Source of the DNA: Adhaeribacter arboris
GTDB taxonomy: Bacteria > Bacteroidota > Bacteroidia > Cytophagales > Hymenobacteraceae
Direction of reading: 5' to 3'
DNA: 64,000 nucleotides
Assembly (NCBI RefSeq): GCF_003023845.1
Contig: NZ_PYFT01000001.1
Coordinates: forward strand, 5,022,001-5,086,000
Below are positions 1-64,000 of this stretch, in pieces; position 1 is the stretch's first letter; each line of letters opens with the position of its first letter. Under the pieces are notes generated by a model that saw nothing but the letters and a program-made list of their open reading frames with translations, was not told where the DNA came from and ran no database searches. The position numbers were made by a program, and so were the translations under genes.

Positions 1-2691
1 CGAATTTAAGCGGTAGTTCAACCGGTTGGTATAAGCAATAATATATTGATCGGTCGGTAAAAAAACTTTTATGTACGTGCGGTACTGGGCATCCGGCGTT
101 TGGGCTTCGTAGTAATCGTTTAAATCGCGCGGATTGCCGCCGGGCATTAAATAATGAGTACCCTGCCCAGGTACCGTTTGGATAAACTCATATTCGCGTT
201 TTACTTCCCGACCAGTTGCTACGGTATAGCTTAACTCCGAACGCAGGTGCCGCTGCAATAAATCGCCATTCCAATTAATACTGGATAAAACAGTGGCTTT
301 ATTTAAACTATCTACGCTGTTTACTTCTCGGTAAGTAAGCTGGGCTTGAATGTCCTGGGTGCCTCCTACCCGGGTTTGCAGATAACCATTGTAGGTTTGA
401 GCGGTTTCGGGCTGGCTTAACTCGCCTTGCCGAGGCCGGCGATCCTGCCGGTAACCATAACTTAAACCGTAGCGGGTGGTGGCACTATCTTTACTGCGTA
501 CAAAAAATAGGTGCTCATCAAAGTAAATAGCCGAACTAGCCAGCGAATCCGGATTTAAAACGGAATCTTCCCGGTTTTTATCAAAACGATAGGTATAACC
601 CGGTACAATTTTTTTGGTGGGATAAGTTATTTCCGCTAAGCCACGTACCCAGGCCGATTTAATTTTATTTAACCGGGTACTACTCAGAGTAAAAAGATTG
701 CCTTTTAAGGATAAGCCTTTAAACGTTTGCACCACATCTACATAATGCTGTACCCCATCTACTTCGTGGGGGCGGTAACGGCGGCTGATACGGTAATTAA
801 TAGCGTGGGTATTATCTTTTACTACTCCCACCGAAAAGTTTACAATATTATCGCTCTGGCGGGATTCGGCCGTAACTCCGTTGCTCCAGTCGCGGTCAAA
901 TTCAATGTCGCGGTAACGATCAATGGGAACAAAGTTGCGGTCGGTAAATTCGTAATTAAACGTACTTTGTAATTTATATTTCCCTAAAATGGGCAAGGAT
1001 TTTTCCCGAACCGTGTAGCCAACCTTAATAGCTTTACCATTATCATCCTGAGAGCCTTTTTCCGAAAAGCGATTTACGTCGTATTTTGAGGCGGCTGCTT
1101 CTAAGTAAATACTGGTTTCTTTATTTGCCTGGTAGGCTGCCCCCACTGTAGCCATTTGCTTTCGGATAGGGGTAGGTAAAATTCGTACCGGTAAATACCT
1201 ACCTTGGGGTCGCCCGTCCACGGGAGCTACCCATTTAAAGGACCGGCCGTTTACCGAAGTAGTTATGGGTACGTAATCGCCCTTTCCCTGACCCACATCG
1301 GTAAAGCGCAGCGAATAATAAGCTGATAAAGTAGAATCTTCGGTGTACACGTAAATCTGCTTGGCCAGGCCATTCACCAGGGCCGTAGAGTCTTTGTATA
1401 AGACTTGCTGCGGATCGTAAGGAATTATTTCTACGCCCGGAGTATACGCCAATTGCAAGCTATCGCCTATCTCGCGCAATAATTGTTTGTCGCTCGGCTT
1501 TAAATCCAGGTTCAGTAAATTATTGGGGTTGTCCGATTCGTTGTAAATATTGGCGTGGATACTTACTTTTTTAAATTCCTGGTAATGACTGGCTTGGTAA
1601 ATGGCGCGGTTGTAGTTCCGGTCGGAGTATTCAAAATCAACGCGGATGCGGGAAGTGCGAATAATAACGTTACGGGTGGTAAACGTGATTTCGGCCTGGT
1701 TATAATCGATCACGTAATCGTAGTTGAAGCCCCGGGTAAGGAGTTTCCCATCCAAGTAAACTCTTTCCGAATTTGCCAGCACAATAATGTATTTTTCCGA
1801 TGCCGGTCCCGTTAACCGGTAAGGACCTTGCACATTTTCGATGGGCCTGATTTGAATAGAAGAAAATTTACCTTTTGCCACCGAGGCTACCGCCGAAGTA
1901 CTGGCTTTTTGGTTTGGTTTAGGAGAATAATTTACTTCAAAAGCCGCGCCCTGTACGTTTTTATAATACCGTAAAAAGTAATCGGGTTTGTTGCGCAATA
2001 CAATATCGCCAGCTGTTACATTCCAGAGCCGATGTTGCAGGGTAATAAAAATACGGTCAAATTCCTGCAGTTGCTGCGTGTTGCCCTGGGGCTGAAAAGG
2101 TACATTTTGGTCAGAGATAGAAGCCGTTATGCCAATCTCTTCGGATAATTTTCCTTCTAACTGTAAATTTAGAGCCGAGTTAACAAATACATTCTGAGTA
2201 TTTCCGAAAGAAATGCCGCGGGTAATAGCTCCGTTTTTACTTAAACCCGGCGTGCGGAATAATTCTTCTTTTTTAATGGCAATTTCTTCGGTGTAGATTT
2301 TGGTACCCGGTAAGTAAACCGAATCAGTAGCGGTTATTTTCCGGCGGTACCGGGCCATGGCCAGGTTAAACGGCAACACCCGGTAACACACCAATACCGA
2401 GTCGCGGGTGGTATTTTTTCTGGCCGCAATTCCACCTAAACTATCTAACCGGATAGCAGGCACCGGCGGGCGGATTACCTGAAATTGATTTAGCGAGGGA
2501 TTGTATAAAAACTTGAGCGTATCGGATGCAGGGCCTTGCAGCGTAATAGAACCGGGCAAAATAGTAAGTGAATCCAGTTGAACAGGCGCATCGGAAAGAT
2601 TTACCCATTTACACCGTTGATTGGAATATTGGGCCTGGGCCGACCAGGAAAGAATTACCCATAAAACTCCCGCCAACCACCATTTAATCAT
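1..2691 (-). CDS. Large outer-membrane-type beta protein, C-terminus outside window
   Basis: The reading frame is open for 897 codons and runs off the left edge, so the C-terminus is missing. The ATG at 2691 overlaps the last codons of the upstream kinase by 8 bp, which implies translational coupling. It opens with a short signal peptide (MIKWWLAGVLW, ending near SWSAQAQ). The rest is rich in alternating polar and aromatic residues typical of outer-membrane barrels. Segments such as GISFGNTQNVFVNSALNLQ and the YLDGKLLTRGFNYDY region resemble parts of SprA-type or other very large Bacteroidota outer-membrane proteins. The function is unknown. I do not call it SprA, because the family assignment is from memory only. 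Confidence 0.75.
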   Translation of the reverse strand, partial: MIKWWLAGVLWVILSWSAQAQYSNQRCKWVNLSDAPVQLDSLTILPGSITLQGPASDTLKFLYNPSLNQFQVIRPPVPAIRLDSLGGIAARKNTTRDSVLVCYRVLPFNLAMARYRRKITATDSVYLPGTKIYTEEIAIKKEELFRTPGLSKNGAITRGISFGNTQNVFVNSALNLQLEGKLSEEIGITASISDQNVPFQPQGNTQQLQEFDRIFITLQHRLWNVTAGDIVLRNKPDYFLRYYKNVQGAAFEVNYSPKPNQKASTSAVASVAKGKFSSIQIRPIENVQGPYRLTGPASEKYIIVLANSERVYLDGKLLTRGFNYDYVIDYNQAEITFTTRNVIIRTSRIRVDFEYSDRNYNRAIYQASHYQEFKKVSIHANIYNESDNPNNLLNLDLKPSDKQLLREIGDSLQLAYTPGVEIIPYDPQQVLYKDSTALVNGLAKQIYVYTEDSTLSAYYSLRFTDVGQGKGDYVPITTSVNGRSFKWVAPVDGRPQGRYLPVRILPTPIRKQMATVGAAYQANKETSIYLEAAASKYDVNRFSEKGSQDDNGKAIKVGYTVREKSLPILGKYKLQSTFNYEFTDRNFVPIDRYRDIEFDRDWSNGVTAESRQSDNIVNFSVGVVKDNTHAINYRISRRYRPHEVDGVQHYVDVVQTFKGLSLKGNLFTLSSTRLNKIKSAWVRGLAEITYPTKKIVPGYTYRFDKNREDSVLNPDSLASSAIYFDEHLFFVRSKDSATTRYGLSYGYRQDRRPRQGELSQPETAQTYNGYLQTRVGGTQDIQAQLTYREVNSVDSLNKATVLSSINWNGDLLQRHLRSELSYTVATGREVKREYEFIQTVPGQGTHYLMPGGNPRDLNDYYEAQTPDAQYRTYIKVFLPTDQYIIAYTNRLNYRLNS

Positions 2692-5600
2692 CTGCCACCG
2701 CCGGTAATTGAATAAAGAAGGTGGTACCCTCATCTTCGGTAGTATGGAACCATATCCGGCCGCCAGCACTTTCAATGCCCCGCTTCGCCACAGCTAAGCC
2801 AATTCCCGACCCGGAGAATTTAGTGCTGAAATTCGGGATAAATACTTTGTGCGTAATATCAGCCGGAATACCAGTGCCGTTATCCTGCACCGAAATAAGC
2901 ACTTTGTCGGGTGAGGTTTTCTGCAATGAAACCAAAATGCAAGGTGTGCGGCCCGCCGGAATGGCTTGTAAAGCATTAATAAATAAGTTATTAAAAGTTC
3001 GCACCATCAGGCTTTCGTCGGCCAATACATGGTAGTCGCCCGCCGGAATATGAATTTGAATGCGATTGTTCGCGTCTTGGTGCAACTCCGCACATTGCTG
3101 TAAAATACCCGCAATATTTATTTTTTCGGGTTTTAAATCCGGGAGGGTAGTAAAACTGGAAAAAGAAGTGGCAATATCACTCAAGGTATTGATTTGGGTA
3201 ATTAAAGTACCGGAAATTTTACTGATTAAGGCTTCGGTATTTTCCCGCTTTTCGGCAATAGCTTTCTGCAAGTACTGCAAGGAGAGCTTCATGGGCGTTA
3301 GCGGATTTTTAATTTCGTGCGCTACTTGCCGGGCCATTTCGCGCCAGGCGGCTTCTTTCTCCCGGGTAGCCAGTTCTTTTTTACTTTCTTCCAGCTTCAG
3401 CAGCATATTGTTGTATTCACTTACCAGCAGGCCAATCTCATCCGCCGAATGATAATCTAACTTTTCGTTCTGGCCGGTCAGCGTCGTTTGTTTCAACTTC
3501 TGCGTAACTAACTTTAAAGGCACCGTTAATGCGCGCGAGGCTATGTAAGTAAGTACCATAAATACAATGAACATAGAAGTGAAAATGTTCATTATAGTGG
3601 TAAAAAGCTCGATTAGCTTGGAATCAAGCTCTTTTTCTGAATCGAAAAATGGCAACCCAATAAAAGCTTTCACGACATCTTTGTGCCCATCGGCGTAAAG
3701 CGGCAAATACAAAGCATTAAAACGGATATTACCGGCTTGTTCCTGTAATAAAACTTTACGGGCCTGGGCTTCCTCAATGCTCACAAAGGCTTCCGGATTA
3801 ATGTAGCGCGACAAAAGTCCGGCATCAAAAATCAAAGGCTGGCTGGAGTACAGTAGTTTACCCTGATTATCATATAAATTAATATCCGTTTCGGATAAGT
3901 CGGCGAGTTGCCGAACCTGATCGCCTAATCGCTCTTGATTGTTGCGGTCGCCTTTTCTGGTAATGGTATTTAAGAAGTTCTCCTGAATCAGTTTACCGCG
4001 TTTATTATACGTGTCTTCTAAATCGCGGCGGTAAGAACCCGTAACTAAACTGGCAGTAGCAATACTTATTAATACCAGCGGAATGAGGATGCCAAAATTA
4101 AGGTATAACTGAATTTTAGTACTGAAATTGGTGCTGAATTCCCGAATGTAACGAGCCCGCATGAGTAAAAACAGCAGCATGTACAGCAGCAAACAAAGGG
4201 TATGCACCAGAAATAAGGCCGAAAAGTTAGAGGCCACATCGCGCAACGAATAATGCGCCGTTGTTACCACCAGTATTTTACCGTCTTTCGTCGGGAAACC
4301 TAAATGATGGTAACCATTTACCTGCAAACCATTGCCTTTTAATTCCGGATTGTCGAGGATGGCCGGCGAAAAGAACCGGGTATAGTTATAATCGCCTTCG
4401 TTGTAAGTGAGTCGTTTATTTTGATAAAAGGCATAACTAAAATCCCGGTTATATAAGGGCTGAAAGAATTTTTGATCGACTAATAACTCCGGAATAACGC
4501 TGTAAGGCGTTAACTTTTTTAAATTAAGCTCCAGCACAATGGTAGCCAGCGTTTTATGCACGGTTCGCAGCCGGATGAACTGAATGTATTTACGCGAATT
4601 CTGTTCTTCTTCTTCTTTTATGAGAAATAATCCTTCGTGTTCCGTAGGAACCGCCTTCTCCAGAAAATATTTAACATAAAGTGGCAAAGTAATATTATCA
4701 TCTTCTTCGTCTATTTCTAAGCCTTTAGTATCCAGGGTTAAGCCGTTCGCATCAAATAGCCGGACGTTTACTTCGTACTTATCAAAATAATCGCGTAAAT
4801 AATACCGCTCTATTTTTTGCTTCACAAAGTCAACGTTTACGAACGGGTCTAAAATAAATTTATTCCGGATGGAAGGATCGGCCTGTACTTTCAGGGATAT
4901 GTCGTTTAATAAATACTCGCCTTGGATATCATTGTCCAGTAAAATACCCGAAGCAAACTTTTGTTTATTTACCAGCAGCAAATTTTGATAATGCACGTAC
5001 ATGGCCAGGCTGCCCGCTACGGAACTCATGCCAATAATCCAGAAAATAAATAAATAGGTTTGGTACGGATTAGCCGTGATGTTCCGGCGAAAGCGAACGT
5101 AAATAACGGCCACAAAAAACAGGAGACTCAAACCAAATAAAATAACATCGGCTTTGTTGCTGAAAGCTCCCAGAATAACCCCAATTCCCCCGGAGCCAGT
5201 TAACAGGTAATACCAGTAAGGAGCCGTATTATCGGGTTGAACCGCATGAAAAATTTGGGTGAGCAAATGCACAAAGATAAAAAAGATAGCCGTGTGCAGA
5301 ATAAAAGCCGTATAGAGCAAAAATTTATAAAAAGAAAAATCCAGGCTTTGCGATACATCCAGGACTAGTAAGGAGTTCGTGAAGGAATCCAGGTAAAATT
5401 CATAAAGCCCGTGGAGCATAATGTAAAAAGCTACTCCACAACCCACTTTAACTAAAACCCGACCCGTCCGGGTTAGTTTTCTAAGGTAGCTGGTTATTTG
5501 CAGATGCCGGAAAATATAGGCTATGTTAAAAGTAAGCACCGCCAATAACACGGCGTTCAAGAGCAAATCCCCAATGGACGGCGACCAAAAGGAAGCCGCG

Positions 5601-6406
5601 TATAGTTTAGGATTGAAAACTTCCAATTCTAACACTGAAAATGGGAAGTTAAAATATAGCAGTACCAGCCTTAAAATAAATAAAGGTACTATGAGAATGG
5701 TTAAGCCTTTTAAATAACTTCCCCGGCGTAAGTACGACCGACTAACAAATACTAAGCAGTACACCAAAAAACCAATTCCCAGCGTAATAACGGCTATGGC
5801 CGCCTGGCTACTCTTGCGAACATCCGTTTCCACTAATTGCTGTAAGGAGAACAAATAAGTGCCCTCTGAGGTGCGTAATTTGGGAAAGGCGGAGTTAGGA
5901 TCTATAATTATCCGGGCTTGCATGCTCCCAAAAATAGCTTCGTTTAAGCCTGATTGCAGATACGTGTTATTGATGCCAAAACTAACTTCGAGCGGAATAT
6001 ATAGCAGAATAGTAAAATTCTGGTAGTTCTCCTTATTGACCAGGTATTTTCCGTGCTTAGATTCTACTACACTAAACTCATCTTTTATAGCCGCATTATC
6101 AAAATCAGTAACCGTGGTATGATCCGACCAGAAAATAAGCTGATCTCCTTTCATAATAAAACACGGATATTGTGTTTTACCAAGTAACTTGGAGAATAGA
6201 ACCGTGTCTTCCCGCAAATAAGTTTTGGCTACAATTACATCTTGCTCAGCAGCATTTATGGCTTTAGTAATGTTGTCTGCAACAAAAGAAATGTTTTTAT
6301 CCGTCGAAGACTGCGAAAAATAAGTATACAGGTTAAGCAAGGCGGCAGCAGCAAAACAAAGTACCGCGGCAATTAAATGAATATATGGGAAAGATCGGGA
6401 TTTCAA
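2684..6406 (-). CDS. NtrY-like membrane sensor histidine kinase
   Basis: A 1240-residue membrane kinase. The first half has an N-terminal membrane segment, an extracytoplasmic part and a run of hydrophobic helices (about residues 210-480), followed by a second large sensor region. A HAMP-like segment lies near 945-1000. The HisKA box is REMARQVAHEIKNPLTPM with the phosphoacceptor His near 1030. The ATPase N box (NNLFINALQAI) and the G boxes (VQDNGTGIP, GSGIGLAVAKRG) are intact. It is longer than typical NtrY, with extra helices before the HAMP. No response regulator adjoins it. The overlapping downstream gene encodes a large outer-membrane-type protein, so the pair may be linked to envelope function. 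That last point is inference. Confidence 0.92.
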   Translation of the reverse strand: MKSRSFPYIHLIAAVLCFAAAALLNLYTYFSQSSTDKNISFVADNITKAINAAEQDVIVAKTYLREDTVLFSKLLGKTQYPCFIMKGDQLIFWSDHTTVTDFDNAAIKDEFSVVESKHGKYLVNKENYQNFTILLYIPLEVSFGINNTYLQSGLNEAIFGSMQARIIIDPNSAFPKLRTSEGTYLFSLQQLVETDVRKSSQAAIAVITLGIGFLVYCLVFVSRSYLRRGSYLKGLTILIVPLFILRLVLLYFNFPFSVLELEVFNPKLYAASFWSPSIGDLLLNAVLLAVLTFNIAYIFRHLQITSYLRKLTRTGRVLVKVGCGVAFYIMLHGLYEFYLDSFTNSLLVLDVSQSLDFSFYKFLLYTAFILHTAIFFIFVHLLTQIFHAVQPDNTAPYWYYLLTGSGGIGVILGAFSNKADVILFGLSLLFFVAVIYVRFRRNITANPYQTYLFIFWIIGMSSVAGSLAMYVHYQNLLLVNKQKFASGILLDNDIQGEYLLNDISLKVQADPSIRNKFILDPFVNVDFVKQKIERYYLRDYFDKYEVNVRLFDANGLTLDTKGLEIDEEDDNITLPLYVKYFLEKAVPTEHEGLFLIKEEEEQNSRKYIQFIRLRTVHKTLATIVLELNLKKLTPYSVIPELLVDQKFFQPLYNRDFSYAFYQNKRLTYNEGDYNYTRFFSPAILDNPELKGNGLQVNGYHHLGFPTKDGKILVVTTAHYSLRDVASNFSALFLVHTLCLLLYMLLFLLMRARYIREFSTNFSTKIQLYLNFGILIPLVLISIATASLVTGSYRRDLEDTYNKRGKLIQENFLNTITRKGDRNNQERLGDQVRQLADLSETDINLYDNQGKLLYSSQPLIFDAGLLSRYINPEAFVSIEEAQARKVLLQEQAGNIRFNALYLPLYADGHKDVVKAFIGLPFFDSEKELDSKLIELFTTIMNIFTSMFIVFMVLTYIASRALTVPLKLVTQKLKQTTLTGQNEKLDYHSADEIGLLVSEYNNMLLKLEESKKELATREKEAAWREMARQVAHEIKNPLTPMKLSLQYLQKAIAEKRENTEALISKISGTLITQINTLSDIATSFSSFTTLPDLKPEKINIAGILQQCAELHQDANNRIQIHIPAGDYHVLADESLMVRTFNNLFINALQAIPAGRTPCILVSLQKTSPDKVLISVQDNGTGIPADITHKVFIPNFSTKFSGSGIGLAVAKRGIESAGGRIWFHTTEDEGTTFFIQLPAVADD

Positions 6407-6663
6407 TTTTTAAAGGAATGGTTACGCAAATTTATTCAAAAATTGTGCTAAGTCCCACATAATTTAAAAGTAATCCGGGCGCAGTAATGTTGTAACTCAA
6501 ATTGTCAGAAGTAGTAATAAATAGATTTTGTTATTGCATCTTACTCGTGCTCCATTAACTGAAAATAGCGGTTTGTTACCTTTGAAATATGCTAATTTAC
6601 AACAAATTATGACTATGAACTATTGTCTGACGACTATGGACTAAACACTAGATTCATTATCCT

Positions 6664-7161
6664 ATGAGTACGCTTATAACTCCCCTGCAAGAAAAAGATT
6701 GGCCCGTTGTGGCAGCTATTTACCGGGAAGGAATATTAACCGGCCATGCTACCTTCCAGAAAGAGATTCCTGACTGGCTGGATTGGAATAAAGCGCACGT
6801 GCCCGCTTGCCGCTTTGTGGCTAAAATTAATGATGGAATTGTAGGCTGGGCCGCTCTGGCTCCAATTTCGGTGCGCGAGGTGTACCGCGGGGTAGCCGAG
6901 GTAAGTATTTACATTAAACAAAATAATCGGGGCCAACGCCTCGGCGAAAACTTGTTAAAACATTTAGTAACCGCCAGTGAACTGGCAGGTTTCTGGACCC
7001 TGCAAGCAGTTATTTTCCCCGAGAATGTGGCTAGTATAAAAATTCACGAAAAGGCTGGTTTTAGAATTGTGGGCCGACGGGAGAAAATCGGGAAAATGGA
7101 TACTAGCTGGCGCGATACCTTACTCCTGGAAAGGCGCAGTGTAATCGTTGGTGTAGATTAA
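6664..7161 (+). CDS. GNAT N-acetyltransferase of the PAT/Bar (ArsN1-like) family
   Basis: 165 residues, the usual size for phosphinothricin-type acetyltransferases. It shows the family's segments: the early AIYREGILTGHATF, the acetyl-CoA loop NNRGQRLGENLLKHL, and the C-terminal ENVASIKIHEKAGFRIVGRR and WRDTLLLERRS. The family acetylates the amino group of glutamate analogues such as phosphinothricin, methionine sulfoximine or arsinothricin. The gene converges on the arsenic operon (165 bp to the phosphoesterase stop), so an ArsN1 role is plausible. Generic amino-acid N-acetylation cannot be excluded. The upstream 257 bp shows an ACTATGAAC/ACTATGGAC-like low-complexity stretch just before the ATG. 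Confidence 0.85.
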   Translation: MSTLITPLQEKDWPVVAAIYREGILTGHATFQKEIPDWLDWNKAHVPACRFVAKINDGIVGWAALAPISVREVYRGVAEVSIYIKQNNRGQRLGENLLKHLVTASELAGFWTLQAVIFPENVASIKIHEKAGFRIVGRREKIGKMDTSWRDTLLLERRSVIVGVD

Positions 7162-7326
7162 CAACCTTTATGAGGAATGATTTGCCCGATTATTTTGCTT
7201 ACGAATTACTTTTATTGAGACCAAAAAGCTTTTATTTCTACTTTTAGAAGGCGAAAGTCGGGCTTAGCTTTAACTGGCTAAAAAGAAATCCAGGTACTTT
7301 TACAAAATACTAAAAGGTGTGTTTAT

Positions 7327-8106
7327 CTACGCAGTTCGTAACATGCCGGCAAATTCATTCGGTAATGGGCTGTTTTCGATGGCTGCAGCCGCTTTTTCTA
7401 CATCGTAGGCAATCCGCACAAATTGCACTTGAATACTTTCCGGATTAGTTAATGTACTCTCAGGGGTTAATTCCAAGATAACATAGCAGCTCCGCGAGTC
7501 GCTGTCTTTGGGTTTGCCCACCGAACCAATATTAACAGCGTGCCGGTAACGGGTTTGTCCTTCGTGTTCATAAGGCAGTACCCGGTGGTAAGGTTTGTGC
7601 GTATGACCGAAAAACAGTAAATCTGCTTGGGCTTCTTCCATCATCCGCAGAAAGCTTTTTTCCGGCCGGTCTTCAAACAAGTATTCATTAGTTTTCCGCG
7701 GGCTGCCGTGGACTAGTAGCATTTCTATTTTATTGGCTTCATCCGAGTTATCCATAAAGGTTACCCGCAGATGCCGGGGCAGCATCCGCAGGTAATTCTG
7801 GGTTTCTTCCGTTACTACTAAATTGGTATAATCAATGGACTGTTGACCTAAAGTTTGTTCCGTATCTGTCTTGTAGGCGCAACCACAGTTCGGGCTACTT
7901 AATCCTACTCCTTCATCGTAATTGCCGGCAATGGTAGGAATTTTTCTTTTCCGGATTTCGGTTACTACTTCGTTGGGCCAGGTGGCATAACCTACCAGGT
8001 CGCCTAAGCAATAAATAGCATCTAAATTCTGCTTATCCATATCGGCAAAAACTGCTTCTAAAGCGGGTAAATTGGCATGGATATCACTAAAAAGAGCTAT
8101 TCTCAT
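7327..8106 (-). CDS. Calcineurin-like metallophosphoesterase in ars operon
   Basis: 259 residues with the metal-ligand motifs of the YfcE/MJ0936-type family: SDIH (D8, H10), CLGDLVG (D36), GNYDE (61-65), LLVHGSP and FFGHTHKP, then NIGSVGKPKD. The usual GNHD is GNYD here. A CGC pair follows at 74-76, which could bind a thiophilic metal. It is the last gene of the arsenic operon, 25 bp after arsM, so it is probably co-transcribed. The substrate is unknown. Association with arsenic is by position only. Confidence 0.87.
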   Translation of the reverse strand: MRIALFSDIHANLPALEAVFADMDKQNLDAIYCLGDLVGYATWPNEVVTEIRKRKIPTIAGNYDEGVGLSSPNCGCAYKTDTEQTLGQQSIDYTNLVVTEETQNYLRMLPRHLRVTFMDNSDEANKIEMLLVHGSPRKTNEYLFEDRPEKSFLRMMEEAQADLLFFGHTHKPYHRVLPYEHEGQTRYRHAVNIGSVGKPKDSDSRSCYVILELTPESTLTNPESIQVQFVRIAYDVEKAAAAIENSPLPNEFAGMLRTA

Positions 8107-8131
8107 GTTTTACTAGTTTCTGAGAGAAAGA

Positions 8132-8974
8132 TTAGCAGCAGCCGGAACTGGGAGAGCAGCAAGTAGAATCGGGTTTTTCGGCGTATACGGTAATACTGTA
8201 AATACCGGTTCCGCTGGCTTTGTAGGTTTTTAATTCAGCATCAGAAAGGTAATTAGAGAGTAAATCATCCGGTAGAGTAATAAGCCGTTTCTTCTGGACT
8301 TGCACATTTTCAAAACCTGTTTCTTTAATCAGGCGCAAATAGTCCTCCTGTTGGATAGCTCCGGAAACACAGCCGGCATACATTTCCGCCGCTTTTTGTA
8401 AACCGACGGGTAACTCGCCTTTCAATACCACATCCGAAATACTGAAATGGCCCTTTGGCTTTAACACTCTATAGGTTTCTTTAAAAGCTTGCTCTTTGTT
8501 GGGTACTAAGTTTAATACGCAATTGCTCACCACTACATCTACCCGGTTGGCAGCCAGGGGCAAATCTTCAATTTCACCTAACCGAAACTCTACGTTGGTA
8601 AATCCTAATTTTTGCGCGTTGGCTTTTGCTTTTTGAATCATGGCTTCGGTCATATCTACGCCAATAACTTTACCGGATTCACCTACAACAGACCGGGCCA
8701 CAAAGCAATCGTTACCCGCGCCGGAACCCAAGTCCAATACGGTATCGCCTGCTTTCATGCGCGCGTACTCGGTAGGTAATCCGCAGCCCAGGCCTAAATC
8801 AGCGTCTGTTTGGTAACCAGCAAGCTTTGAATAATCTTCGGCCATAAGGGTGATATCCGTAGCGCAACCACCAGTAGCTCCGCAGCAGGAAGTTTCGTTT
8901 TGCTCTTTGCTTTGTAAAGCGATTTCGCTGTACTTTTCTTTTACAATTTGTTTAAGTTCTTCGGCGGTTGGCAT
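8132..8974 (-). CDS. arsM: Arsenite S-adenosylmethionine methyltransferase ArsM
   Basis: 280 residues from the ATG at 8974, where the family's usual N-terminus (MPTAEELKQIVKEKY) begins. An upstream ATG at 9025 would only add a non-conserved tail. The SAM-binding motif is VLDLGSGAGND (about 79-89). Cysteines lie where ArsM binds As(III): the CCGATGGC segment near 30-37, GLGCG at C64, the Cys in SNCVLNLV and the Cys in YAGCVSG. The C-terminus is Cys-rich (CCSPSSGCC), as in many bacterial ArsM. The enzyme methylates trivalent arsenic to mono-, di- and trimethyl species in the cytoplasm. It lies 54 bp after arsN2. Confidence 0.95.
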   Translation of the reverse strand: MPTAEELKQIVKEKYSEIALQSKEQNETSCCGATGGCATDITLMAEDYSKLAGYQTDADLGLGCGLPTEYARMKAGDTVLDLGSGAGNDCFVARSVVGESGKVIGVDMTEAMIQKAKANAQKLGFTNVEFRLGEIEDLPLAANRVDVVVSNCVLNLVPNKEQAFKETYRVLKPKGHFSISDVVLKGELPVGLQKAAEMYAGCVSGAIQQEDYLRLIKETGFENVQVQKKRLITLPDDLLSNYLSDAELKTYKASGTGIYSITVYAEKPDSTCCSPSSGCC

Positions 8975-9028
8975 AATATTAATTTTTATCGGTTTATAGT
9001 AATATTGCGATGAATAAAAAGCCAATTT

Positions 9029-9466
9029 TTAATCTATTTTCTGATACATAATGGTAGCAGACGAAGGACACACGGAGCTAAACTGGGCGGTACCTTGAAT
9101 AGTTGCCGGTACCCTGGAACGTTCGACGGGAGTAAAACCTAATTTAGTAAAGAAGACTGCTGCCGTATTCGTGATCAGAAAAACTTCTTTCACATTCTTT
9201 TCCTTCGCTAAGTGTAATGCCGCCGCATAAAGAGCGTTTCCCAAGCCTTTACCTTCAAAGTCGGCCGAAACGGCTAAAGACCTAAGCAAAGCAATGGCAT
9301 CATATATTTCCAATCCGCAGGTGCCCATTAGCGAATCCGCATTTTTGATAACGACAAAATTTTCCAGAGTTGGCGGTAAATCAATAGTTGGCAGATTACA
9401 GGAACTCAACAAATGCACGATGGCGGCTCGGTCGGTAGTGCGTGCTCGTTCTACTAGGGCTTTCAT
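9029..9466 (-). CDS. arsN2: GNAT-family acetyltransferase, ArsN2 type
   Basis: 145 residues starting MKALVERARTTDRAAIVHLL, 7 bp after the arsR stop. A longer in-frame start at 9571 would overlap arsR by about 100 bp and adds no conserved sequence, so I reject it. The N-terminal half has the ArsN2-like LLSSCNLPTIDL segment. The acetyl-CoA loop is VSADFEGKGLGNALYAAAL, and the C-terminal NTAAVFFTKLGFTPVERS is typical of small GNATs. ArsN2 proteins are regularly found in ars operons, but their substrate is not firmly established. The position between arsR and arsM supports the assignment. Confidence 0.88.
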   Translation of the reverse strand: MKALVERARTTDRAAIVHLLSSCNLPTIDLPPTLENFVVIKNADSLMGTCGLEIYDAIALLRSLAVSADFEGKGLGNALYAAALHLAKEKNVKEVFLITNTAAVFFTKLGFTPVERSRVPATIQGTAQFSSVCPSSATIMYQKID

Positions 9467-9473
9467 GGGTGAA

Positions 9474-9803
9474 TTAACAGCAGTTTTTAGTAGCAATAGG
9501 TAAGGTAAACAAATTAAGGAGGATATCTTTCGCCTGTTCCCACACCGGCTCGTTGATACAATAGCAGACACTGGTTCCTTCTATTTCGCCTTTAATTAAA
9601 CCTACGGCTTTTAATTCTTTTAAGTGCTGCGAAATAGTGGCTTGCGCTAAGGGTAGTTCTTCCACCAGGTTGCTGCAAATACAAGTCTGTTGCTTTAACA
9701 AATACTGCAAAATAGCTACCCGGGCCGGATGCGCAATGGCTTTGGCGTAAGCAGCCAGTTGATTTTGCGTATCGGTAAAGTTTTGGGTTTTCGTCACTCC
9801 CAT
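9474..9803 (-). CDS. arsR: ArsR-family arsenite-responsive repressor
   Basis: 109 residues with an ArsR/SmtB winged helix: a start like KAIAHPARVAILQYL, recognition helix LAQATISQHLKELKAVGLI, and wing EGTSVCYCIN. The metal site is TCICSNLVEEL (C41, C43), matching the CxC of the ELCVCDL motif that binds As(III)/Sb(III). The C-terminus ends in CC, which could add a third ligand. It is first in an operon with arsN2, arsM and a phosphoesterase. A perfect palindrome 19 bp upstream of its ATG is the likely operator, so it probably represses itself and the operon until arsenite binds. Confidence 0.95.
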   Translation of the reverse strand: MGVTKTQNFTDTQNQLAAYAKAIAHPARVAILQYLLKQQTCICSNLVEELPLAQATISQHLKELKAVGLIKGEIEGTSVCYCINEPVWEQAKDILLNLFTLPIATKNCC

Positions 9804-9821
9804 ATTGATTTCTTACGTTAT

Positions 9822-9837
9822 ATCGTAATGTTACGAT
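9822..9837. promoter_or_regulatory. Probable ArsR operator palindrome
   Basis: ATCGTAA, a 2-base spacer, then TTACGAT form a perfect 7+7 inverted repeat between the divergent arsR and Ca2+-ATPase genes. It is 19 bp from the arsR start and about 100 bp from the ATPase start. Dyads of this size are typical binding sites for ArsR/SmtB dimers. It probably overlaps the arsR promoter. Binding itself is inferred. Confidence 0.7.
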
Positions 9838-9938
9838 GATAACTGGTATTTAACAAGTCTTGTTTAAAGAAATTTACCATACGTAGCTCCTAATTGCGCT
9901 AAAATGTTTACTTACGCTTTTCCTTAACTGATGAAACC

Positions 9939-12647
9939 ATGGAAAGTTGGTATGCCAGTACAATTGAAGCGCTTTTAGTTCAGCTGAATACTTCCACCTT
10001 AGGTGTTTCGGAGGAAGAAGCCAGGCTTCGTTTGCAAAAATACGGCGCTAATAAACTAGCGGATAAAAAGCAAAAAAGCCCGTTTAAAATGCTTATGCAG
10101 CAGTTTACCGAGGTAATGGTATTGCTATTAATTGCCGCTGCCCTGCTATCCGCTTTTCTGGGAAAAACTACGGAAGCCATAGCTATTTTAGCTATTGTTC
10201 TGTTATTTGGTTTCCTTGGTTTCTTCCAGGAATATCGGGCCGAGAATGCCATGACTGCCTTAAATCAACTGGTAGTTCCTATGGTTAGAGTACGCCGGAA
10301 CGGAGTAGTAAAAGAACTGCCGGCCAGCGACCTGGTTCCCGGGGATATAGTAGAGTTTGAAGCAGGCAATGTTATTCCGGCCGATCTACGCCTATTGGAA
10401 TCGTTTAATTTAAAAATCCAGGAAGCCACTTTAACCGGGGAATCGGAACCGGTTGATAAAATTATTGAGCCAATTTTTAAAGAAAACCTGCCCTTAGGCG
10501 ACCGCAAAAATATGGCTTATATGGGTACCATGGTATCTTACGGGAGAGGTTCCGGAATAACGGTGGCAACCGGAATGGCCACGGAACTAGGGAAAATTGC
10601 CAACCTGATTGGGGCCGTTGAAACCACAAAAACGCCCTTACAAGAAAAACTAGATAAATTAGGGAAGCTTTTAGCCCTGGTAGGAGTGATAGCGGCCGCC
10701 ATCATTTTTGTAGCCGGAATAATTAAAGGCGAGGCCTGGCCGGAAATGTTCCTGACGGCGGTAAGTGTGGCTGTGGCCGTAATTCCGGAAGGTTTACCGG
10801 CAGTAGTAACGATTACCCTGGCTATTGGCGGCCAAAGAATGCTGAAACGAAATGCTTTAATTCGCAAACTCCCGGCCGTTGAAACTCTGGGTTCAGTTAC
10901 CGTTATCTGCTCGGATAAAACCGGCACGCTTACCCAAAATAAAATGACGGTAATAGTAGTTGACTTACCGGAATCTACAATTAAATTTAAAGCGTCGGGT
11001 TTAACGCTGGAAAATGAGGAAACCGCTAACGCCCTGGATTTTGCGCTCACCGTCTCCGTTTTGTGTAATGATGCTCTGCTGGAATTAGATGATACTACTA
11101 CCGGACCCGAAAAGGTAATTGGTGATCCTACCGAAACGGCCTTACTGGTAGCGGGTGCCCAGAGGCACATCTATAAACAAGAATTATCTAAAGCTTTTCC
11201 GCGGGTGAATGAAATACCTTTCGATAGTGTCCGAAAAAGAATGTCTACTATTCACCGCATGGCCGGTGATTTACCGGGATACATAAATTTAATACCTGAT
11301 GCTTCCAGAATACTGCTTACCAAAGGCGCTCCCGATTCGGTAGTAACTATTTGTACCCACGTTTTGGTGCGAAATAAACGGATTTTGTTGAAGGAAGAAT
11401 GGCAGGAAAAAATTGTAAAAGCAAACACCCGCTTGGCGCAGCAAGGAATCCGGGTTCTGGGAATTGCTTACCGGATACTCAATGAGGAAAATACTAATTT
11501 CCATCCGGAAAAAGAGTTGACATTTATTGGTTTAATCGGAATGATGGACCCGCCCCGGCTGGAAGTGAAAGCGGCCGTTGCTAAGTGCAAAGGCGCAGGT
11601 ATCCGACCCATTATGATTACGGGCGACCATCCTTTAACCGCCGCCGCAATTGCTACTACCTTAGAAATTGCTTATCAGCCGGAAGCTGTTTCGGGCGATA
11701 GGCTGCACGAAATAAGCGAAAACGAATTACAAGCTTTAGCCGCCACCACGGCTGTTTACGCGCGGGTTTCTCCGGAAGATAAGTTAAGAATTGTAGATGC
11801 GCTGCAAAAAACCGGGCACGTAGTAGCTATGACCGGCGACGGAGTGAATGATTCCCCGGCCTTAAAGAAAGCCGACATTGGGGTTGCCATGGGAATAACC
11901 GGAACGGACGTAGCCAAAGAAGCCGCCGATATGGTTTTATTAGACGATAATTTTTCTACCATTGTGGCGGCAGTGGAGGAAGGTAGAGTAATTTTTACGA
12001 ACCTGCGCCGCTTTATTAAATTCTCCCTGGCCAGAAATATTGGAAAAGTAATTATCATGTTGCTGGCGCCCTTCTTCGGCATGACCATAGCCCTGCGGCC
12101 TTTGCAACTTTTATGGCTAAATTTATTAACGGATGGTTTACTGGGCCTGGGTTTAGGAACCGAGCCCGCGGAAGAAGGTATTATGAACCGGCCGCCCCGT
12201 AACCCGGAAAAAGGAGCGCTTAGTAAAAGAGATTTTCTGCAACTAAGTACCGTCGGAATTATTATTGGGGCGATTGCGCTCGTCTTAGCCATAATTTATT
12301 ATAACCCGCAGAATCCCGACGATTTAACCTGGCAGACCATGATTTTTGCTACGGTGGGTTTTGCTCAAATTTTTCAGACCATTGCGCTACGGTCTTCCGC
12401 ACATTCCCCTTTTGCCTTGTTTACCAATCCTTTAATGACGGTAGTAGTTATGAGTACCCTCTTATTGCAGGGCGCAGTAATTTACATTCCTTTTATGAAA
12501 AGCTTTTTTGGGCTGGTACCTTTACCCGTTTCTGATTTGTTTATTTCGGTGGCGGCAAGCAGTATTGTTTTCTTTGTGATTCTACTGGATAGAAAACGCC
12601 ATAAAAGATCCGCTTCAAAATATAAAGACAATTACAGTACTAGCTGA
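9939..12647 (+). CDS. Cation-transporting P-type ATPase, Ca2+ (P2) type
   Basis: 902 residues with all P-type signatures: N-terminal cation ATPase domain, actuator TGES near residue 165, PEGLPAVVTI in the fourth helix (calcium-pump signature), CSDKTGTLTQNKM with the phosphorylated Asp at 326, a TGDH motif, and hinge GDGVNDSPALKKADIGVAMG. About ten membrane helices end in a C-terminal cation ATPase domain. It probably expels Ca2+ (or Mn2+) across the inner membrane. It is divergent from arsR, and the intergenic palindrome could affect both, but nothing else ties the pump to arsenic. The start is the ATG preceded by GATGAAACC. Confidence 0.93.
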   Translation: MESWYASTIEALLVQLNTSTLGVSEEEARLRLQKYGANKLADKKQKSPFKMLMQQFTEVMVLLLIAAALLSAFLGKTTEAIAILAIVLLFGFLGFFQEYRAENAMTALNQLVVPMVRVRRNGVVKELPASDLVPGDIVEFEAGNVIPADLRLLESFNLKIQEATLTGESEPVDKIIEPIFKENLPLGDRKNMAYMGTMVSYGRGSGITVATGMATELGKIANLIGAVETTKTPLQEKLDKLGKLLALVGVIAAAIIFVAGIIKGEAWPEMFLTAVSVAVAVIPEGLPAVVTITLAIGGQRMLKRNALIRKLPAVETLGSVTVICSDKTGTLTQNKMTVIVVDLPESTIKFKASGLTLENEETANALDFALTVSVLCNDALLELDDTTTGPEKVIGDPTETALLVAGAQRHIYKQELSKAFPRVNEIPFDSVRKRMSTIHRMAGDLPGYINLIPDASRILLTKGAPDSVVTICTHVLVRNKRILLKEEWQEKIVKANTRLAQQGIRVLGIAYRILNEENTNFHPEKELTFIGLIGMMDPPRLEVKAAVAKCKGAGIRPIMITGDHPLTAAAIATTLEIAYQPEAVSGDRLHEISENELQALAATTAVYARVSPEDKLRIVDALQKTGHVVAMTGDGVNDSPALKKADIGVAMGITGTDVAKEAADMVLLDDNFSTIVAAVEEGRVIFTNLRRFIKFSLARNIGKVIIMLLAPFFGMTIALRPLQLLWLNLLTDGLLGLGLGTEPAEEGIMNRPPRNPEKGALSKRDFLQLSTVGIIIGAIALVLAIIYYNPQNPDDLTWQTMIFATVGFAQIFQTIALRSSAHSPFALFTNPLMTVVVMSTLLLQGAVIYIPFMKSFFGLVPLPVSDLFISVAASSIVFFVILLDRKRHKRSASKYKDNYSTS

Positions 12648-12810
12648 TTTCTGAACGAAAAATACCTTCTCCTTAACGGGTTGTGTTATTACGGGAATGG
12701 GTTTAGGGTTGAAAGAACGGGGAGGTGCCTAATAAAACGAAGTATATTTTTGTGTGGGTGTGCCAAAATTTTAACCTTATTCTGTTTATGTAAAACATTA
12801 GAAAAGAAAA

Positions 12811-12845
12811 AGCACTCAGCAGAATTTTATAGCTGCCGGGTGCTT
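12811..12845 (-). terminator. Stem-loop terminator between convergent genes
   Basis: AGCACTCAGCAG pairs with CTGCCGGGTGCT (two G-T wobbles) around a 10-base loop. Read on the minus strand, the stem is followed by TTTTTCTTTTC, a good intrinsic terminator for the gene ending at 12910. It also lies downstream of the plus-strand ATPase (stop 12647). The rest of this 262-bp gap shows nothing else. Confidence 0.75.
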
Positions 12846-12909
12846 GGGAATTGACATTATTAAAAGACTTTAAATCAGGAAGTTTATTCCTGCTACTTGT
12901 GTCTAACGG

Positions 12910-14922
12910 TTAAGTCTTCTTTTTTTGGGCGTTTTGGGCACTGGCTTTAGAACCTTTGGGTAACGTAATCTTCCAGATATTAGCTTCCGACTGGCCGGCA
13001 TATTCCATAATGTAAACTTCGTTCCCAACCATTACCGCATCTACCGGCGCGTTAAAATTATCGACCAAACGGTACGTTTTAACAAAGTAATTATCTGTGG
13101 CTGGGTCGTAAGTTAATTTTAGATGCAGCAAATCTCTTCCTTCTTTCCGGAGTGGGTTATTAGCGCCCGCTCTGCCGCCACCCGTGTAACGCATTACAAA
13201 TCCATCTCCTTTAAATTCATCGGAAAGTACTTTTTTGGTATCAAATAATATGGCGAGGGGAGAGGAATGGGCATTAAAAGTACTAACAGCCTGACCGGTT
13301 ATATTGCCATCGGTAACTTTGCCGGAAGCAATATCGCGGTATTCGTTCGCATCTGGTCCTAAGTTTTGTACGCCGGGCGTAAATTTTACGCCGGCCGGCG
13401 GTTTCGGGAAATTAGGGTCGTCGTGGAAATATTTTACAATCCAGGCGTGAGCAGTTTTGCTGATGAAAGGGTCAGTTTCGGGGCTAGGATTCCAACCGGG
13501 ATATTGCTGCGGATTATCGATGCCGCCAAATATCCACGGGAAACCATAATGGCGACCTTGCCGGAGCCAGAACATATCTTCGGGCGCATCATAATCCGGC
13601 GAATTAGACACCCCGAATAAATTACCGTTGGGGTCAAATGCCATGTCAAATACATTCCGCACTCCTTCGGCAAAAAGATACCCCTCGGCTTTTAACTTTT
13701 GTACATCGTCCGGCAGTAACAGGTTTTTTGCGTCTACCGGGAAGCGGTAAATTTTAGCGGTTAAAGCATTATCGCGGGCGTTCGGGTAGGCGCCCCGGTT
13801 ATCCTGTACTTCGCCGTGGTCGGTGCGGGCGCCGGTATTTACGTAAATATATTTCCCATCCGGACTTACTTCCAGCGCATTCCAGCCGTGGTCGAAAGTA
13901 GTGGCATTGGTGCCGTATTCTACGGTGTTAAATACTTCTGTTAAAGTAGGTTTGCCACTGGCATTTAAATCGAAGCGTACCATACGGCCAGTGGTGCCTT
14001 TGCCATTATTTACGCTGGTATTGCCGCACAAAAACAAACTGTTATGATGAAAAACGGCTCCTTGCAAACGCGTTATGCCATGGTCTGCCGCCGAAAATAT
14101 TTTCTGGTAACGGGCATCTTTTTTATCGATGTTGCTGATTTTGTACACGTCGCCTTCAAAAGTATTATACCAGAATTCGCCGGTTTGCGGATGCCGGAAC
14201 AAACGAATGGCCGAAGGACCAATCTTCATCACGTGTGAAACTTTAATATCCGGCCGTAAAGCCGTAGGAGTCTTAATTTCTGGTCCAGCTTTCTGCGCTT
14301 CAGCGGCGGGCGTATTCGCCGTGGAAGCGGGCGGAGTGGCGGGGGCAATATTTTGGTTCGGTTCCGGTGATTTAGCCGGGGCAGCGGCAGTTTTTGTTTC
14401 TTTAGGATTCGTAGAGCTTGAAGCTGGTTTTGTGGCCGGTTTAGAGGCAGAAGTAGTAGCAGGAGTAGCAGCTGTGGCGGAATTATCTACCGTTTCGCCT
14501 AATTTCCGGAGGTAAGCTACTAATTGCCATCTTTGCTCTTCCGATAAAGATTCTTTAAAAGGAGGCATGTTGCCCCGGCCTTCCGATAATTTCCAAAAAA
14601 GAGCGCCATCGCTTTGCTTTTGCACCACCGGCGAATGGAAATTGGCCGGCTTTATTCCCATGGCACCCCCAGCAGCGCCATCGCCGTAGCCATTTTCGCC
14701 GTGGCAAGGAGAACAATACAGCACAAAAAGCTCTTCGCCCTGCGTTAAGGTAAGGGGCTCCACCGGATAAGGATTTTTTATTTTATCGGCGGTAGGTGGT
14801 GCTACCCACCGGCCGCCATCCTGAAAGAGGGAAGAAGGATCCGTAACCGAAATGTAGGACGACAGACCCCCCATACAAATACTGGCAGCTAATAAATACT
14901 TGGTTAAGGTTGGTTTAAGCAT
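12910..14922 (-). CDS. Cytochrome c domain fused to a glucose/sorbosone dehydrogenase-like beta-propeller
   Basis: 670 residues, exported. After an N-terminal hydrophobic segment there is a class I cytochrome c domain: haem site C70-S-P-C73-H74 and a distal-Met region GNMPPFKESLSEEQRW. Then comes an Ala/Pro/Thr/Lys-rich linker (about 148-215) and a propeller beginning RPDIKVSHVMKIGPSAIRLF. The propeller matches the protein at 18990-20495 closely (for example GRMVRFDL, FDHGWNALEVSPDGKYIYVN, GARTDHGEVQDN). Glucose/sorbosone dehydrogenase-like propellers oxidise sugars with PQQ, and the cytochrome would accept the electrons. PQQ use and the substrate are not shown by sequence. It is the last minus-strand gene of the catabolic region. 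Confidence 0.85.
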   Translation of the reverse strand: MLKPTLTKYLLAASICMGGLSSYISVTDPSSLFQDGGRWVAPPTADKIKNPYPVEPLTLTQGEELFVLYCSPCHGENGYGDGAAGGAMGIKPANFHSPVVQKQSDGALFWKLSEGRGNMPPFKESLSEEQRWQLVAYLRKLGETVDNSATAATPATTSASKPATKPASSSTNPKETKTAAAPAKSPEPNQNIAPATPPASTANTPAAEAQKAGPEIKTPTALRPDIKVSHVMKIGPSAIRLFRHPQTGEFWYNTFEGDVYKISNIDKKDARYQKIFSAADHGITRLQGAVFHHNSLFLCGNTSVNNGKGTTGRMVRFDLNASGKPTLTEVFNTVEYGTNATTFDHGWNALEVSPDGKYIYVNTGARTDHGEVQDNRGAYPNARDNALTAKIYRFPVDAKNLLLPDDVQKLKAEGYLFAEGVRNVFDMAFDPNGNLFGVSNSPDYDAPEDMFWLRQGRHYGFPWIFGGIDNPQQYPGWNPSPETDPFISKTAHAWIVKYFHDDPNFPKPPAGVKFTPGVQNLGPDANEYRDIASGKVTDGNITGQAVSTFNAHSSPLAILFDTKKVLSDEFKGDGFVMRYTGGGRAGANNPLRKEGRDLLHLKLTYDPATDNYFVKTYRLVDNFNAPVDAVMVGNEVYIMEYAGQSEANIWKITLPKGSKASAQNAQKKKT

Positions 14923-15094
14923 TTATACGATCAAAGTTTGTAACTCTTGCTATTTTTTAATTCTGGCAACTACCCATGTAAGGTTTATAAAACAAACACC
15001 GGCCCATTCATGAGGGATGGTCTAATTTATCCTATGTACTTCGACGAAAGTAATTTAGACTACTATTTAAAGTAGCTTACTGATTACCAAATAA

Positions 15095-15123
15095 TTATTA
15101 GTTGAGCAACGAACAACTAATAA
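15095..15123. terminator. Intergenic stem-loop
   Basis: TTATTAGTTG and CAACTAATAA form a perfect 10-bp stem around a 9-base loop, between the SelA-like gene (stop 15189) and the cytochrome/propeller gene (start 14922). It is A/T rich with no long T run, so it may be a weak terminator or an RNA-stabilising hairpin. The 266-bp gap suggests the two genes can be separate transcripts. Confidence 0.45.
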
Positions 15124-15188
15124 CTACTTATATTCCGGTACTTACTCTATCGTTTTCTCATTTACAAAAAGAAAGTCCCCTGTAATTG

Positions 15189-16874
15189 CTAGCTGGATAA
15201 TGGCGGCCCAATAGGTACGAATATGGTCTGGTGCGAATCCGGGTAAACGTATTTCTTGGCGGTAAATTTCGCCGTTAAATATTCGCCCATGTGGATGTCG
15301 CCGGACATGGTATCGCCGGAAACGGTACCGGAAAAAGTAAAGTTGATGCCATCACCGGGCGCCTGGTACACGCTCCGAAATTTTATTTGATCACCTTCAA
15401 TAGAACCCGATAAATTGCGTACATCAAAGTCTCCTTTGTGCGAACCTTGCAGCCAGTTGCCATCCTGTTTTTCAATAAACAAAGTATGCTGGCTCTGGCT
15501 GGTAAAAAAGTTAATGGTAGCATCCCAACGACCGGTAAGATTGGTGCTCGGCGCTTTCATGGTAGTAATTCGCGGCGGGCGCTTCCGGGAAAGTACGTCG
15601 TAAATCCGATCGGCCACAATTTTATCGTTGCCGGGTTGCATCATCCAGGAACTAATGGAAAGACCCGTTACATTCGGATCGGGAACGCCATTGCGGTTAC
15701 CGTTATAGGTACTCAGGGCAATGCGAGGTTTGGTGCTGGATAGTTCGTTCGCTAGTTCTATCCCGATAAGGTTTAATTTAGCCGGATCCCAGGAAATAAT
15801 TAGGGTAGGCGTGCGGTTAGCTAAGCCGGTTGGTTCTTTCACGGTGGTCTGAACCCCCTCAATTTTTTTAACCCGATTGGCAATAGTATCTAAATAACCC
15901 ATCCAGGTTTTGTATTCTTTTTCGTGGTCGCGTTTTACCCAAGTTTCCACGGCGGCTAACATGCCCATCACTTCTTCGCGACCCACTTTATTATCGCGGC
16001 CCGGTCCGTGGTGCGGCGCGCTGGCTTGCCAGGCAGCCATTAAGATATCTTTTTTACCCAGCAGTAAACCGGCGCATTGCGGCCCTCGAATCCCTTTTCC
16101 GCCGCTGTACGCTACCACCGAAGCGCCTTTCTGCAAGTGTACATTCGGAATAGTCAGAATCTCCGCGGCTGCATCTACCAGAATCGGAACATTTTTAGGT
16201 TTGGCAATCGCCGCAATACTTTCCAGCGAAAGCGGTCCGGAAGCCGGTAAGCCATCGGCATTCGCGTAAATCATGGCAGTACGCGGGCTAATGGCGCTAC
16301 GCAGTTCATCCTCCGAATCTACCATTATAATTGTTACCCCAATATTGCGGATTGCGTGGTCGTACACGTTCCGGGAATCTTTCGGGATAATTACTTCGGT
16401 CTTGTCGAAACCGGCTAAATTGGGAATCCGGATTAGTTTTTCCGGATTGCCACCGGTTACACACGCCGCCGTAACGTGTTTCATACCGGCCGCACAACCC
16501 GACGAAACCATCCCCCATTCGGCCCCGGTAATTTCGGCAAGCCGCTTTCCTACGCCCAAGGCTAGTTCATCTAATTGTACAAAATAACGACAAGCATATT
16601 CCATGGCTTCCCGTACTTCGGGCAACTCTACCGAAGCGCCAATAATAGTGAAGGTACCACGGCAATTAATAATCGGTTCCACTCCAATAGATTGGTAAAT
16701 ATTGGTTCCGGCTTTTAGCGGTCCCATTACTTCCGGACTTTCGGTACTTTTCATGTAATCTAGTAAATCAAATTCGGTTGGCGTAGCCGAATGCGCCATA
16801 GCCGATTGTCCGGCGGCTACTACGCCGCTAATCGGAAGAACGGATAAGCCTTTTAAAATATCTCTGCGTTTCAT
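15189..16874 (-). CDS. Exported SelA-like PLP-dependent enzyme with C-terminal beta domain
   Basis: 561 residues. The N-terminus (MKRRDILKGL, then a hydrophobic stretch ending near QSAMA) is a Tat-type signal. The core is fold-type I PLP enzyme of the SelA/D-glucosaminate-6-phosphate ammonia-lyase group: SSGCAAGMKHVTAA near 125, ILVDAAAE near 231, and the Schiff-base Lys in YSGGKGIRGPQ (K260). Relatives catalyse beta-elimination with ammonia release. After about residue 455 there is an extra beta-rich domain (LTGRWDATINF to FTAKKYVYP) absent from typical SelA-like enzymes. The neighbouring amidohydrolase belongs to a family often encoded beside SelA-like genes. Export of a PLP enzyme is unusual. 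The substrate is unknown. Confidence 0.85.
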   Translation of the reverse strand: MKRRDILKGLSVLPISGVVAAGQSAMAHSATPTEFDLLDYMKSTESPEVMGPLKAGTNIYQSIGVEPIINCRGTFTIIGASVELPEVREAMEYACRYFVQLDELALGVGKRLAEITGAEWGMVSSGCAAGMKHVTAACVTGGNPEKLIRIPNLAGFDKTEVIIPKDSRNVYDHAIRNIGVTIIMVDSEDELRSAISPRTAMIYANADGLPASGPLSLESIAAIAKPKNVPILVDAAAEILTIPNVHLQKGASVVAYSGGKGIRGPQCAGLLLGKKDILMAAWQASAPHHGPGRDNKVGREEVMGMLAAVETWVKRDHEKEYKTWMGYLDTIANRVKKIEGVQTTVKEPTGLANRTPTLIISWDPAKLNLIGIELANELSSTKPRIALSTYNGNRNGVPDPNVTGLSISSWMMQPGNDKIVADRIYDVLSRKRPPRITTMKAPSTNLTGRWDATINFFTSQSQHTLFIEKQDGNWLQGSHKGDFDVRNLSGSIEGDQIKFRSVYQAPGDGINFTFSGTVSGDTMSGDIHMGEYLTAKFTAKKYVYPDSHQTIFVPIGPPLSS

Positions 16875-17827
16875 ATAATCATTTAAGATGAGGCAATTTT
16901 CTGATTTAAGTATGGGGACTGTAAGTTACGGGACACAAGTATCAAGAGAGTAGGTAGTATTTTCTTAAGCTAAGCAACTGAATAGTAATAATTTCTTGCA
17001 ATAATAGTGGTATTGAGTATAGTAAATTGTTTTACCTGGGTACTTATTTAAAAGAGAAAAATACTTTGCTCGCTGATTCGTAGCTTAAAGCAAAATACAA
17101 AATTTAATGGATAAACAAATGCCCGATTCAATAAAGAAAGTATCGGAGTTCCTGCTACTAAGTAAAGAGACACAAGTATCAAGATATTAGATATTAGACT
17201 TTTTAATAATTAACCCATTAATTAGGAACAGTTTATTTCAGCAATCTCGACAGCAGGTATATTTAATGGATTTTGTCCTGTGACTTATTCATTTAATTTA
17301 TATACTCCTGTTGTTTGCACGCACCCGCTTGGTAATTGCTTTTAAATTAGTTGTAGGTAAAAGTCCAAAAAATCAATTTTGCAGGTACCTACTATTTTTA
17401 TTGTTCGGTAAGCAGCTATTTGACTTTGCAGGTAATTACTTCTCTTTTGAGTAACAACTATTCTAGCTTATTCTAATTTTTTACTCAGCTGAAAGCCGGT
17501 GCCTTTTAATTCAATAATTCTAACTTCTTTCTATATGGAGACACCTAAGGATGCAGTTCGGGTGAAAGGAAATTTAAATTATTTGATAAAAAGGAAATCT
17601 GCGCGGTTTAATGAATAGGACCAATTTATTGTATGTGGCAGGATGGTAATTAAATTTAAAGATAGAGGCGGCACAAACCAGCACAAAAAGGTGAAGTCTA
17701 TTGGTATTTATAATTTAAAAATAACAGAATAATGGAACATGATTTATTCTTATTCCGGTAAATTAAAATTCAGAAATTTACCAGAAAATCCTCTTATCTG
17801 TTTTGTGTTACATCCAATAAATAGTTT
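16875..17827. other. 953-bp intergenic region, no gene recognised
   Basis: A/T-rich sequence between the SelA-like gene and the sigma factor, with no convincing ORF on either strand. The phrase GACACAAGTATCAAGA occurs twice (near 16930 and 17170). It must hold the promoter of the SelA-like gene, since the sigma-factor gene ends far upstream. No hairpin or operator stands out. Confidence 0.5.
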
Positions 17828-18412
17828 TTAGCAGAACGGATTATCCAACAGCAGGAAGGCTAATAAAGTAAAAGTTTCCGGATTGAGGCGCAGGCGGAGT
17901 AATTGCATGGCCCGTTGTTTTTGCGTTTTAACGGTATTAATAGAAATGCCCAAGGTAGCCGCAATTTCGTGGTTTTTCATGCCTTCCAGGTAGCCCATCC
18001 GGGAAATGCGCTGGCAACTTTCGGGCAGCGTTTGAATGGCCTGGTGAATTTCCGCTAATACTTCTGATTGAATAATGTAATTAATGACAGTAGTTTCTTC
18101 TACTTCAGAAGGGGCAAAATTAAATTTGTATTTTTCTACTACCTTCTCGTGACGAACGATGTTTAAGCTGGAGTTTTTAACAATGGAGTATAGGTAGTTT
18201 TTGATAGCAACTGAGTTTAAAGTAATTTCTTCTTTATGGTCCCAGAATTTAATAAATGCTTCCTGTACAATATCCTCGGCTTTTGGTTTGTCCGCTAAAA
18301 TCTGAAAAGCAAAATAAACCAACCTGGGATAAAAGCTTTTAAAAAATTGCTCGAAAACTTCTTCTTTGGATAATTCTGCCAGGTTAGCTTCAGATTTTAG
18401 ACTTAGTTTCAT
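17828..18412 (-). CDS. ECF RNA polymerase sigma factor (FecI/RpoE type)
   Basis: 194 residues. Region 2 is seen in FFKSFYPRLVYFAFQIL and AEDIVQEAFIKFW. Region 4 is seen in IQTLPESCQRISRMGYLEG and NHEIAATLGISINTVKTQKQ, a helix-turn-helix that would read the -35 element. It belongs to the type that works with FecR anti-sigma factors and SusC-type receptors. Here it is about 9.7 kb from the fecR gene rather than beside it, with the metabolic genes in between. It probably drives the SusC/SusD operon and perhaps the enzymes when the receptor is occupied. That is inference from the family and location. Confidence 0.92.
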   Translation of the reverse strand: MKLSLKSEANLAELSKEEVFEQFFKSFYPRLVYFAFQILADKPKAEDIVQEAFIKFWDHKEEITLNSVAIKNYLYSIVKNSSLNIVRHEKVVEKYKFNFAPSEVEETTVINYIIQSEVLAEIHQAIQTLPESCQRISRMGYLEGMKNHEIAATLGISINTVKTQKQRAMQLLRLRLNPETFTLLAFLLLDNPFC

Positions 18413-18853
18413 AACCTTTTAAAATGAGGTAAGTTAAAATTTTTAGGTGTTTAGTTTAAAACTATAACTTTTATCTAAATATAAGGGATAATATTAATGT
18501 ATTTTGCAATAAAACAAACTTTTTTCTAGAACGACGCTTTTAAATAGAAGCCATGTATCAGAAATAGTAGTTTAGAAACTAAAGAATCTTAAGCACCGCC
18601 TAACCAAGTTAAGATTACTCGTAATTTATTAAATTACCATTAAATTAAGAAATGCCTTCTTGAAATTAATTTTATAAGGGGTGAAACTTTTAAAAAAATT
18701 TATCAAAAGTTAATAGTTGACTCATTAACAAGCAAACTGCTTACTAGATTAAAAGGATATTTATTAAAATTCAGATTAAGGACAATGCAGGTACAAGTTT
18801 TAAGAGACACTGAAAAATATACCTTTAGAAAAGCTAAACTTTTAAGCATAAAA

Positions 18854-18895
18854 ATCCCAGATGATACCCAATATAAGTGGGGTATTATCTGGGAT
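18854..18895. terminator. Strong stem-loop downstream of propeller gene
   Basis: ATCCCAGATGATACCC pairs with GGGTATTATCTGGGAT across a 10-base loop, a 16-bp stem with one mismatch or wobble. It lies about 95 bp after the stop of the minus-strand propeller gene (18990) and should end or stabilise that transcript. The remaining gap up to the sigma-factor start (18412) shows nothing else. Confidence 0.65.
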
Positions 18896-18989
18896 AAGGA
18901 TTTAAAATTACTAACTATTTAAAGGTTCCTATTCAGAATAAAAGCCTAGAATTTAGGTTAGGAATTCATTTTTTAAGAAAACGAATAAT

Positions 18990-20495
18990 CTATTTCGACT
19001 TTACAAACTCCGTTATCTTAGCTTTCGAATCTTTGGGCAAATTTATTTTCCATAGATTAGCTTTATTCCGGCCACTGTATTCAATTACGTATACCTCATT
19101 GCCCACTAGTACAGCATCCGTCGCTTCTTTAAATCCGTCTACTAAGCGGGTCGTTTTTACATAATAGTTGTCGGCCGTTTTATTATAGGCTAAATCCAGG
19201 TGCAATAAATCAGCTCCTTCCTCGGTGAAGGGTTTCATTAAACTGGAGCGGGCACCTAAAGTATACCGAATAACAAAGCCATCGCCTTTTAAATCAGTGG
19301 CTAATACTTTCTTTTTGTCAAAAAACAAACCTAACGGCGAAGCATGCGGGGTAAAGGTGCTGATAGTTACTCCGGTTTGGTCGCCGTCTACTATTTTACC
19401 GGCGTTGGTCCGGTACTCGTTGGCCGCTGGCCCTACGTTTTGTACGCCCGGGGTAAATTTTATGCCTTCCGGTCTTTTTGGAAAATCGGGGTCATTGTGA
19501 AAGTAGCGCACCTGCCAGGCGTGGGCAAATTTGTTAATGAAAGGATCGGTTTCCGGGCTGGGCTGCCAATCAGGATATTGCTGCGGGTTTTCGATGCCGC
19601 CCATCACCCACGGAAAACCGTAATGGTGCCCTTCCCGGATCCAGAACATATCTTCGGGCATGTCATAATCCGGCGAATTAGAAACCCCGAATAAGTTGCC
19701 TTCGCCATCGAAAGCTAAATCGTACGCGTTGCGAATACCTTCGGCGTAGAGGTAGCCATCAGCCTTTAACTTGGCGGCATCGTTGGGTAAAACTAAATCA
19801 TGGGCATTAACGGGAAAACGAAAAATATTGGCAGTTAGAGCACCGTTGCGGGCATTCGGGTAAAGTCCGCCGTTATCCTGTACTTCGCCGTGGTCGGTAC
19901 GGGCTCCACTGTTAACGTAGATGTATTTTCCATCCGGGCTAATTTCCAAAGCGTTCCAGCCGTGGTCGAAAACGGTTTTGTTAGTGCCGTATTCCACGGT
20001 ATTAAATACTTCCGTCATTTTTGGTTTGCCAGCAGGCGAAATATCCAACCGTACCATTCTGCCTTTTGTGCCTTTATTATCATTAACGCTGATATTGCCG
20101 CATAAAAACAAACTATTATTTAAAAAAATGGCTCCTTGTAAACGAGTAATGGCGTGGTCGGCCACCGAAAATACTTTCTGACTGGTAGGAGTAGTTCCTT
20201 TGTTGTTTTTTATTTGGTACACATCGCCTTCAAAAGTAGTATACCATAAATCCCCGGTATTAGCATGATAGAGTAAACGCACAGCTTGAGGTTCTACTAG
20301 CATCACGTGCGTTATTTGTATGTCCGGCCGCAAAGCCCGCAATGATTTTACGGCCGGAGCTTTGCCGTCCTGAATATTAGGAGTTGTTCTTGCGGGACTG
20401 GAGGGTTTAATATCCTGGGCAATTGCCCAAACGGGTAAAGCCCACACGGCCCCGAAAAAACAAACTCTGGTTAATAAAGTAGAAAAAAGAGTCAT
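18990..20495 (-). CDS. Exported glucose/sorbosone dehydrogenase-like beta-propeller protein
   Basis: About 501 residues from the Met at 20495, which begins a good signal peptide (MTLFSTLLTRVCFFGAVWAL, cleaved near IAQ). In-frame ATGs at 20561 and 20537 would put charged residues first, so I prefer the inner one. The propeller runs from ALRPDIQITHVMLVEPQAVR to the end and is a close paralogue of the propeller half of the protein at 12910-14922, but it lacks the cytochrome c domain and linker. The two paralogues bracket the SelA-like and sigma genes, suggesting local duplication. It is probably a periplasmic oxidoreductase or binding protein. PQQ dependence is not evident from sequence alone. 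Confidence 0.85.
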   Translation of the reverse strand: MTLFSTLLTRVCFFGAVWALPVWAIAQDIKPSSPARTTPNIQDGKAPAVKSLRALRPDIQITHVMLVEPQAVRLLYHANTGDLWYTTFEGDVYQIKNNKGTTPTSQKVFSVADHAITRLQGAIFLNNSLFLCGNISVNDNKGTKGRMVRLDISPAGKPKMTEVFNTVEYGTNKTVFDHGWNALEISPDGKYIYVNSGARTDHGEVQDNGGLYPNARNGALTANIFRFPVNAHDLVLPNDAAKLKADGYLYAEGIRNAYDLAFDGEGNLFGVSNSPDYDMPEDMFWIREGHHYGFPWVMGGIENPQQYPDWQPSPETDPFINKFAHAWQVRYFHNDPDFPKRPEGIKFTPGVQNVGPAANEYRTNAGKIVDGDQTGVTISTFTPHASPLGLFFDKKKVLATDLKGDGFVIRYTLGARSSLMKPFTEEGADLLHLDLAYNKTADNYYVKTTRLVDGFKEATDAVLVGNEVYVIEYSGRNKANLWKINLPKDSKAKITEFVKSK

Positions 20496-20654
20496 AGAAT
20501 GATGAAGGGGATTTTCTAAACTTCGCGCGTAAACCATTTCATTCAATACCAGATTAAGCAATTTTTTTAAATTCTTTCGTTGGGAAAGCTTTGCATTCCG
20601 CTTACTACTTAAAAAATTCGCTTCCTAAAATTGCTAGTGGAGCAATCCACCATT

Positions 20655-21935
20655 CTAATGCGTAGCGGGTCGGGAAGTGGTAGCCGTACGCGGTAAAACC
20701 ACGGGAGTAGTAATGCCATTTAAATTATAAACGACTTTACCGTCCCGGATAGTCAATTCGCACTCCAGTTTTTTATCCGTGTCAATTTTATAGCCGGTAT
20801 AGTCAAACAATCCAAATTTACCTTTCCGCACGCCTAGTACCGCCAAATCGGCAGGAGCGCCAACCGATAAATGACCTAGTTCTTCGTGTTTAATTACTTG
20901 GGCGGGAGTCCAGGAACTGGCTTTGATTACGCTTTGTAAGTCCATGCCCATCGCTAGAAACTTAGACATGGTAGTGAGCATATCTTTCATGGACTCGTTC
21001 ATGCTGCCAATATGAATATCGGTGCTGATAGTGTTGGGGTAAAATTTGCTGGCTAAGGCCGGTACCGCTTGAGAAAAGGCAAAGCTAATCCCACCGTAAC
21101 CCACGTCAAACACAATTCCGCGCTTTTGCGCTTCCCACACGAAAGGCTTTACTTTTTTAGTGTTGATATCCACAATAGCTTCGCGGCTGGCCAATTGGCC
21201 AAAAGCATGGGTAAAAATATCGCCCGGCCGAAGGTGCTTAAAAAATAATTCTTCGATAGATAGGGGTGGGTTGCTACCGCCAAAATCAATCATTACCGGG
21301 AGTCCGCCCGCTAACTTACCCGCTTCCACGGCCCGGTCTACCGGGGTCCAATCCGGACCTTCGAAGTGCGCTACTTTGAAGCCTACAATGTAATCTTTGT
21401 ACTGGCGGGCGGTATTCGCCGATAATTTAGAATCCATGTCGTTGGTATTTTGCTCGTAATTGCCGCCCCGCATGCCTTCGCCGGAAATATTTAAAAACGC
21501 CAGTACCCGCGTTTTAGAAGCATCAATGGTTTGTCTTTTATAAATAGGAAAAGTGCGCCAACCCGGACTGCCCGCATCTACCACCGTCGTTACGCCGTTC
21601 CGAAAAGTAAAGCCGTCCGGGGGAAAAGCGTTAGGACCATTCATATACGTCTGGTCCATGTTGGTGCCGTAAAAATGATGGGTATGAATATCAATCAAGC
21701 CTGGGGTCACGTATAATCCTTTTGCATCCACTACCTGAAGGCCTTGCTTCGGATCGATGTTTTTCGCTACCAGGGCTATTTTACCTTCTTTAATGGCCAC
21801 ATCCATCGGGCCATCAATATTATTCTTCGGATCAATTACATGGCCGCCTTTTATAACCAAGTTATAAGGTTGATTCTGAGCCAATAAAAGAATGTGTGCT
21901 AGTAGTAAAAAGGTTGTAAATAAAGTTTTTAACAT
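20655..21935 (-). CDS. Exported amidohydrolase/deacetylase (EF_0837-like family)
   Basis: 426 residues with a Sec signal (MLKTLFTTFLLLAHILLLAQ). It has the dihydroorotase-like amidohydrolase core: VIKGGHVIDPKNNIDG at the N-terminus, metal motif GLIDIHTHHFYG (near 86-90), VTTVVDAGSPGW, a Lys in IVGFKVAH that may be the bridging ligand, FTHAFG, and ISTDIH as the Asp site. It ends with the small beta domain LSVGAPADLAVLGVRKGKFG. The EF_0837/AHA_3915 group removes N-acyl groups or opens imides and is often encoded next to SelA-like genes, as here. The signal peptide suggests it acts in the periplasm, unlike well-known members. The substrate is unknown. Confidence 0.86.
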   Translation of the reverse strand: MLKTLFTTFLLLAHILLLAQNQPYNLVIKGGHVIDPKNNIDGPMDVAIKEGKIALVAKNIDPKQGLQVVDAKGLYVTPGLIDIHTHHFYGTNMDQTYMNGPNAFPPDGFTFRNGVTTVVDAGSPGWRTFPIYKRQTIDASKTRVLAFLNISGEGMRGGNYEQNTNDMDSKLSANTARQYKDYIVGFKVAHFEGPDWTPVDRAVEAGKLAGGLPVMIDFGGSNPPLSIEELFFKHLRPGDIFTHAFGQLASREAIVDINTKKVKPFVWEAQKRGIVFDVGYGGISFAFSQAVPALASKFYPNTISTDIHIGSMNESMKDMLTTMSKFLAMGMDLQSVIKASSWTPAQVIKHEELGHLSVGAPADLAVLGVRKGKFGLFDYTGYKIDTDKKLECELTIRDGKVVYNLNGITTPVVLPRTATTSRPATH

Positions 21936-22197
21936 AAGTTCAAAGTTAAATTTTAAATTATAGTCAACCGATCCTTGAGGGGAAGTTAAAAATAAGGATT
22001 GTGGTAGCCTTAACTCTTAAATAATCTAACTTGCGAAAGATAAATTGTAAGAGGACTAATTGCTTCTAATAACTGGGTGAGTAAATTCTAATAGAGAGGG
22101 TGAATCAGGCACAGACAATTATTCCAGCGGAAAATCAATCACCCTTTTCCTTCCTAAGCTTAGTTTGCCATTAGGATATATCTCTTTTCCCCTTTTT

Positions 22198-22323
22198 CCA
22201 GTTTTCAACTTGGAACTCCCTATAGAGCCGCCAGTTTAAAACTGGCGTGTCAGAAAGAAGAAAATCCACCAAGTTTCGCCAGTTAGAAACTGGCTGGATA
22301 AATTGCTCCCAGTTCCAAACTGG
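22198..22323. repeat. Array of CCAGTT-AACTGG palindromes
   Basis: Three good hairpins in about 100 bp: CGCCAGTTTAAAACTGGCG (22229-22247), GCCAGTTAGAAACTGGC (22278-22294) and CCAGTTCCAAACTGG (22309-22323), with a degenerate fourth at 22198-22213. They share the arms CCAGTT and AACTGG with varied loops and lie in the 617-bp gap between the RidA and amidohydrolase genes. They may be a REP-type element, protein-binding sites or an RNA-processing region. The rest of the gap shows no gene. Confidence 0.75.
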
Positions 22324-22552
22324 AAGCAGGGGAATTCACACAAATGTTTATTTTTATTAAGTATCCTAATCGTAAAGAACAAAAACCGTAACAATGAAAC
22401 AACCTAGCTATAATCAAAGCAGAAGCAGCAGCTAGTGCAACAGCTTAGCCTACTAATAAACCTGGTCTTTCTGTTGCCCAAAAGCTTCACTCATTCACGT
22501 ACTCGAAGCGAAGAACAAAGCTTTCGGGCAACAGGAAAATAAAATTTAACAT

Positions 22553-23014
22553 CTACACGTAGGCAATGCAATCCATTTCCACGAGCGAATCGCCGGGTAC
22601 CCCGCCGTAGGTGGCAACAGTAGTCCGTACCGGAGGTTTGCTGCCAAAACGACCTTTGTACACTTCATTCATGGCTTTGTAATCGTTTAAATCCGCGAGG
22701 TAAACGTTTACTTTTAATACCTTCTGCATCGAAGAACCTGCTTTGGTTAACTCGGTTTCCAGTTCTTTTAATACGTGTTCGGTATGCGCTTTAATATCAC
22801 CCTCGAAGTGCGCTCCTTTACCCGCTACAAAAATTAAATTACCGTGCTTGGTAGAACCGGAAAATAAGGGAACATCCTGGAAAGTGGTGATATTAAAGGC
22901 TTCTTTTTCTTCACTTTCTAACTCTTTGGCTTTGGCAACTAAACCAAACCCGCTAATACCAGCCACCGAGGCAAGTAATTTTTTTAAGATGGATCTTCTA
23001 GGCGTCTTGTTCAT
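22553..23014 (-). CDS. Exported RidA/YjgF-family protein
   Basis: 153 residues. The N-terminus (PRRSILKKLLASVAGISGF, then AKA) is a Tat-type signal, unusual because RidA is normally cytosolic. The core matches the family: PLFSGSTKHGNLIFVAGKG, HTEHVLKELETELTKAG, VLKVNVYLADLNDY, the substrate-binding Arg in PPVRTTVA, and the final VEMDCIAYV. RidA hydrolyses reactive enamine/imine products of PLP enzymes to the ketoacid and ammonia. It lies 48 bp after susD, in one likely operon. An exported SelA-like PLP enzyme is encoded nearby, a sensible partner. The pairing is inference. Confidence 0.9.
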   Translation of the reverse strand: MNKTPRRSILKKLLASVAGISGFGLVAKAKELESEEKEAFNITTFQDVPLFSGSTKHGNLIFVAGKGAHFEGDIKAHTEHVLKELETELTKAGSSMQKVLKVNVYLADLNDYKAMNEVYKGRFGSKPPVRTTVATYGGVPGDSLVEMDCIAYV

Positions 23015-23062
23015 TTTAATAATTTTAAGTTAATTTTTATCTGAAATGTACTAAATGCTTTT

Positions 23063-24595
23063 CTATTTATCCCACCAAATCCGGGTTAAAAAGGTGTTGC
23101 CGCCTAACCGGGTAATTGCTTCCTGCAAATTTTCCGGATTTAAGCTTTCCTCGATGGAAGGATATAACATGCGCCGGAAAATAGTGCCGTTGGTGGCATT
23201 ACCCGGAACGTTGTTCGGAATTAATATTGGATAACCGGTACGCCGCCAGTTCGAAAATACTTCCTGCGAATCGGGGTACAGGGAAGCCCAGAACTGCGTA
23301 TGAATTTGCTCCATTTGCTGTTCTATAGTGCCGGCAGCATTAAAAGGATGGGCGGCTAAATACGTATTGATGCGGGTATCGGAAATAACCCCGGTACTTC
23401 CCCAGGCGCTCCATTGTTTCATGGCGGAGCGTACGCCGTTGTTATATAACTGCTCCGTGGTTTCGCCGGTATACCAGCCGCGTAAAGAAGCTTCGGCGAG
23501 TAAAAAATTTACTTCGGCGCTGGTCATTAATAATACCGGCGTATCTAAGCGCAGCAAAGTGGCTGGGTTTGGCTCGGAATACGTGACAAAATCGGCGGGT
23601 TTGGTCTGGAAATTCTGCGGCATGCCTTTTTGAATAGCGGCGGTGGTATCGGCTTTGCCGTTTTGCCAGACTACCGAAAGTACTCCCAGGCGCGGATCGT
23701 TATTATTTTTTAGAAAATTTATAAAAGTATTGGCGTATTTGCCGCCCTCGCGGTTGGTGCTGCCATTCGCCGAAGAATAATCGCTGGATAGGTAAGCGTT
23801 AGCCAAGGGGTTTTGATTAATGGCCTGACCACCGGCCACAAACATGATCTGGGCAATATCGGCATCCGTGGTAATTACGCCGCCCGCAATGGCTTTTTTT
23901 ACCCAGGTTTCGGCCAAGGCTGCATCTACTTTGGTCAGGCGCATTCCCAGGCGCAGCATCAGAGAATAGGCGAATTTTTTCCATTTTTCCATATTGCCAC
24001 CGTAAATAACATCGGCGGCGCCGAAAGTTGGTTTAGCCGCATCGAACTGGCTGGTAGCTTCTTCAAGTTCTTTGAGCAGGTCTTTGTAAATATCTTCTTG
24101 CTTATCGTATTTGGGTTTTAGAATGCCTTCGCGGTAACCTAAACCCGCCTGACTGTACGGAATATCACCGTATAAATCGGTAACGCGGTGGTAGCTGTAA
24201 GCCCGCCAGATACGCGCGGTAGCTAATTTATTCGCGTTAATCGGGTCGTCCTGAATACTTAAAATAACATCGGTAATTTCCTGAATTTCGTTGGTGTAGG
24301 CGCTGGTAAATACTCCGTACGGAGCCGAACCTTGCAGGAAAATGTATTTAGAACCAAACCCGGCCACTTCGTTAAAACTGGTCGTGTACTGCATGGCCCC
24401 ATCGGCTCCGCCCAAGCGGTTGCGGGCGCCATCGTATAAAGCCTTGCTGAACATAAATTCCGGAACTACTTTTTCGTAAGCGTTGGGGTTCACGTTCATT
24501 TCTTCAAAGCCATCGTCGCAGGCCGTAACCATGCACAAAGAAGTAAAGAGGGTAATGCTGGATATAATTGAGGATAATTTGCTATTTATTTTCAT
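23063..24595 (-). CDS. SusD/RagB-family outer-membrane lipoprotein
   Basis: 510 residues with lipobox VTAC (Cys 26) followed by DDGFEEMNVNPNAY, the usual N-terminus of SusD-like lipoproteins of the second SusD family. Helical TPR-like segments include IWRAYSYHRVTDLYGDIPYSQ and MTSAEVNFLLAEASLRGW. It ends with a family-typical NVPGNATNGTIFRRMLYP region. SusD proteins sit on the SusC barrel and capture the ligand. It follows susC by 18 bp. The ligand cannot be read from sequence, but the downstream genes suggest an amino compound or derivative rather than a polysaccharide, since no glycosidase is nearby. Confidence 0.93.
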   Translation of the reverse strand: MKINSKLSSIISSITLFTSLCMVTACDDGFEEMNVNPNAYEKVVPEFMFSKALYDGARNRLGGADGAMQYTTSFNEVAGFGSKYIFLQGSAPYGVFTSAYTNEIQEITDVILSIQDDPINANKLATARIWRAYSYHRVTDLYGDIPYSQAGLGYREGILKPKYDKQEDIYKDLLKELEEATSQFDAAKPTFGAADVIYGGNMEKWKKFAYSLMLRLGMRLTKVDAALAETWVKKAIAGGVITTDADIAQIMFVAGGQAINQNPLANAYLSSDYSSANGSTNREGGKYANTFINFLKNNNDPRLGVLSVVWQNGKADTTAAIQKGMPQNFQTKPADFVTYSEPNPATLLRLDTPVLLMTSAEVNFLLAEASLRGWYTGETTEQLYNNGVRSAMKQWSAWGSTGVISDTRINTYLAAHPFNAAGTIEQQMEQIHTQFWASLYPDSQEVFSNWRRTGYPILIPNNVPGNATNGTIFRRMLYPSIEESLNPENLQEAITRLGGNTFLTRIWWDK

Positions 24596-24613
24596 GATTC
24601 GTGTTCCTCCTGA

Positions 24614-27600
24614 TTAAAATTTAACCATAAAATTTAAACCCATGGTGCGCGTGCGGGGCAAACCAAACGATTCAAAACCTTGGGCATTGCCGTTGGTAAA
24701 GCTGGCTTCCGGGTCAAAATTGTCGGTTTTCCGGTACAGAATGGCTAGGTTACGCGCCACAAAAGAGATAGAAGCACCTTGTAACTTGATAAATGGAATT
24801 TTAGCAGCCGGAATATTATAAGTGAAAATAACCTGACGCAGCTTTACAAAACTGCCGTCGTGTAAAAACACATCGGAGTAGTTCTTGTAGTTATCGTACC
24901 ATACCCGTAAATCCTTTACGGCTACCGTACGGGAATAAGGAGCGCCTTCCGGCGTTACGCCACTAACCTCCAAGCCATTTTCCCGGCCGGGTAAAGTCAT
25001 TTTAAGCAAACCCATCCGGATGCCGTACACTTCCATCATCGAGAAAACTTTATTGCCGAATTTCCCGTCGAGCAAAACATTTAAGGAGAAATTTTTATAG
25101 GTAAACTCGTTGGTTAAGCCCATGGTAAGCGGGGCGACGCCGTTGCCCAATTGTTTTAAAGGCGAGCGCACCGGAAAGCCGGATTTAGGATCGAAAATGA
25201 TATTGCCGTTAGCATCGCGGGCCATGGTATAACCGGTAATTACCCCGTAAGGCTGACCTACGGTACTGTTTACGTTGGCGTAGTTGTTCACCGTAGTAGC
25301 CATCTGAATAGTATTTAAACCTTCGGCTAAGCTTACTACCTCGTTTTTATTGTAAGCAAAATTGTAGCTGGTATTCCAGGCGAAGTTGTTGGTTTTAACG
25401 GGGGTGCCGGTTAGTAAAGTCTCAATTCCTTTATTGTACATTTCGCCCACGTTTAAAATTATGTTCTCAAAACCGGAAGTAGGGCTAATAGCGGTAGATA
25501 CTATATCATTGGTGGTTTTGCGGTTGTAAAGCGTGAGGTCTAAACCTAAGCGGCGGTTAAAGAATTGTAAATCCAAGCCTACTTCGGCGGTGGTAGAGGT
25601 TAAAGGACCTAAAACGGGATTAGAAATAGTAGTGCTGGTTACGTCCTGCAACGGCACGGTACTACTGGGCACCATGCTGTACGATAAATTAATCTGGTAC
25701 GGATTAGGTCCGCCACCGCCTACCTGGGCCCACGAAGCCCGTATCTTGGCTAAGCTAATAACCCGCGGTAATTGCAAGGCTTGCGATAAAATAAAGCTAC
25801 CACCAACCGACGGATAAAAAATACTGTTGTTCTTCGGGCTTAAAGTCGAAAACCAATCGTTACGGCCGGTAAAAGTTAAGTAAGCAAAGCCTTTGTAATC
25901 TAAATCGACGGAGCCGAAAAGGGAGTTAGTAGCGGTTTCGGAGTAGCTCTGCGATTGTGTGGTATTGGTTAAGTTAGAGAAAGTATAGAAAAAAGGAATA
26001 ATAAACTGATTACCGGCTAAATTATAGCTCCGGATGTAATTGTTACGGCGGTTGGCACCCGCTAATACATTCAGGCCAAAGTTTTCGCTAAGGTTGGTGT
26101 TGTAATTGGCGGTAACCATGGCGTTGGTTTCGCTGGATTCGTTCGTGAACTGGCTCATTTCGCCTTTGCTGCCCGTGGTGTAAATAGTACCGGTAGGAAT
26201 AACCGACTCGAAATTGTAATTACTAAAATCGCGGGCTACCTGGCCTTTAATGTATAAGTTGTCGAGCAAATTAAACTGAATGCTGGCCTGCCCGATAAAG
26301 CGATTTTTGGTATCGTTATTCTTAAATTTATTTACCACAAAATAAGCGTTGGTAGCTACCCCGGCATCGTTCCAGGGAGTTTCCATGCCTGCCTCGTTGT
26401 AACCGGGGCTTAACCAGCGCATATCTACAGTATTGGCAATCATGTAAGGCGTCCAGTTGGGATTACCCGTTGCATCACCAGCACTCGGGCGGTTATGCGC
26501 TTTTTCGTTGTTGTACTGAGCTAAACCTTCAATGCTGATTCTTTTACCAATTTTGCTGTTCAGGCTTAAAGTAGCGTTTTTGCGGTCGTAAGTAGAGTTA
26601 GGTAAAATGGCTTTGCTGTCGAGGTTAGATAAAGAAAGCCGGAAATTCAAAGCTTCGGTGCCGCCGTTAAAAGCCAAGGTATTGGTAAAGGTTTTACCGG
26701 TCTGGTAGAAATTTTTAATGTTATTCTTCTGCGCCACGTAGGGGTGGGTTTTGCCATCGGCGGCAATAAACTCCGAACCATCCATCTTCGCTCCCCAGGA
26801 CCAACGGCCGGTTTGTACGGCTTGTGAGGCATCGGCGGGTTTACGGCCTTCCAAACCCTGACCATATTCGTATTGCCAGTCCGGAAAAACAGCCACGTTT
26901 TCGGCGGTAAAAGTCGAGTTGTATTGTACGCCAATGCCTTGCTGCGCCCGGCCTTTTTTAGTGGTAATTAAAATCACCCCGTTCGCTGCCCGGGAACCGT
27001 ACAAGGCCGCCGCGGTACCGCCTTTTAACACGGAAATACTCTCAATATCGTCGGGGTTAATACCGGCAATGCCATCGCCGCGGTCCACGTTATTGCCCCC
27101 GCCGTTGGTAGTAGCGCTACCGCCCGGGGTAGAGTTATCCAGGGGCATTCCGTTAATGACGTATAAAGGCGTGTTAGAACCCGCCAAAGAACCATTACCC
27201 CGGATAATTACTCGGCTAGAACCTCCCGGACCGGTAGATAAACCCGTGGCATTTACGCCGGCAATTTTACCGGTTAACGCATTGGCAATGTTGTTTTCGC
27301 GGGCTTGAGTAAATTCATCACCTTTTACTTCCGAAACGGAATAAGCCAAGGCTTTCTTTTCCCGGGAAATACCTAAGGCAGTTACCACTACTTCGTTTAA
27401 CACCTTTTCATCGGCAGCCATGGTAATAGTAATTTCGGCCCGGCCATTTACCGCTACCGTTTGATTCGCATAACCAATGTAGGAAAAAATGAGACTGGCA
27501 TTTTCGGGAGCGTTAATCGAAAAATTACCCGTGGCATCGGTAACCGTACCTTGCGTAGTTCCGCTTACTTGGATGCTTACCCCCGGCAAGGGCTCGCCTT

Positions 27601-27631
27601 TCTCGTCCTGCACTTTTCCTTTTACATCCAT
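24614..27631 (-). CDS. SusC/RagA TonB-linked outer-membrane receptor, main body
   Basis: 1005 residues from MDVKGKVQDEKGEPLPGVSI. It has the carboxypeptidase-regulatory-like domain (1-85), the plug with the TonB-box-like region LNEVVVTALGISREKKAL and SVLKGGTAAALYGSRAANGV, and a 22-strand-type barrel ending LGLPRTRTMGLNFMVKF-like. It has no signal peptide of its own. The signal and STN domain are encoded immediately upstream in another frame (27634-28020), so a functional receptor needs a -1 frameshift or a corrected base. The ATG lies 2 bp after the upstream stop. It is followed by susD. Confidence 0.9.
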   Translation of the reverse strand: MDVKGKVQDEKGEPLPGVSIQVSGTTQGTVTDATGNFSINAPENASLIFSYIGYANQTVAVNGRAEITITMAADEKVLNEVVVTALGISREKKALAYSVSEVKGDEFTQARENNIANALTGKIAGVNATGLSTGPGGSSRVIIRGNGSLAGSNTPLYVINGMPLDNSTPGGSATTNGGGNNVDRGDGIAGINPDDIESISVLKGGTAAALYGSRAANGVILITTKKGRAQQGIGVQYNSTFTAENVAVFPDWQYEYGQGLEGRKPADASQAVQTGRWSWGAKMDGSEFIAADGKTHPYVAQKNNIKNFYQTGKTFTNTLAFNGGTEALNFRLSLSNLDSKAILPNSTYDRKNATLSLNSKIGKRISIEGLAQYNNEKAHNRPSAGDATGNPNWTPYMIANTVDMRWLSPGYNEAGMETPWNDAGVATNAYFVVNKFKNNDTKNRFIGQASIQFNLLDNLYIKGQVARDFSNYNFESVIPTGTIYTTGSKGEMSQFTNESSETNAMVTANYNTNLSENFGLNVLAGANRRNNYIRSYNLAGNQFIIPFFYTFSNLTNTTQSQSYSETATNSLFGSVDLDYKGFAYLTFTGRNDWFSTLSPKNNSIFYPSVGGSFILSQALQLPRVISLAKIRASWAQVGGGGPNPYQINLSYSMVPSSTVPLQDVTSTTISNPVLGPLTSTTAEVGLDLQFFNRRLGLDLTLYNRKTTNDIVSTAISPTSGFENIILNVGEMYNKGIETLLTGTPVKTNNFAWNTSYNFAYNKNEVVSLAEGLNTIQMATTVNNYANVNSTVGQPYGVITGYTMARDANGNIIFDPKSGFPVRSPLKQLGNGVAPLTMGLTNEFTYKNFSLNVLLDGKFGNKVFSMMEVYGIRMGLLKMTLPGRENGLEVSGVTPEGAPYSRTVAVKDLRVWYDNYKNYSDVFLHDGSFVKLRQVIFTYNIPAAKIPFIKLQGASISFVARNLAILYRKTDNFDPEASFTNGNAQGFESFGLPRTRTMGLNFMVKF

Positions 27632-27633
27632 AT

Positions 27634-28020
27634 TTAATAGAGCCGCTTTGGGGGAGCATTTCTAGGTTTGATAATAATAGTTTTATCCAGCAAGGTATAG
27701 GTGAGAGGTTGTCCTTCCAGGATAGTGTTTAAAGCTTGTTTCAGCGATACGGCTTTTAAATGTAAACTTACCGGTTTGGCCGTTTTTAATAATTCGTTGT
27801 TGTAGATAAATAAATAGCCGCTTTGCTGATGAATTATTTCAAAAACTTTTTCCAGGGAGGTGTTTTTTTTCGTAATGGAAATACTTTGAGAAGAGGCTTT
27901 GGCACTTACTTGCAGAAAGGCTACGGTGAGCAGCATTACTATTAGTTTCATAAGTAGAAGCTTTTTGAAAGAGTGCACATAGGGATTTTGTCTGCTCTTG
28001 CAGGGTAATTTTACTTTCAT
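27634..28020 (-). CDS. Signal peptide and STN domain of the SusC receptor, separated by a frameshift
   Basis: 128 residues. A signal peptide (LLLMKLIVMLLTVAFLQVSA, ending KASSQ) is followed by an STN (secretin/TonB N-terminal) domain: ITKKNTSLEKVFEIIHQQSG, YLFIYNNELL, AVSLKQALNTILEG, and YTLLDKTIIIKPRN. Such domains sit at the N-terminus of SusC receptors that signal to a FecR anti-sigma factor, which is the gene just upstream. The frame stops at TAA (27636-27634) just before the SusC body begins in the -1 frame. The canonical slippery heptamer C CCA AAG is four codons before the stop. Either programmed frameshifting, a recent mutation, or a missing base in the C5 run explains the split. Confidence 0.88.
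   Translation of the reverse strand: MKVKLPCKSRQNPYVHSFKKLLLMKLIVMLLTVAFLQVSAKASSQSISITKKNTSLEKVFEIIHQQSGYLFIYNNELLKTAKPVSLHLKAVSLKQALNTILEGQPLTYTLLDKTIIIKPRNAPPKRLY
27646..27652 (-). promoter_or_regulatory. Slippery heptamer C CCA AAG at the STN/SusC junction
   Basis: In the STN frame the mRNA reads CCC CCA AAG CGG CTC TAT TAA. The heptamer fits X XXY YYZ. After a -1 slip the codons become CCC AAA GCG GCT CTA TTA AAT ATG GAT, continuing into the SusC body with no stop. Function is not proved. One extra C in the run would also fuse the frames. Confidence 0.5.
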
Positions 28021-28088
28021 AAATTTGCATTAGGATGAATGGATTTAGTACTGGGAATTATTAAGTCTACTGGATTAGTCCTGTTTAT

Positions 28089-28121
28089 ACCAGTAGCGTT
28101 GGCGCGCTACTGGTCTTTTTT
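28089..28121. terminator. Stem-loop between fecR and susC
   Basis: ACCAGTAGCG and CGCTACTGGT form a perfect 10-bp stem around TTGGCG. On the plus strand it is followed by TCTTTTTTT, like an intrinsic terminator, but no plus-strand gene precedes it. On the minus strand it lies in the 114-bp gap between the anti-sigma gene and the SusC gene, where it could attenuate, process or stabilise mRNA. Confidence 0.5.
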
Positions 28122-28134
28122 TAAGCTAATCTTT

Positions 28135-29364
28135 TTAAATGTTATCTGGTTGAATAATTACTTTTTTACCCTCCGTTTTAAAGTGAATATCGCCGGATAG
28201 CTCCAGCATTTTTAAGATTTTGGCCACTTCGGTTTTCCGGGAAATAATGCCGGTAAAATGTTGATTCTGCAGGCGACCGGGATTTACAAACTCTACTCCG
28301 TACCATCTTTCCAGTTGCCGCATAATAATTTTCAGCTCCGCATTCTGAAAATGGAAAAAGCCATTTTTCCAGGCTACGGCCGCGTTCACATCTACTTTTT
28401 CTACCTCAATGGTTGTACCGGCTTTGGCCTGGAAACCGGGTTGTAAAATTTTATGGCTGCTGGTGTTGCTAACTTTAACCGAACCTTCCAGTAAGGTAGT
28501 GTTGATGGAATTTTCCTCGGGATAAGCCATTACGTTAAAATGCGTTCCCAGTACTTCCACGGTGGTGCCCTTGGCTTTTACCAGAAAAGGTTGGTGTTTA
28601 TTCTTTGCTACTTCAAAATAAGCTTCGCCGGTTAACGCTACCACGCGCTTCTTTTCCGTGGAAAAATCGGAAAAACTTAAAGTAGATGCCGCGTTTAACC
28701 ACACCTGGCTGCCATCGGGTAAAGTAATTTTATATTGACTGCCGGTTGGGATAGTTAAAGTAGTAAGGCCTTTTCTATCCGTATTGTGGCTGGCCTCAGG
28801 CGAAAATGAAAAATGTAATTCTTTGTCCTGCTTCGTAATCCAGGTACCGTTTTTATGCCAGATAGTGCCATTTTTTTGATTATCTAAATCGATAACCGAA
28901 CCGTTAGATAAAGTAAGCTGGGCTTTATTTCTATCAACCTTACTAGCGGGTATTATAGCCTTTGGTTGATGGCTAGCCATCGGGGTGGCTGGATTTCCGG
29001 CATTTTGGGTTAAACTAATTTTATAAGCGAATCCTCCCGCCAGGCAAACCAGTAAAAGAACTGCCGCGTATTTCAGGTATTCAGAATTTTGCCAAAAGCT
29101 AATTTTCTTTCTTGGATTCTGAATTTTGGGCGCTACTTTTTGCCAGGCGGCTTCTGTATCCACCGAAGCAAGAAAGTCTAAGGGCTCTTGTATTTGGTCT
29201 TCCTCTTTTAAGCTTTCGGCAAATTGTTGGTTCGTTTCATCTTCGGCTAACCATTGCTCTACTTTTTCTCTTTCCTGGGTAGTTAATTCTCCTTGGTAGT
29301 AGCGCAAAATCAGGTTTGCTTTTTCAAAAATGCGCGGATCCAATGGTTGTTCCGTATTTTCCAT
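28135..29364 (-). CDS. FecR-family anti-sigma factor
   Basis: 409 residues. The cytoplasmic N-terminus (about 1-90) has the sigma-binding region (ILRYYQGELTTQEREKVEQW). One membrane helix follows (YLKYAAVLLLVCLAGGFAYK, near 92-112), then a periplasmic FecR domain (TLTIPTGSQYKITLPDGSQV, LTGEAYFEVAKNKHQPFLV, VEVLGTHFNVMAY) and a C-terminal DUF4974-type domain (FHFQNAELKIIMRQLERWYG). This domain meets the STN domain of the SusC receptor. It is first in the receptor operon. Its sigma factor is probably the one at 17828-18412. A repeat element lies upstream. Confidence 0.93.
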   Translation of the reverse strand: MENTEQPLDPRIFEKANLILRYYQGELTTQEREKVEQWLAEDETNQQFAESLKEEDQIQEPLDFLASVDTEAAWQKVAPKIQNPRKKISFWQNSEYLKYAAVLLLVCLAGGFAYKISLTQNAGNPATPMASHQPKAIIPASKVDRNKAQLTLSNGSVIDLDNQKNGTIWHKNGTWITKQDKELHFSFSPEASHNTDRKGLTTLTIPTGSQYKITLPDGSQVWLNAASTLSFSDFSTEKKRVVALTGEAYFEVAKNKHQPFLVKAKGTTVEVLGTHFNVMAYPEENSINTTLLEGSVKVSNTSSHKILQPGFQAKAGTTIEVEKVDVNAAVAWKNGFFHFQNAELKIIMRQLERWYGVEFVNPGRLQNQHFTGIISRKTEVAKILKMLELSGDIHFKTEGKKVIIQPDNI

Positions 29365-29504
29365 AATTCCTCTTCTGTTTGTAAAGACACGCCACTGACT
29401 GATTAGGGTGAAATGCTCTATAATTTATTTTTTAGCTTGAGTTTTAAGTGTTGGTTCGGCAGGTAAAGTAGAAGGCAGAGCCTAATTCTGTTGGATTAAC
29501 TTAT

Positions 29505-29653
29505 TCTCTCGCGAGCGTCCCGCTCGTGAGTAGTTTCGTCCGGCCTCTGGCCGGTAGTAAATTAATGCTGATTTGCTTTTAAGGAAAGGTATATCGGATA
29601 GCCCAGCCAGAGGCCTACCAAATAGTTAGACACGAGGCTAGAGCCGCGCGCTA
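29505..29653. repeat. Repeat family 2, copy 1 (about 150 bp, inverted-repeat ends)
   Basis: Begins with a GCGAGCG-TCC-CGCTCG-type hairpin, then GTCCGGCCTCTGGCCGG. About 60 bp later come CCAGCCAGAGGCCTACC and TTAGACACGAGGC with a GCGCGC end. The left and right halves are complementary (GGCCTCTGGCC and GGCCAGAGGCC). Related copies are at 51191-51340 and 53190-53328. It lies in the 508-bp divergent region between fecR and the next receptor. No ORF is present, and the rest of the gap shows nothing definite. Confidence 0.7.
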
Positions 29654-29872
29654 ATCAAATTACCGGAGAAGGTAAGCGGTATAAGGTGCTAGAGGTAGAG
29701 GCGTTCAGGATAAACTATTGTTTATTCCATTAGTCAGATTTATTTCGGGTAGCTTCAGAATTTGCACAAATTTGGGCTTTAGCTTAGCGGGCGTTGACTT
29801 AAAATAATTTTTTTCCGTAACAATAACCCTAGCCTAATTCAATCTAATACGCTTATCACCTGTTAATTAAAA

Positions 29873-32647
29873 ATGCAAAAGTTTTTACTCCTGTTATTTT
29901 GTGGCTGTTTTAGTGTTTTTCAAGCTTACTCTCAACGTCTGGCGGTTTTTGGCTCGGTGCAAAGTGCCGCCGATAAAAGTGCGCTGCCCGGCGCTACCGT
30001 AATTATCACCAAAGAAACCGACTCGGTACCTATCGCAGGCGGCACTTCTGATGTGGAAGGAAAATTCAGGTTAGAACCCGTATTACCCGGTAAGTACATG
30101 CTGCGCGTGCAGTTTATTGGCTATTACCCTTTAGCTAAACCCATCGAAATTGGGCAAACTTCTTTAAACGTTGGAACCTTGGCTATTCAGGAGGAAGCGG
30201 TTACTTTGAGCGCCGTGGAAATTGTGGGCCGCACTCCCCCGGGCGAGTTAAAAGGCGATACCGCCCAGTTTAACGCGGCGGCCTTTAAAACCGCGGCCGA
30301 TGCTAATGCCCAGGATTTGGTGCAGAAAATGCCCGGTATCATGATTCAGGATGGGGCTATTCAGGCGCAGGGCGAAAATGTGCAGCAAATCTTAATTGAC
30401 GGCAAGCCTTTTTTTGGTACTGATGTCAATACCGCTTTGCAGAATTTACCCGCCGATGTAATTGCCAATATTCAAGTATTCGATAAGAAAAGCGATAAAG
30501 CCGAGTTAAGCGGCTTCGACGACGGCGAAAGAATTAAAACCATTAATATCGTTACCAAACCTACCCGCAAAATAGGTCGGTTTGGCCGGGTATCGGGCGG
30601 ATATGGTTCCAATAACCGGTATTTGGCCGGCGCTAGCGTTAACTTTTTCAGCGACGACCGGCGCATTACCGTTACCGGGTTGGGCAACAATATTAATACC
30701 TTAAATTTTTCCGCGGATCCTAATTCCGGGGATCAAAGACCCCAGAACGGCATTATTAATACTAACGCTATTGGGTTGAACTACGCCAACAAATGGGGGA
30801 AAAAGATAGACGTTTCGGGAAGTTACTTTTACAATAACCGCCGCAATCTTACCACGCAAAGCCGCTACCGCGATTATATTATTCCGTCGGACGTAGAACA
30901 AGCCAACGCCGATTCGGGGCAGGTATATACCGAAAATAGCCGTTCCACGAACGTAGATGCCAATCACCGTTTTGCCATGCGATTTGAATATAAAATAGAT
31001 GACCGTAACCGCATTCTTTTCCGGCCCAACCTGAATCTACAAAATTATGATTTTGACTCGTATTTTCTGGGCCGCACCGATTACGATTTAGGAAGTTTAA
31101 ATCAAACCGAAAACCGGTCTAATGGCGACCAGTTAAATGGTGATTTTGATAATACCTTTTTGTATAGCCACCGTTTTTTAAAGGAAGGCCGGAGCATTAG
31201 TTTTAATTTAAGAAGCGGCTACCATACCGATGGCGGCGATAGTTACCGCTTAGCTACGAATTTGTTTTATAATCCCGATAGCAGCCAGACTTTAAATCAA
31301 TATACCAACCTGGATCGGAAAGGGTATAACTGGGAAGGCGAAGTTTCCTTTACTGAGCCCGTTGGTAAGAACGGACAGGTAGAGCTGGAGTACGAAATTG
31401 GTAACCGAATAAACGATTCCGATAAACGTACTTACGATTACCTCGAGCAAATGGGCGATTATACCTTGCTTAGCCCGGGTTTGAGTAATACCTTTAACAA
31501 TGCTTATTTAACCCAGGAAGCCGAAGCCGGTTACCGCTATAATACCGAAAAAATTAGGTTGCAGGTCGAGGCTTCGTACCAGCAGGCTACCCTGCAAAAC
31601 GAGCAGGAATACCCGAGCAATTACAATATCAACCGTACTTTTGAAAGTATTTTGCCTAATGCCCGCTTGGAATACCGGTTTTCTAAATCCAACAACATTC
31701 AATTAAATTACCGGGCTTCTACCAGCGCTCCTTCTATCAACCAGTTGCAGGATGTAATTGATTACTCGAACCCCTTGCAGGTAAGAAGGGGCAATACGGA
31801 GCTGCAGCAATCTTACCAGAACTGGGCCAGGTTAGAATACCGGGCGCATAACCCGGAAACCAACAAGTCTTTTTACGCGAATGTGTCCGGTACTTTTATT
31901 CAGGATTATATTACCAATAGCACTTTAATTGTACGAGAACCCTTGCAACTAAACGAAAGCGTAACTTTGGGCCGGGGCGCTCAACTTATCCGGCCGGTTA
32001 ACTTAAACGGGTACTACGAAGTTCGTTCTTATTTCAGCTACGGGCAGCCGATTAATTTTATTTCGTCTAACGTTAATTTTAATGGTTCGGTGGGGCATAC
32101 CCGGCGGCCCGGGTTGATTGATAACGAGCTAAACCTAGCCAACTCCAGCAATTTCCGTTTAGGTTTATCGGTGAGTAGTAATATCAGCGAAAATGTAGAT
32201 TTTACCGTTTCTACCAACTCCCGGTACAACATTGTAAAAAACACGCTGCGCCCGAACATGAATAATAATTATTTCATGCAGAATACCCGCATGCGGTTTA
32301 ACTGGTTGTTCTGGAAAGGCTTTGTTTACCGCACCGATTTAAGTCACCAGGCCAACGTAGGCCTTTCAAATATCAGCAACAATTTCTTGCTCTGGAACAT
32401 GAGTGTAGGTAAAAAAGTATTCCAGAATAAACGCGGCGAAATAAACTTAAGCGTGTATGATTTATTAAAGCAAAACAACAGTATCTGGCGCAACATTTCC
32501 GATGCGTACGTGGAAGACATCCAAACCAACGTGCTGCAGCGGTATTTTATGCTCACCTTTACCTACAATATCCGCTATTTTGGCGTAGGCGCCAGCGCTA
32601 AAGATTTTGAGAATAACAACAACGGTAATAACCCCAACCGGAATTAA
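29873..32647 (+). CDS. TonB-dependent-receptor-like outer-membrane beta-barrel protein
   Basis: 924 residues with a signal peptide (MQKFLLLLFCGCFSVFQAYS, then QR). A carboxypeptidase-regulatory-like domain (about 22-110) is followed by a plug-like domain (LSAVEIVGRTPPGELKGDTA, DLVQKMPGIMIQDG, ILIDGKPFFGTDVN) and a long barrel with many aromatic-girdle strands. It belongs to the outer-membrane barrel family near TonB receptors but without a SusD partner. The tail is Asn/Gly rich (KDFENNNNGNNPNRN). The substrate is unknown. It is divergent from fecR. Confidence 0.9.
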   Translation: MQKFLLLLFCGCFSVFQAYSQRLAVFGSVQSAADKSALPGATVIITKETDSVPIAGGTSDVEGKFRLEPVLPGKYMLRVQFIGYYPLAKPIEIGQTSLNVGTLAIQEEAVTLSAVEIVGRTPPGELKGDTAQFNAAAFKTAADANAQDLVQKMPGIMIQDGAIQAQGENVQQILIDGKPFFGTDVNTALQNLPADVIANIQVFDKKSDKAELSGFDDGERIKTINIVTKPTRKIGRFGRVSGGYGSNNRYLAGASVNFFSDDRRITVTGLGNNINTLNFSADPNSGDQRPQNGIINTNAIGLNYANKWGKKIDVSGSYFYNNRRNLTTQSRYRDYIIPSDVEQANADSGQVYTENSRSTNVDANHRFAMRFEYKIDDRNRILFRPNLNLQNYDFDSYFLGRTDYDLGSLNQTENRSNGDQLNGDFDNTFLYSHRFLKEGRSISFNLRSGYHTDGGDSYRLATNLFYNPDSSQTLNQYTNLDRKGYNWEGEVSFTEPVGKNGQVELEYEIGNRINDSDKRTYDYLEQMGDYTLLSPGLSNTFNNAYLTQEAEAGYRYNTEKIRLQVEASYQQATLQNEQEYPSNYNINRTFESILPNARLEYRFSKSNNIQLNYRASTSAPSINQLQDVIDYSNPLQVRRGNTELQQSYQNWARLEYRAHNPETNKSFYANVSGTFIQDYITNSTLIVREPLQLNESVTLGRGAQLIRPVNLNGYYEVRSYFSYGQPINFISSNVNFNGSVGHTRRPGLIDNELNLANSSNFRLGLSVSSNISENVDFTVSTNSRYNIVKNTLRPNMNNNYFMQNTRMRFNWLFWKGFVYRTDLSHQANVGLSNISNNFLLWNMSVGKKVFQNKRGEINLSVYDLLKQNNSIWRNISDAYVEDIQTNVLQRYFMLTFTYNIRYFGVGASAKDFENNNNGNNPNRN

Positions 32648-32669
32648 GCAATAATAATTTTATTCCTGT

Positions 32670-32712
32670 AAAGTGTATTGGGACGAACAGGTACCCTGAT
32701 GCACTTTTTATT
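32670..32712 (+). terminator. Intrinsic terminator after the barrel gene
   Basis: AAAGTGTATTGGG pairs with CCCTGATGCACTTT (three wobbles) around a 12-base loop, followed by a T-rich tail (TTTTTATTTC). It is 23 bp after the stop at 32647. The rest of the gap to 32903 shows nothing recognisable. Confidence 0.65.
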
Positions 32713-32903
32713 TCTAAATAAAAGAGCTACTAGTTGGGCTATAAGCCGGCGGGCATTAGAAGCTACCACTTGTTAGTCGAAGGTAAATTTTTTAATAAGA
32801 ATAAAATGAGAAATAACTTTTCTATTCTTCAAAATTGCATATACCGGACTGGGCTAAAAACGCTTTAGTGTTTTTTAGGTGTGGTTGGGTAGGGTATTTT
32901 TTA

Positions 32904-33245
32904 TTACAATTCAAATAGAGTTTTTAGTTTAGTCTCTATTTCTGCCTGCTGATTTGCAGGAAAAACACCTAATTGTCTTTTGATTAAGCTTTTTGGTATG
33001 GTTACCAGTCGATGAAGTTTTATAACTGAATCAACTGAAAGTCCGGTTGCTTTAAAAGCTTGGCCTTTCATTTCGATAAGTAAGTCCGATTCTTCAAGTG
33101 AAGGAGGGATTCGACAACTAATAAAGGCAATTACCACATGATTGTAAAAGCCTATTTCATTGGTTAAACAAATAGCTGGTCTTACTTTGGTTCCACTAAA
33201 GTTATCAAATGGAAAAGGAACCAGAATAATTTTCCCTTTAGTCAT
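32904..33245 (-). CDS. Type II toxin, MazF/PemK family
   Basis: 113 residues, the usual size. The N-terminus KGKIILVPFPFDNFSGTKVR matches the family's strand and loop with the conserved Pro-Phe and Lys-x-Arg-Pro (KVRPAICLTN). Further core segments are VVIAFISCRIP and SVIKLHRLVTIPKSLI, followed by a C-terminal helix. The family cleaves RNA at short sites, sometimes on ribosomes. It overlaps the upstream antitoxin by 8 bp, the classic TA arrangement. It lies beside cassette-like small genes. Confidence 0.9.
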   Translation of the reverse strand: MTKGKIILVPFPFDNFSGTKVRPAICLTNEIGFYNHVVIAFISCRIPPSLEESDLLIEMKGQAFKATGLSVDSVIKLHRLVTIPKSLIKRQLGVFPANQQAEIETKLKTLFEL

Positions 33246-33474
33246 GGAAAGGTTGTCCGTCTGTCAGTTTATAAATATTCTCTTGGTCGTCACCTAAAAA
33301 TTCAAAAGCTGGATTATTGGTCATAGATTTTAGCCATAGCTTTTCTTCTATTTCTTCCTCTTCTTCTGATAGGAGAATTATTACTTTTACTTTCTTTTCT
33401 CTCATTATTAAAGGATTATCTAACTTTAGCATTCCTTTTTTGTCAATCTTTCCGGTAACTTCAATTGCTCTCAT
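33238..33474 (-). CDS. Antitoxin of the MazF/PemK pair
   Basis: 78 residues. The N-terminus MRAIEVTGKIDKKGMLKLDN looks like the beta hairpin of a short DNA-binding fold, followed by a Glu-rich acidic stretch (SEEEEEIEEKLWL) and a flexible tail (NPAFEFLGDDQENIY) that would wrap the toxin. It is immediately upstream of and overlaps the toxin gene. It probably autoregulates the pair. The call rests mainly on size and position. Confidence 0.8.
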   Translation of the reverse strand: MRAIEVTGKIDKKGMLKLDNPLIMREKKVKVIILLSEEEEEIEEKLWLKSMTNNPAFEFLGDDQENIYKLTDGQPFHD

Positions 33475-33536
33475 AGTATATTCTATCTTTTTATGAAGAT
33501 ACGTAACTTCTCTTTAAATATTTTATTTCCTTATAT

Positions 33537-33601
33537 ACCACCCAACGAGCCGCGTGTATGCTAAGCCCGCAGGGTTTAGTATACACGCGGCTCGTTGATG
33601 G
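33537..33601. repeat. attC-like hairpin 1 (cassette end?)
   Basis: AACGAGCCGCGTGTAT and ATACACGCGGCTCGTT are perfect 16-bp arms around an inner stem CTAA-CCC-GCA-GGG-TTAG. On the plus strand the two bulge positions are G-T pairs; on the minus strand they are A-C mismatches. ACCCAAC (33540-33546) fits the integron R-box rule RYYYAAC. The other end has GTTGATG, which fits only its GTT. It is directly downstream of the small membrane-protein gene (stop 33605) and shares a 37-bp identical core with 34092-34128. Confidence 0.75.
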
Positions 33602-33604
33602 TTG

Positions 33605-34063
33605 TTATTTTTCGCTTTCTTTTCTTGTTATACTGTCTTTATCTATAATCACTTTGCCCTTCTTTTGGAAAAAAGTAGTATCGCCAGGTCCTTTGGTTAT
33701 AGTTAATGTGCCTGGTTTCTCTCCAACAATTAAGTATTCAGAATCATTATTGCTTAAATTACTTTTATATTTACTTTGTATTATTACTACAGCAATGAAA
33801 ATCCCTGAGCTACCTAAAATAAGTGCGTGAACTAAAATTGACCCTTTTTCTCTGTTTCTGTTGGAAGCATTTTTTAATAGGAGTAAATTAAACAAAAGCA
33901 GTAAAATTCCACCTATTAAGAATAATGCAGCAACCAAGAAAGGAGGTCCTGGAGCATGAGCATACTCATTCTTCCATATTAATGTGGTGATAATGGCTAA
34001 AGCAAGACCAACCCCATAATAAATGGATGATGTTAGTATACCTGTCTTAAAATCTTTTGTCAA
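33605..34063 (-). CDS. Small membrane protein, family not recognised
   Basis: 152 residues with three hydrophobic helices: about 10-28 (ILTSSIYYGVGLALAIITTL), 42-65 (FLVAALFLIGGILLLLFNLL) and 77-95 (ILVHALILGSSGIFIAVVII). A C-terminal soluble part of about 50 residues has beta-like segments (EYLIVGEKPGTLTITKGPGD). I know no family. It is A/T richer than the surrounding genes and flanked on both sides by the near-identical hairpins, so it looks like one gene cassette. Confidence 0.7.
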   Translation of the reverse strand: MTKDFKTGILTSSIYYGVGLALAIITTLIWKNEYAHAPGPPFLVAALFLIGGILLLLFNLLLLKNASNRNREKGSILVHALILGSSGIFIAVVIIQSKYKSNLSNNDSEYLIVGEKPGTLTITKGPGDTTFFQKKGKVIIDKDSITRKESEK

Positions 34064-34081
34064 ATTTTAATTTAGTAATTA

Positions 34082-34139
34082 CCACTAACGGGCCGCGTGT
34101 ATGCTAAGCCCGCAGGGTTTAGTATACATTGGGTTATGG
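34082..34139. repeat. attC-like hairpin 2 (cassette end?)
   Basis: Shares a 37-bp core (34092-34128) with the hairpin at 33537-33601 but has divergent outer arms: CCACTAACGGG at one end and TTGGGTTATGG at the other. It is directly downstream of the lipoprotein-like gene (stop 34140). The AAC/GTT ends are kept, but the full R-box consensus is not. Gene-plus-hairpin spacing repeats that of the neighbouring cassette. Confidence 0.75.
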
Positions 34140-34676
34140 CTAGTTATTTATATATTCCTTTAGAAGCTTACTGCCTAATGGATTACTGCCCCAAACTTCA
34201 ATTCTGTAGAAATCATTTCCTTCGTCACCTTCTACACTTGCCAGATTTGAAGAATATACCCGAATTCTATAGTTCTCAGGAGTGATTTGCTTTTCAAATT
34301 CCACTGTGCCATTTGGACAATCTTGAATTTGTAAAATTCCTGAAGTTACATTTAAATCCCCTTCCACTACATGGTCGAATTTAGTAAAATCAACATTATT
34401 AGGTGCTTTTATTAAAAAGTCAATTTCTCCTTTTACAGGCCCATAACACTCTGTACGAACTCCTAAAACTCCGATTTCTTTAGCTAATCTTATCCTATGA
34501 GCTTCTTCATGCCAGAATTCACCTTCTGTTGCCATTGGTGAATTTTTATCACAGATGTAAAATTGTCCGTATTAAGTATAAAAGTTGATTTTTGTTAAAC
34601 CCGTAGTTTTAATTGTCACTTGACCTTTTTGATTACAAGATACTAAGAACAGGAAAATTATAATTAGTATTCTCAT
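34140..34676 (-). pseudogene. Small lipoprotein gene interrupted by an in-frame TAA
   Basis: From the ATG at 34676 the frame reads MRILIIIFLFLVSCNQKGQV, a lipoprotein signal with Cys 14. It meets TAA at codon 35 (34574-34572) and continues in the same frame through YGQFYICDKNSP to MATEGEFWHEEAHRIRLAKE and on to the stop at 34140 (about 178 codons). The intact downstream part (from ATG 34535, 131 aa) has conserved-looking segments GEIDFLIKAPNNVDF and RIRVYSSNLASVEGDEGNDF, seen in small cassette-type proteins possibly related to ComJ, which is uncertain. Without the N-terminus the product would not be exported. A gene ending at a hairpin repeat suggests a mobile cassette. Confidence 0.65.
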
Positions 34677-34870
34677 TTCTATAATTAGCCATAACTACCC
34701 ATAACTACCCGATATACGAAACAACATACGCTTATCGGCATTATGACCGAAGTAATCTTAGCTTCTTTTTTAAGTTGAAATAGTTGGGTTTTCAAGGCTG
34801 CTGCTCCGTATTTTATGTTCTAAACAATGTATATAATTTACTCAATACCTAGCGATCCGGCAAACTTCTT

Positions 34871-35059
34871 TTAAAACACTTCAAACAGGTAAGATTTGCC
34901 ATCTACCAGTAAAGTATGTTTCCCGTTTTCGCTTACCAACTTCGGCAAAGGTAGCGCCGACCTGCTGTTTCGGTTACGGCTTCCGGATTGCGCATCTGCT
35001 GTTAAATAATTAATGAAAAGAAGAAAGAGGAATGTTACTTTAAAAGTAGTTCTTAGCAT
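34871..35059 (-). pseudogene. Truncated secreted protein, possible remnant of a glycoside hydrolase gene
   Basis: 62 codons: a signal peptide (TTFKVTFLFLLFINYLTADA) then LPLPKLVSENGKHTLLVDGK and YLFEVF before the stop. The PKLVSENGKHTLLVDGKSY motif resembles the start of large glycoside hydrolases of the GH35/DUF5597 type, where the sequence continues for hundreds of residues. No continuation is seen downstream on this strand, so it is probably a decayed fragment. It could also be a genuine small exported peptide. Confidence 0.45.
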
Positions 35060-35179
35060 ATGTACAGCCTGAAAGCCGGGAAAAAGCTTTCAAAAATTTA
35101 CTATTCTAAAGTCTAGTCGAAATATTGTTTTATTTTATCAGCAATACTCTTTGCGAAAGCACGAACGCTAAAGGTTTTC

Positions 35180-36460
35180 TTACTTTTTGCCGGTGTAGGT
35201 AATCCGGTAAATCGTGCCTTTTAAATCATCCGACACATACAAAGCGCCATCCGGGCCTTGGGCCAGACCACAGGGGCGGTGTTGAATGGGGCCGGTGGGC
35301 TGCACTAAATCTACCCCGGCAAAATTATCGGCAAAAATTTCCCAATCGCCGGCGGATTTACCGTTTTTAAAGGGCACAAATGCTACCATATACCCTTTTT
35401 GCAGTTCCGTTGATTTACCGTGAAAGGCAATGAAAGCGCCATTTTTATAACGGGCCGGAAACATAGTACCCGTGTAAAATAACAAACCATTCGGACCCAA
35501 GTGGGCCGGGAAAGCTATAACTGGGTCCAAAGTTTTTTCGCCGCCCGTTTTTTTGCCGTCGCCGCCGTATTCCGGGGTTAGCATTTTCTTCTTTTGCTGG
35601 TGGTCGTAATAAACATAAGGCCAGCCGGCATCGGCACCGGGAGCTTTTAGTTCAAACATGGTTTCGGCCGGTAGTTGCGTAGATTGCTCCGGGGTATAAT
35701 ATTGCGGAAACTTATCGTGAAATTGCCCGCGGCCGTGCATCATGGCAAATAAAGAATTGGTTTGGGTATTCCAGTCCAGGCCTACCACATTTTTTAAACC
35801 GGTAGCGTAATGCACGGCAGTGCCGTAGGTCTGGCTTTTTTGGTTGGTTTTGAACTGCCAGATGCCCCCTACCGAATCCAGCAGCGGACAGGGCATTATA
35901 CCTTTGCCACTTTCATCGCGACAGGTCTCATCCGGAGAACCCACGGTAACGTACAAATTTCCTTTATTATCTACCGCTATCGATTTAGATACATCGCGGG
36001 TTTTCGCTACCAGGCCTTTTACAATTTCTTCGGGTTGCTCCGGCTGCATTACCTCGTCTTTGGCGTTGAGCTGGTACCGGTAAACGCCCGTATTAGAAGC
36101 CGAATACAAATAATTGTTTTTTAGCGCAATGCCGGTACCCGGGTAATTACCAATACCGGTTTGCTGGTCTAAAAAGCCATCCTTATTAGTGTCGCGTAAA
36201 TGATACAAGCCGCTGCCGTTCTTTAGTTTGGACAGTTTAACGTAAATATCGCCTGTTTTACTTACTACCAAATGCCGGGCCGACACCAGGCTGTCGGCTA
36301 CAATAGTAGCTTTAAAGCCGGTTGGGAGTTTTAAATTCGCGGGTTCAGCCAGTTTCTTCGTATTTTTAATGGGAGGGGTTTCGGAGTGGTAAGCCGATAA
36401 GCAGGTAATTCCAGCTAAAAAAGTGAAAAAGTAAGTAGCGCGTAAAAAGAGTTTTTTCAT
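35180..36460 (-). CDS. Exported PQQ-type sugar dehydrogenase-like beta-propeller protein
   Basis: 426 residues with a signal peptide (RATYFFTFLAGITCLSAYHS). The propeller begins LKLPTGFKATIVADSLVSAR and contains RHLVVSKTGDIYVKLSKLKN, VVGLDWNTQTNSLFAMMHGR, GADAGWPYVYYD and a final RPCGLAQGPDGALYVSDDLK, the hallmark of glucose/sorbosone dehydrogenase-like proteins. The HGRGQFHDKFP segment and Cys pair near 200 (CRDESGKGIMPC) are notable. It differs from the two propellers at 12.9 and 19 kb. It stands alone, so its substrate cannot be inferred. Confidence 0.88.
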   Translation of the reverse strand: MKKLFLRATYFFTFLAGITCLSAYHSETPPIKNTKKLAEPANLKLPTGFKATIVADSLVSARHLVVSKTGDIYVKLSKLKNGSGLYHLRDTNKDGFLDQQTGIGNYPGTGIALKNNYLYSASNTGVYRYQLNAKDEVMQPEQPEEIVKGLVAKTRDVSKSIAVDNKGNLYVTVGSPDETCRDESGKGIMPCPLLDSVGGIWQFKTNQKSQTYGTAVHYATGLKNVVGLDWNTQTNSLFAMMHGRGQFHDKFPQYYTPEQSTQLPAETMFELKAPGADAGWPYVYYDHQQKKKMLTPEYGGDGKKTGGEKTLDPVIAFPAHLGPNGLLFYTGTMFPARYKNGAFIAFHGKSTELQKGYMVAFVPFKNGKSAGDWEIFADNFAGVDLVQPTGPIQHRPCGLAQGPDGALYVSDDLKGTIYRITYTGKK

Positions 36461-36713
36461 GAATCTTCTGTAAAAGATAAGTTTTCAAGCTTTTAAATTT
36501 TTAGCTAATAAATGCTGCTCAAAGCCAAGTGAGTATTTATCCGTGTACGCAATATATTATTTTACCCGCTGAATACTTTTATTATCCCGCAGAATTCCGG
36601 AGAAATTATGCTCGGGAGTTGAACCAGAGGCAGAAGAAAGTTATGCGGAAATTATAGGAGGAAAGGCTTAACAGCAGATAAAGCTATTATGGGCCATAAT
36701 ATACAAGCTGCAA

Positions 36714-36899
36714 CTAGAGGGAGTGAATGGCTAAAATAAGCTCTTTATCCAAAATCACAAGTCTTTTTAAGAGCCTGGTTTGTACAGCGAGTAATTTAAC
36801 TAGTATATCTAAACTTGCTCCATTTTCTAGTTGCTCATTCACCGCAAAAAAAGAAGCTATTACGTCTTTTCTGTTTAGCTGCGTTGTTTCCAGATTCAT
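36714..36899 (-). CDS. Possible small helical protein
   Basis: About 61 residues from MNLETTQLNRKDVIASFF. It is entirely helix-forming and leucine rich (SLDILVKLLAVQTRLLKRLV), with a pattern like a coiled coil. In-frame ATGs exist further upstream (36935). I recognise no family and there is no neighbour in the same operon. It lies in an otherwise empty 729-bp gap (36461-37189), so it may be chance. Confidence 0.35.
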   Translation of the reverse strand: MNLETTQLNRKDVIASFFAVNEQLENGASLDILVKLLAVQTRLLKRLVILDKELILAIHSL

Positions 36900-37189
36900 T
36901 ATTAAATAGCAGGTTAATTTATTCATACACTTCATGTGTACGGTTAGTTTAAATATCTAAGAATGGTACAAATACGGATTTTACAGGATTAATGCGTATA
37001 AAAATAATTATTGACCTGTTTTTTTGGTAAAGTAGCTAGATAAGACGTTTATTTTAAAAAATATACGTATAAGCACCAAGTGATGTAAGTATTTATACTT
37101 ATTAAGTTGAATAATGATAAAGCATCAGGTTTGATTTAAGTTATAATTTGTCCGAAAGATTATGAAACAGGCGCCTTTTAACCAATAAA

Positions 37190-37573
37190 ATGGAACAACT
37201 AAATAAAGTTTTAATAGTAGATGATGACCTGGTTGCCCGTTTTTTGGTGGAAAGAATATTGACCAAGAAGAAAGTTAGTAAACAAATTGTAACGGCTTCT
37301 AATGGAGAAGAGGCCTTAGCGGTACTAAACAACATTAATAGTCAAGAAACCTATCCGGATTTAATTTTTCTAGACATTAAAATGCCCGTGATGGACGGCT
37401 TTGAATTCTTAGAAGCCTTACAGCATTCGGAATTGAGTAAGCTGCCAATAAAAATAGTTTTATTAACTTCTTCCTTTAATCAGCAGGATGTAGAAAGAGC
37501 AAAAAACTATTCAGTAGCCGTCTATCTCATAAAACCACTCATAGGTGAAAATTTAAGCACCATTATGATTTAA
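37190..37573 (+). CDS. Single-domain response regulator (CheY-like)
   Basis: 127 residues, receiver domain only: acidic pocket VLIVDDD (11-13), phosphorylated Asp 62 in FLDIKMPVMDG, TSS as the switch Thr/Ser near 102, and the conserved Lys in LIKPL. This type often takes phosphate from phytochrome kinases. It is 208 bp upstream of the bacteriophytochrome on the same strand, so it is the likely partner. It has no output domain. Confidence 0.93.
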   Translation: MEQLNKVLIVDDDLVARFLVERILTKKKVSKQIVTASNGEEALAVLNNINSQETYPDLIFLDIKMPVMDGFEFLEALQHSELSKLPIKIVLLTSSFNQQDVERAKNYSVAVYLIKPLIGENLSTIMI

Positions 37574-37781
37574 AAATTACTTCTCTTTCCCAGGATTTTG
37601 TAAGAGTAGAACCATTACAATTGTACAGCTTGGCTAAATATAAATTTTCGGTTAAGAAAGTTGTCTCATTTCTTTCAAAGAAGATTTTTTATTCGGAAAG
37701 AATGTCTGACAAAAGAAAAGTAGCGTATACCCTTTTCTTTAGGCACAACTATAATCCCTTTAAGGCTATCCACCCGGCCGC

Positions 37782-40019
37782 ATGAAAAATTACAAAAATT
37801 ACCTTGTTGATCTTACCAATTGCGATACAGAACCTATTCATATTATTGGTCGCATTCAACCGCACGGTTTTTTACTGGTGATAGATAAAGCTACCCATAC
37901 GGTAGAGCAGGTTAGCGATAATCTTTCGGCCTATCTTAGCCATGATCCGGAAAATGTAATAAATAGACTCTTGTCAACCTTACTTACTCCGGAGGAATAT
38001 AGATTTATTACCGAAATAATAAACCAGGAATTGTTTGTCCAACCGCAGATTATATCGTGGCAAGGGCAGCCATTTTTCGGTTTCTTTCACTTTTCTGATG
38101 GGAAAATTATTCTGGAATGCGAGCCTTATACCAATCAGAGGGATAATGACCAATTAAAGCATAACAACAGAGTAGCGCTCCTAAGTCAGCAGTTAAACCA
38201 AATGGAAGACTTAGCCGATGTAGCGGAGATAGTGGCTATAACTATGGCGAAGGCTCTGGCTTACGACCGGGTTGAAGTAATTCAGTTTGATCCGGAATGG
38301 AACTCCGAAGTAATTGGCGAAGCCCATAATGCATCTTTACCGGCTTATTTGGGGCATCATTTCCCCGCCAGTGATATCCCGGCTCCCGCCCGCGAACTTT
38401 TGTTGAAAAAACACATCCGCCAAATTCCGGATGTAAATGCCGAAGCAGCCGAAATTATCCCGTACCATAATTCCGTAACCGGAACCCCCACCAATATTCT
38501 ACTATCGGAGCTGCGTAATCCTTCCGAAATTCACCTGGAATACGTAAAAAATATGGGAGTAGCGGCTACCATTTCGTTTTCTATTTTAGTGAAAGGAAAA
38601 TTATGGGGCTTAATCTCGTGTCATAACGTAGTGTCGGTTTATTTAAACGTTTGGCAACGACAGGTAGGAGATTTAATTACGAAGACATTTGCCAATGTTA
38701 TTTTATCACTTCAGGAAAAACGGGATGTAAAACAATGGGCCCGGTACCGGCACAACGAAGAACTGCTTATTAAACAAATAAACCAGAGTAAAGATATTCA
38801 GGCGGGATTGCTGCATCAGGATTTAAACTTATTAGCTATCACAGAAAGCACCGGCGCCGCTTTATTTTTAGGTAACAAATTTACTACGTTCGGCCAGGTT
38901 CCTACCGAAGAGCAAATGCTTTATTTAATTAATTGGCTTGCTACAAATGAGGTCGAACGGCTATTTTGCACACGCGAATTATCTAAAAGATTTCCGGAAG
39001 CAATTGCCTACCGAAACGTGGCTAGTGGATTATTGGCTCTGGAAATATCGCGGTATAACAAAGAGTACCTCTTGTTTTTTAAACCCGAAATGCAAGAAAC
39101 CCGGATTTGGGCCGGTAATCCGGAACAACCTAAAATGGGTATTGATTTACGCCTGCACCCACGAAAGTCATTTGAGAAGTGGGAAGAAGAAATTCAAGGC
39201 AAATCTTTGCCCTGGTCGCTAAACGAACAGGAAATCACGCAAACTTTGCTGAAGGATATTATTGCTATTCAATTAAGAAACCAGGCCACGGAACTGGAAA
39301 GCTTAAATAAAGGATTAAATACTGTTGCCGGCAAGCTCCAGGCTAAAAATAACCAACTGGAAGATTTTGCTTTAATAATGTCGCATAATCTAAAGTCGCC
39401 TTTAAATAACATTAATGGCTTGCACCAGGTGTACCAGCAAGAACCCAATCCGGAAATGGCGATTATGGTACTAGACCGAATTAAACTGGTGAGCAATAAC
39501 ATGGCCGAAACCATCGACGATTTAAACATTATTTTAAAGAATCGCACGGATAACCAATTGCCGTGGGAAGAAATATACCTGCCGGATCTTATTCAAAAAG
39601 AAACGCAGAATTTAGCGGCTGTTATCGAGCAAACCGATGCTGAGGTACAAACCAATTTGCAAGCGCCAGTTATTTACCTGCCTAAAATTTACGCCGAAAG
39701 TATCCTGCATAACTTTTTATCGAACGCTTTAAAGTACCGGTCTTCTAATCGAAAACCGTGCATTCAAGTAAAATCGTGGCTTCAAAACGAACACATTTAC
39801 CTCTCGGTAACAGATAATGGCTTAGGTATGGATTTAAACCGGATGGGGAACAAGCTTTTTGGCCTGTACAAAACATTCCACCGCCACGAACAAGCCAAGG
39901 GCTTAGGCTTGTATCTGACTAAAATGCAAATTGAAGCATTAGGCGGCGAAGTACAAGTAACCAGCGAATTAGATAAAGGCACTACGTTTACAGTAAGCTT
40001 CAGCACCGTAGGCGATTAA
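37782..40019 (+). CDS. Bacteriophytochrome sensor histidine kinase
   Basis: 745 residues. The N-terminal PAS has the biliverdin-binding Cys 14 in TNCDTEPIHIIGRIQPHGF. The GAF domain keeps HHFPASDIPAPARELL, the pocket motif around the conserved Asp-Ile-Pro. The PHY domain keeps the tongue-type motif PRKSFEKWEEEIQGKSLPW. The kinase has H535 in SHNLKSPLNNI, N box NFLSNALKYR, G1 VTDNGLGMD and G2 KGLGLYLTKMQ. It senses red/far-red light through bound biliverdin. No haem oxygenase gene is in the window. The start at 37782 gives the expected short tail before Cys 14. Confidence 0.96.
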   Translation: MKNYKNYLVDLTNCDTEPIHIIGRIQPHGFLLVIDKATHTVEQVSDNLSAYLSHDPENVINRLLSTLLTPEEYRFITEIINQELFVQPQIISWQGQPFFGFFHFSDGKIILECEPYTNQRDNDQLKHNNRVALLSQQLNQMEDLADVAEIVAITMAKALAYDRVEVIQFDPEWNSEVIGEAHNASLPAYLGHHFPASDIPAPARELLLKKHIRQIPDVNAEAAEIIPYHNSVTGTPTNILLSELRNPSEIHLEYVKNMGVAATISFSILVKGKLWGLISCHNVVSVYLNVWQRQVGDLITKTFANVILSLQEKRDVKQWARYRHNEELLIKQINQSKDIQAGLLHQDLNLLAITESTGAALFLGNKFTTFGQVPTEEQMLYLINWLATNEVERLFCTRELSKRFPEAIAYRNVASGLLALEISRYNKEYLLFFKPEMQETRIWAGNPEQPKMGIDLRLHPRKSFEKWEEEIQGKSLPWSLNEQEITQTLLKDIIAIQLRNQATELESLNKGLNTVAGKLQAKNNQLEDFALIMSHNLKSPLNNINGLHQVYQQEPNPEMAIMVLDRIKLVSNNMAETIDDLNIILKNRTDNQLPWEEIYLPDLIQKETQNLAAVIEQTDAEVQTNLQAPVIYLPKIYAESILHNFLSNALKYRSSNRKPCIQVKSWLQNEHIYLSVTDNGLGMDLNRMGNKLFGLYKTFHRHEQAKGLGLYLTKMQIEALGGEVQVTSELDKGTTFTVSFSTVGD

Positions 40020-40160
40020 TGCGGGACACATTTTATTGAAATTAATTCAATGTTTGATGTATTAGGCCTTTCATGATTAAAATTTGCCGGATTTCGCAAA
40101 CCTTAAAAGCTTCCATTTATACAAAAATTTACTCCCATAAAAACAAAATACTGATAAAAT

Positions 40161-40183
40161 AAAAGCCAGCCTAGCTGGCTTTT
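40161..40183. terminator. Bidirectional terminator
   Basis: AAAAGCCAGC and GCTGGCTTTT are perfect 10-bp arms around CTA, with A and T runs on both sides. It sits between the convergent phytochrome gene (stop 40019) and the ferritin-like gene (stop 40210). Confidence 0.85.
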
Positions 40184-40209
40184 ATTTGCTTGTTCCTGGG
40201 TCTAAATGC

Positions 40210-41064
40210 TTAACCGGGTAGTTTTTGGCCTTCTTTAAAGAAATTATTCAGAATGGCAATTACCTGGGCCATTTCCAAAGGCTCGTCAAAAGCTTCGGAG
40301 GCAACCGTACCGGCTACGATGCTAGCAATATTTACGTTGGCCTGGGTAGTAGCTTCTTCGCCGGCGTATACTGCCTGGGCAAATTCTGGTAAACCGCCCC
40401 GGTTGTTGCCGGTAATCCAGGGTTTGTTTGCTTCCTGGTTCTGGCTCATCCGGCGCATTCGCCGGAAATAAGCCGCATGACGCGCCTCCGCCGAGTGTAT
40501 TTGCAAGGCCGTTTGCAAAACAGCGTTATTATTCATCAGGGCGGGCTTAGGAGCCTGGCCTTTGTAGGCGCGTACGCCCGTATCTTCAAATGCCTGACCC
40601 AACGCCAGAATAGTAGCATAATTGGTAAATGGATCGGGTACTTTACCGCCGGCCGTATAGTCCAGCCGGGCCTCGTCGATGGTAATTGGCGTGCCGCCTA
40701 AATCTGTAATAGCTTTTTGTAAAGTAGCTACGTGTCCCTTCTCATTATCAAAAATAATTTGTAAACCCGCTTTGGCTTCGGCGGGTAAATCGGGGCTATT
40801 GGCGGCTAAAACTTTACCGTAATAAGTAGAGTCGGTGAGCTCGGCGGTTAAAGCAAAATTTAGTATAGCAATAATATCCGCATTATTACCCGTTTGGCCA
40901 TAGGCTTTATTAAAAACGGCACCGAAAGCTACGGGTACGGCAGCAGCGGCTAGTTTCTTGCCAAAACCACTCATGTATTTAAAAACCTGGCGGCGGCTGT
41001 CGAAACGCTCGTAAACCTCCGGATCTACTTTTTCTATTTCGGAAAATATATTTAAAATATTCAT
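40210..41064 (-). CDS. Exported ferritin-like domain protein (second of pair)
   Basis: 284 residues. A 23-residue leader precedes a Tat-type motif (SRRQVFKYMSGFGKKLAAAA) and a hydrophobic stretch ending FNKAYGQ. The four-helix ferritin-like domain has ILNFALTAELTDSTYYGKVL, DNEKGHVATLQKAI and IHSAEARHAAYFRRM, whose Glu and His positions are the usual di-iron ligands. It lies 18 bp after its paralogue (41083-41871), an obvious two-gene operon. Rds1-type ferritin-like proteins are poorly characterised. A stress role is a guess. Confidence 0.88.
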   Translation of the reverse strand: MNILNIFSEIEKVDPEVYERFDSRRQVFKYMSGFGKKLAAAAVPVAFGAVFNKAYGQTGNNADIIAILNFALTAELTDSTYYGKVLAANSPDLPAEAKAGLQIIFDNEKGHVATLQKAITDLGGTPITIDEARLDYTAGGKVPDPFTNYATILALGQAFEDTGVRAYKGQAPKPALMNNNAVLQTALQIHSAEARHAAYFRRMRRMSQNQEANKPWITGNNRGGLPEFAQAVYAGEEATTQANVNIASIVAGTVASEAFDEPLEMAQVIAILNNFFKEGQKLPG

Positions 41065-41082
41065 GTCTGATTCTAAATTAAC

Positions 41083-41871
41083 TTAACTGGTTGGCAAACT
41101 ACTCGCATTAATACTATTTTTAATAAATGGCTTAGCCAGTGTTAGTACTTCGGTTGGCGTTAAGGCCAGGTCTAAGCCCATCATGGTTATAATAGCATCT
41201 TCCCCTGGTTTAGGAGTGCCGCCGCGGGCCGCAAAAGTATTAGGCTTCATCATTTCCCGGATTTCGGCGGCGTGGCGTGCTTCCACCGAAACAATTTTAC
41301 CCGCTAAAGCCAGGTTAGTGGCATCGGTTAGTAATTTACCCGCTCCGTTATAAGCGCCTACTCCTACGTCCTCGAAGGTTTTAGCCGCCATTAAAATAGC
41401 GTTCCGGTCGGTCATGTTTACCAAAGAAAAATCGGGCGTTAAAGCCGGAATCGCATTCGTGCCGAGTACCGCTTTAAAGAAATCGCGGTGGGCTACTTCG
41501 TGGTCGCGGATATCCGTTAAAACAGAGCGCTCCGTAGCATTAGAAAAAGTAGTAGTAAAAGCGGCATGTTTTACCACCATATCGTAAAAAGCAGCTTCTA
41601 GTTGTTCCAGCGCGTACGCATAGTTTAAGATACCTATATCGCCGGAGCCTAAATTAACGGGAGTTGTATTAGGGTTTGGGGGCGGGGTAGGCGGGGTATC
41701 TACCACCCCGTTAAATTTACCATCATCGTCGTCGTTACAACCCGAAAGTAAAAGCGTAGATAACGCAGCTCCCGCCCCGGCATATTTCAAAAAAGCTCTT
41801 CTTTGTAAAGGCAAAGACGTAATTATAATATTATCCGACTTTTTATCCGGCGGATTTATTTTTTTAGACAT
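41083..41871 (-). CDS. Exported ferritin-like domain lipoprotein (first of pair)
   Basis: 262 residues. The N-terminus has a Tat motif (LQRRAFLKYAGAGAALSTLL) ending in lipobox LLSGC, followed by acidic NDDDDGKFN and a Pro/Asn-rich linker (TPPTPPPNPNTTP). Ferritin-like helices carry ILNYAYALEQLEAAFYDMVV, IRDHEVAHRDFFKAV and VSVEARHAAEIREMM, with ligand-type Glu/His. It is probably membrane anchored in the periplasm, paired with the downstream paralogue. Confidence 0.88.
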   Translation of the reverse strand: MSKKINPPDKKSDNIIITSLPLQRRAFLKYAGAGAALSTLLLSGCNDDDDGKFNGVVDTPPTPPPNPNTTPVNLGSGDIGILNYAYALEQLEAAFYDMVVKHAAFTTTFSNATERSVLTDIRDHEVAHRDFFKAVLGTNAIPALTPDFSLVNMTDRNAILMAAKTFEDVGVGAYNGAGKLLTDATNLALAGKIVSVEARHAAEIREMMKPNTFAARGGTPKPGEDAIITMMGLDLALTPTEVLTLAKPFIKNSINASSLPTS

Positions 41872-42596
41872 AGTTTTATTTTAAGCTTTTAGATTAAACT
41901 TTATATTCCAATCGCTAATGAGTAACTATCTGTTAAGGCCTTAAAGCGTACTTTTTGATTGTAGGATACTTACGAAAGTAAAGTGCTAAACGGTTTTAGG
42001 TAATTTGTACTTTTTATTATTAGTTGAATTGGTCATTAGAGGTAAATGCGTGAATACAGCGTTTGAAAGCTGTTTTAGGCAGACTAGTAAAAAATACCTA
42101 AAATTTTTAATATGATTTTTCCGTATTTATACGCTGCCAAAATATGTATTTATTACCATGCGTTTTAAGTAAATAGTGGATTTGGAAGGTTGAACACACT
42201 CCTAAATAATGAGTTTTGATGTTCTGATTTAAATGATAGTTAATAAGTAAAAAGGCGCCAGTATTAAGAGTCTTGACCACTTTCTTAAGAGCTTTTTATA
42301 TGGTTTACAAGGAGATAGATTTCGTACATTTTCTATCCCTTTAATCTTAAGTTTTTACTTACCAAAATTTCATCTTTCCCACCCTCAGGATTGGTAAGCC
42401 AAAACCAGTAAATAAAGGCCAATAACTTTTTATACACGTGCTCGGTTGCGCACAGAGGTAAATCCAATTTGGATTTTACAATCTAAAGTAACAAATTACT
42501 CCGTTAAAAAAGGCGGTCCCGGTTTCAACTTAATCGCGAAGGTCTGCTTTGTTTTACTTTTCCACCTGAATGATAAACCCGCAAATTCTACCTTTT
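41872..42596. other. 725-bp divergent intergenic region
   Basis: A/T-rich region between the ferritin-like operon (-) and the serine hydrolase (+). It must carry both promoters, but no operator, repeat or ORF is convincing. Nothing else seen. Confidence 0.4.
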
Positions 42597-44189
42597 ATGC
42601 GCGTAAACCGGAGAGATTTTTTAAAACAAATAAGTGCTGGAACTGCCGGCCTTAGTCTTATGGCCTGGTTACCCAACCCTTTGCGGGCGTCTACCTTAAA
42701 AACAAGTGGGTTGCCTCGCAGCACGCCGGAACAGCAAGGCCTTTCTTCAACGGCTATTTTAGCTTTTATAAAGGCCGTGGAAGAAAAGAACCTGGGTTTA
42801 CACAGTTTAATGGTGGTACGCAACGGGCAGGTCGTAGCCGAAGGTTGGTGGGCGCCGTACGCGCCCGGGTTAAAGCATACGCTGTTCTCGTTAAGTAAAA
42901 GCTTTACTTCTACGGCCATTGGCTTGGCTGTAGCGGAGGGTAAATGTAAAGTAAGCGACAAAGTAATTTCTTTCTTCCCCGATGACCAACCCGCGGAAGT
43001 TAGCCCGAACCTGGCCGCCATGCGCGTGAAGGACTTACTCACCATGACTACCGGCCACGAAAAGGATACCATACCGCCTTTGTTACAGGAAAAATCCGGT
43101 GGTTGGACGCGTAAATTTTTGTCGTTGCCGGTAGAGCGGGAGCCGGGTACGTATTTCTTGTATAATACCGGGGCTACTTACATGTTATCGGCCATTTTGC
43201 AAAAAGTTACCGGCCAAACCGTGCTGGATTATTTAACCCCGCGATTATTTCAGCCACTGGGCATTGAAGGCGCCGATTGGGAGAGCAGCCCCGATGGAAT
43301 AAATGCGGGTGGTTTTGGCTTGCGCATCCGGACCGAAGATATTGCTAAATTTGGCCAGTTGTACCTGCAAAAAGGCCAGTGGAACAATAAACAAATTATA
43401 CCGGCCGCCTGGGTAGAAGAAGCGACGAAATACCAGGTTCCGAATGCGGCGAGTACCACGCCCGTACACGACTGGAATCAAGGTTATGGTTACCAATTCT
43501 GGCGCAGCCAGCATAACACGTACCGCGGCGATGGCGCTATGGGGCAGTATTGTTTGGTAATGCCGGAGCAAAACACGGTAATAGCCATTACCAGCGAAAC
43601 CCACGACATGCAAGCTATTCTGACGCAGGTGTGGGATATCCTATTCCCGAATCTAAAACCTGCGGCATTGCCGACCGATAAAAAAGCTCAAACCGAATTA
43701 AAACAAAAATTAGCTGCGCTTACCTTGTTGCCAGCTAAAATTAGCGCTGCTTCGCCGCTTAGCGCCACTATTTCGGGTAAAACTTTCCGGGTGCAGGATA
43801 ATCCGCTCCACGTGGAAACCGTAGCTTTTACGTTCGCAAAAAATGCCTGTACCGTGGAATTAAAAGATACCAAAGAAACTCACCGGATTGTGTGCGGATT
43901 GAACAATTGGGTGCAAGGCGAAACCCGGGTTCCCGGCAATCCGCCAGCGTTTGTGGCGATGGAGAAAAAAGAACCGGTGCCCAAAGAAAAAATAGCGGCT
44001 TTCGGTACCTGGACTTCCCCGAATACTTTTATCCTAACCTGGGTTTTCAACCAAACGCCTCACTCCGAAACCATCACCTGTAATTTCGAAAATAATTCGG
44101 TACGGTTGGAGTTTAAGGACAGCGTTAGTGCTAAAGTACCAAGCCGGAAAAAAGAACAACCAATATTAGTGGGACAGATGATTGGGTAA
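42597..44189 (+). CDS. Exported serine hydrolase, beta-lactamase class C/PBP4-like
   Basis: 530 residues from the Met at 42597, which begins a Tat-type signal (MRVNRRDFLKQISAGTAGLS). An in-frame ATG nine codons upstream is less likely. The catalytic SxxK is S98-L-S-K101 in TLFSLSKSF. The second motif is YNTGATYM, and GDGAMGQYCLVMPEQ lies in the third-motif region. A C-terminal extension of about 170 residues (from about 365) is beta rich and of unknown function. It probably cleaves or transfers acyl/peptide groups in the periplasm. Antibiotic resistance cannot be claimed. Confidence 0.88.
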   Translation: MRVNRRDFLKQISAGTAGLSLMAWLPNPLRASTLKTSGLPRSTPEQQGLSSTAILAFIKAVEEKNLGLHSLMVVRNGQVVAEGWWAPYAPGLKHTLFSLSKSFTSTAIGLAVAEGKCKVSDKVISFFPDDQPAEVSPNLAAMRVKDLLTMTTGHEKDTIPPLLQEKSGGWTRKFLSLPVEREPGTYFLYNTGATYMLSAILQKVTGQTVLDYLTPRLFQPLGIEGADWESSPDGINAGGFGLRIRTEDIAKFGQLYLQKGQWNNKQIIPAAWVEEATKYQVPNAASTTPVHDWNQGYGYQFWRSQHNTYRGDGAMGQYCLVMPEQNTVIAITSETHDMQAILTQVWDILFPNLKPAALPTDKKAQTELKQKLAALTLLPAKISAASPLSATISGKTFRVQDNPLHVETVAFTFAKNACTVELKDTKETHRIVCGLNNWVQGETRVPGNPPAFVAMEKKEPVPKEKIAAFGTWTSPNTFILTWVFNQTPHSETITCNFENNSVRLEFKDSVSAKVPSRKKEQPILVGQMIG

Positions 44190-44369
44190 TACGCAATCTT
44201 TATTTTTTATGGCGGTTAAAAGTGCCGGTTTTATGGAAGAAAGATGTTTTTAAGGGTAGTATAGCAATCCGGCTACCTACCAACTTTTTTTCCGTTTTCT
44301 CCAGTTAGTAGAATGCTAAATTATTTTTAACCGAGTGATGTGTGTCCACAAGTAATGCCCTACAGGTAG

Positions 44370-46181
44370 CTATACTTGTTGGATTAACGTGTCGAGAGTG
44401 ACTTCTTCTTCCAAATTAAATTTCTTTCGTAGCCGGTAACGGGCTTTGCGAATGGCACCTACGGAGAGACCTAGCATGTGGGCCATGTCACGAGATGACA
44501 GTTGAAGCTTGGTTAAAATCAGAAATCGCGTTTCTGCCGGCGAAAGATCAGGCATTTTCTCTTTTAACCGAAAAATAAAGCCGGGATAGGTTTGGTCAAA
44601 TAACTGACGAAAATGCCGCCAGTCTTCCTCGGTTAAAATAGTAGTGGATACTAATTGTTCTATCCTGCTAGCCATAGAGGATAAATCAGTCTGGCGGCTA
44701 TTTTCTCTGAGATGGTGCAGTTCTGCCGTTAAGTCATTAATCAGGTGGGCTTTATCTTTTAAAGTGCTGATATAAGCAACCAGTAAGTTTTCGGCGTGCT
44801 GCCATTTTTCTTCGGCCAGCTTTTTCTCTGTGGCTAATAACTTATTTTCTTTTTCGGCCAACTCTGCCTGCCGCCTTTGCCGCATCCGGTAGCGGTTAAA
44901 AAGCCAACCAATTACCACGATAATCAAAAGTAAAGCAACAATTATTACGGAAAATTGCCAGCGGCTTAAGTTTTTCTGCGCTTGCAATAATTTAAGCTCC
45001 GCCCCGTACCGCACGGCTTCAGCTTTGTTCATGGACCGACTGAGTATTTTGGCATCCAGCAGTTGCTGCAAGCTGTCTTCTGTAATGGCCAGCGAATCGG
45101 AAAATAAAAGAGCTTTTTGGTATAATCCGTTTTTTTGGCAAAGTTCTTTTAGTACGCCGAGCCGCCGCCGATTAAATTCCAAACGATCTGCCGGGTCAGT
45201 AATGCTTTCCCGCGCCAGGGGTTGGCTCGCTTGCAGGTAAAACTGCGCACTGTCGGTTTGCTGCTGCCGGATAAATACCCGGGCTACAGCCAAAGCCGAT
45301 TTGGCCGCATCTTCCGGCGCAAGTGGAGCCGCCGCGTTTATTTTGTAATTTTTACGGTGATAAAAAAGAGCAGAATCGTTTTGTCCGGTGGTGAGAAAAA
45401 CATTTCCCAAATTACCCGAAGCAATACCTAACCAAGCCACATCTTTATAAATCTGCGCTTTTTTAATAGTACGGCGGTAAAAAGAGATGGCTTTTTCCCA
45501 GTTTGTTGTGCGCGCGTAAATTAAACCGATGGAATTAAGGGTACTGAGTTCTATCCGGGGAAAGTAAAACGGATACCGGGCTGCCGCCAGAAAGTAAGCC
45601 AGGGCTTTATCGTACTCTTCGAAGCGGTAATAGTTCAGGCCTAGGTTGGACAAGTAAATAGCGATCGCCGGCACATTCGGGTAGCCAATTCGCCGGAAAG
45701 CCGCGTCGGATTGGAGTAAGTGGTCGAAAGCAAGACCATACTGGGCATTTTGGAAGTATACCTGCCCGATGTAATGCTCACAGGCGGCGGCTATATCGGG
45801 GTTATTATTTTTCAAGGCCCAGGCTTGGGCTTTTAAAAATATGGCCATTGGCCTTTGGTAATCGCCGGGTGGATAATATTGTTGGTACCGGTTGGAGAAA
45901 AGCAGGCGGTAACAAATCCGGAAATATTGCGCGTAACTTTTTAATTTTTCGTCGTCGAGGCTATCGGCGGTAGTGGTTACCGCATTTAAGAATTGGTGAC
46001 TAGCCGTAGAGTCCCAGTCTGAAATGGAGTGTTCCGAGCAATATTGCCAGAGCCGGGGTAACCTTTGCGCCGGGGGAACTTGGGTCAGAAAACGGGTTTG
46101 CCCAGCGGCGAATAGAGGAACCAGCAGGACGAGTATCACTACCAAAATTCGGTCTAAATACCTGATAAATAGTTGGTTCAT
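44370..46181 (-). CDS. TPR-containing membrane regulator with C-terminal helix-turn-helix
   Basis: 603 residues. An N-terminal signal or membrane segment is followed by TPR-type repeats (DIAAACEHYIGQVYFQNAQY, LNYYRFEEYDKALAYFLAA, IGLIYARTTNWEKAISFYRR), a single membrane helix (FSVIIVALLLIIVVIGWLFN), a coiled coil (RQAELAEKENKLLATEKKLA) and a LuxR-like HTH (LSPAETRFLILTKLQLSSRD then LGLSVGAIRKARYRL). The periplasmic TPR part may sense a protein or peptide. Such regulators are common in Bacteroidota. The gene is divergent from the glycine-rich T9SS cargo gene. Confidence 0.88.
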   Translation of the reverse strand: MNQLFIRYLDRILVVILVLLVPLFAAGQTRFLTQVPPAQRLPRLWQYCSEHSISDWDSTASHQFLNAVTTTADSLDDEKLKSYAQYFRICYRLLFSNRYQQYYPPGDYQRPMAIFLKAQAWALKNNNPDIAAACEHYIGQVYFQNAQYGLAFDHLLQSDAAFRRIGYPNVPAIAIYLSNLGLNYYRFEEYDKALAYFLAAARYPFYFPRIELSTLNSIGLIYARTTNWEKAISFYRRTIKKAQIYKDVAWLGIASGNLGNVFLTTGQNDSALFYHRKNYKINAAAPLAPEDAAKSALAVARVFIRQQQTDSAQFYLQASQPLARESITDPADRLEFNRRRLGVLKELCQKNGLYQKALLFSDSLAITEDSLQQLLDAKILSRSMNKAEAVRYGAELKLLQAQKNLSRWQFSVIIVALLLIIVVIGWLFNRYRMRQRRQAELAEKENKLLATEKKLAEEKWQHAENLLVAYISTLKDKAHLINDLTAELHHLRENSRQTDLSSMASRIEQLVSTTILTEEDWRHFRQLFDQTYPGFIFRLKEKMPDLSPAETRFLILTKLQLSSRDMAHMLGLSVGAIRKARYRLRKKFNLEEEVTLDTLIQQV

Positions 46182-46868
46182 ACGCTAAAACTCACCGGTT
46201 AATATAAGTAAAAACCAGAAGTAAGCAGACATTATGTATTTAACTTTCTTGTTAAATTTTAAGATAAACCCGCTAAAACCCCTTTAAATCTGCTAGCAAA
46301 GCCTTTTTGAATTTGTCCCATTTTTGTCCTACGGGTAAAATAGGTTCTTTCTATTTTTTACTTGTATTTTGCTCTGCATAAAAGGTACAAGTAGTGTCCC
46401 GGTACTACCATCTGATTTAACATGGGTGTTACGATTAACAGAGATTAACAGAGTTGAGGTTGGGGTAAATGAAAGCAGCCTCAATACCTGTTAATGAGAT
46501 ACCCTTTAATCTTCTAATTGCAGGAGATCTGGCTTAAAGTAACGGCTTATTATTATATCTCAATCCTTAAACCCTTTGCGCTGTATATTATGAATCTGAT
46601 TTGTACTCACTCGGCTTTTAACTACCCACAAGGTCAGGCTGACTCATCTGCTTCCGGCTATTAGTCGTTGATCTATTCTGCTTGTACCGGCAGCAGCCTA
46701 CCTACTATGCAAGTGTAAGGGAAGCTAGCCATTTTTATATGCTTACTTACTATTAATCCCTGGTCACTCTCTCTAGAGAAAAGCCAGAACCAGAAAGTTC
46801 ATCACTAAAAAGTGGTGTTTTCCTATTTGCCACCTTATAAATTTAATATGTACTAATCTAACATTAAA
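46182..46868. other. 687-bp divergent intergenic region with tandem 10-mer
   Basis: GATTAACAGA occurs twice in tandem (46433-46452). No ORF is seen on either strand. It must hold promoters for the HTH regulator (-) and the glycine-rich protein (+). The tandem 10-mer is a possible regulator site. Confidence 0.4.
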
Positions 46869-47690
46869 ATGAAGAAACTTTTATCTCTCTCTTGGCTACC
46901 TTCTATTAGAAGTAGTGTAGCAAAAAAAAGACTGTACCTCAAAAATAAGCCCTTTTTACAAGTGCTCTTACTACTGGTTATCAGTTTATTGATTCAAATC
47001 ACGGGCAAGGCGCAGTGCCAATATGCAACTCCGGGCCTTTATTCTGTTACCTTGCCCGCGGGCGGTCCCTTTCAGATTAGCACCATCACCCAAGGGGCGG
47101 ATGGTGGAATTGCGGGAGGGAATGGAGCCCGGGTAGAGGCGACTTTTACCCTTCAAAGCGGCGATCAATTGACCTTTATTGTAGGCCAGGTTGGTCAAAT
47201 CAATGCTGATTATTCTAGTGGAGGCGGGGGCGGATCGGCCATTGTTCTAACACGCAACAACACCCGGGAACTTTTAGTGGCAGCTGGTGCCGGTGGTGGG
47301 GGTAGTACCTTTACCAATTTATTAGGTGGAGGCGGTCAGGGATTGGGACCTAGTACCGGTGGAATAGGTGGTACGGCTGATCCTAATAATGATTACCAAG
47401 GCGGTTCGGGCGGCGGCGGCGGTCTGGGTAGTGCTGGTGGTGCGGGTACTGGAACCGGTCCTCGGGGCGACGGGGGCGCTCAGGCTAGTTTAACGGCAAT
47501 AAGTCCGGGTGGGCAGCCAATAGGTGGGGGAGCTGCCGGAGGGATGGGTTTTGGGGGTGGAGGAGCGGTAGGTGCTACTTCGCAATCCCGCGGCGGTGGG
47601 GGGGCGGCTACGGCGGTGGCCGAGGCGGCGATTCCAAAAGTGGAGGTAGCGGAATTGGGGAAGGGGGGTACTCTTTTGTCAGTCTTTTAG
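46869..47690 (+). CDS. Glycine-rich exported protein, 5' part of a frameshifted gene
   Basis: 273 codons. A long basic N-terminus and hydrophobic segment (FLQVLLLLVISLLIQITGKA) precede CQYATPGLYSVTLPAGGP, a glycine-rich domain with a repeating GGGGG pattern and an ATFTLQSGDQLTFIVGQVGQ segment typical of glycine-rich adhesin-like proteins. After the G7 tract at 47598-47604 this frame goes out of register and stops at 47690. The -1 frame continues glycine rich (GGYGGGRGGDSKSGGSGIG) into the 3' part. So it is one gene broken by a shift. Confidence 0.75.
   Translation: MKKLLSLSWLPSIRSSVAKKRLYLKNKPFLQVLLLLVISLLIQITGKAQCQYATPGLYSVTLPAGGPFQISTITQGADGGIAGGNGARVEATFTLQSGDQLTFIVGQVGQINADYSSGGGGGSAIVLTRNNTRELLVAAGAGGGGSTFTNLLGGGGQGLGPSTGGIGGTADPNNDYQGGSGGGGGLGSAGGAGTGTGPRGDGGAQASLTAISPGGQPIGGGAAGGMGFGGGGAVGATSQSRGGGGAATAVAEAAIPKVEVAELGKGGTLLSVF
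47598..47604 (+). other. G7 homopolymer at the frameshift
   Basis: Seven consecutive G in the glycine-rich coding region. Eight G (or six, counting +/-3) would join the upstream frame to the downstream frame. The tract is where phase variation, ribosomal slippage or a sequencing undercall would occur. Confidence 0.75.
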
Positions 47691-49027
47691 CCAGTAGCTC
47701 CGTTATTACACCCGGAACCGTTGGGGGTGGCCAGCAACAAAACGGCCTGGTTAGTCTAACCTTTCCCGCCCCCACCATTTCCGAACAGCCAGGTAATACA
47801 ACAATCGATGCGGGTTCCAATGCCAGCTTCAGCGTTACGGCGAGTTATACTACGGGTTACCAGTGGCAGGTAAACGAGGGTTCCGGCTTTGTTAATCTGA
47901 GCAATACCGCTCCGTACAGTGGTGTAACTACCGCTACCTTGGCAATCACCAATGCGCCGGCTAACCTCACTGGCAACCAATACCGGGTTATTGTGAGTGG
48001 ACTTTGTGATGAGGTTACTTCTGAGGCAGCTACTTTGACGGTTAATCCAGAAGAGAAGGTCGAACTTACCTGCCCAACCATCCCCGTGCAATGCTACCGC
48101 TTTGATTGCCAGTATACCTTGCCCGAGTTAAAAGCCAGTAATCCGGATTTAGTAGAAAGTATTAGTTATACCATTACCGGAGCCACCAAACGCAGCGGCA
48201 CGGGCTATAATGCCAGCGGCAAGTTAAACCCCGGTACCAGCACCATCACCTGGAAAGTAAAAGATAAATCCGGCAATGAAAGCACTTGCCAGAGTACGGT
48301 AACGGTGAACAAACCGCTGCTCGCTTACATTGCCGATGCGAAAGCAAACTGTAAGGGAGTAGAGGAAAACACGGTGTATAAGGGTTACGACCCGGCGAGT
48401 TCCCTGACTTTAAAAGTGAGCGTTCTGGGTGGCACGGCTCCGTACAAATACAAATGGTCCACTGGTGCCACTACGCAATCCATCAAGGTAGGTACCGGCA
48501 GCAGTTGTACCTACAAAGTAGTGATTACCGATGCCAAAGGTTGTACTACTATAGCCTTTAAATACGTGAAAGTAATTGACGTGCGCTGCGGACCGAAGAA
48601 CGACAAAGTAGAAGTGTGTCACAAAGACAACAAAGGCAAACGGAATACTTTGTGCATCAGCAAAAAAGACGTAGCTAGTCATTTAAACCACGGCGATTAT
48701 TTGGGTGATTGCCCCGGTAAAAATAACAAACGGGTAGCTTCTCCCGAAACAGTGGTTATGGTAGAAGAGCAGCCAGAGCCATTAACCATCCAGGTACTGG
48801 GTAATCCCGCGCCAGAATATTTTACCTTAGTACCGCAGGGAGGCAGTAAAGAGAGCTTAATCCTCCGGGTAATCGATGCGAAAGGCCAGGTAATGGAAAC
48901 CCGAACTAACGTAGCCGCCACTCAAGTAATTGAACTCGGCCGACCTTACCGTTCGGGCATGTATTTGGTAGAAGTGGTACAAGGCCAGCAACGGTTTACC
49001 CTGAAGCTGGTGAAAAGCGGTTACTAG
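47603..49027 (+). CDS. 3' part of the glycine-rich protein, with T9SS sorting domain
   Basis: An open frame of about 474 codons that continues the glycine-rich region. Then comes an Ig-like domain (PTISEQPGNTTIDAGSNASF through ANLTGNQYRVIVSGLCDEV), an HYR-like domain (SGTGYNASGKLNPGTSTITW), and a SprB-repeat-like section (LGGTAPYKYKWSTGATTQSI). Next is the Cys/His motif VEVCHKDNKGKRNTLCIS to HLNHGDYLGDC. The last about 75 residues, ending GMYLVEVVQGQQRFTLKLVK, are a type A T9SS C-terminal sorting domain. A TTG at 47939 could start a separate ORF, but it would lack a signal peptide. Confidence 0.75.
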   Translation, partial: GGYGGGRGGDSKSGGSGIGEGGYSFVSLLASSSVITPGTVGGGQQQNGLVSLTFPAPTISEQPGNTTIDAGSNASFSVTASYTTGYQWQVNEGSGFVNLSNTAPYSGVTTATLAITNAPANLTGNQYRVIVSGLCDEVTSEAATLTVNPEEKVELTCPTIPVQCYRFDCQYTLPELKASNPDLVESISYTITGATKRSGTGYNASGKLNPGTSTITWKVKDKSGNESTCQSTVTVNKPLLAYIADAKANCKGVEENTVYKGYDPASSLTLKVSVLGGTAPYKYKWSTGATTQSIKVGTGSSCTYKVVITDAKGCTTIAFKYVKVIDVRCGPKNDKVEVCHKDNKGKRNTLCISKKDVASHLNHGDYLGDCPGKNNKRVASPETVVMVEEQPEPLTIQVLGNPAPEYFTLVPQGGSKESLILRVIDAKGQVMETRTNVAATQVIELGRPYRSGMYLVEVVQGQQRFTLKLVKSGY

Positions 49028-49038
49028 CAGCCGGCGAC

Positions 49039-49090
49039 TTACCTAAACTAAAAGGCCGTACCATTTGGTACGGCCTTTTAGTTTAGGTAA
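49039..49090. terminator. Perfect 24-bp palindromic terminator
   Basis: A perfect 24-bp stem with a 4-base loop (ATTT, 49063-49066). The arms read TTACCTAAACTAAAAGGCCG and onward. It lies between the convergent T9SS cargo gene (stop 49027) and the MocR regulator (stop 49151) and would end both transcripts. Confidence 0.85.
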
Positions 49091-49150
49091 TTTCTTACTT
49101 TTTAGTTCATCTAAAATTTCCTTTAAAGTTTTATTCTCCCGAGCGTTTCT

Positions 49151-50653
49151 TTAATCCAGGCTATTAATTATTTGGGCAAATTTCCGGATGCCTTTTTCAA
49201 TTTGTTCTTCGGTAAAAGCCGAGTAACCCAGAATCAACGCCGGGCCTTTAACGTGGGTAATGGTATAATCGGATAAAGGCGGTGCAATAATCCCTGCCTG
49301 CAAGAGTAGCTGCGAAACAACTTTATCGGATAAATGCTCCGGCAACCAAACCAAACTGTGCATCCCGGATTCGTTCATATCCGAAACTCGTAACTGCGGC
49401 GCGTATTCGCGCAAGCAGTGGAGCAGCGCATCCTGCCTTTTTTTGTACAATACCCGCATTTTCCGTAAGTGCCGGGTAAAATGACCTTCTTGAATAAAAT
49501 CCGTTAAAATAAGCTGTTCTAAAAGCGGGTGCTGGCGGTCGAGCATAGATTTATGATACCGGAATTGGTTGGTCAGGGCGATGGTAGGTAAAACCAGGTA
49601 AGCAATGCGCAAAGCCGGAAATAAAACTTTACTAAAAGTGCCTAAATAAATAACCCGTTCGCCTTTATCCAGTCCCTGGAGCGAGGCCAATGGTTTACCG
49701 GTATATCTAAATTCACTATCGTAATCATCTTCAATCAGCCACATCTGGTTTTTAGTGGCCCAATCGAGTAGTTCCAGACGTTTGCAAACCGGCATGGTAC
49801 CGCCCGCCGGATATTGGTGCGACGGGGTTAAATACGCCATTTTTGCCCGCGGAAAATTTTCTTTAGCGTATTTCAAATCCAGGCCATCGGGCGGCGTAAC
49901 GGGAATGGGGCAGCATTTACCACCGGCATTGGTCAGAGCGGCCGTAGCGCCATGATAACCCGGATCTTCGTGCCAGAACTCGGCTCCCCGGGGCAGTAAT
50001 AACTGAGCAATTAAGTTTAAGCCTTGTTGCGCCCCATTTACAATTATAATTTGCTCGGCCGCGCAGTTTACCGCCCGATGGATGCGTAAATACTGGGCAA
50101 TGGCTTGTCGGAGCGGTAAATAACCGGCCGCATCGCCGTAACCTAAATGCGCCAAATTAAAATACCGGAGCACCTTGCCCGCAATTTTCGACCAGATGGC
50201 AAACGGAAAATCTTCGAAGGAAGGTACCGCATTCTGAAAAGGTTTAATTTCTTCTTTTACGCTGTTACGCCGGACCAGGTCTTCGGCCAAAGGCAAATCG
50301 GCTACCCGGGTGGTGAAGCTTTCTTTTAGCTTATTTAAGTTGGGGCGGGTTTCCTGTAGTTTAGTGAGCAGCAGCGTGTCCGGCAAAGTGCTTGCCACGA
50401 AGGTGCCGGAACCGGTGCGCCCTACTAAATACCCTTCTAAGGTTAATTGCTCAAAAGCCAGTAAAACAATATTCCGGCTAATACCCAATTCTTCGCAAAA
50501 AACGCGACTGGCGGGCATTCTTTCGCCGGCTTTTAACCGACCTTCCAAAATAGCCTGCCGAATGCTTTCGTAAAGCTGCTGGTGCATGGGCGGGTGACTA
50601 TTCCGGTTAACTTTTATTCCTGCCAACGAAATCTGGTGTGCTATTTTGCTCAT
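49151..50653 (-). CDS. MocR-type (PdxR-like) transcription regulator
   Basis: 500 residues. GntR winged helix at the N-terminus: LYESIRQAILEGRLKAGERM, PASRVFCEELGISRNIVLLA and LVGRTGSGTFVAST. The rest is an aminotransferase-like domain: GDAAGYLPLRQAIAQYLR, VNGAQQGLNLIAQLLL, IEDDYDSEFRYTG and the PLP-Lys motif YLGTFSKVLFPALRIAYL. MocR proteins use PLP as effector or activate genes of vitamin B6, GABA or ectoine metabolism. Its target is not visible. The divergent neighbour is a small SH3 protein. The intergenic 100 bp has no clear operator. Confidence 0.93.
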   Translation of the reverse strand: MSKIAHQISLAGIKVNRNSHPPMHQQLYESIRQAILEGRLKAGERMPASRVFCEELGISRNIVLLAFEQLTLEGYLVGRTGSGTFVASTLPDTLLLTKLQETRPNLNKLKESFTTRVADLPLAEDLVRRNSVKEEIKPFQNAVPSFEDFPFAIWSKIAGKVLRYFNLAHLGYGDAAGYLPLRQAIAQYLRIHRAVNCAAEQIIIVNGAQQGLNLIAQLLLPRGAEFWHEDPGYHGATAALTNAGGKCCPIPVTPPDGLDLKYAKENFPRAKMAYLTPSHQYPAGGTMPVCKRLELLDWATKNQMWLIEDDYDSEFRYTGKPLASLQGLDKGERVIYLGTFSKVLFPALRIAYLVLPTIALTNQFRYHKSMLDRQHPLLEQLILTDFIQEGHFTRHLRKMRVLYKKRQDALLHCLREYAPQLRVSDMNESGMHSLVWLPEHLSDKVVSQLLLQAGIIAPPLSDYTITHVKGPALILGYSAFTEEQIEKGIRKFAQIINSLD

Positions 50654-50753
50654 AAATTGGCCCTATCACTTTTTATTAATTTGGTGCTTACGACGAGGCC
50701 AATTTAAACATAGTTTTGGTGGAAAATAAATAAAAACTCAAAAAATTAAGACA

Positions 50754-51101
50754 ATGAAAAAGCTAGTATTGATTATTCTAGTTTCGCTAAGAGCCAGTTG
50801 GCTTATAGCGCAAGAGGCCCCTATCGCCCCGAAAGTACCCACCATCTACGTTAGAAACGAAAATGCCAAGGTCTATAAACAACCCGCTTACCAGGCCGAA
50901 GTTCTACAAGTGTTAAAACTAAGCGATCCTATTAAAATGGTGCGCAAGTTTGATGATCGTTGGATTATTGTAAAGGTAAATGGCCAGTCCGGTTACGTGG
51001 AGCGCTGGAACATAACCACTAAAAAAAGCCGCCAGAGAAATAAGAATAGCGACGAAGACCTGCCGGTGGCACCAACCGAACAAATAAGTAAGAAAAATTA
51101 A
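50754..51101 (+). CDS. Small exported protein with bacterial SH3 domain
   Basis: 115 residues: a signal peptide (KKLVLIILVSLRASWLIAQ), a bacterial SH3-like domain (PTIYVRNENAKVYKQPAYQA, VLQVLKLSDPIKMVRKFDDR, WIIVKVNGQSGYVERWNI) and a basic/acidic tail (KKSRQRNKNSDEDL). Such domains bind cell-wall peptides or partner proteins. It stands alone 100 bp from the divergent MocR regulator. Confidence 0.82.
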   Translation: MKKLVLIILVSLRASWLIAQEAPIAPKVPTIYVRNENAKVYKQPAYQAEVLQVLKLSDPIKMVRKFDDRWIIVKVNGQSGYVERWNITTKKSRQRNKNSDEDLPVAPTEQISKKN

Positions 51102-51190
51102 AAAAGAAAGCTCCCGGCGAGAACAGGTTAAGGTAACCAAGAAAAAGTTTTCGCCTGGAGCCTTAATAAAAAGGCAAAGCTGTTAAATTA

Positions 51191-51340
51191 TTTCTAGCGC
51201 GAGCGTCTTGCTCGGGAGAAGAATCGTCCGGCCTCTGGCCGGTAGATATTTAACTGAATTGCTTTTATCAAAGCGTCTTTCGGTCTGCCCGGCCAGAGGC
51301 CTACCCAATAGTCAGACACGAGGCTGGAACCTCGCGCCAG
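51191..51340. repeat. Repeat family 2, copy 2
   Basis: Same layout as 29505-29653: TAGCGCGAGCGTC start, CGTCCGGCCTCTGGCCGG, a spacer, CCGGCCAGAGGCCTACC, then CAGACACGAGGCTGG and CTCGCGCCAG. It lies in the 435-bp gap before the rhodanese gene. The rest of the gap has no ORF. Confidence 0.75.
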
Positions 51341-51536
51341 TATAAATTCTGAAGAATTCAGCTGCCTTGTTCTTTAGCAGGGATAGAAAAATAATCAAAA
51401 ATTGAGCAATTGGAGATTAATAAAGCTTACTCAAGTATAAAATATTACAGTACTAACAAGTGATTCTCCTTCCATATTTTAAATCTTAAAACGCGAAACA
51501 GTTTCTCCAACAACTCAGAAAAATCAGAAACCAATT

Positions 51537-52004
51537 ATGGAAACAAATACTTTACCTAAAAGCACCGTTTCTCGCCGCGGTCGCGTTACTCAATACCTGT
51601 CGGGCGAAATGCCAGCGGCTCTTGCTTTCTTTTACAATAAATTATGTTTTGAATCAGACCCTTCGGATGTGTTTAACGATCTGCAAGACGGCGTGGAAGA
51701 TTTTGTGGTAATCGATGCCCGGTCGCGGGAAAGCTTTGCCTTAGAACATGTGCCCGGCGCGCTCAACCTCCCGCACAAAGAAATGAATCTGGAAACCACT
51801 GCCTTGTTGCCCCGCGAAAAAATTATGGTCGTGTACTGCGATGGCATTGGTTGCAATGCTTCTACGAAAGGCGCCGCTAAACTGGTATCTCTTGGTTTTA
51901 AAGCGAAAGAAATGATGGGCGGTTTAGATTGGTGGAAACGCGATGGCTACCCCGTCGAAAGTGGCCCGGAGTCTACCAACCCCATTGCCTGCGGCTGCGA
52001 GTAA
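51537..52004 (+). CDS. Rhodanese-like domain protein
   Basis: 155 residues, a single rhodanese domain: VVIDARSRESFALEHVPGAL near 57-76 and the active-site loop VVYCDGIGCNAST with C101. The loop is longer than the CxxGxR of sulfurtransferases, as in many single-domain relatives that trade sulfur or act on other oxyanions. The C-terminus ends ACGCE, adding possible redox cysteines. It has no signal peptide. It is between two repeat elements and is followed by the hydrolase at 52142, 138 bp later. Confidence 0.88.
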   Translation: METNTLPKSTVSRRGRVTQYLSGEMPAALAFFYNKLCFESDPSDVFNDLQDGVEDFVVIDARSRESFALEHVPGALNLPHKEMNLETTALLPREKIMVVYCDGIGCNASTKGAAKLVSLGFKAKEMMGGLDWWKRDGYPVESGPESTNPIACGCE

Positions 52005-52141
52005 GTTGCCGGATACACCAGTAGCAGAATGGATAAGCAAGCGTTTACCGTGCTCAAGATTACTTGAAATTTGGCAAGGTTCCGGTAAGTTTTAAAAGCG
52101 GAAATTATTGTTTATTTTGGGAAGGAACCACGAGTTAAAAT

Positions 52142-53035
52142 ATGAAATGCCGTCTTTTGAAACTTGCCGGAATACTGGTGTTCAGCTTCCTGTTTTTACC
52201 CTCGGCCCGGAGCCAGAATTTTAATTATGCCGATTCCTTGCGTTTCGATGCGAAGTATCCATTAAACCTGCGGGTAATAAAAGACAGCACCGCAACTGCG
52301 GTAAGGGTGCAGCAAGTTGAATTTGCTGTGAACAAGCGCTACAACGCTTCGGCGGTAATTACTACCCCCCTGAAAAAAGGCAAGTACCCTTTAATTATAT
52401 TTCAACCCTGGCCGGGACAAGGCGATGAGTTTATCCCGGAAGCGATTAAATTCTCCCAACACGGCTTTGTTTGCATTTCTATTGATGGCCCTTGGCAATG
52501 GCAGGGGTTTAAGGAAAGAAGCAAATTTTTTGAAGATTACCCCGATTTTATCGTTCACAGCATCTGGGCAACTAGCCGGTCGATTGATTATCTTGAGAAA
52601 CGCCCTGAGGTAAACCCACAAAAAGTATATTACGTCGGACACAGTTACGGTGCTACCCTCGGCGGTTTACTGGTGGGCGTTGAACCACGCATAAAAGCGG
52701 CCATATTAATGGCTGGCCTCCCGAATATTTCGCGGTCGATGCAGGAAGACGAACTCGGTTTCTGGAAAAAAGATAAAGAAAAAGACCCGGCATTATTTAA
52801 TCAGGTAGTACAAAAACTCTCCCAAATGGAGCCGGAGGTTTACCTCCAGAAATCGAAGGCGAAAATATACCACCAAATTGCCAAACAAGACGAATTTGTA
52901 ACCGCTAAACAATCCCGGGAATACATCGAAGCCACTCCCGAGCCCAAACAAGTTAAATACTACGACACAAAACACACTTTTAACCAAGCCGCCGCCACCG
53001 ACCGCTTTCAATGGCTCACCCAAATAGCTAAGTAA
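52142..53035 (+). CDS. Exported alpha/beta hydrolase (dienelactone hydrolase-like)
   Basis: 297 residues with a signal peptide (KLAGILVFSFLFLPSARSQ). An alpha/beta hydrolase core follows: KYPLIIFQPWPGQGDEFIPE, the nucleophile elbow GHSYGATLGG (Ser near 167), a likely acid near QDEFVTAKQSREY and a His in DTKHTFNQAAATD. It is probably a periplasmic esterase or deacylase. The substrate is unknown. It follows the rhodanese gene on the same strand with repeats on both sides. Confidence 0.87.
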   Translation: MKCRLLKLAGILVFSFLFLPSARSQNFNYADSLRFDAKYPLNLRVIKDSTATAVRVQQVEFAVNKRYNASAVITTPLKKGKYPLIIFQPWPGQGDEFIPEAIKFSQHGFVCISIDGPWQWQGFKERSKFFEDYPDFIVHSIWATSRSIDYLEKRPEVNPQKVYYVGHSYGATLGGLLVGVEPRIKAAILMAGLPNISRSMQEDELGFWKKDKEKDPALFNQVVQKLSQMEPEVYLQKSKAKIYHQIAKQDEFVTAKQSREYIEATPEPKQVKYYDTKHTFNQAAATDRFQWLTQIAK

Positions 53036-53189
53036 TTAGTTTTATTCTAGCTTATATACCACGCGAACAAATCTTTAGTGTTCCAGTGCTGTTTCCCATT
53101 ACTAGCAGAAAAATTATTCAAATGCTGTAATATTTTCCTCCCTCTGACAGGCTAGGGCTGTTAAGTTCTCCTGATGAAAGTTGGTATAA

Positions 53190-53328
53190 TGCGCGTGTCC
53201 ACGCTCGTGTTGGTCATCGTCCGGCTTCTGGCCGGTTAGAATAGTTATATAGTTTCGTGCAAAAGACAATCATTTCGCCCGGCCGGAGGCCTACCACGTT
53301 AGACGCGAGCGAAGACGCTCGCGCCAGC
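53190..53328. repeat. Repeat family 2, copy 3
   Basis: GCGCGTGTCCACGCTCGTG start, CGTCCGGCTTCTGGCCGG, a spacer, CCGGCCGGAGGCCTACC, TTAGACGCGAGCG and GACGCTCGCGCCAG. It is in the same orientation as copy 2. Copies 2 and 3 flank the rhodanese-hydrolase pair. The remaining gap to 53540 shows no gene. Confidence 0.75.
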
Positions 53329-53540
53329 AATGATTTTTAGAGCTTAATGACCCTGCCTACAAAGAAGGGACTGGCTTCACTTAATTACTTAGGCCGGAAG
53401 ATGTAACCAAGCTCTAATGACACACTAAAAAAAATCCAGCAACAATCCAAAAAGTACCTTTTACCACTTCCTCCCTACCATTCGTCAAAAAAAGTTGAGC
53501 GGCAAATCTTTTAAGGGCATTATTACCGGAAAAAGAAACT

Positions 53541-54770
53541 ATGGAAACGAATTATCCCCGTCAATCTTACCTCGACTGGTTACGCATCTTGGCTATTGTG
53601 GGCGTGCTGTTTTTTCATGCGGCAATGCCTTTTGTACCGGAAGAAGTCTGGCACCTTAAAAACAAAGAAACGAGTAACCTGCTGCTGGAATTTAACTTTT
53701 GGCTCAGCCGGTTTAGAATGCCGCTGTTGTTTTTTATCTCCGGTACCGTTACTTTTTTCATGATGAAAAACCGGACTGGCGGCGCTTTTGTGTTGCTGCG
53801 TTTAAGAAGATTATTTATTCCGTTACTGTTTGGCATGTTGGTGATAGTGCCCCCGCAAGTTTACCTGGAGCGGTTAACCCAAGGCTTTAAAGGCAATTTT
53901 TTCGATTTTTATCCTTCCATTTTTAATTTTGAACCCTATCCAAAAGGCAATTTTAGCTGGCACCACTTATGGTTTATTGCTTATTTGTTTGTGTACGACG
54001 TGCTATTAGTGCCACTTTTTGTTTGGTTGAAACAGAAGCGGGGAAAAGCTTTTTTACAAAGAGTAAGCCTGTTAGCGAAAGGAAAAAGAATTTATTGGCT
54101 GATGTTGCCGGGAGTAATTGTATTCAGTAGCATGGTTTTAAAATACGACCAAACCAACGACTTATTTCATGATTATTGCTTTTTCCTGTACTGGTTGTGC
54201 TTTCTGTTGGGTGGGTATTTTTGCATTGCCAGTCCGGCCTTAATGGACAGCCTGGAACGGAACCGCCGGTTTTCTTTAACTCTGGCTTTTTTAGCGATTG
54301 TACTTTTAAATTACTTTCGCTGGAACAGTATGGAACTGCAAACTTTAATCCCGGACTATCAAACCAACTGGCGAACGTATATTTACCTGGCTATTTACCC
54401 CTTAAATGCCTGGTTCTGGGTTTTTGCCGCCATTGGCTACGGTAAACGCTATTTAAATAAATTTCACCCGGCAATAAACTATATCAACCAGGCGGTTTAT
54501 CCTTTTTACATTCTGCACCAAACAATAATTGTTATTATTGTATATTATGTGGTGCAAACCTCCGATACCATAGTAATGAAGTATCTTTTCACGGTATTGG
54601 TAACGTTTGCGGTATCCATGTTGCTGTTTCATTTGTTCATAAAAGAGTTTGTACTCACCCGGTTTTTGTTCGGGATGAAACCAAAAGCAGCAAAGAAAGA
54701 GCCGGCAGAAACTTTAGATAAAAAGCTAATAATACCCGAAAAACTAACGCCAAGCGCCCCCCTGGTATAA
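53541..54770 (+). CDS. Membrane acyltransferase family 3 (OafA-like)
   Basis: 409 residues with about ten hydrophobic helices. It starts YPRQSYLDWLRILAIVGVLF, the conserved first helix with the Arg/His acyl-transfer region (FHAAMPF), and holds FRMPLLFFISGT. These enzymes O-acylate sugars or glucans on the membrane. A basic C-terminal tail (KPKAAKKEPAETLDKKL) is cytoplasmic. It is immediately followed by lytS (5 bp gap), so a three-gene operon is likely. Confidence 0.9.
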   Translation: METNYPRQSYLDWLRILAIVGVLFFHAAMPFVPEEVWHLKNKETSNLLLEFNFWLSRFRMPLLFFISGTVTFFMMKNRTGGAFVLLRLRRLFIPLLFGMLVIVPPQVYLERLTQGFKGNFFDFYPSIFNFEPYPKGNFSWHHLWFIAYLFVYDVLLVPLFVWLKQKRGKAFLQRVSLLAKGKRIYWLMLPGVIVFSSMVLKYDQTNDLFHDYCFFLYWLCFLLGGYFCIASPALMDSLERNRRFSLTLAFLAIVLLNYFRWNSMELQTLIPDYQTNWRTYIYLAIYPLNAWFWVFAAIGYGKRYLNKFHPAINYINQAVYPFYILHQTIIVIIVYYVVQTSDTIVMKYLFTVLVTFAVSMLLFHLFIKEFVLTRFLFGMKPKAAKKEPAETLDKKLIIPEKLTPSAPLV

Positions 54771-54775
54771 GCAGC

Positions 54776-55801
54776 ATGAACAAAAAATTTAATTATTTCT
54801 TTCCGGCTTTTTTTGGCTTGCTCATCTACGCCAGCATCCGGCTGGTGAACGATACCGTAGCCGGCGAGAAGTTTTGGGAACGGCCCTGGCAAACTACTGC
54901 CCTGGAAATAGTTTTTGTGGTAGGTTTTGGTTACATCATGCAGTTTCAGCTTAATTACCTTATTCAGAAGTTTAGCTCCGATACCAACCGAGCTATCAAC
55001 TCTAGGGTAATTTTAAAAGAATTTGCCACCGTATTTATTTCTTGTCTGGTTCTGTTAAATGTATTTTTAATCCCTTTTATGGCTGTAACCGACAATGGCT
55101 TGCAAATTCAGGACGTGGTAATCGGGAACATTATTCCCGGTTTGTACCTGTTGCTGTATTTTGCCATTGTGCGGGGTAACCGGTATTTGCAGGCTTTTGT
55201 TCAGCAGAAGATAAAGTTAGAGCAAATTGAAAAAGACCAGCTCCAGACCGAACTTAAATTTTTAAAGGCCCAGTATCATCCGCATTTTTTATTTAACGCG
55301 CTTAATACCATTTATTTTCAGATGGATGAAGACGTGGAAGCGGCTAAAAAAACGGTGGAAAAATTTTCGGAATTATTGCGGTATCAATTGTACGGCCAAA
55401 ATCAGACCGTACCCATTAGCCGCGAACTAAGTTATTTGCAAACCTACATCGACTTACAAAAAGCCCGGATGAATGCGCATTTGCAGCTGGAGGTTTGTTT
55501 TGACTCGCAGTTAAACGAACAGCCCATTTACCCCATGTTGCTGTTGCCCTTGGTAGAAAATGCTTTTAAATACGTAGGCGGCAATTACTGGATTAAAATA
55601 GCGGCGCAACTGCAAGACCACCAGCTTTTCTTCCGGGTAGAAAATGCTGTGCCGGCAAATATGGTAAAATCACCTAAAGACGGAGGCATTGGTTTAGAAA
55701 ATTTACAACGCCGCTTAAATATGCTGTACCCCAGGCAACACAGTTTAAAACTGGAAAAAACTCTCGCAAGTTACCAGGCCAGTCTAGCGCTACCTCTATG
55801 A
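54776..55801 (+). CDS. LytS-type sensor histidine kinase
   Basis: 341 residues: four hydrophobic helices in the first half (VFVVGFGYIMQFQLNYLIQ, FATVFISCLVLLNVFLIPF and others), then His_kinase family motif LKFLKAQYHPHFLFNALNTI with the phosphoacceptor His, and the ATPase region PMLLLPLVENAFKY and DGGIGLENLQRRL. It starts 5 bp after the acyltransferase stop and overlaps lytR by 4 bp (ATGA). Confidence 0.93.
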   Translation: MNKKFNYFFPAFFGLLIYASIRLVNDTVAGEKFWERPWQTTALEIVFVVGFGYIMQFQLNYLIQKFSSDTNRAINSRVILKEFATVFISCLVLLNVFLIPFMAVTDNGLQIQDVVIGNIIPGLYLLLYFAIVRGNRYLQAFVQQKIKLEQIEKDQLQTELKFLKAQYHPHFLFNALNTIYFQMDEDVEAAKKTVEKFSELLRYQLYGQNQTVPISRELSYLQTYIDLQKARMNAHLQLEVCFDSQLNEQPIYPMLLLPLVENAFKYVGGNYWIKIAAQLQDHQLFFRVENAVPANMVKSPKDGGIGLENLQRRLNMLYPRQHSLKLEKTLASYQASLALPL

Positions 55802-56499
55802 AAATTCGCTGCGTTATTACCGACGACGAGCCTATGGCCCGCAAAGGCTTGCAAGGCTACGTAGATAAAATTGATTTTCTGGCATTAGTTGGCGTGTGCA
55901 GCAGTGCCATTGAATTAAACAATCTGCTCAAATCGAAAGAAGTACATTTACTATTTCTGGACATTGAAATGCCTTATTTATCGGGAATTGAGTTGTTGCA
56001 AAACCTGCCGCAGCCGCCCAAAGTAATTTTTACGACTGCTTACGAACAATACGCCCTTAAAGGCTACGATTTAAATATAATCGATTACCTGCTCAAACCT
56101 ATTTCCTTCGAACGGTTCCTGAAAGCCGTCAACAAAGCGCACGATTTAGTAGCAAACGCTAAAACTCCGACCGCTGATTTTATTTTTGTGAAAAGTAATA
56201 ATAAGCTGGAAAAAGTCTTTTTTGAGGATATTCTTTTTCTGGAAGCTCTGGAAAATTACGTGATTATACAAACTGCTGGCTCCAAAATAATTACCCATAC
56301 TACTCTTAAACATCTTTTGGAAAATTTACCCGTTGATAATTTTCTGCAAACACATAAATCCTTTGTGGTGAACATGAACAAAATTAAAACCATTGCAGGC
56401 AATACCTTGGGCATCCAGCAATTTACTGCTCCTGTTTCCCGTAATTTAAGAGAGCAGGTTATGGAGAAAATTTTGAAAAACCGTTTTCTGAAGAAATAA
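55798..56499 (+). CDS. LytTR-family response regulator
   Basis: 233 residues: receiver (ITDDEP, phosphorylated D55 in LLFLDIEMPYLSG, FTTAYEQYALKGYD, LLKPIS) then a LytTR DNA-binding domain (FIFVKSNNKLEKVFFEDILF, IIQTAGSKIITHTTLKHLLE, FLQTHKSFVVNMNKIKTIAG). It is the partner of the overlapping LytS kinase. LytTR proteins bind direct repeats upstream of targets. The acyltransferase in the same operon may be a target or co-regulated partner. Confidence 0.94.
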   Translation: MKIRCVITDDEPMARKGLQGYVDKIDFLALVGVCSSAIELNNLLKSKEVHLLFLDIEMPYLSGIELLQNLPQPPKVIFTTAYEQYALKGYDLNIIDYLLKPISFERFLKAVNKAHDLVANAKTPTADFIFVKSNNKLEKVFFEDILFLEALENYVIIQTAGSKIITHTTLKHLLENLPVDNFLQTHKSFVVNMNKIKTIAGNTLGIQQFTAPVSRNLREQVMEKILKNRFLKK

Positions 56500-56682
56500 A
56501 AGTTTTAAGTGCTTTCCTCATAAGTTTAGCTTGTTGTTTTTCGGTTCCTCCATTGCGACTATTCTGATTCTAATATACCAATGAGAAGAATTATTTTATA
56601 CATTTTAGGAGCGCTTAAAAAATATGTACAACCGAAATTTGCTTATAAAGGTGTATAAAATTTAGCCGCATCCTCCACTTTT

Positions 56683-57078
56683 ATGCCTTACAACGAACAA
56701 TTAGCCGATAGAGTCCGGCGGGCTTTGGTAGAAGTGCCTAAGCTAGAAGAAAAGAAAATGTTTCGGGGCGTAACTTTTATGGTGAATGATAAAATGTGCG
56801 TGCGTGTAAGCGGCGACGAATTAATGTACCGCCTTAACCCGGAACTGCACGAGGCGGCTTTAGAAAACAATTATACGCGCCCGGTAGAAATGAGAGGACG
56901 CCCTTACAAAGGTTTTGTTTACGTGGCGGAAGCGGGTTTGAAGACTCAAACCCGCTTCCGATTACTGGCTGAACCTGACCTTAGCCTAAAACGACAAAGC
57001 CAAATCTTCAAAAAAAAGAAGCAAAAAATAGTTTTCCGCGGGTATCCGGGTTTTTTATTTTTCTTTTCTTTTTTCTGA
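56683..57078 (+). pseudogene. TfoX N-terminal-domain-like gene, disrupted near its end
   Basis: The first about 95 codons match the family: MPYNEQLADRVRRALVEVPK, LEEKKMFRGVTFMVNDKMCV, GRPYKGFVYVAEAGL. The reading frame then runs into non-family sequence and stops at 57078. One base out of frame, around 56968, the DNA reads FDYWLNLTLA, TAA, NDKAKSSKKRSKK, the family's usual C-terminus with a stop in place of one residue. So there is an extra base and a nonsense change. The original end would be near 57031. The gene may be a remnant or give a shortened protein. Confidence 0.7.
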
Positions 57079-57201
57079 TTCTATTTAGACCCGGAAAGCA
57101 GATTTACGTTACAATTGCTTAAGAACTAAGTTTTTGTACGTCAAAAGCTTGCTGAATCCGCCCTGGTTTTTTATATTTATTCAAACGTGTTGCCAACCGC
57201 T

Positions 57202-58467
57202 ATGATGAAACGTTTTACCCTTATTTTGCTATTTTTCTTATTGGTGTGGTTGCCCTCTTTTGCTTCCCGGGTACTCGTTGTGATGGACGAAACCCAGAAA
57301 GACCACCTGAAAGCTTATGGTGTAGCTTACTGGGTTTTACAGCACCAGCAGGAAGTAGATTGGCTCCTGAATTACCGGGGCGGTAGTTTTGGTTTCCAGC
57401 ACGCCCCGGATTTAGAAAACGAACTGCGGATACGCGGGGTTTCTTACGAAGTAATTTCGGATGCGCAGTACAACCGGATTGTTGCTCAAATTGCCGCTCC
57501 CGATGCTAATATGGACGTGATAAAACTGGAAAAAGCGCCCAAAATTGCTATTTACTCCCCCAAAATAAAACAACCCTGGGACGATGCCGTGATGCTGGTG
57601 CTCACCTACGCCGAAATACCCTACGATATGCTTTTCGACGAAGAAGTATTAGAAGAAAAATTACTCCAATACGACTGGCTGCACCTGCACCACGAAGATT
57701 TTACCGGCCAATACGGAAAATCGGGGCGATGGCAATGGAACCAGGATTGGTTTCAGGCGCAGAAACAAGAGTCGGAAGCTTTAGCTAAGAGATATAACTT
57801 TGCCAAGGTGCCGCAAATGAAACTAGCGGTAGTGCAAAAAATAAAAGCTTTTGTGGCGGGTGGTGGGTTTATGTTTGCCATGTGCTCGGCTACCGATACC
57901 TACGATATTGCCTTGGCGGCGGATGGGATAGATATGGTAGATGCCCTATTTGATGGCGATGGGGTAGACCCCCAAGCGCAGCAAAAACTGAATTTCTCGA
58001 AAACTTTTGCTTTTAAAGATTTTACTGTTGTCTCCAGCCCCTACGACGGCGAATTTTCGAGTATTGACAACCAGCGCCGCGAACGGAATGTGTATCAGGA
58101 TAATGACTTTTTTACGCTGTTTACCTTTTCGGCTAAATGGGACCAGATTCCGACGATGCTCACCCAAAACCACGAAAAAGTAATTAAAGGTTTTATGGGC
58201 CAAACCACGGCTTTTAAAAAGCAATATATTAAGTCGGAGGTGATACTAATGGGCGAAAATAAAGTGGCCAACGAAGTGCGTTACATGCACGGTACCGTAG
58301 CCAAAGGCACCTGGACTTTTTACGGCGGCCACGACCCCGAAGATTACCAGCACATGCCCGGCGAAGATCCAACGGATTTAGCACTACATCCCAATTCTCC
58401 CGGTTATCGCCTTATTTTAAATAATATTCTCTTTCCGGCGGCTAAAAAGAAGAAACCTAAAACCTAG
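57202..58467 (+). CDS. Conserved secreted Bacteroidota protein (often mislabelled asparagine synthetase B)
   Basis: 421 residues from the ATG at 57202, which begins a signal peptide (MKRFTLILLFFLLVWLPSFA). A GTG further up at 57187 is less likely. Distinct segments are VLVVMDETQKDHLKAYGVAY, WLLNYRGGSFGFQ, YDWLHLHHEDFTGQ, GGGFMFAMCSATDTYDIALA, KGTWTFYGGHDPEDYQHMPG and NSPGYRLILNNILFP. I remember similar proteins annotated as asparagine synthetase B, but no AsnB glutaminase or ATP-binding motifs are visible. The function is unknown. The HDPE and CSATDTYD segments resemble glutamine amidotransferase-like or ThuA-type folds only loosely. Confidence 0.8.
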   Translation: MMKRFTLILLFFLLVWLPSFASRVLVVMDETQKDHLKAYGVAYWVLQHQQEVDWLLNYRGGSFGFQHAPDLENELRIRGVSYEVISDAQYNRIVAQIAAPDANMDVIKLEKAPKIAIYSPKIKQPWDDAVMLVLTYAEIPYDMLFDEEVLEEKLLQYDWLHLHHEDFTGQYGKSGRWQWNQDWFQAQKQESEALAKRYNFAKVPQMKLAVVQKIKAFVAGGGFMFAMCSATDTYDIALAADGIDMVDALFDGDGVDPQAQQKLNFSKTFAFKDFTVVSSPYDGEFSSIDNQRRERNVYQDNDFFTLFTFSAKWDQIPTMLTQNHEKVIKGFMGQTTAFKKQYIKSEVILMGENKVANEVRYMHGTVAKGTWTFYGGHDPEDYQHMPGEDPTDLALHPNSPGYRLILNNILFPAAKKKKPKT

Positions 58468-58512
58468 TAGGTTTTACCTCTGTTTTTAAATTTTTACTTT
58501 TAAAGGTTAGTC

Positions 58513-58706
58513 TTTGGAGCCTTTGCCAGTCTCTAAGCAGCGGTGCTGATGTAGTTTAAACGGTGACCTGTTTGCCTCTGGCCGGCGGGCCTCGTTTAGC
58601 TCTTCCGGGCGGGTCTAAGCTTCCTTTTCTCCTCACGTCGGAATCCCGACACCTGTCGGGATCAGAACCTTAGAAGGCCCTCCATAGCTAAACTGGTGTC
58701 AGTTTC
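58513..58706 (+). repeat. Repeat family 1, copy A (about 190 bp)
   Basis: Segments shared with the other copies: GGAGCCTTTGCCAGTCTC, AAGCAGCGGTGCTGATG, CTGTTTGCCTCTGGCCGGCG, GGCCTCGTTTAGCTCTTCCG, TTAGAAGGCCCTCCAT and GGTGTCAGTTTCT. The variable centre has the hairpin ATCCCGACACCTGTCGGGAT. It lies between the convergent secreted-protein and AI-2E genes. Confidence 0.8.
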
Positions 58707-58710
58707 TCTT

Positions 58711-58756
58711 AACTAACTGTTTATTCTGAATAGTGAATCAGAATAAACAGTTAGTT
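58711..58756. terminator. 19-bp stem-loop terminator
   Basis: AACTAACTGTTTATTCTGA and its exact complement TCAGAATAAACAGTTAGTT surround an 8-base loop. It immediately follows repeat copy A, between convergent genes (stops 58467 and 58791). It probably ends both transcripts. Confidence 0.75.
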
Positions 58757-58790
58757 TGCAGATAGTAGTAATGTAAATCGTACTGCTTTT

Positions 58791-59936
58791 TTAGCTGCTT
58801 TGCGGTTGTTCTATTTCATTTTCTTCTTCCAGCCTTCTTTTAATTTCTTCATTTTGCTCCCGCAGGACAGTATTATGGATCGGACTTTCTTTCGGCCGCT
58901 CATCACCGAACAATACCCCCCACTGGTTCATATTTTCGGTTCTATCAAACACAACTTTTAAAATAGCAATTAAGGGCAAAGACAAAAACATGCCGGCTAT
59001 TCCGGCTATGGCTCCGCCGGTAAAAACGCCCACTAAAGTAGCCAGGGCATTGATTTTAACTTTCGCTCCTACAATCCGGGGCATTAATATGTTATTGTCC
59101 AGAAACTGCGCACCCGCGATGGTAATAAGAACGGTAAAAATAGGCCACAAATCCTGCGAAGAGGCTAAGGTTAGCAATACCCCGATAATGTTGCCGATTA
59201 AGGCGCCGACATAAGGAATTAAATTTAAAAAGGCGAATAGCACTCCAATCAGTAAAGCGTGTTTAATTCCTATCAGCAATAAGGTACCCCCTACCAGCAC
59301 CGTCATGTACGAAATCTGAATCAGGAGACCGATCAGGTAACTTTTAATAATTATTTCTGTTTCGGCCATTACCTCTTTTACGTGTTCGTTATTTTCTTTC
59401 GGGAACCATAAGAATACAAACCGCAACAGCAGGTTTTTATAATAAAGAATTAAAAAAATATAAAGGGGCAATAGCGCGAAGAAAAGTAAAACCGAAGTGA
59501 TAGAATTAACCGCTCCCTGGAGCATGGTGCCCGCATAACTTACTAAGCGGTTACTTTGCTGGTTAATAAATTTTACCTGTTCATCCGGGGAAAAATGGGT
59601 TTTAGCATTTAGCCAAGCACTCAAAGCAGAAAGGTGATTATTGATATTATCCCGGATAACCGGCAAATCAGTTAACAGGTTGCTGATTTGCGAAGAAAAA
59701 AACCAGGTGATAAGCCCAAATACAATAACCAGCACCAAAACGCTGATGGTAATGGACAATACTTCGGGTACGCGTTTTTTCAGGAAAAAGCGGTAAACCG
59801 GCAATAGAACCATACTAAGGAAAAAAGCCATGAGCAACGGCGCAATTATTTTTTTGCCCAGAACCAATATCCAAACCAAAAAGAACAGTCCCATTAGTTC
59901 TATCGACCGTCGCACGGTAACCGGCATACTTCTCAT
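58791..59936 (-). CDS. AI-2E/PerM-family membrane transporter
   Basis: 381 residues with about eight helices and the family's central soluble region and C-terminal signature: AFLNLIPYVGALIGNIIGVL, DNNILMPRIVGAKVKINALA and GGAIAGIAGMFLSLPLIAIL. The N-terminus carries MPVTVRRSIELMGLFFLVWI. The family includes exporters of autoinducer-2-like molecules and Na+/H+ antiporters, so substrate naming is not possible. The gene is flanked by inverted copies of repeat family 1 (58513-58706 and 60152-60363). Confidence 0.9.
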   Translation of the reverse strand: MRSMPVTVRRSIELMGLFFLVWILVLGKKIIAPLLMAFFLSMVLLPVYRFFLKKRVPEVLSITISVLVLVIVFGLITWFFSSQISNLLTDLPVIRDNINNHLSALSAWLNAKTHFSPDEQVKFINQQSNRLVSYAGTMLQGAVNSITSVLLFFALLPLYIFLILYYKNLLLRFVFLWFPKENNEHVKEVMAETEIIIKSYLIGLLIQISYMTVLVGGTLLLIGIKHALLIGVLFAFLNLIPYVGALIGNIIGVLLTLASSQDLWPIFTVLITIAGAQFLDNNILMPRIVGAKVKINALATLVGVFTGGAIAGIAGMFLSLPLIAILKVVFDRTENMNQWGVLFGDERPKESPIHNTVLREQNEEIKRRLEEENEIEQPQSS

Positions 59937-60151
59937 AAAGGCGCTTATTTATAAATATTATTTTAAATTTTTCCTGGATTTTTGAGGTATTTCACTCCGT
60001 TTTACTTTAACGTAAATTCATATACTTAGCTGCTTTATTTTTAACAACTACCTGTAAACCTAAGATTTATATCAAGAAGTCAAGTGATAAAAACTAGAAG
60101 TGTTTGGTAATTCAATTCATTTCAATGATAGATAGAAACAAGTTATTACTT

Positions 60152-60363
60152 GAAACTGATACCCGTTTGGCGATGGAGGGCCTTCTAAGGTGCCGGTGCC
60201 GCAGGCATTCCGGGGCAGGAGGAAAAGGTAACAGCTGCCTCTCCTCCCCTGTTGTTAGGGGAGGAGAGGCGGAGGGGGCAAACGAGGCCCGTCGGCCACG
60301 AGGCAAATAGGGTACTCATCAAACAAGATAGCACCGCTGCTTGGAGACTGGCAAAGGCTCCAT
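60152..60363 (-). repeat. Repeat family 1, copy B (inverted)
   Basis: On the minus strand it reads GGAGCCTTTGCCAGTCTCC, AAGCAGCGGTGCT, CCTATTTGCCTCGTGGCCG, CGGGCCTCGTTTG, then the variable centre with a CTCTCCTCCCCT-type hairpin, then CCTTAGAAGGCCCTCCATCG and ACGGGTATCAGTTTC. ORF-like stretches in it are repeat sequence. The rest of the 492-bp gap shows no gene. Confidence 0.8.
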
Positions 60364-60428
60364 AGATTAACCGCGTATATTATCTTAAACTACGACTTGG
60401 TAAATTGGAAGTACCATTAACTTCTCCG

Positions 60429-61205
60429 TTATTTCACAAAATCCAGATTATAAGCTATTCCTAACCGGAAACCTTGATTGTACTCAAAAACCGGTTTGCC
60501 TGAATTAGGATCTGGCGCGGCGTGTTGGGTAATCTGGTACAAGTAGTTTAATTCAAGTTGAAAATTGTCGGTGAACTGGTAGCCAGTACCGCCGGAAATT
60601 CGATTCTGATTAAAAATATTCTGGCCTACATTTTTACCAAAACCTATAAATAACTCATCGAAAAAATTTAGGTACCATTCCTGGTTTTCCAGGGTAGTAC
60701 CTTTTAATGGTATTATAGCGGCTACCTGGTAACGAATGCGATTCTGATATTCCCAACGAGTTACGGTTTTACCGGTATTTTCCTGTAACTGGCCAATCCA
60801 GCGTTGCTCCAGCCGGAACCGGTGTTGTAAGAAGATATTTCGGATGGTATCCTTTATTTGTAAGTCTTCGTGGAGCCGTCGTTCCGGGTAAGGCTCGCCC
60901 GTATCGGCGGTGGGAAAATCACCGTACGGGAAGGTGATAAAAGAAGTATAACCACCCCCTACTTTAATTTCCGGCAAAACCTGGTAGGCAGCCCCAATCC
61001 GGGCTAAAGATTGCTGCCAGTTTTTAATAAATTTCACCCGGCGCCATTGGTATTCTGTGTGCAGTTCCCACCGTTTACTTACCTGATGATCGCCCTCGTA
61101 TACGTACCAGCCAAGGGAATTATTATCCTTTAGCCGGCCCTCCTGACTAAAAACTGGTCTGGTTAACAAAATAAAAAAGGCGATAAGCAGGAATGTATAG
61201 TTCAA
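60429..61205 (-). CDS. DUF2490-type outer-membrane protein
   Basis: 258 residues with a signal peptide (LLIAFFILLTRPVFSQ). It has the family's start (GWYVYEGDHQVSKRWELHTE, YQWRRVKFIKNWQQSLARIG), RLEQRWIGQL, LFIGFGKNVGQNIFNQNRIS and a terminal QGFRLGIAYNLDFVK, i.e. about ten beta strands of a small barrel. The function is unknown. It is a single gene between a repeat and a small gene remnant. Confidence 0.87.
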   Translation of the reverse strand: MNYTFLLIAFFILLTRPVFSQEGRLKDNNSLGWYVYEGDHQVSKRWELHTEYQWRRVKFIKNWQQSLARIGAAYQVLPEIKVGGGYTSFITFPYGDFPTADTGEPYPERRLHEDLQIKDTIRNIFLQHRFRLEQRWIGQLQENTGKTVTRWEYQNRIRYQVAAIIPLKGTTLENQEWYLNFFDELFIGFGKNVGQNIFNQNRISGGTGYQFTDNFQLELNYLYQITQHAAPDPNSGKPVFEYNQGFRLGIAYNLDFVK

Positions 61206-61231
61206 AATAAAAGTATACGGTTTGTTAAAGG

Positions 61232-61345
61232 TTACCCGGTAGTATTTCGGAAATTTTCGGTTACTAATAAAGTGCCATCTGGCAATACGGTAATTCCTGC
61301 CGGTTGGTCGTGTACCGCCAATATTATCCGCATCAGAACTGAATT
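61232..61345 (-). pseudogene. Possible remnant of a beta-propeller dehydrogenase
   Basis: On the minus strand a 37-codon stretch reads LAVHDQPAGITVLPDGTLLV then TENFRNTTG before a stop. The PAGITVLPDGTLLVTEN motif is characteristic of PQQ-type or NHL propellers. No larger ORF surrounds it, so it is probably a fragment. The remaining 61206-61630 gap shows nothing else. Confidence 0.4.
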
Positions 61346-61630
61346 TCAGGCAAAAATCTTTTTCCTGTCTTATATAGTTAATGCCGCAACGTCATGCGGT
61401 TGGCACGTTTCTTTTCTTAATTTAGCCAAGCATTAGTCAAACAACGAGCAATTTCGTTTCAAAAGCTGTAAGAATTAAAGTTCCGCCCTTTCATCTTAGG
61501 CTCATTGTAGCATGATAAATCCTTTTACCAGATGGAGGCGCGGAATGGAAAGATTTTCATTAAAAAATTGAATTTCTGTTGATTTGGCGAATGCTGTAAC
61601 CTAAGAATACGCGAAACGGTAAGTCAGCTA

Positions 61631-62497
61631 ATGAAAATCATATTTCCGAAGTTTGATAAGGTGGGCATGCCTTTATTAGGTTTAGCGGCCGCTGCTTTCT
61701 TTATCCTTGAATCCCGAAAACAACTACGAAAACGTACTCGCCCTAAAATAGAACGCTTGCTAGAGAACGGCAGCGTGGCGGCGGTTGCGTTACCTGCCTT
61801 GCGCCTGCTGTTGGTGCCGGGAATGTACGCCGCCGCCAAGCTCGCGCAGCAGCAGAAATTTGGCTTGTTTCATTGGTTAAAGTTACCCCAATGGTTGCGG
61901 TATGGAGCCGGATTTCTGTTGCTCGATTATACCAACTACTTTTGGCACGTGCTGCTGCATAAATCAGATTGGTTGTGGCGCTTCCATAACGTACACCACA
62001 GCGACCTGGACCTGGATCTTTCCACTGCCTGGCGGTTTCATATCGGGGAAAATTTTGCCTCTGTACCTTACCGTAGTGCGGCCATAGCCTTATTGGGCGC
62101 ACCCGCTTCGTTGGTATTATTTTACGAAGTAATTTTTGAAGGTTGCACGGCTTTTCACCATTCTAACATCCGGCTGCCTTTTAAAGCAGAACAACGACTA
62201 AATAGAGTATTAGTAACTCCCCGGATGCACGGCATTCATCACTCTATTGTGGCCAGAGAAGCCAATAGTAACTTTTCGGTTATTTTTTCGTGGTGGGATC
62301 GCCTGCACCAATCGCTGCGTCTGAATGTACCCCAAGATGAAATAATTATTGGCGTTCCTGCTTATCGGGAGGCGGCCGAACAATCGCCTAAAAATCTTTT
62401 TTTAATGCCCTTCGCCCCCCAACGAACCTGGCAACTACCCGATGGTACCGTGCCGGAGCGCGAAAAACGTTATCCGCCGGAACACTTATGCCCCTGA
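61631..62497 (+). CDS. Sterol desaturase/fatty-acid hydroxylase-family membrane protein
   Basis: 288 residues with several membrane helices and the His-box set of di-iron membrane oxygenases: WHVLLHKSDWLWRFHNVHHS, a later AWRFHIGENF, FHHSNIRL and MHGIHHSIVAR. The family hydroxylates or desaturates lipids such as carotenoids, hopanoids or sphingolipid-like fatty acids. The substrate is not evident. It has no operon partner. Confidence 0.9.
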   Translation: MKIIFPKFDKVGMPLLGLAAAAFFILESRKQLRKRTRPKIERLLENGSVAAVALPALRLLLVPGMYAAAKLAQQQKFGLFHWLKLPQWLRYGAGFLLLDYTNYFWHVLLHKSDWLWRFHNVHHSDLDLDLSTAWRFHIGENFASVPYRSAAIALLGAPASLVLFYEVIFEGCTAFHHSNIRLPFKAEQRLNRVLVTPRMHGIHHSIVAREANSNFSVIFSWWDRLHQSLRLNVPQDEIIIGVPAYREAAEQSPKNLFLMPFAPQRTWQLPDGTVPEREKRYPPEHLCP

Positions 62498-62637
62498 AGT
62501 AATAAGATACCTGATCACTTGTAAATTAAAATTTTAGCTTAAAAGAAGAATCGGGCAGAAGTTCAAAAACCAGGAAGCGTAGGCTGGGAAGCCGCATTAT
62601 TTTGATTATACTAGCGCCGCAAAATAATAAATGGTAC

Positions 62638-63132
62638 ATGAACCTGAACGAAGCTTTAACTATTCTTTCGGCTATGATAACGCCGGCTGTGTTGATAGTA
62701 GCCAGCGGTTCTTTAATCCTGACTACTTCGCAGCGTTTGAGCCGATCTATGGAACGGGTAAGAAACTTATCGGATCAACTGCGCAAGCTTATTATGCACC
62801 CGGAAGAAAGTAACTTGTTTGAAGATGAGCACGGTACTCTGATTGAATTAATCCAGTTCGCCATTAAAAGAAGCCGGCTATTACAACAAGCTCTTACAAC
62901 CTTATATATTACCTTGGGCACCTTTGTCGCCATCAGCATTACCATTGGCATTCTGGAATTTTCGGGCTTGCAGCACACCTGGGTTCTTACCTTACTTACC
63001 ATTTTGGGCGCCGGGTTTCTGTTTTATGCCAGCCTTTTACTGATCATAGAATCCCAGATTGCCTTTAGAGCCGTTAATTACGAAATGAATACCGTATTGA
63101 ACCGGGTGAAAAGGTATAAGAAGCCTTTATAG
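62638..63132 (+). CDS. DUF2721 membrane protein
   Basis: 164 residues from the ATG at 62638 (MNLNEALTILSAMITPAVLI). The first hydrophobic helix, QRLSRSMERVRNLSDQLRKL and the two C-terminal helices (TTLYITLGTFVAISITIGIL and LTILGAGFLFYASLLLIIES) match DUF2721. A TTG start at 62602 would add 12 residues without conservation. The function is unknown. Confidence 0.82.
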   Translation: MNLNEALTILSAMITPAVLIVASGSLILTTSQRLSRSMERVRNLSDQLRKLIMHPEESNLFEDEHGTLIELIQFAIKRSRLLQQALTTLYITLGTFVAISITIGILEFSGLQHTWVLTLLTILGAGFLFYASLLLIIESQIAFRAVNYEMNTVLNRVKRYKKPL

Positions 63133-63259
63133 TTTAAAAAAAGCGCTTTTTAAATACGTAATCTGGGACCTTAAATCTCTTGGAGATCATACTTTTATTT
63201 TAAGTAATTAAGGAATAATACTAGATTGAAATATAAAGGACTTATTACCTGTTTGTCTT

Positions 63260-63450
63260 AGGAGCCGGTTCCCGTTTCCATTCATTGGTGCTGATGCAGT
63301 TTGACAAGTCCCTGTTTGCCTCCTGCTCGGCGGGCCTCGTTTGGCTCTTCCGGACGGGTGGGAACGTGCGCAGTACGCCCCTACATGTCGGAATGCTCAA
63401 GCACCGGAACGCTAAAAGGGCCCTCTATCGCCAAACGGGTGTCTGTTTCT
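63260..63450 (+). repeat. Repeat family 1, copy C
   Basis: Same consensus as copies A and B: GGTGCTGATGCAGTTTGAC, CTGTTTGCCTCCTGCTCGG, CGGGCCTCGTTTGGCTCTTC, then a variable centre (AGTACGCCCCTACATG), CTCTATCGCCAAACGGGTGT and CTGTTTCT. ORFs across it are not genes. After it (63520-63620) a short plus-strand frame EILKFKTDAAAKEALDKVAA looks like a fragment I cannot assign. Confidence 0.75.
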
Positions 63451-63621
63451 CTTTGCTCCTGCTTGATTGGAAGAACAGTAGTAAAATAATGAGATATTGC
63501 TTATTAATTCCTATTTAGTATAAGCTGATGAAATCCTGAAGTTTAAAACAGATGCAGCAGCTAAAGAGGCCTTAGATAAAGTTGCCGCTTTATTAAATAA
63601 GCAAAGCTTTGCGGTATTAAA

Positions 63622-64000
63622 TTATTCCGTTTTATCTAAAGCCAGAAAAAGGTTATTCAGGGATTCGGCGTATAAAGGATGGGCAAACACCATTTCTTTC
63701 ATTTTTTTATAATCTATCTTGCCCACCATTGCCATCTGGAGCACCGACATGATTTCGCCGCCTTCCTGCCCCACTACAGCCACTCCTAAAATTTGGCCGC
63801 TTTCGGCATCTACTATTGCTTTGAGTAAGCCCCGGGTATCGCCGGTTTCTATGGCCCGGGCAACGCTTGTCATCGGCAATTTTGCCACTTTAATGTTCTG
63901 GCCCTGCTGCCGGGCTTCTTTCTCCGTTAAACCCACCCGACCTACCTGCGGATCGGTAAATAAGCAATAAGGTACCAGCCTATTTGCAGTGGTTTCATGC
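63622..64000 (-). CDS. Pyridine nucleotide-disulfide oxidoreductase, C-terminal part (partial)
   Basis: The frame is open to the right edge, so only the last about 125 residues are seen. HETTANRLVPYCLFTDPQVG then RVGLTEKEARQQGQ is the start of the dimerisation domain of mercuric-reductase/dihydrolipoamide-dehydrogenase-like flavoproteins, followed by VDAESGQILGVAVVGQEGGE and MVFAHPLYAESLNNLFLALD. A GTG at 63936 is not a real start. The usual C-terminal HP (AHPLYAE) supplies the active-site His region. The subfamily is unknown without the N-terminal CxxxxC. Confidence 0.88.
   Translation of the reverse strand, partial: HETTANRLVPYCLFTDPQVGRVGLTEKEARQQGQNIKVAKLPMTSVARAIETGDTRGLLKAIVDAESGQILGVAVVGQEGGEIMSVLQMAMVGKIDYKKMKEMVFAHPLYAESLNNLFLALDKTE

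Follow-up and report, generated by a model that had tools for sequence, protein, structure and literature searches.

The cluster at 12910-29364 of the window (the whole 64,000-nucleotide stretch of Adhaeribacter arboris DNA that was analysed) is rather likely to encode a pathway that processes an N-acetylated amino sugar outside the cytoplasm; the best candidates for this sugar are N-acetylglucosamine and/or N-acetylgalactosamine derived from chitin or glycans. The exported set probably oxidises the acetylated amino sugar and also deacetylates and deaminates it there, whereas the counterparts studied so far are intracellular. Every gene that the earlier note had named on a single strand (amidohydrolase, SelA-like, RidA, propeller, cytochrome c, SusC/SusD, FecR and sigma genes) was found there, all on the minus strand and mostly with family matches:

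12910..14922, minus strand, cytochrome c fused to a paralogous propeller (670 aa), candidate dehydrogenase/electron acceptor (PF13442, 45.9 bits)
15189..16874, minus strand, Tat-exported SelA/DgaE-like PLP enzyme, candidate amino-aldonate ammonia-lyase (TIGR01437 and DGL likeness, PLP Lys260)
17828..18412, minus strand, ECF sigma factor, internal to the cluster (TIGR02985, 155.9 bits, cut-off 126.4)
18990..20561, minus strand, exported beta-propeller (523 aa), candidate PQQ-type aldose dehydrogenase (model m96d47f4d4079)
20655..21935, minus strand, exported amidohydrolase, candidate amino-aldonate N-deacetylase (PRK09237, 451 bits, cut-off 371)
22553..23014, minus strand, RidA-family protein with Tat signal (PF01042, 73.3 bits, cut-off 27.3)
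23063..24595, minus strand, SusD-like surface lipoprotein, SusD-like_2 (PF12771, 307.1 bits)
24614..27631, minus strand, SusC/RagA TonB-dependent receptor, remainder (TIGR04056, 667.6 bits, cut-off 368.25)
27634..28020, minus strand, SusC signal peptide and STN part, separated by a frameshift (PF07660, 53.1 bits)
28135..29364, minus strand, FecR-type anti-sigma factor (PF04773, 76.3 bits; PF16344, 74.7 bits)

The named genes form a conserved module. The earlier note had staked its reading on their co-occurrence in relatives, and this was strongly borne out: SelA-like and amidohydrolase genes occur in the same 29 of the 291 genomes of the order, with zero discordant genomes (a SelA-like call being a match of E 4.1e-21 or better; the other 83 of the 112 matching genomes have weak matches, the best at 2.8e-8), and Tat-RidA is present in 28 of these 29 module genomes and in 0 of the 262 others. 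Fisher values for this co-occurrence ignore kinship; by genus, the comparison is 11/115 against 0/104 others. The SelA-like gene lies within 12 kb of the amidohydrolase gene in 28 of the 29 genomes (median gap 75.5 bp) and within 12 kb of the RidA gene in as many, and all 35 RidA matches in the order have a SelA-like gene at no more than that distance. This linkage typing covered 50 SelA-like rows (after exclusion of two weak matches, in G029 and G069, that are the second parts of split genes), 62 of 70 amidohydrolase rows (the eight lowest were excluded), 35 RidA rows and 33 dehydrogenase rows. Among the best 80 of 572 relatives, an amidohydrolase is in reach of the SelA-like gene in 40/57 Bacteroidota, 5/16 Acidobacteriota (one of the five is a weak 27% match) and 1/7 other loci; these context counts favour close relatives, many loci are short, phylum was assigned by hand, and at least one locus is present twice (L050, L108), so that the rows are not all independent.

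The exported SelA-like/amidohydrolase/RidA triplet is also found in Streptomyces niveus (L160) and in an Acidobacteriota locus (L158). This recurrence, with the identical phyletic sets and the tight linkage, argues against ordinary SusCD uptake genes and exported enzymes that are only loosely grouped and share no pathway, a reading which we regard as highly improbable even though the intergenic gaps, the internal sigma gene and the solitary occurrence of some members in other genomes would suit it. Transcription as one operon is unlikely, because the sigma gene is internal and far from FecR and three intergenic gaps measure 577, 617 and 953 bases; the sigma gene has the same position in the congener L036. 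A search of Rfam over 12000-36500 gave zero families at gathering score, and the promoter and terminator scans were about at shuffle level (28 vs a mean of 32.5; 23 vs 24.1) and are therefore uninformative. SusC and SusD are adjacent and both above cut-off, as in a SusC/SusD polysaccharide-utilisation pair. The SusC gene listed in the earlier note is present, with its TIGR04056 match, but it is broken by a frameshift that leaves the signal peptide and STN part in a frame of their own; inspection of the DNA showed it split, whereas SusC of L036 is a single intact 1135-aa frame, to which the remainder in the window is 94% identical.

The Sec and Tat signals read by the earlier note are present, and they recur across homologue rows. 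By a home-made heuristic (an N-terminal RR motif or a hydrophobic N-terminus; some rows are in both the SelA and the SelA_short set), an RR motif was scored in 40/40 RidA and 140/150 SelA-like rows, and a hydrophobic N-terminus in 110/114 amidohydrolase and 10/12 propeller rows. Among other proteins of these loci, the hydrophobic N-terminus was scored in 36/38 dehydrogenase, 12/13 SMP30, 14/14 PF10282 lactonase and 9/10 RraA rows, in just 2/7 GSDH-type rows and in 0/8 kinase/aldolase rows. Besides Bacteroidota, Acidobacteriota loci and Streptomyces also show the export signals, and TatC is encoded in the A. arboris genome.

The SelA-like enzyme scores under the family cut-offs (TIGR01437, 148.9 vs 385.3 bits; NF047797, 132.8 vs 600), and its model (m4a864ea92f02) has an additional C-terminal beta domain. 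The PLP lysine is Lys260, a position occupied by K in 151/151 homologue rows. Foldseek on the model placed Cap15 (8t7j, E 4.4e-24) slightly above DGL (E 4.0e-23), as expected if the protein were not a lyase but belonged with the O2- and PLP-dependent enzymes, as Cap15 does, and RidA hydrolysed the resulting imine. This alternative seems improbable to us, since by sequence the nearest solved enzyme is DGL (7lc0, E 1.5e-30; Cap15, 2.4e-27), the short-type profile likewise prefers DGL (E 2.3e-46 vs 8.9e-33), and the kinase and aldolase neighbours described below point to a 3-deoxy-2-keto acid, which is the product of elimination.

The His-His pair of DGL is absent from 151/151 SelA-like rows (a single His stands in the loop in 27/151, the alignment being gapped there), and the loop of the window enzyme at this site reads YANADGLPASG. 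By eye, in one HMMER alignment, the short-type profile showed no arginine at the aligned positions; the window enzyme has arginines a few positions off (NRTP, PRI). The DGL mutant H163A sets the enamine free, according to the excerpted account in PMC9529869, and such release by a His-less enzyme would account for the accompanying RidA. In 28 of 29 genomes, an exported RidA is present together with the lyase-like enzymes that lack the His pair. Absence of the pair does not always go with RidA, because some His-less genes have neither a signal nor RidA in reach (L126, L141, L143, L149) and the long-type SelA-like gene stands alone in ten loci of one genus. In the window RidA, in which PF01042 is matched above its cut-off, the conserved Arg is present: that of VRTTV aligns with ARVAV of PH0854, and we take it to be the catalytic Arg. 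The amidohydrolase matches PDB 8je0 (E 1.9e-43) and falls under the cut-off of the EF_0837 model (229.1 vs 432.15 bits).

The two window propellers are 62% identical, and in L044, L055, L066 and other loci cytochrome c and propeller are separate genes. The model of the 523-aa propeller (pLDDT 64.9) has soluble PQQ glucose dehydrogenase (5min, E 4.1e-13) as its best PDB fold. This tentative likeness to the soluble PQQ glucose/aldose dehydrogenases would be one of fold and not of sequence: neither propeller has a Pfam propeller match, their TIGR03606 scores (22.3 and 20.1 bits) are far under 434.55, and a profile of 12 propellers had zero sequence matches among PDB chains at E 0.1. PqqE is below cut-off in the own genome (best 71 vs 381 bits), which is a weak test, as 14/14 control genomes are also below it. 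In relatives, a dehydrogenase-cytochrome c with at least 605 bits to the L055 protein occurs in 24/29 module genomes and 0/262 others, a line set once the gap below it was apparent (the next score is 555.7 bits; 33 rows kept); at E 1e-100 its relatives occur in 98/291 genomes, so that the specificity arises only at the chosen bit line. Five of the 29 module genomes, the window's included, have no dehydrogenase at that line. Percent identity does not split the groups, two outside matches reaching 57% over part of their length. The dehydrogenase of the relatives has a PF07995 match of 41.3 bits. A dehydrogenase paralogue at 35180-36460 of the window was rejected as part of the module, because its group is broad and occurs in many genomes that lack the module.

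Lactonase, kinase and hexosaminidase genes are all absent from the window cluster. Beside the set in relatives, a KDG-kinase-type PfkB and a KDPG aldolase were found in L131, DgoK and a KDPG aldolase in both L129 and L133, a KDG/KDGal-kinase-type protein in L160 and a KDPG aldolase in L128. Kinase or aldolase genes thus occur in 5/124 relative loci, many of which are short, and a KDG- or KDGal-type kinase in 4/124 (in L131 and L160, the kinase-type protein scores below its NCBIfam cut-off). Lactonases (PF08450 and PF10282) and GH20 also stand beside the set in relatives, and the Adhaeribacter aquaticus locus L083 has CBM9, a GH18 chitinase and a PQQ dehydrogenase. Chitin as the only substrate is too narrow a reading, given that GH18/GH20 occur in 3/124 loci and DgoK-type kinases in two; the latter also point to galacto-configured sugars.

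The earlier note had proposed both N-acyl amino acids and amino-sugar acids as substrates. The second proposal fits the kinases, KDPG aldolases, lactonases, aldose-type dehydrogenases and chitin-type hydrolases, in some relatives, while simple N-acyl amino acids are less favoured by the neighbour genes. A triplet that degrades simple N-acyl-D-amino acids (e.g., N-acetyl-D-serine/-threonine) by deacylation, elimination to a 2-aminoacrylate-type enamine and clearance by RidA, with propellers and cytochrome serving a separate purpose, is in our view unlikely. The triplet chemistry by itself fits it, the serine-derived enamine being the classical RidA substrate, and a D-threonine-aldolase-like gene, judged from the start of its translation, lies close by in L058. 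OngC also accepts D-serine and D-threonine (PMC9537276, in excerpt). However, such a function would leave unexplained both the aldose-type dehydrogenase tied to the module at the drawn bit line and the relatives' lactonases, KDG/KDGal kinases, KDPG aldolases and chitin-type hydrolases.

For the amino-sugar route, we infer the substrate, the order of steps, the activities, the electron flow and the import as follows. SusCD would carry the sugar or an oligomer across the outer membrane, and the propeller, as a PQQ-type aldose dehydrogenase, would oxidise C1 and pass the electrons to its cytochrome c. The lactone may then be opened by an exported lactonase, as encoded in relatives, and the acetyl group taken off by the Sec-exported amidohydrolase. 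The Tat-exported SelA-like PLP enzyme would eliminate the C3 hydroxyl as water to give an enamine, and the end product outside the cytoplasm would be a 2-keto-3-deoxy-sugar acid, which may be imported, phosphorylated and cleaved in the cytoplasm. More tentatively, and rather doubtfully, the route could be wholly extracytoplasmic and phosphate-free, with dehydrogenase-cytochrome c, lactonase, deacetylase, a proton-donor-less ammonia-lyase dependent on exported RidA, the exported RraA-type aldolase of some relatives splitting the keto acid, and a BASS/SBF symporter taking up pyruvate or the keto acid. If so, the reactive enamine would be both made and cleared outside and could not reach cytoplasmic PLP enzymes.

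EF_0837/COG3964 amidohydrolases adjoining SelA-like genes present the same enzyme pair as the window. To our knowledge, these pairs are cytoplasmic and come without RidA, SusCD or a dehydrogenase. The window set resembles the cytoplasmic Ong and Dga routes in its working and is a member of neither. In the Ong pathway of Pseudoalteromonas prydzensis (OngB, OngC, OngD, KdgK; excerpts of PMC9537276), an N-acetyl amino-aldonate is likewise deacetylated and deaminated to KDG, a RidA protein takes part (OngD, which is essential) and uptake is TonB-dependent, but OngB and OngC are predicted to be cytoplasmic whereas the window enzymes have export signals. Furthermore, OngB is of the D-aminoacylase type and the window deacetylase candidate of the PRK09237 type (PpOngB chains, E 2.1e-4 over residues 21-87), OngC is a fold type III PLP enzyme and the window lyase candidate is SelA-like, the KDG kinase is absent from the window cluster, and Ong begins with LPMO-oxidised chitin while the window route probably begins with a dehydrogenase. 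The Dga pathway of Salmonella also uses a PLP ammonia-lyase of the same superfamily on an amino-aldonate (DgaE, i.e., DGL), but there the substrate is phosphorylated in PTS uptake (PMC9529869, in excerpt), and DGL retains His162/163, which the window enzyme, with its Tat signal, does not have.

Oxidative chitin cleavage yields oxidised amino sugars in quantity (PMC12017989, as excerpted). If our reading is true, oxidised amino sugars are broken down outside the cytoplasm in Bacteroidota and in members of some other phyla, by enzymes that are unrelated to those studied so far. The role of RidA in the Ong route, where it is essential, is given as unknown in the excerpts of PMC9537276; the present reading would make testable what RidA does there and why DGL retains His163.

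We searched 291 genomes of the order with three cluster proteins, counting matches at E-values of 4.1e-21 or better for the SelA-like PLP enzyme, 1e-60 for the amidohydrolase and 1e-30 for the Tat-type RidA (Tat-RidA), and the genome sets were compared by Fisher's test, in which kinship among genomes is ignored. Strong SelA-like matches were found in 29 of the 291 genomes, the amidohydrolase occurs in the identical 29 with zero discordance either way, and Tat-RidA is present in 28 of the 29 and in none of the remaining 262, so that the co-occurrence in relatives set as a check by the earlier note is borne out. The 29 genomes represent 11 genera and 5 families; within the window's own family, among the sampled genomes, the amidohydrolase was found only in two genomes of its own genus. 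SelA-like and amidohydrolase genes lie no more than 12 kb apart in 28 of the 29 genomes (median gap 75.5 bp), the exception being G069, where they sit on separate contigs. The SelA-like and RidA genes are likewise within 12 kb in 28/29 genomes, and all 35 RidA matches have a SelA-like gene within that distance. A glucose/sorbosone-family dehydrogenase (PF07995) fused to cytochrome c, scoring at least 605 bits to the protein of one relative locus (L055), is present in 24/29 genomes and 0 of the 262 others; the 605-bit line was placed at a score gap because 98 of the 291 genomes hold some relative of this dehydrogenase at E 1e-100. The SelA-like, amidohydrolase and RidA genes form a module; the observation is real, and its conservation reaches well beyond Adhaeribacter.

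In the window, all main genes of 12910-29364 lie on the minus strand, in the transcription order FecR, split SusC, SusD, Tat-RidA, amidohydrolase, beta-propeller, ECF sigma factor, SelA-like PLP enzyme and cytochrome c-propeller fusion. The gene families and single strand listed previously for this region were correct. The entire order, internal sigma gene included, is kept in the congener (L036), where SusC is one intact frame of 1135 aa (14366-17773), whereas the window has two frames, with a frameshift at 27631-27634 between the STN part and the plug/barrel part; this may be a natural mutation or a sequencing error. ECF sigma and FecR genes are usually neighbours; here they (17828-18412 and 28135-29364) are about 10 kb apart with pathway genes between them, as in the congener. 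Elsewhere in the window, arsenic-type methyltransferase, GNAT and ArsR-like frames, judged from translations, adjoin a cation P-type ATPase (8132-12647), and two adjacent ferritin-like (PF13668) proteins (40210-41871) lie near a phytochrome histidine kinase (37782-40019).

The SelA-like protein matches DGL (DgaE of the Salmonella Dga pathway, PDB 7lc0), the nearest solved enzyme by sequence, at E 1.5e-30, and the PLP lysine is conserved in 151 of 151 homologue rows. A Foldseek search placed Cap15, an O2- and PLP-dependent enzyme, slightly ahead of DGL for the structural model, which counts against the lyase reading; that the protein is itself a Cap15-like enzyme is unlikely. For the proposed amino-aldonate ammonia-lyase, the position of the carboxylate-binding Arg226 of DGL is Lys in 149/151 rows, and the His162-His163 pair was found in none of the 151 (numbering from the aligned chain, by which the PLP lysine is 213; the paper writes 217, PMC9529869). 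A lone His occurs somewhere in the loop in 27/151 rows, with none in the window protein. No Arg counterparts of the DGL phosphate arginines 301, 332 and 346 were found in the short-type alignment, read by eye; in the window protein, arginines stand a few residues from the aligned sites. The long SelA-like type carries an extra all-beta C-terminal domain (15192-15557 in the window), which has no Pfam match and is absent from the short type. According to the available text of Phillips and co-workers, DGL H163A retains full activity but releases free enamine, and RidA is named as the kind of enzyme clearing such products (PMC9529869). By analogy, a natural lyase lacking the His pair, accompanied in 28/29 genomes by a putatively exported RidA, would fit the chemistry of DGL H163A, although His-less homologues with no RidA in reach also occur and count against it.

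Export was called by our own N-terminal rule (hydrophobic N-terminus or RR motif). A hydrophobic N-terminus was found in 110/114 amidohydrolase, 36/38 dehydrogenase, 10/12 propeller, 12/13 SMP30, 14/14 PF10282 and 9/10 RraA rows, and the RR motif in 40/40 RidA and 140/150 SelA-like rows; kinases and KDPG aldolases, which served as internal control, gave 0/8 for the hydrophobic N-terminus. Counting against export, the rule was passed by just 2/7 GSDH-type and 1/2 Streptomyces-RraA-like rows. Twin arginines recur at the SelA-like and RidA N-termini of the Streptomyces niveus and Acidobacteriota loci, and TatC is encoded in the window's genome. In Gemmatimonadota, Latescibacterota and Caldilineaceae, four loci (L126, L141, L143, L149) encode SelA-like proteins in which no twin-arginine signal was found by eye, and none of the four has a partner in reach. 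Judged from its N-terminus, a second RidA-family protein of the window's own genome (L002, C1 4918205-4918558) bears a Sec-type signal peptide.

Neighbour genes were surveyed in 20-kb relative loci and 80 named loci (the best 80 of at least 572 relatives), with minority counts taken over 124 loci. Among these best 80, the amidohydrolase is in reach in 40/57 Bacteroidota, 5/16 Acidobacteriota (one a weak match) and 1/7 others. Amidohydrolases of COG3964 favour N- or O-acetyl acids of (R) configuration. Recurrent extra genes encode SMP-30/gluconolactonase (PF08450), 7-bladed lactonase (PF10282), CBM9-like (PF06452) and RraA-type aldolase (PF03737) proteins, an SBF/BASS symporter (PF01758) and SusCD. 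A minority of loci (5/124) hold a kinase and/or aldolase. L131 has a KDG-kinase-type PfkB below cut-offs (NF041332, 209 of 440 bits; NF041633, 495 of 700); its KDPG/KHG aldolase is above cut-off (PRK07114, 368 of 275). L129 has a 2-keto-3-deoxygalactonokinase (PF05035, 172.8 bits) and a KDPG aldolase above cut-off (TIGR01182, 175.3 of 156), along with a galactonate-type transporter under cut-off (TIGR00893, 250.8 of 395); close relatives of these occur in L133. A KDG/KDGal-kinase-type protein (NF040938, 205.8 of 400) occurs in Streptomyces niveus (L160) and a KDPG-aldolase relative in L128; two KDPG-aldolase-family genes lie elsewhere in the window's genome. GH18/GH20 genes, also a minority (3/124), comprise GH20 in L054 (Pfam) and L058 (similarity, 32%) and a GH18 chitinase that, with a PQQ dehydrogenase bearing cytochrome c, adjoins the set in Adhaeribacter aquaticus (L083), the nearest named record among the matches listed (SelA-like 77%).

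Several further arrangements were seen in relatives. In ten loci of a single genus (g57; L039, L041-L043, L045-L050) the long SelA-like gene stands alone, and the short type lies in a fuller cluster elsewhere in the same genomes. Another RidA-type protein (PF14588/PF01042 in L147 11724-12293) occurs in eight loci (L147, L137, L139, L148, L109, L114, L068, L058), six of them with no Tat-RidA in reach, and has a hydrophobic N-terminus in 7/7 counted rows. Twin-arginine DUF362-like proteins are encoded close to the long SelA-like gene in seven loci, L112 (5304-8537), L113, L116, L117, L121, L132 and L161, the single one scanned matching PF04015.

The nearest fold to the model of the 523-aa propeller (pLDDT 64.9) is soluble PQQ glucose dehydrogenase. 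No sequence match supporting a PQQ dehydrogenase assignment of this propeller was found, and a search of the window's genome, run without a positive control, gave no PqqE above cut-off; because of these two results, oxidation at C1 would be the weakest step of the route for the window itself. A glucose/sorbosone dehydrogenase-like protein (PF07995) is encoded at 35180-36460; its group is broad and has no tie to the module.

In the Ong route, as presented in the available text of PMC9537276, GlcNAc1A is deacetylated and deaminated to KDG, KdgK takes part, OngB and OngC are predicted to be cytoplasmic, and the RidA, OngD, is essential, its role being reported as unknown. The window set shares the pathway logic and the RidA with Ong, but the deacetylase families (PMC12017989) and the PLP fold types differ, and the Ong enzymes are predicted cytoplasmic whereas the window set carries export signals. 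The Dga route, in the available text, has a phosphorylated substrate (PMC9529869). No published exported version was found in the literature searched, which covered only a minority of subscription journals and no bioRxiv preprints. It is a well-supported prediction that the cluster functions in amino-aldonate catabolism relocated outside the cytoplasm and carried out by different enzymes.
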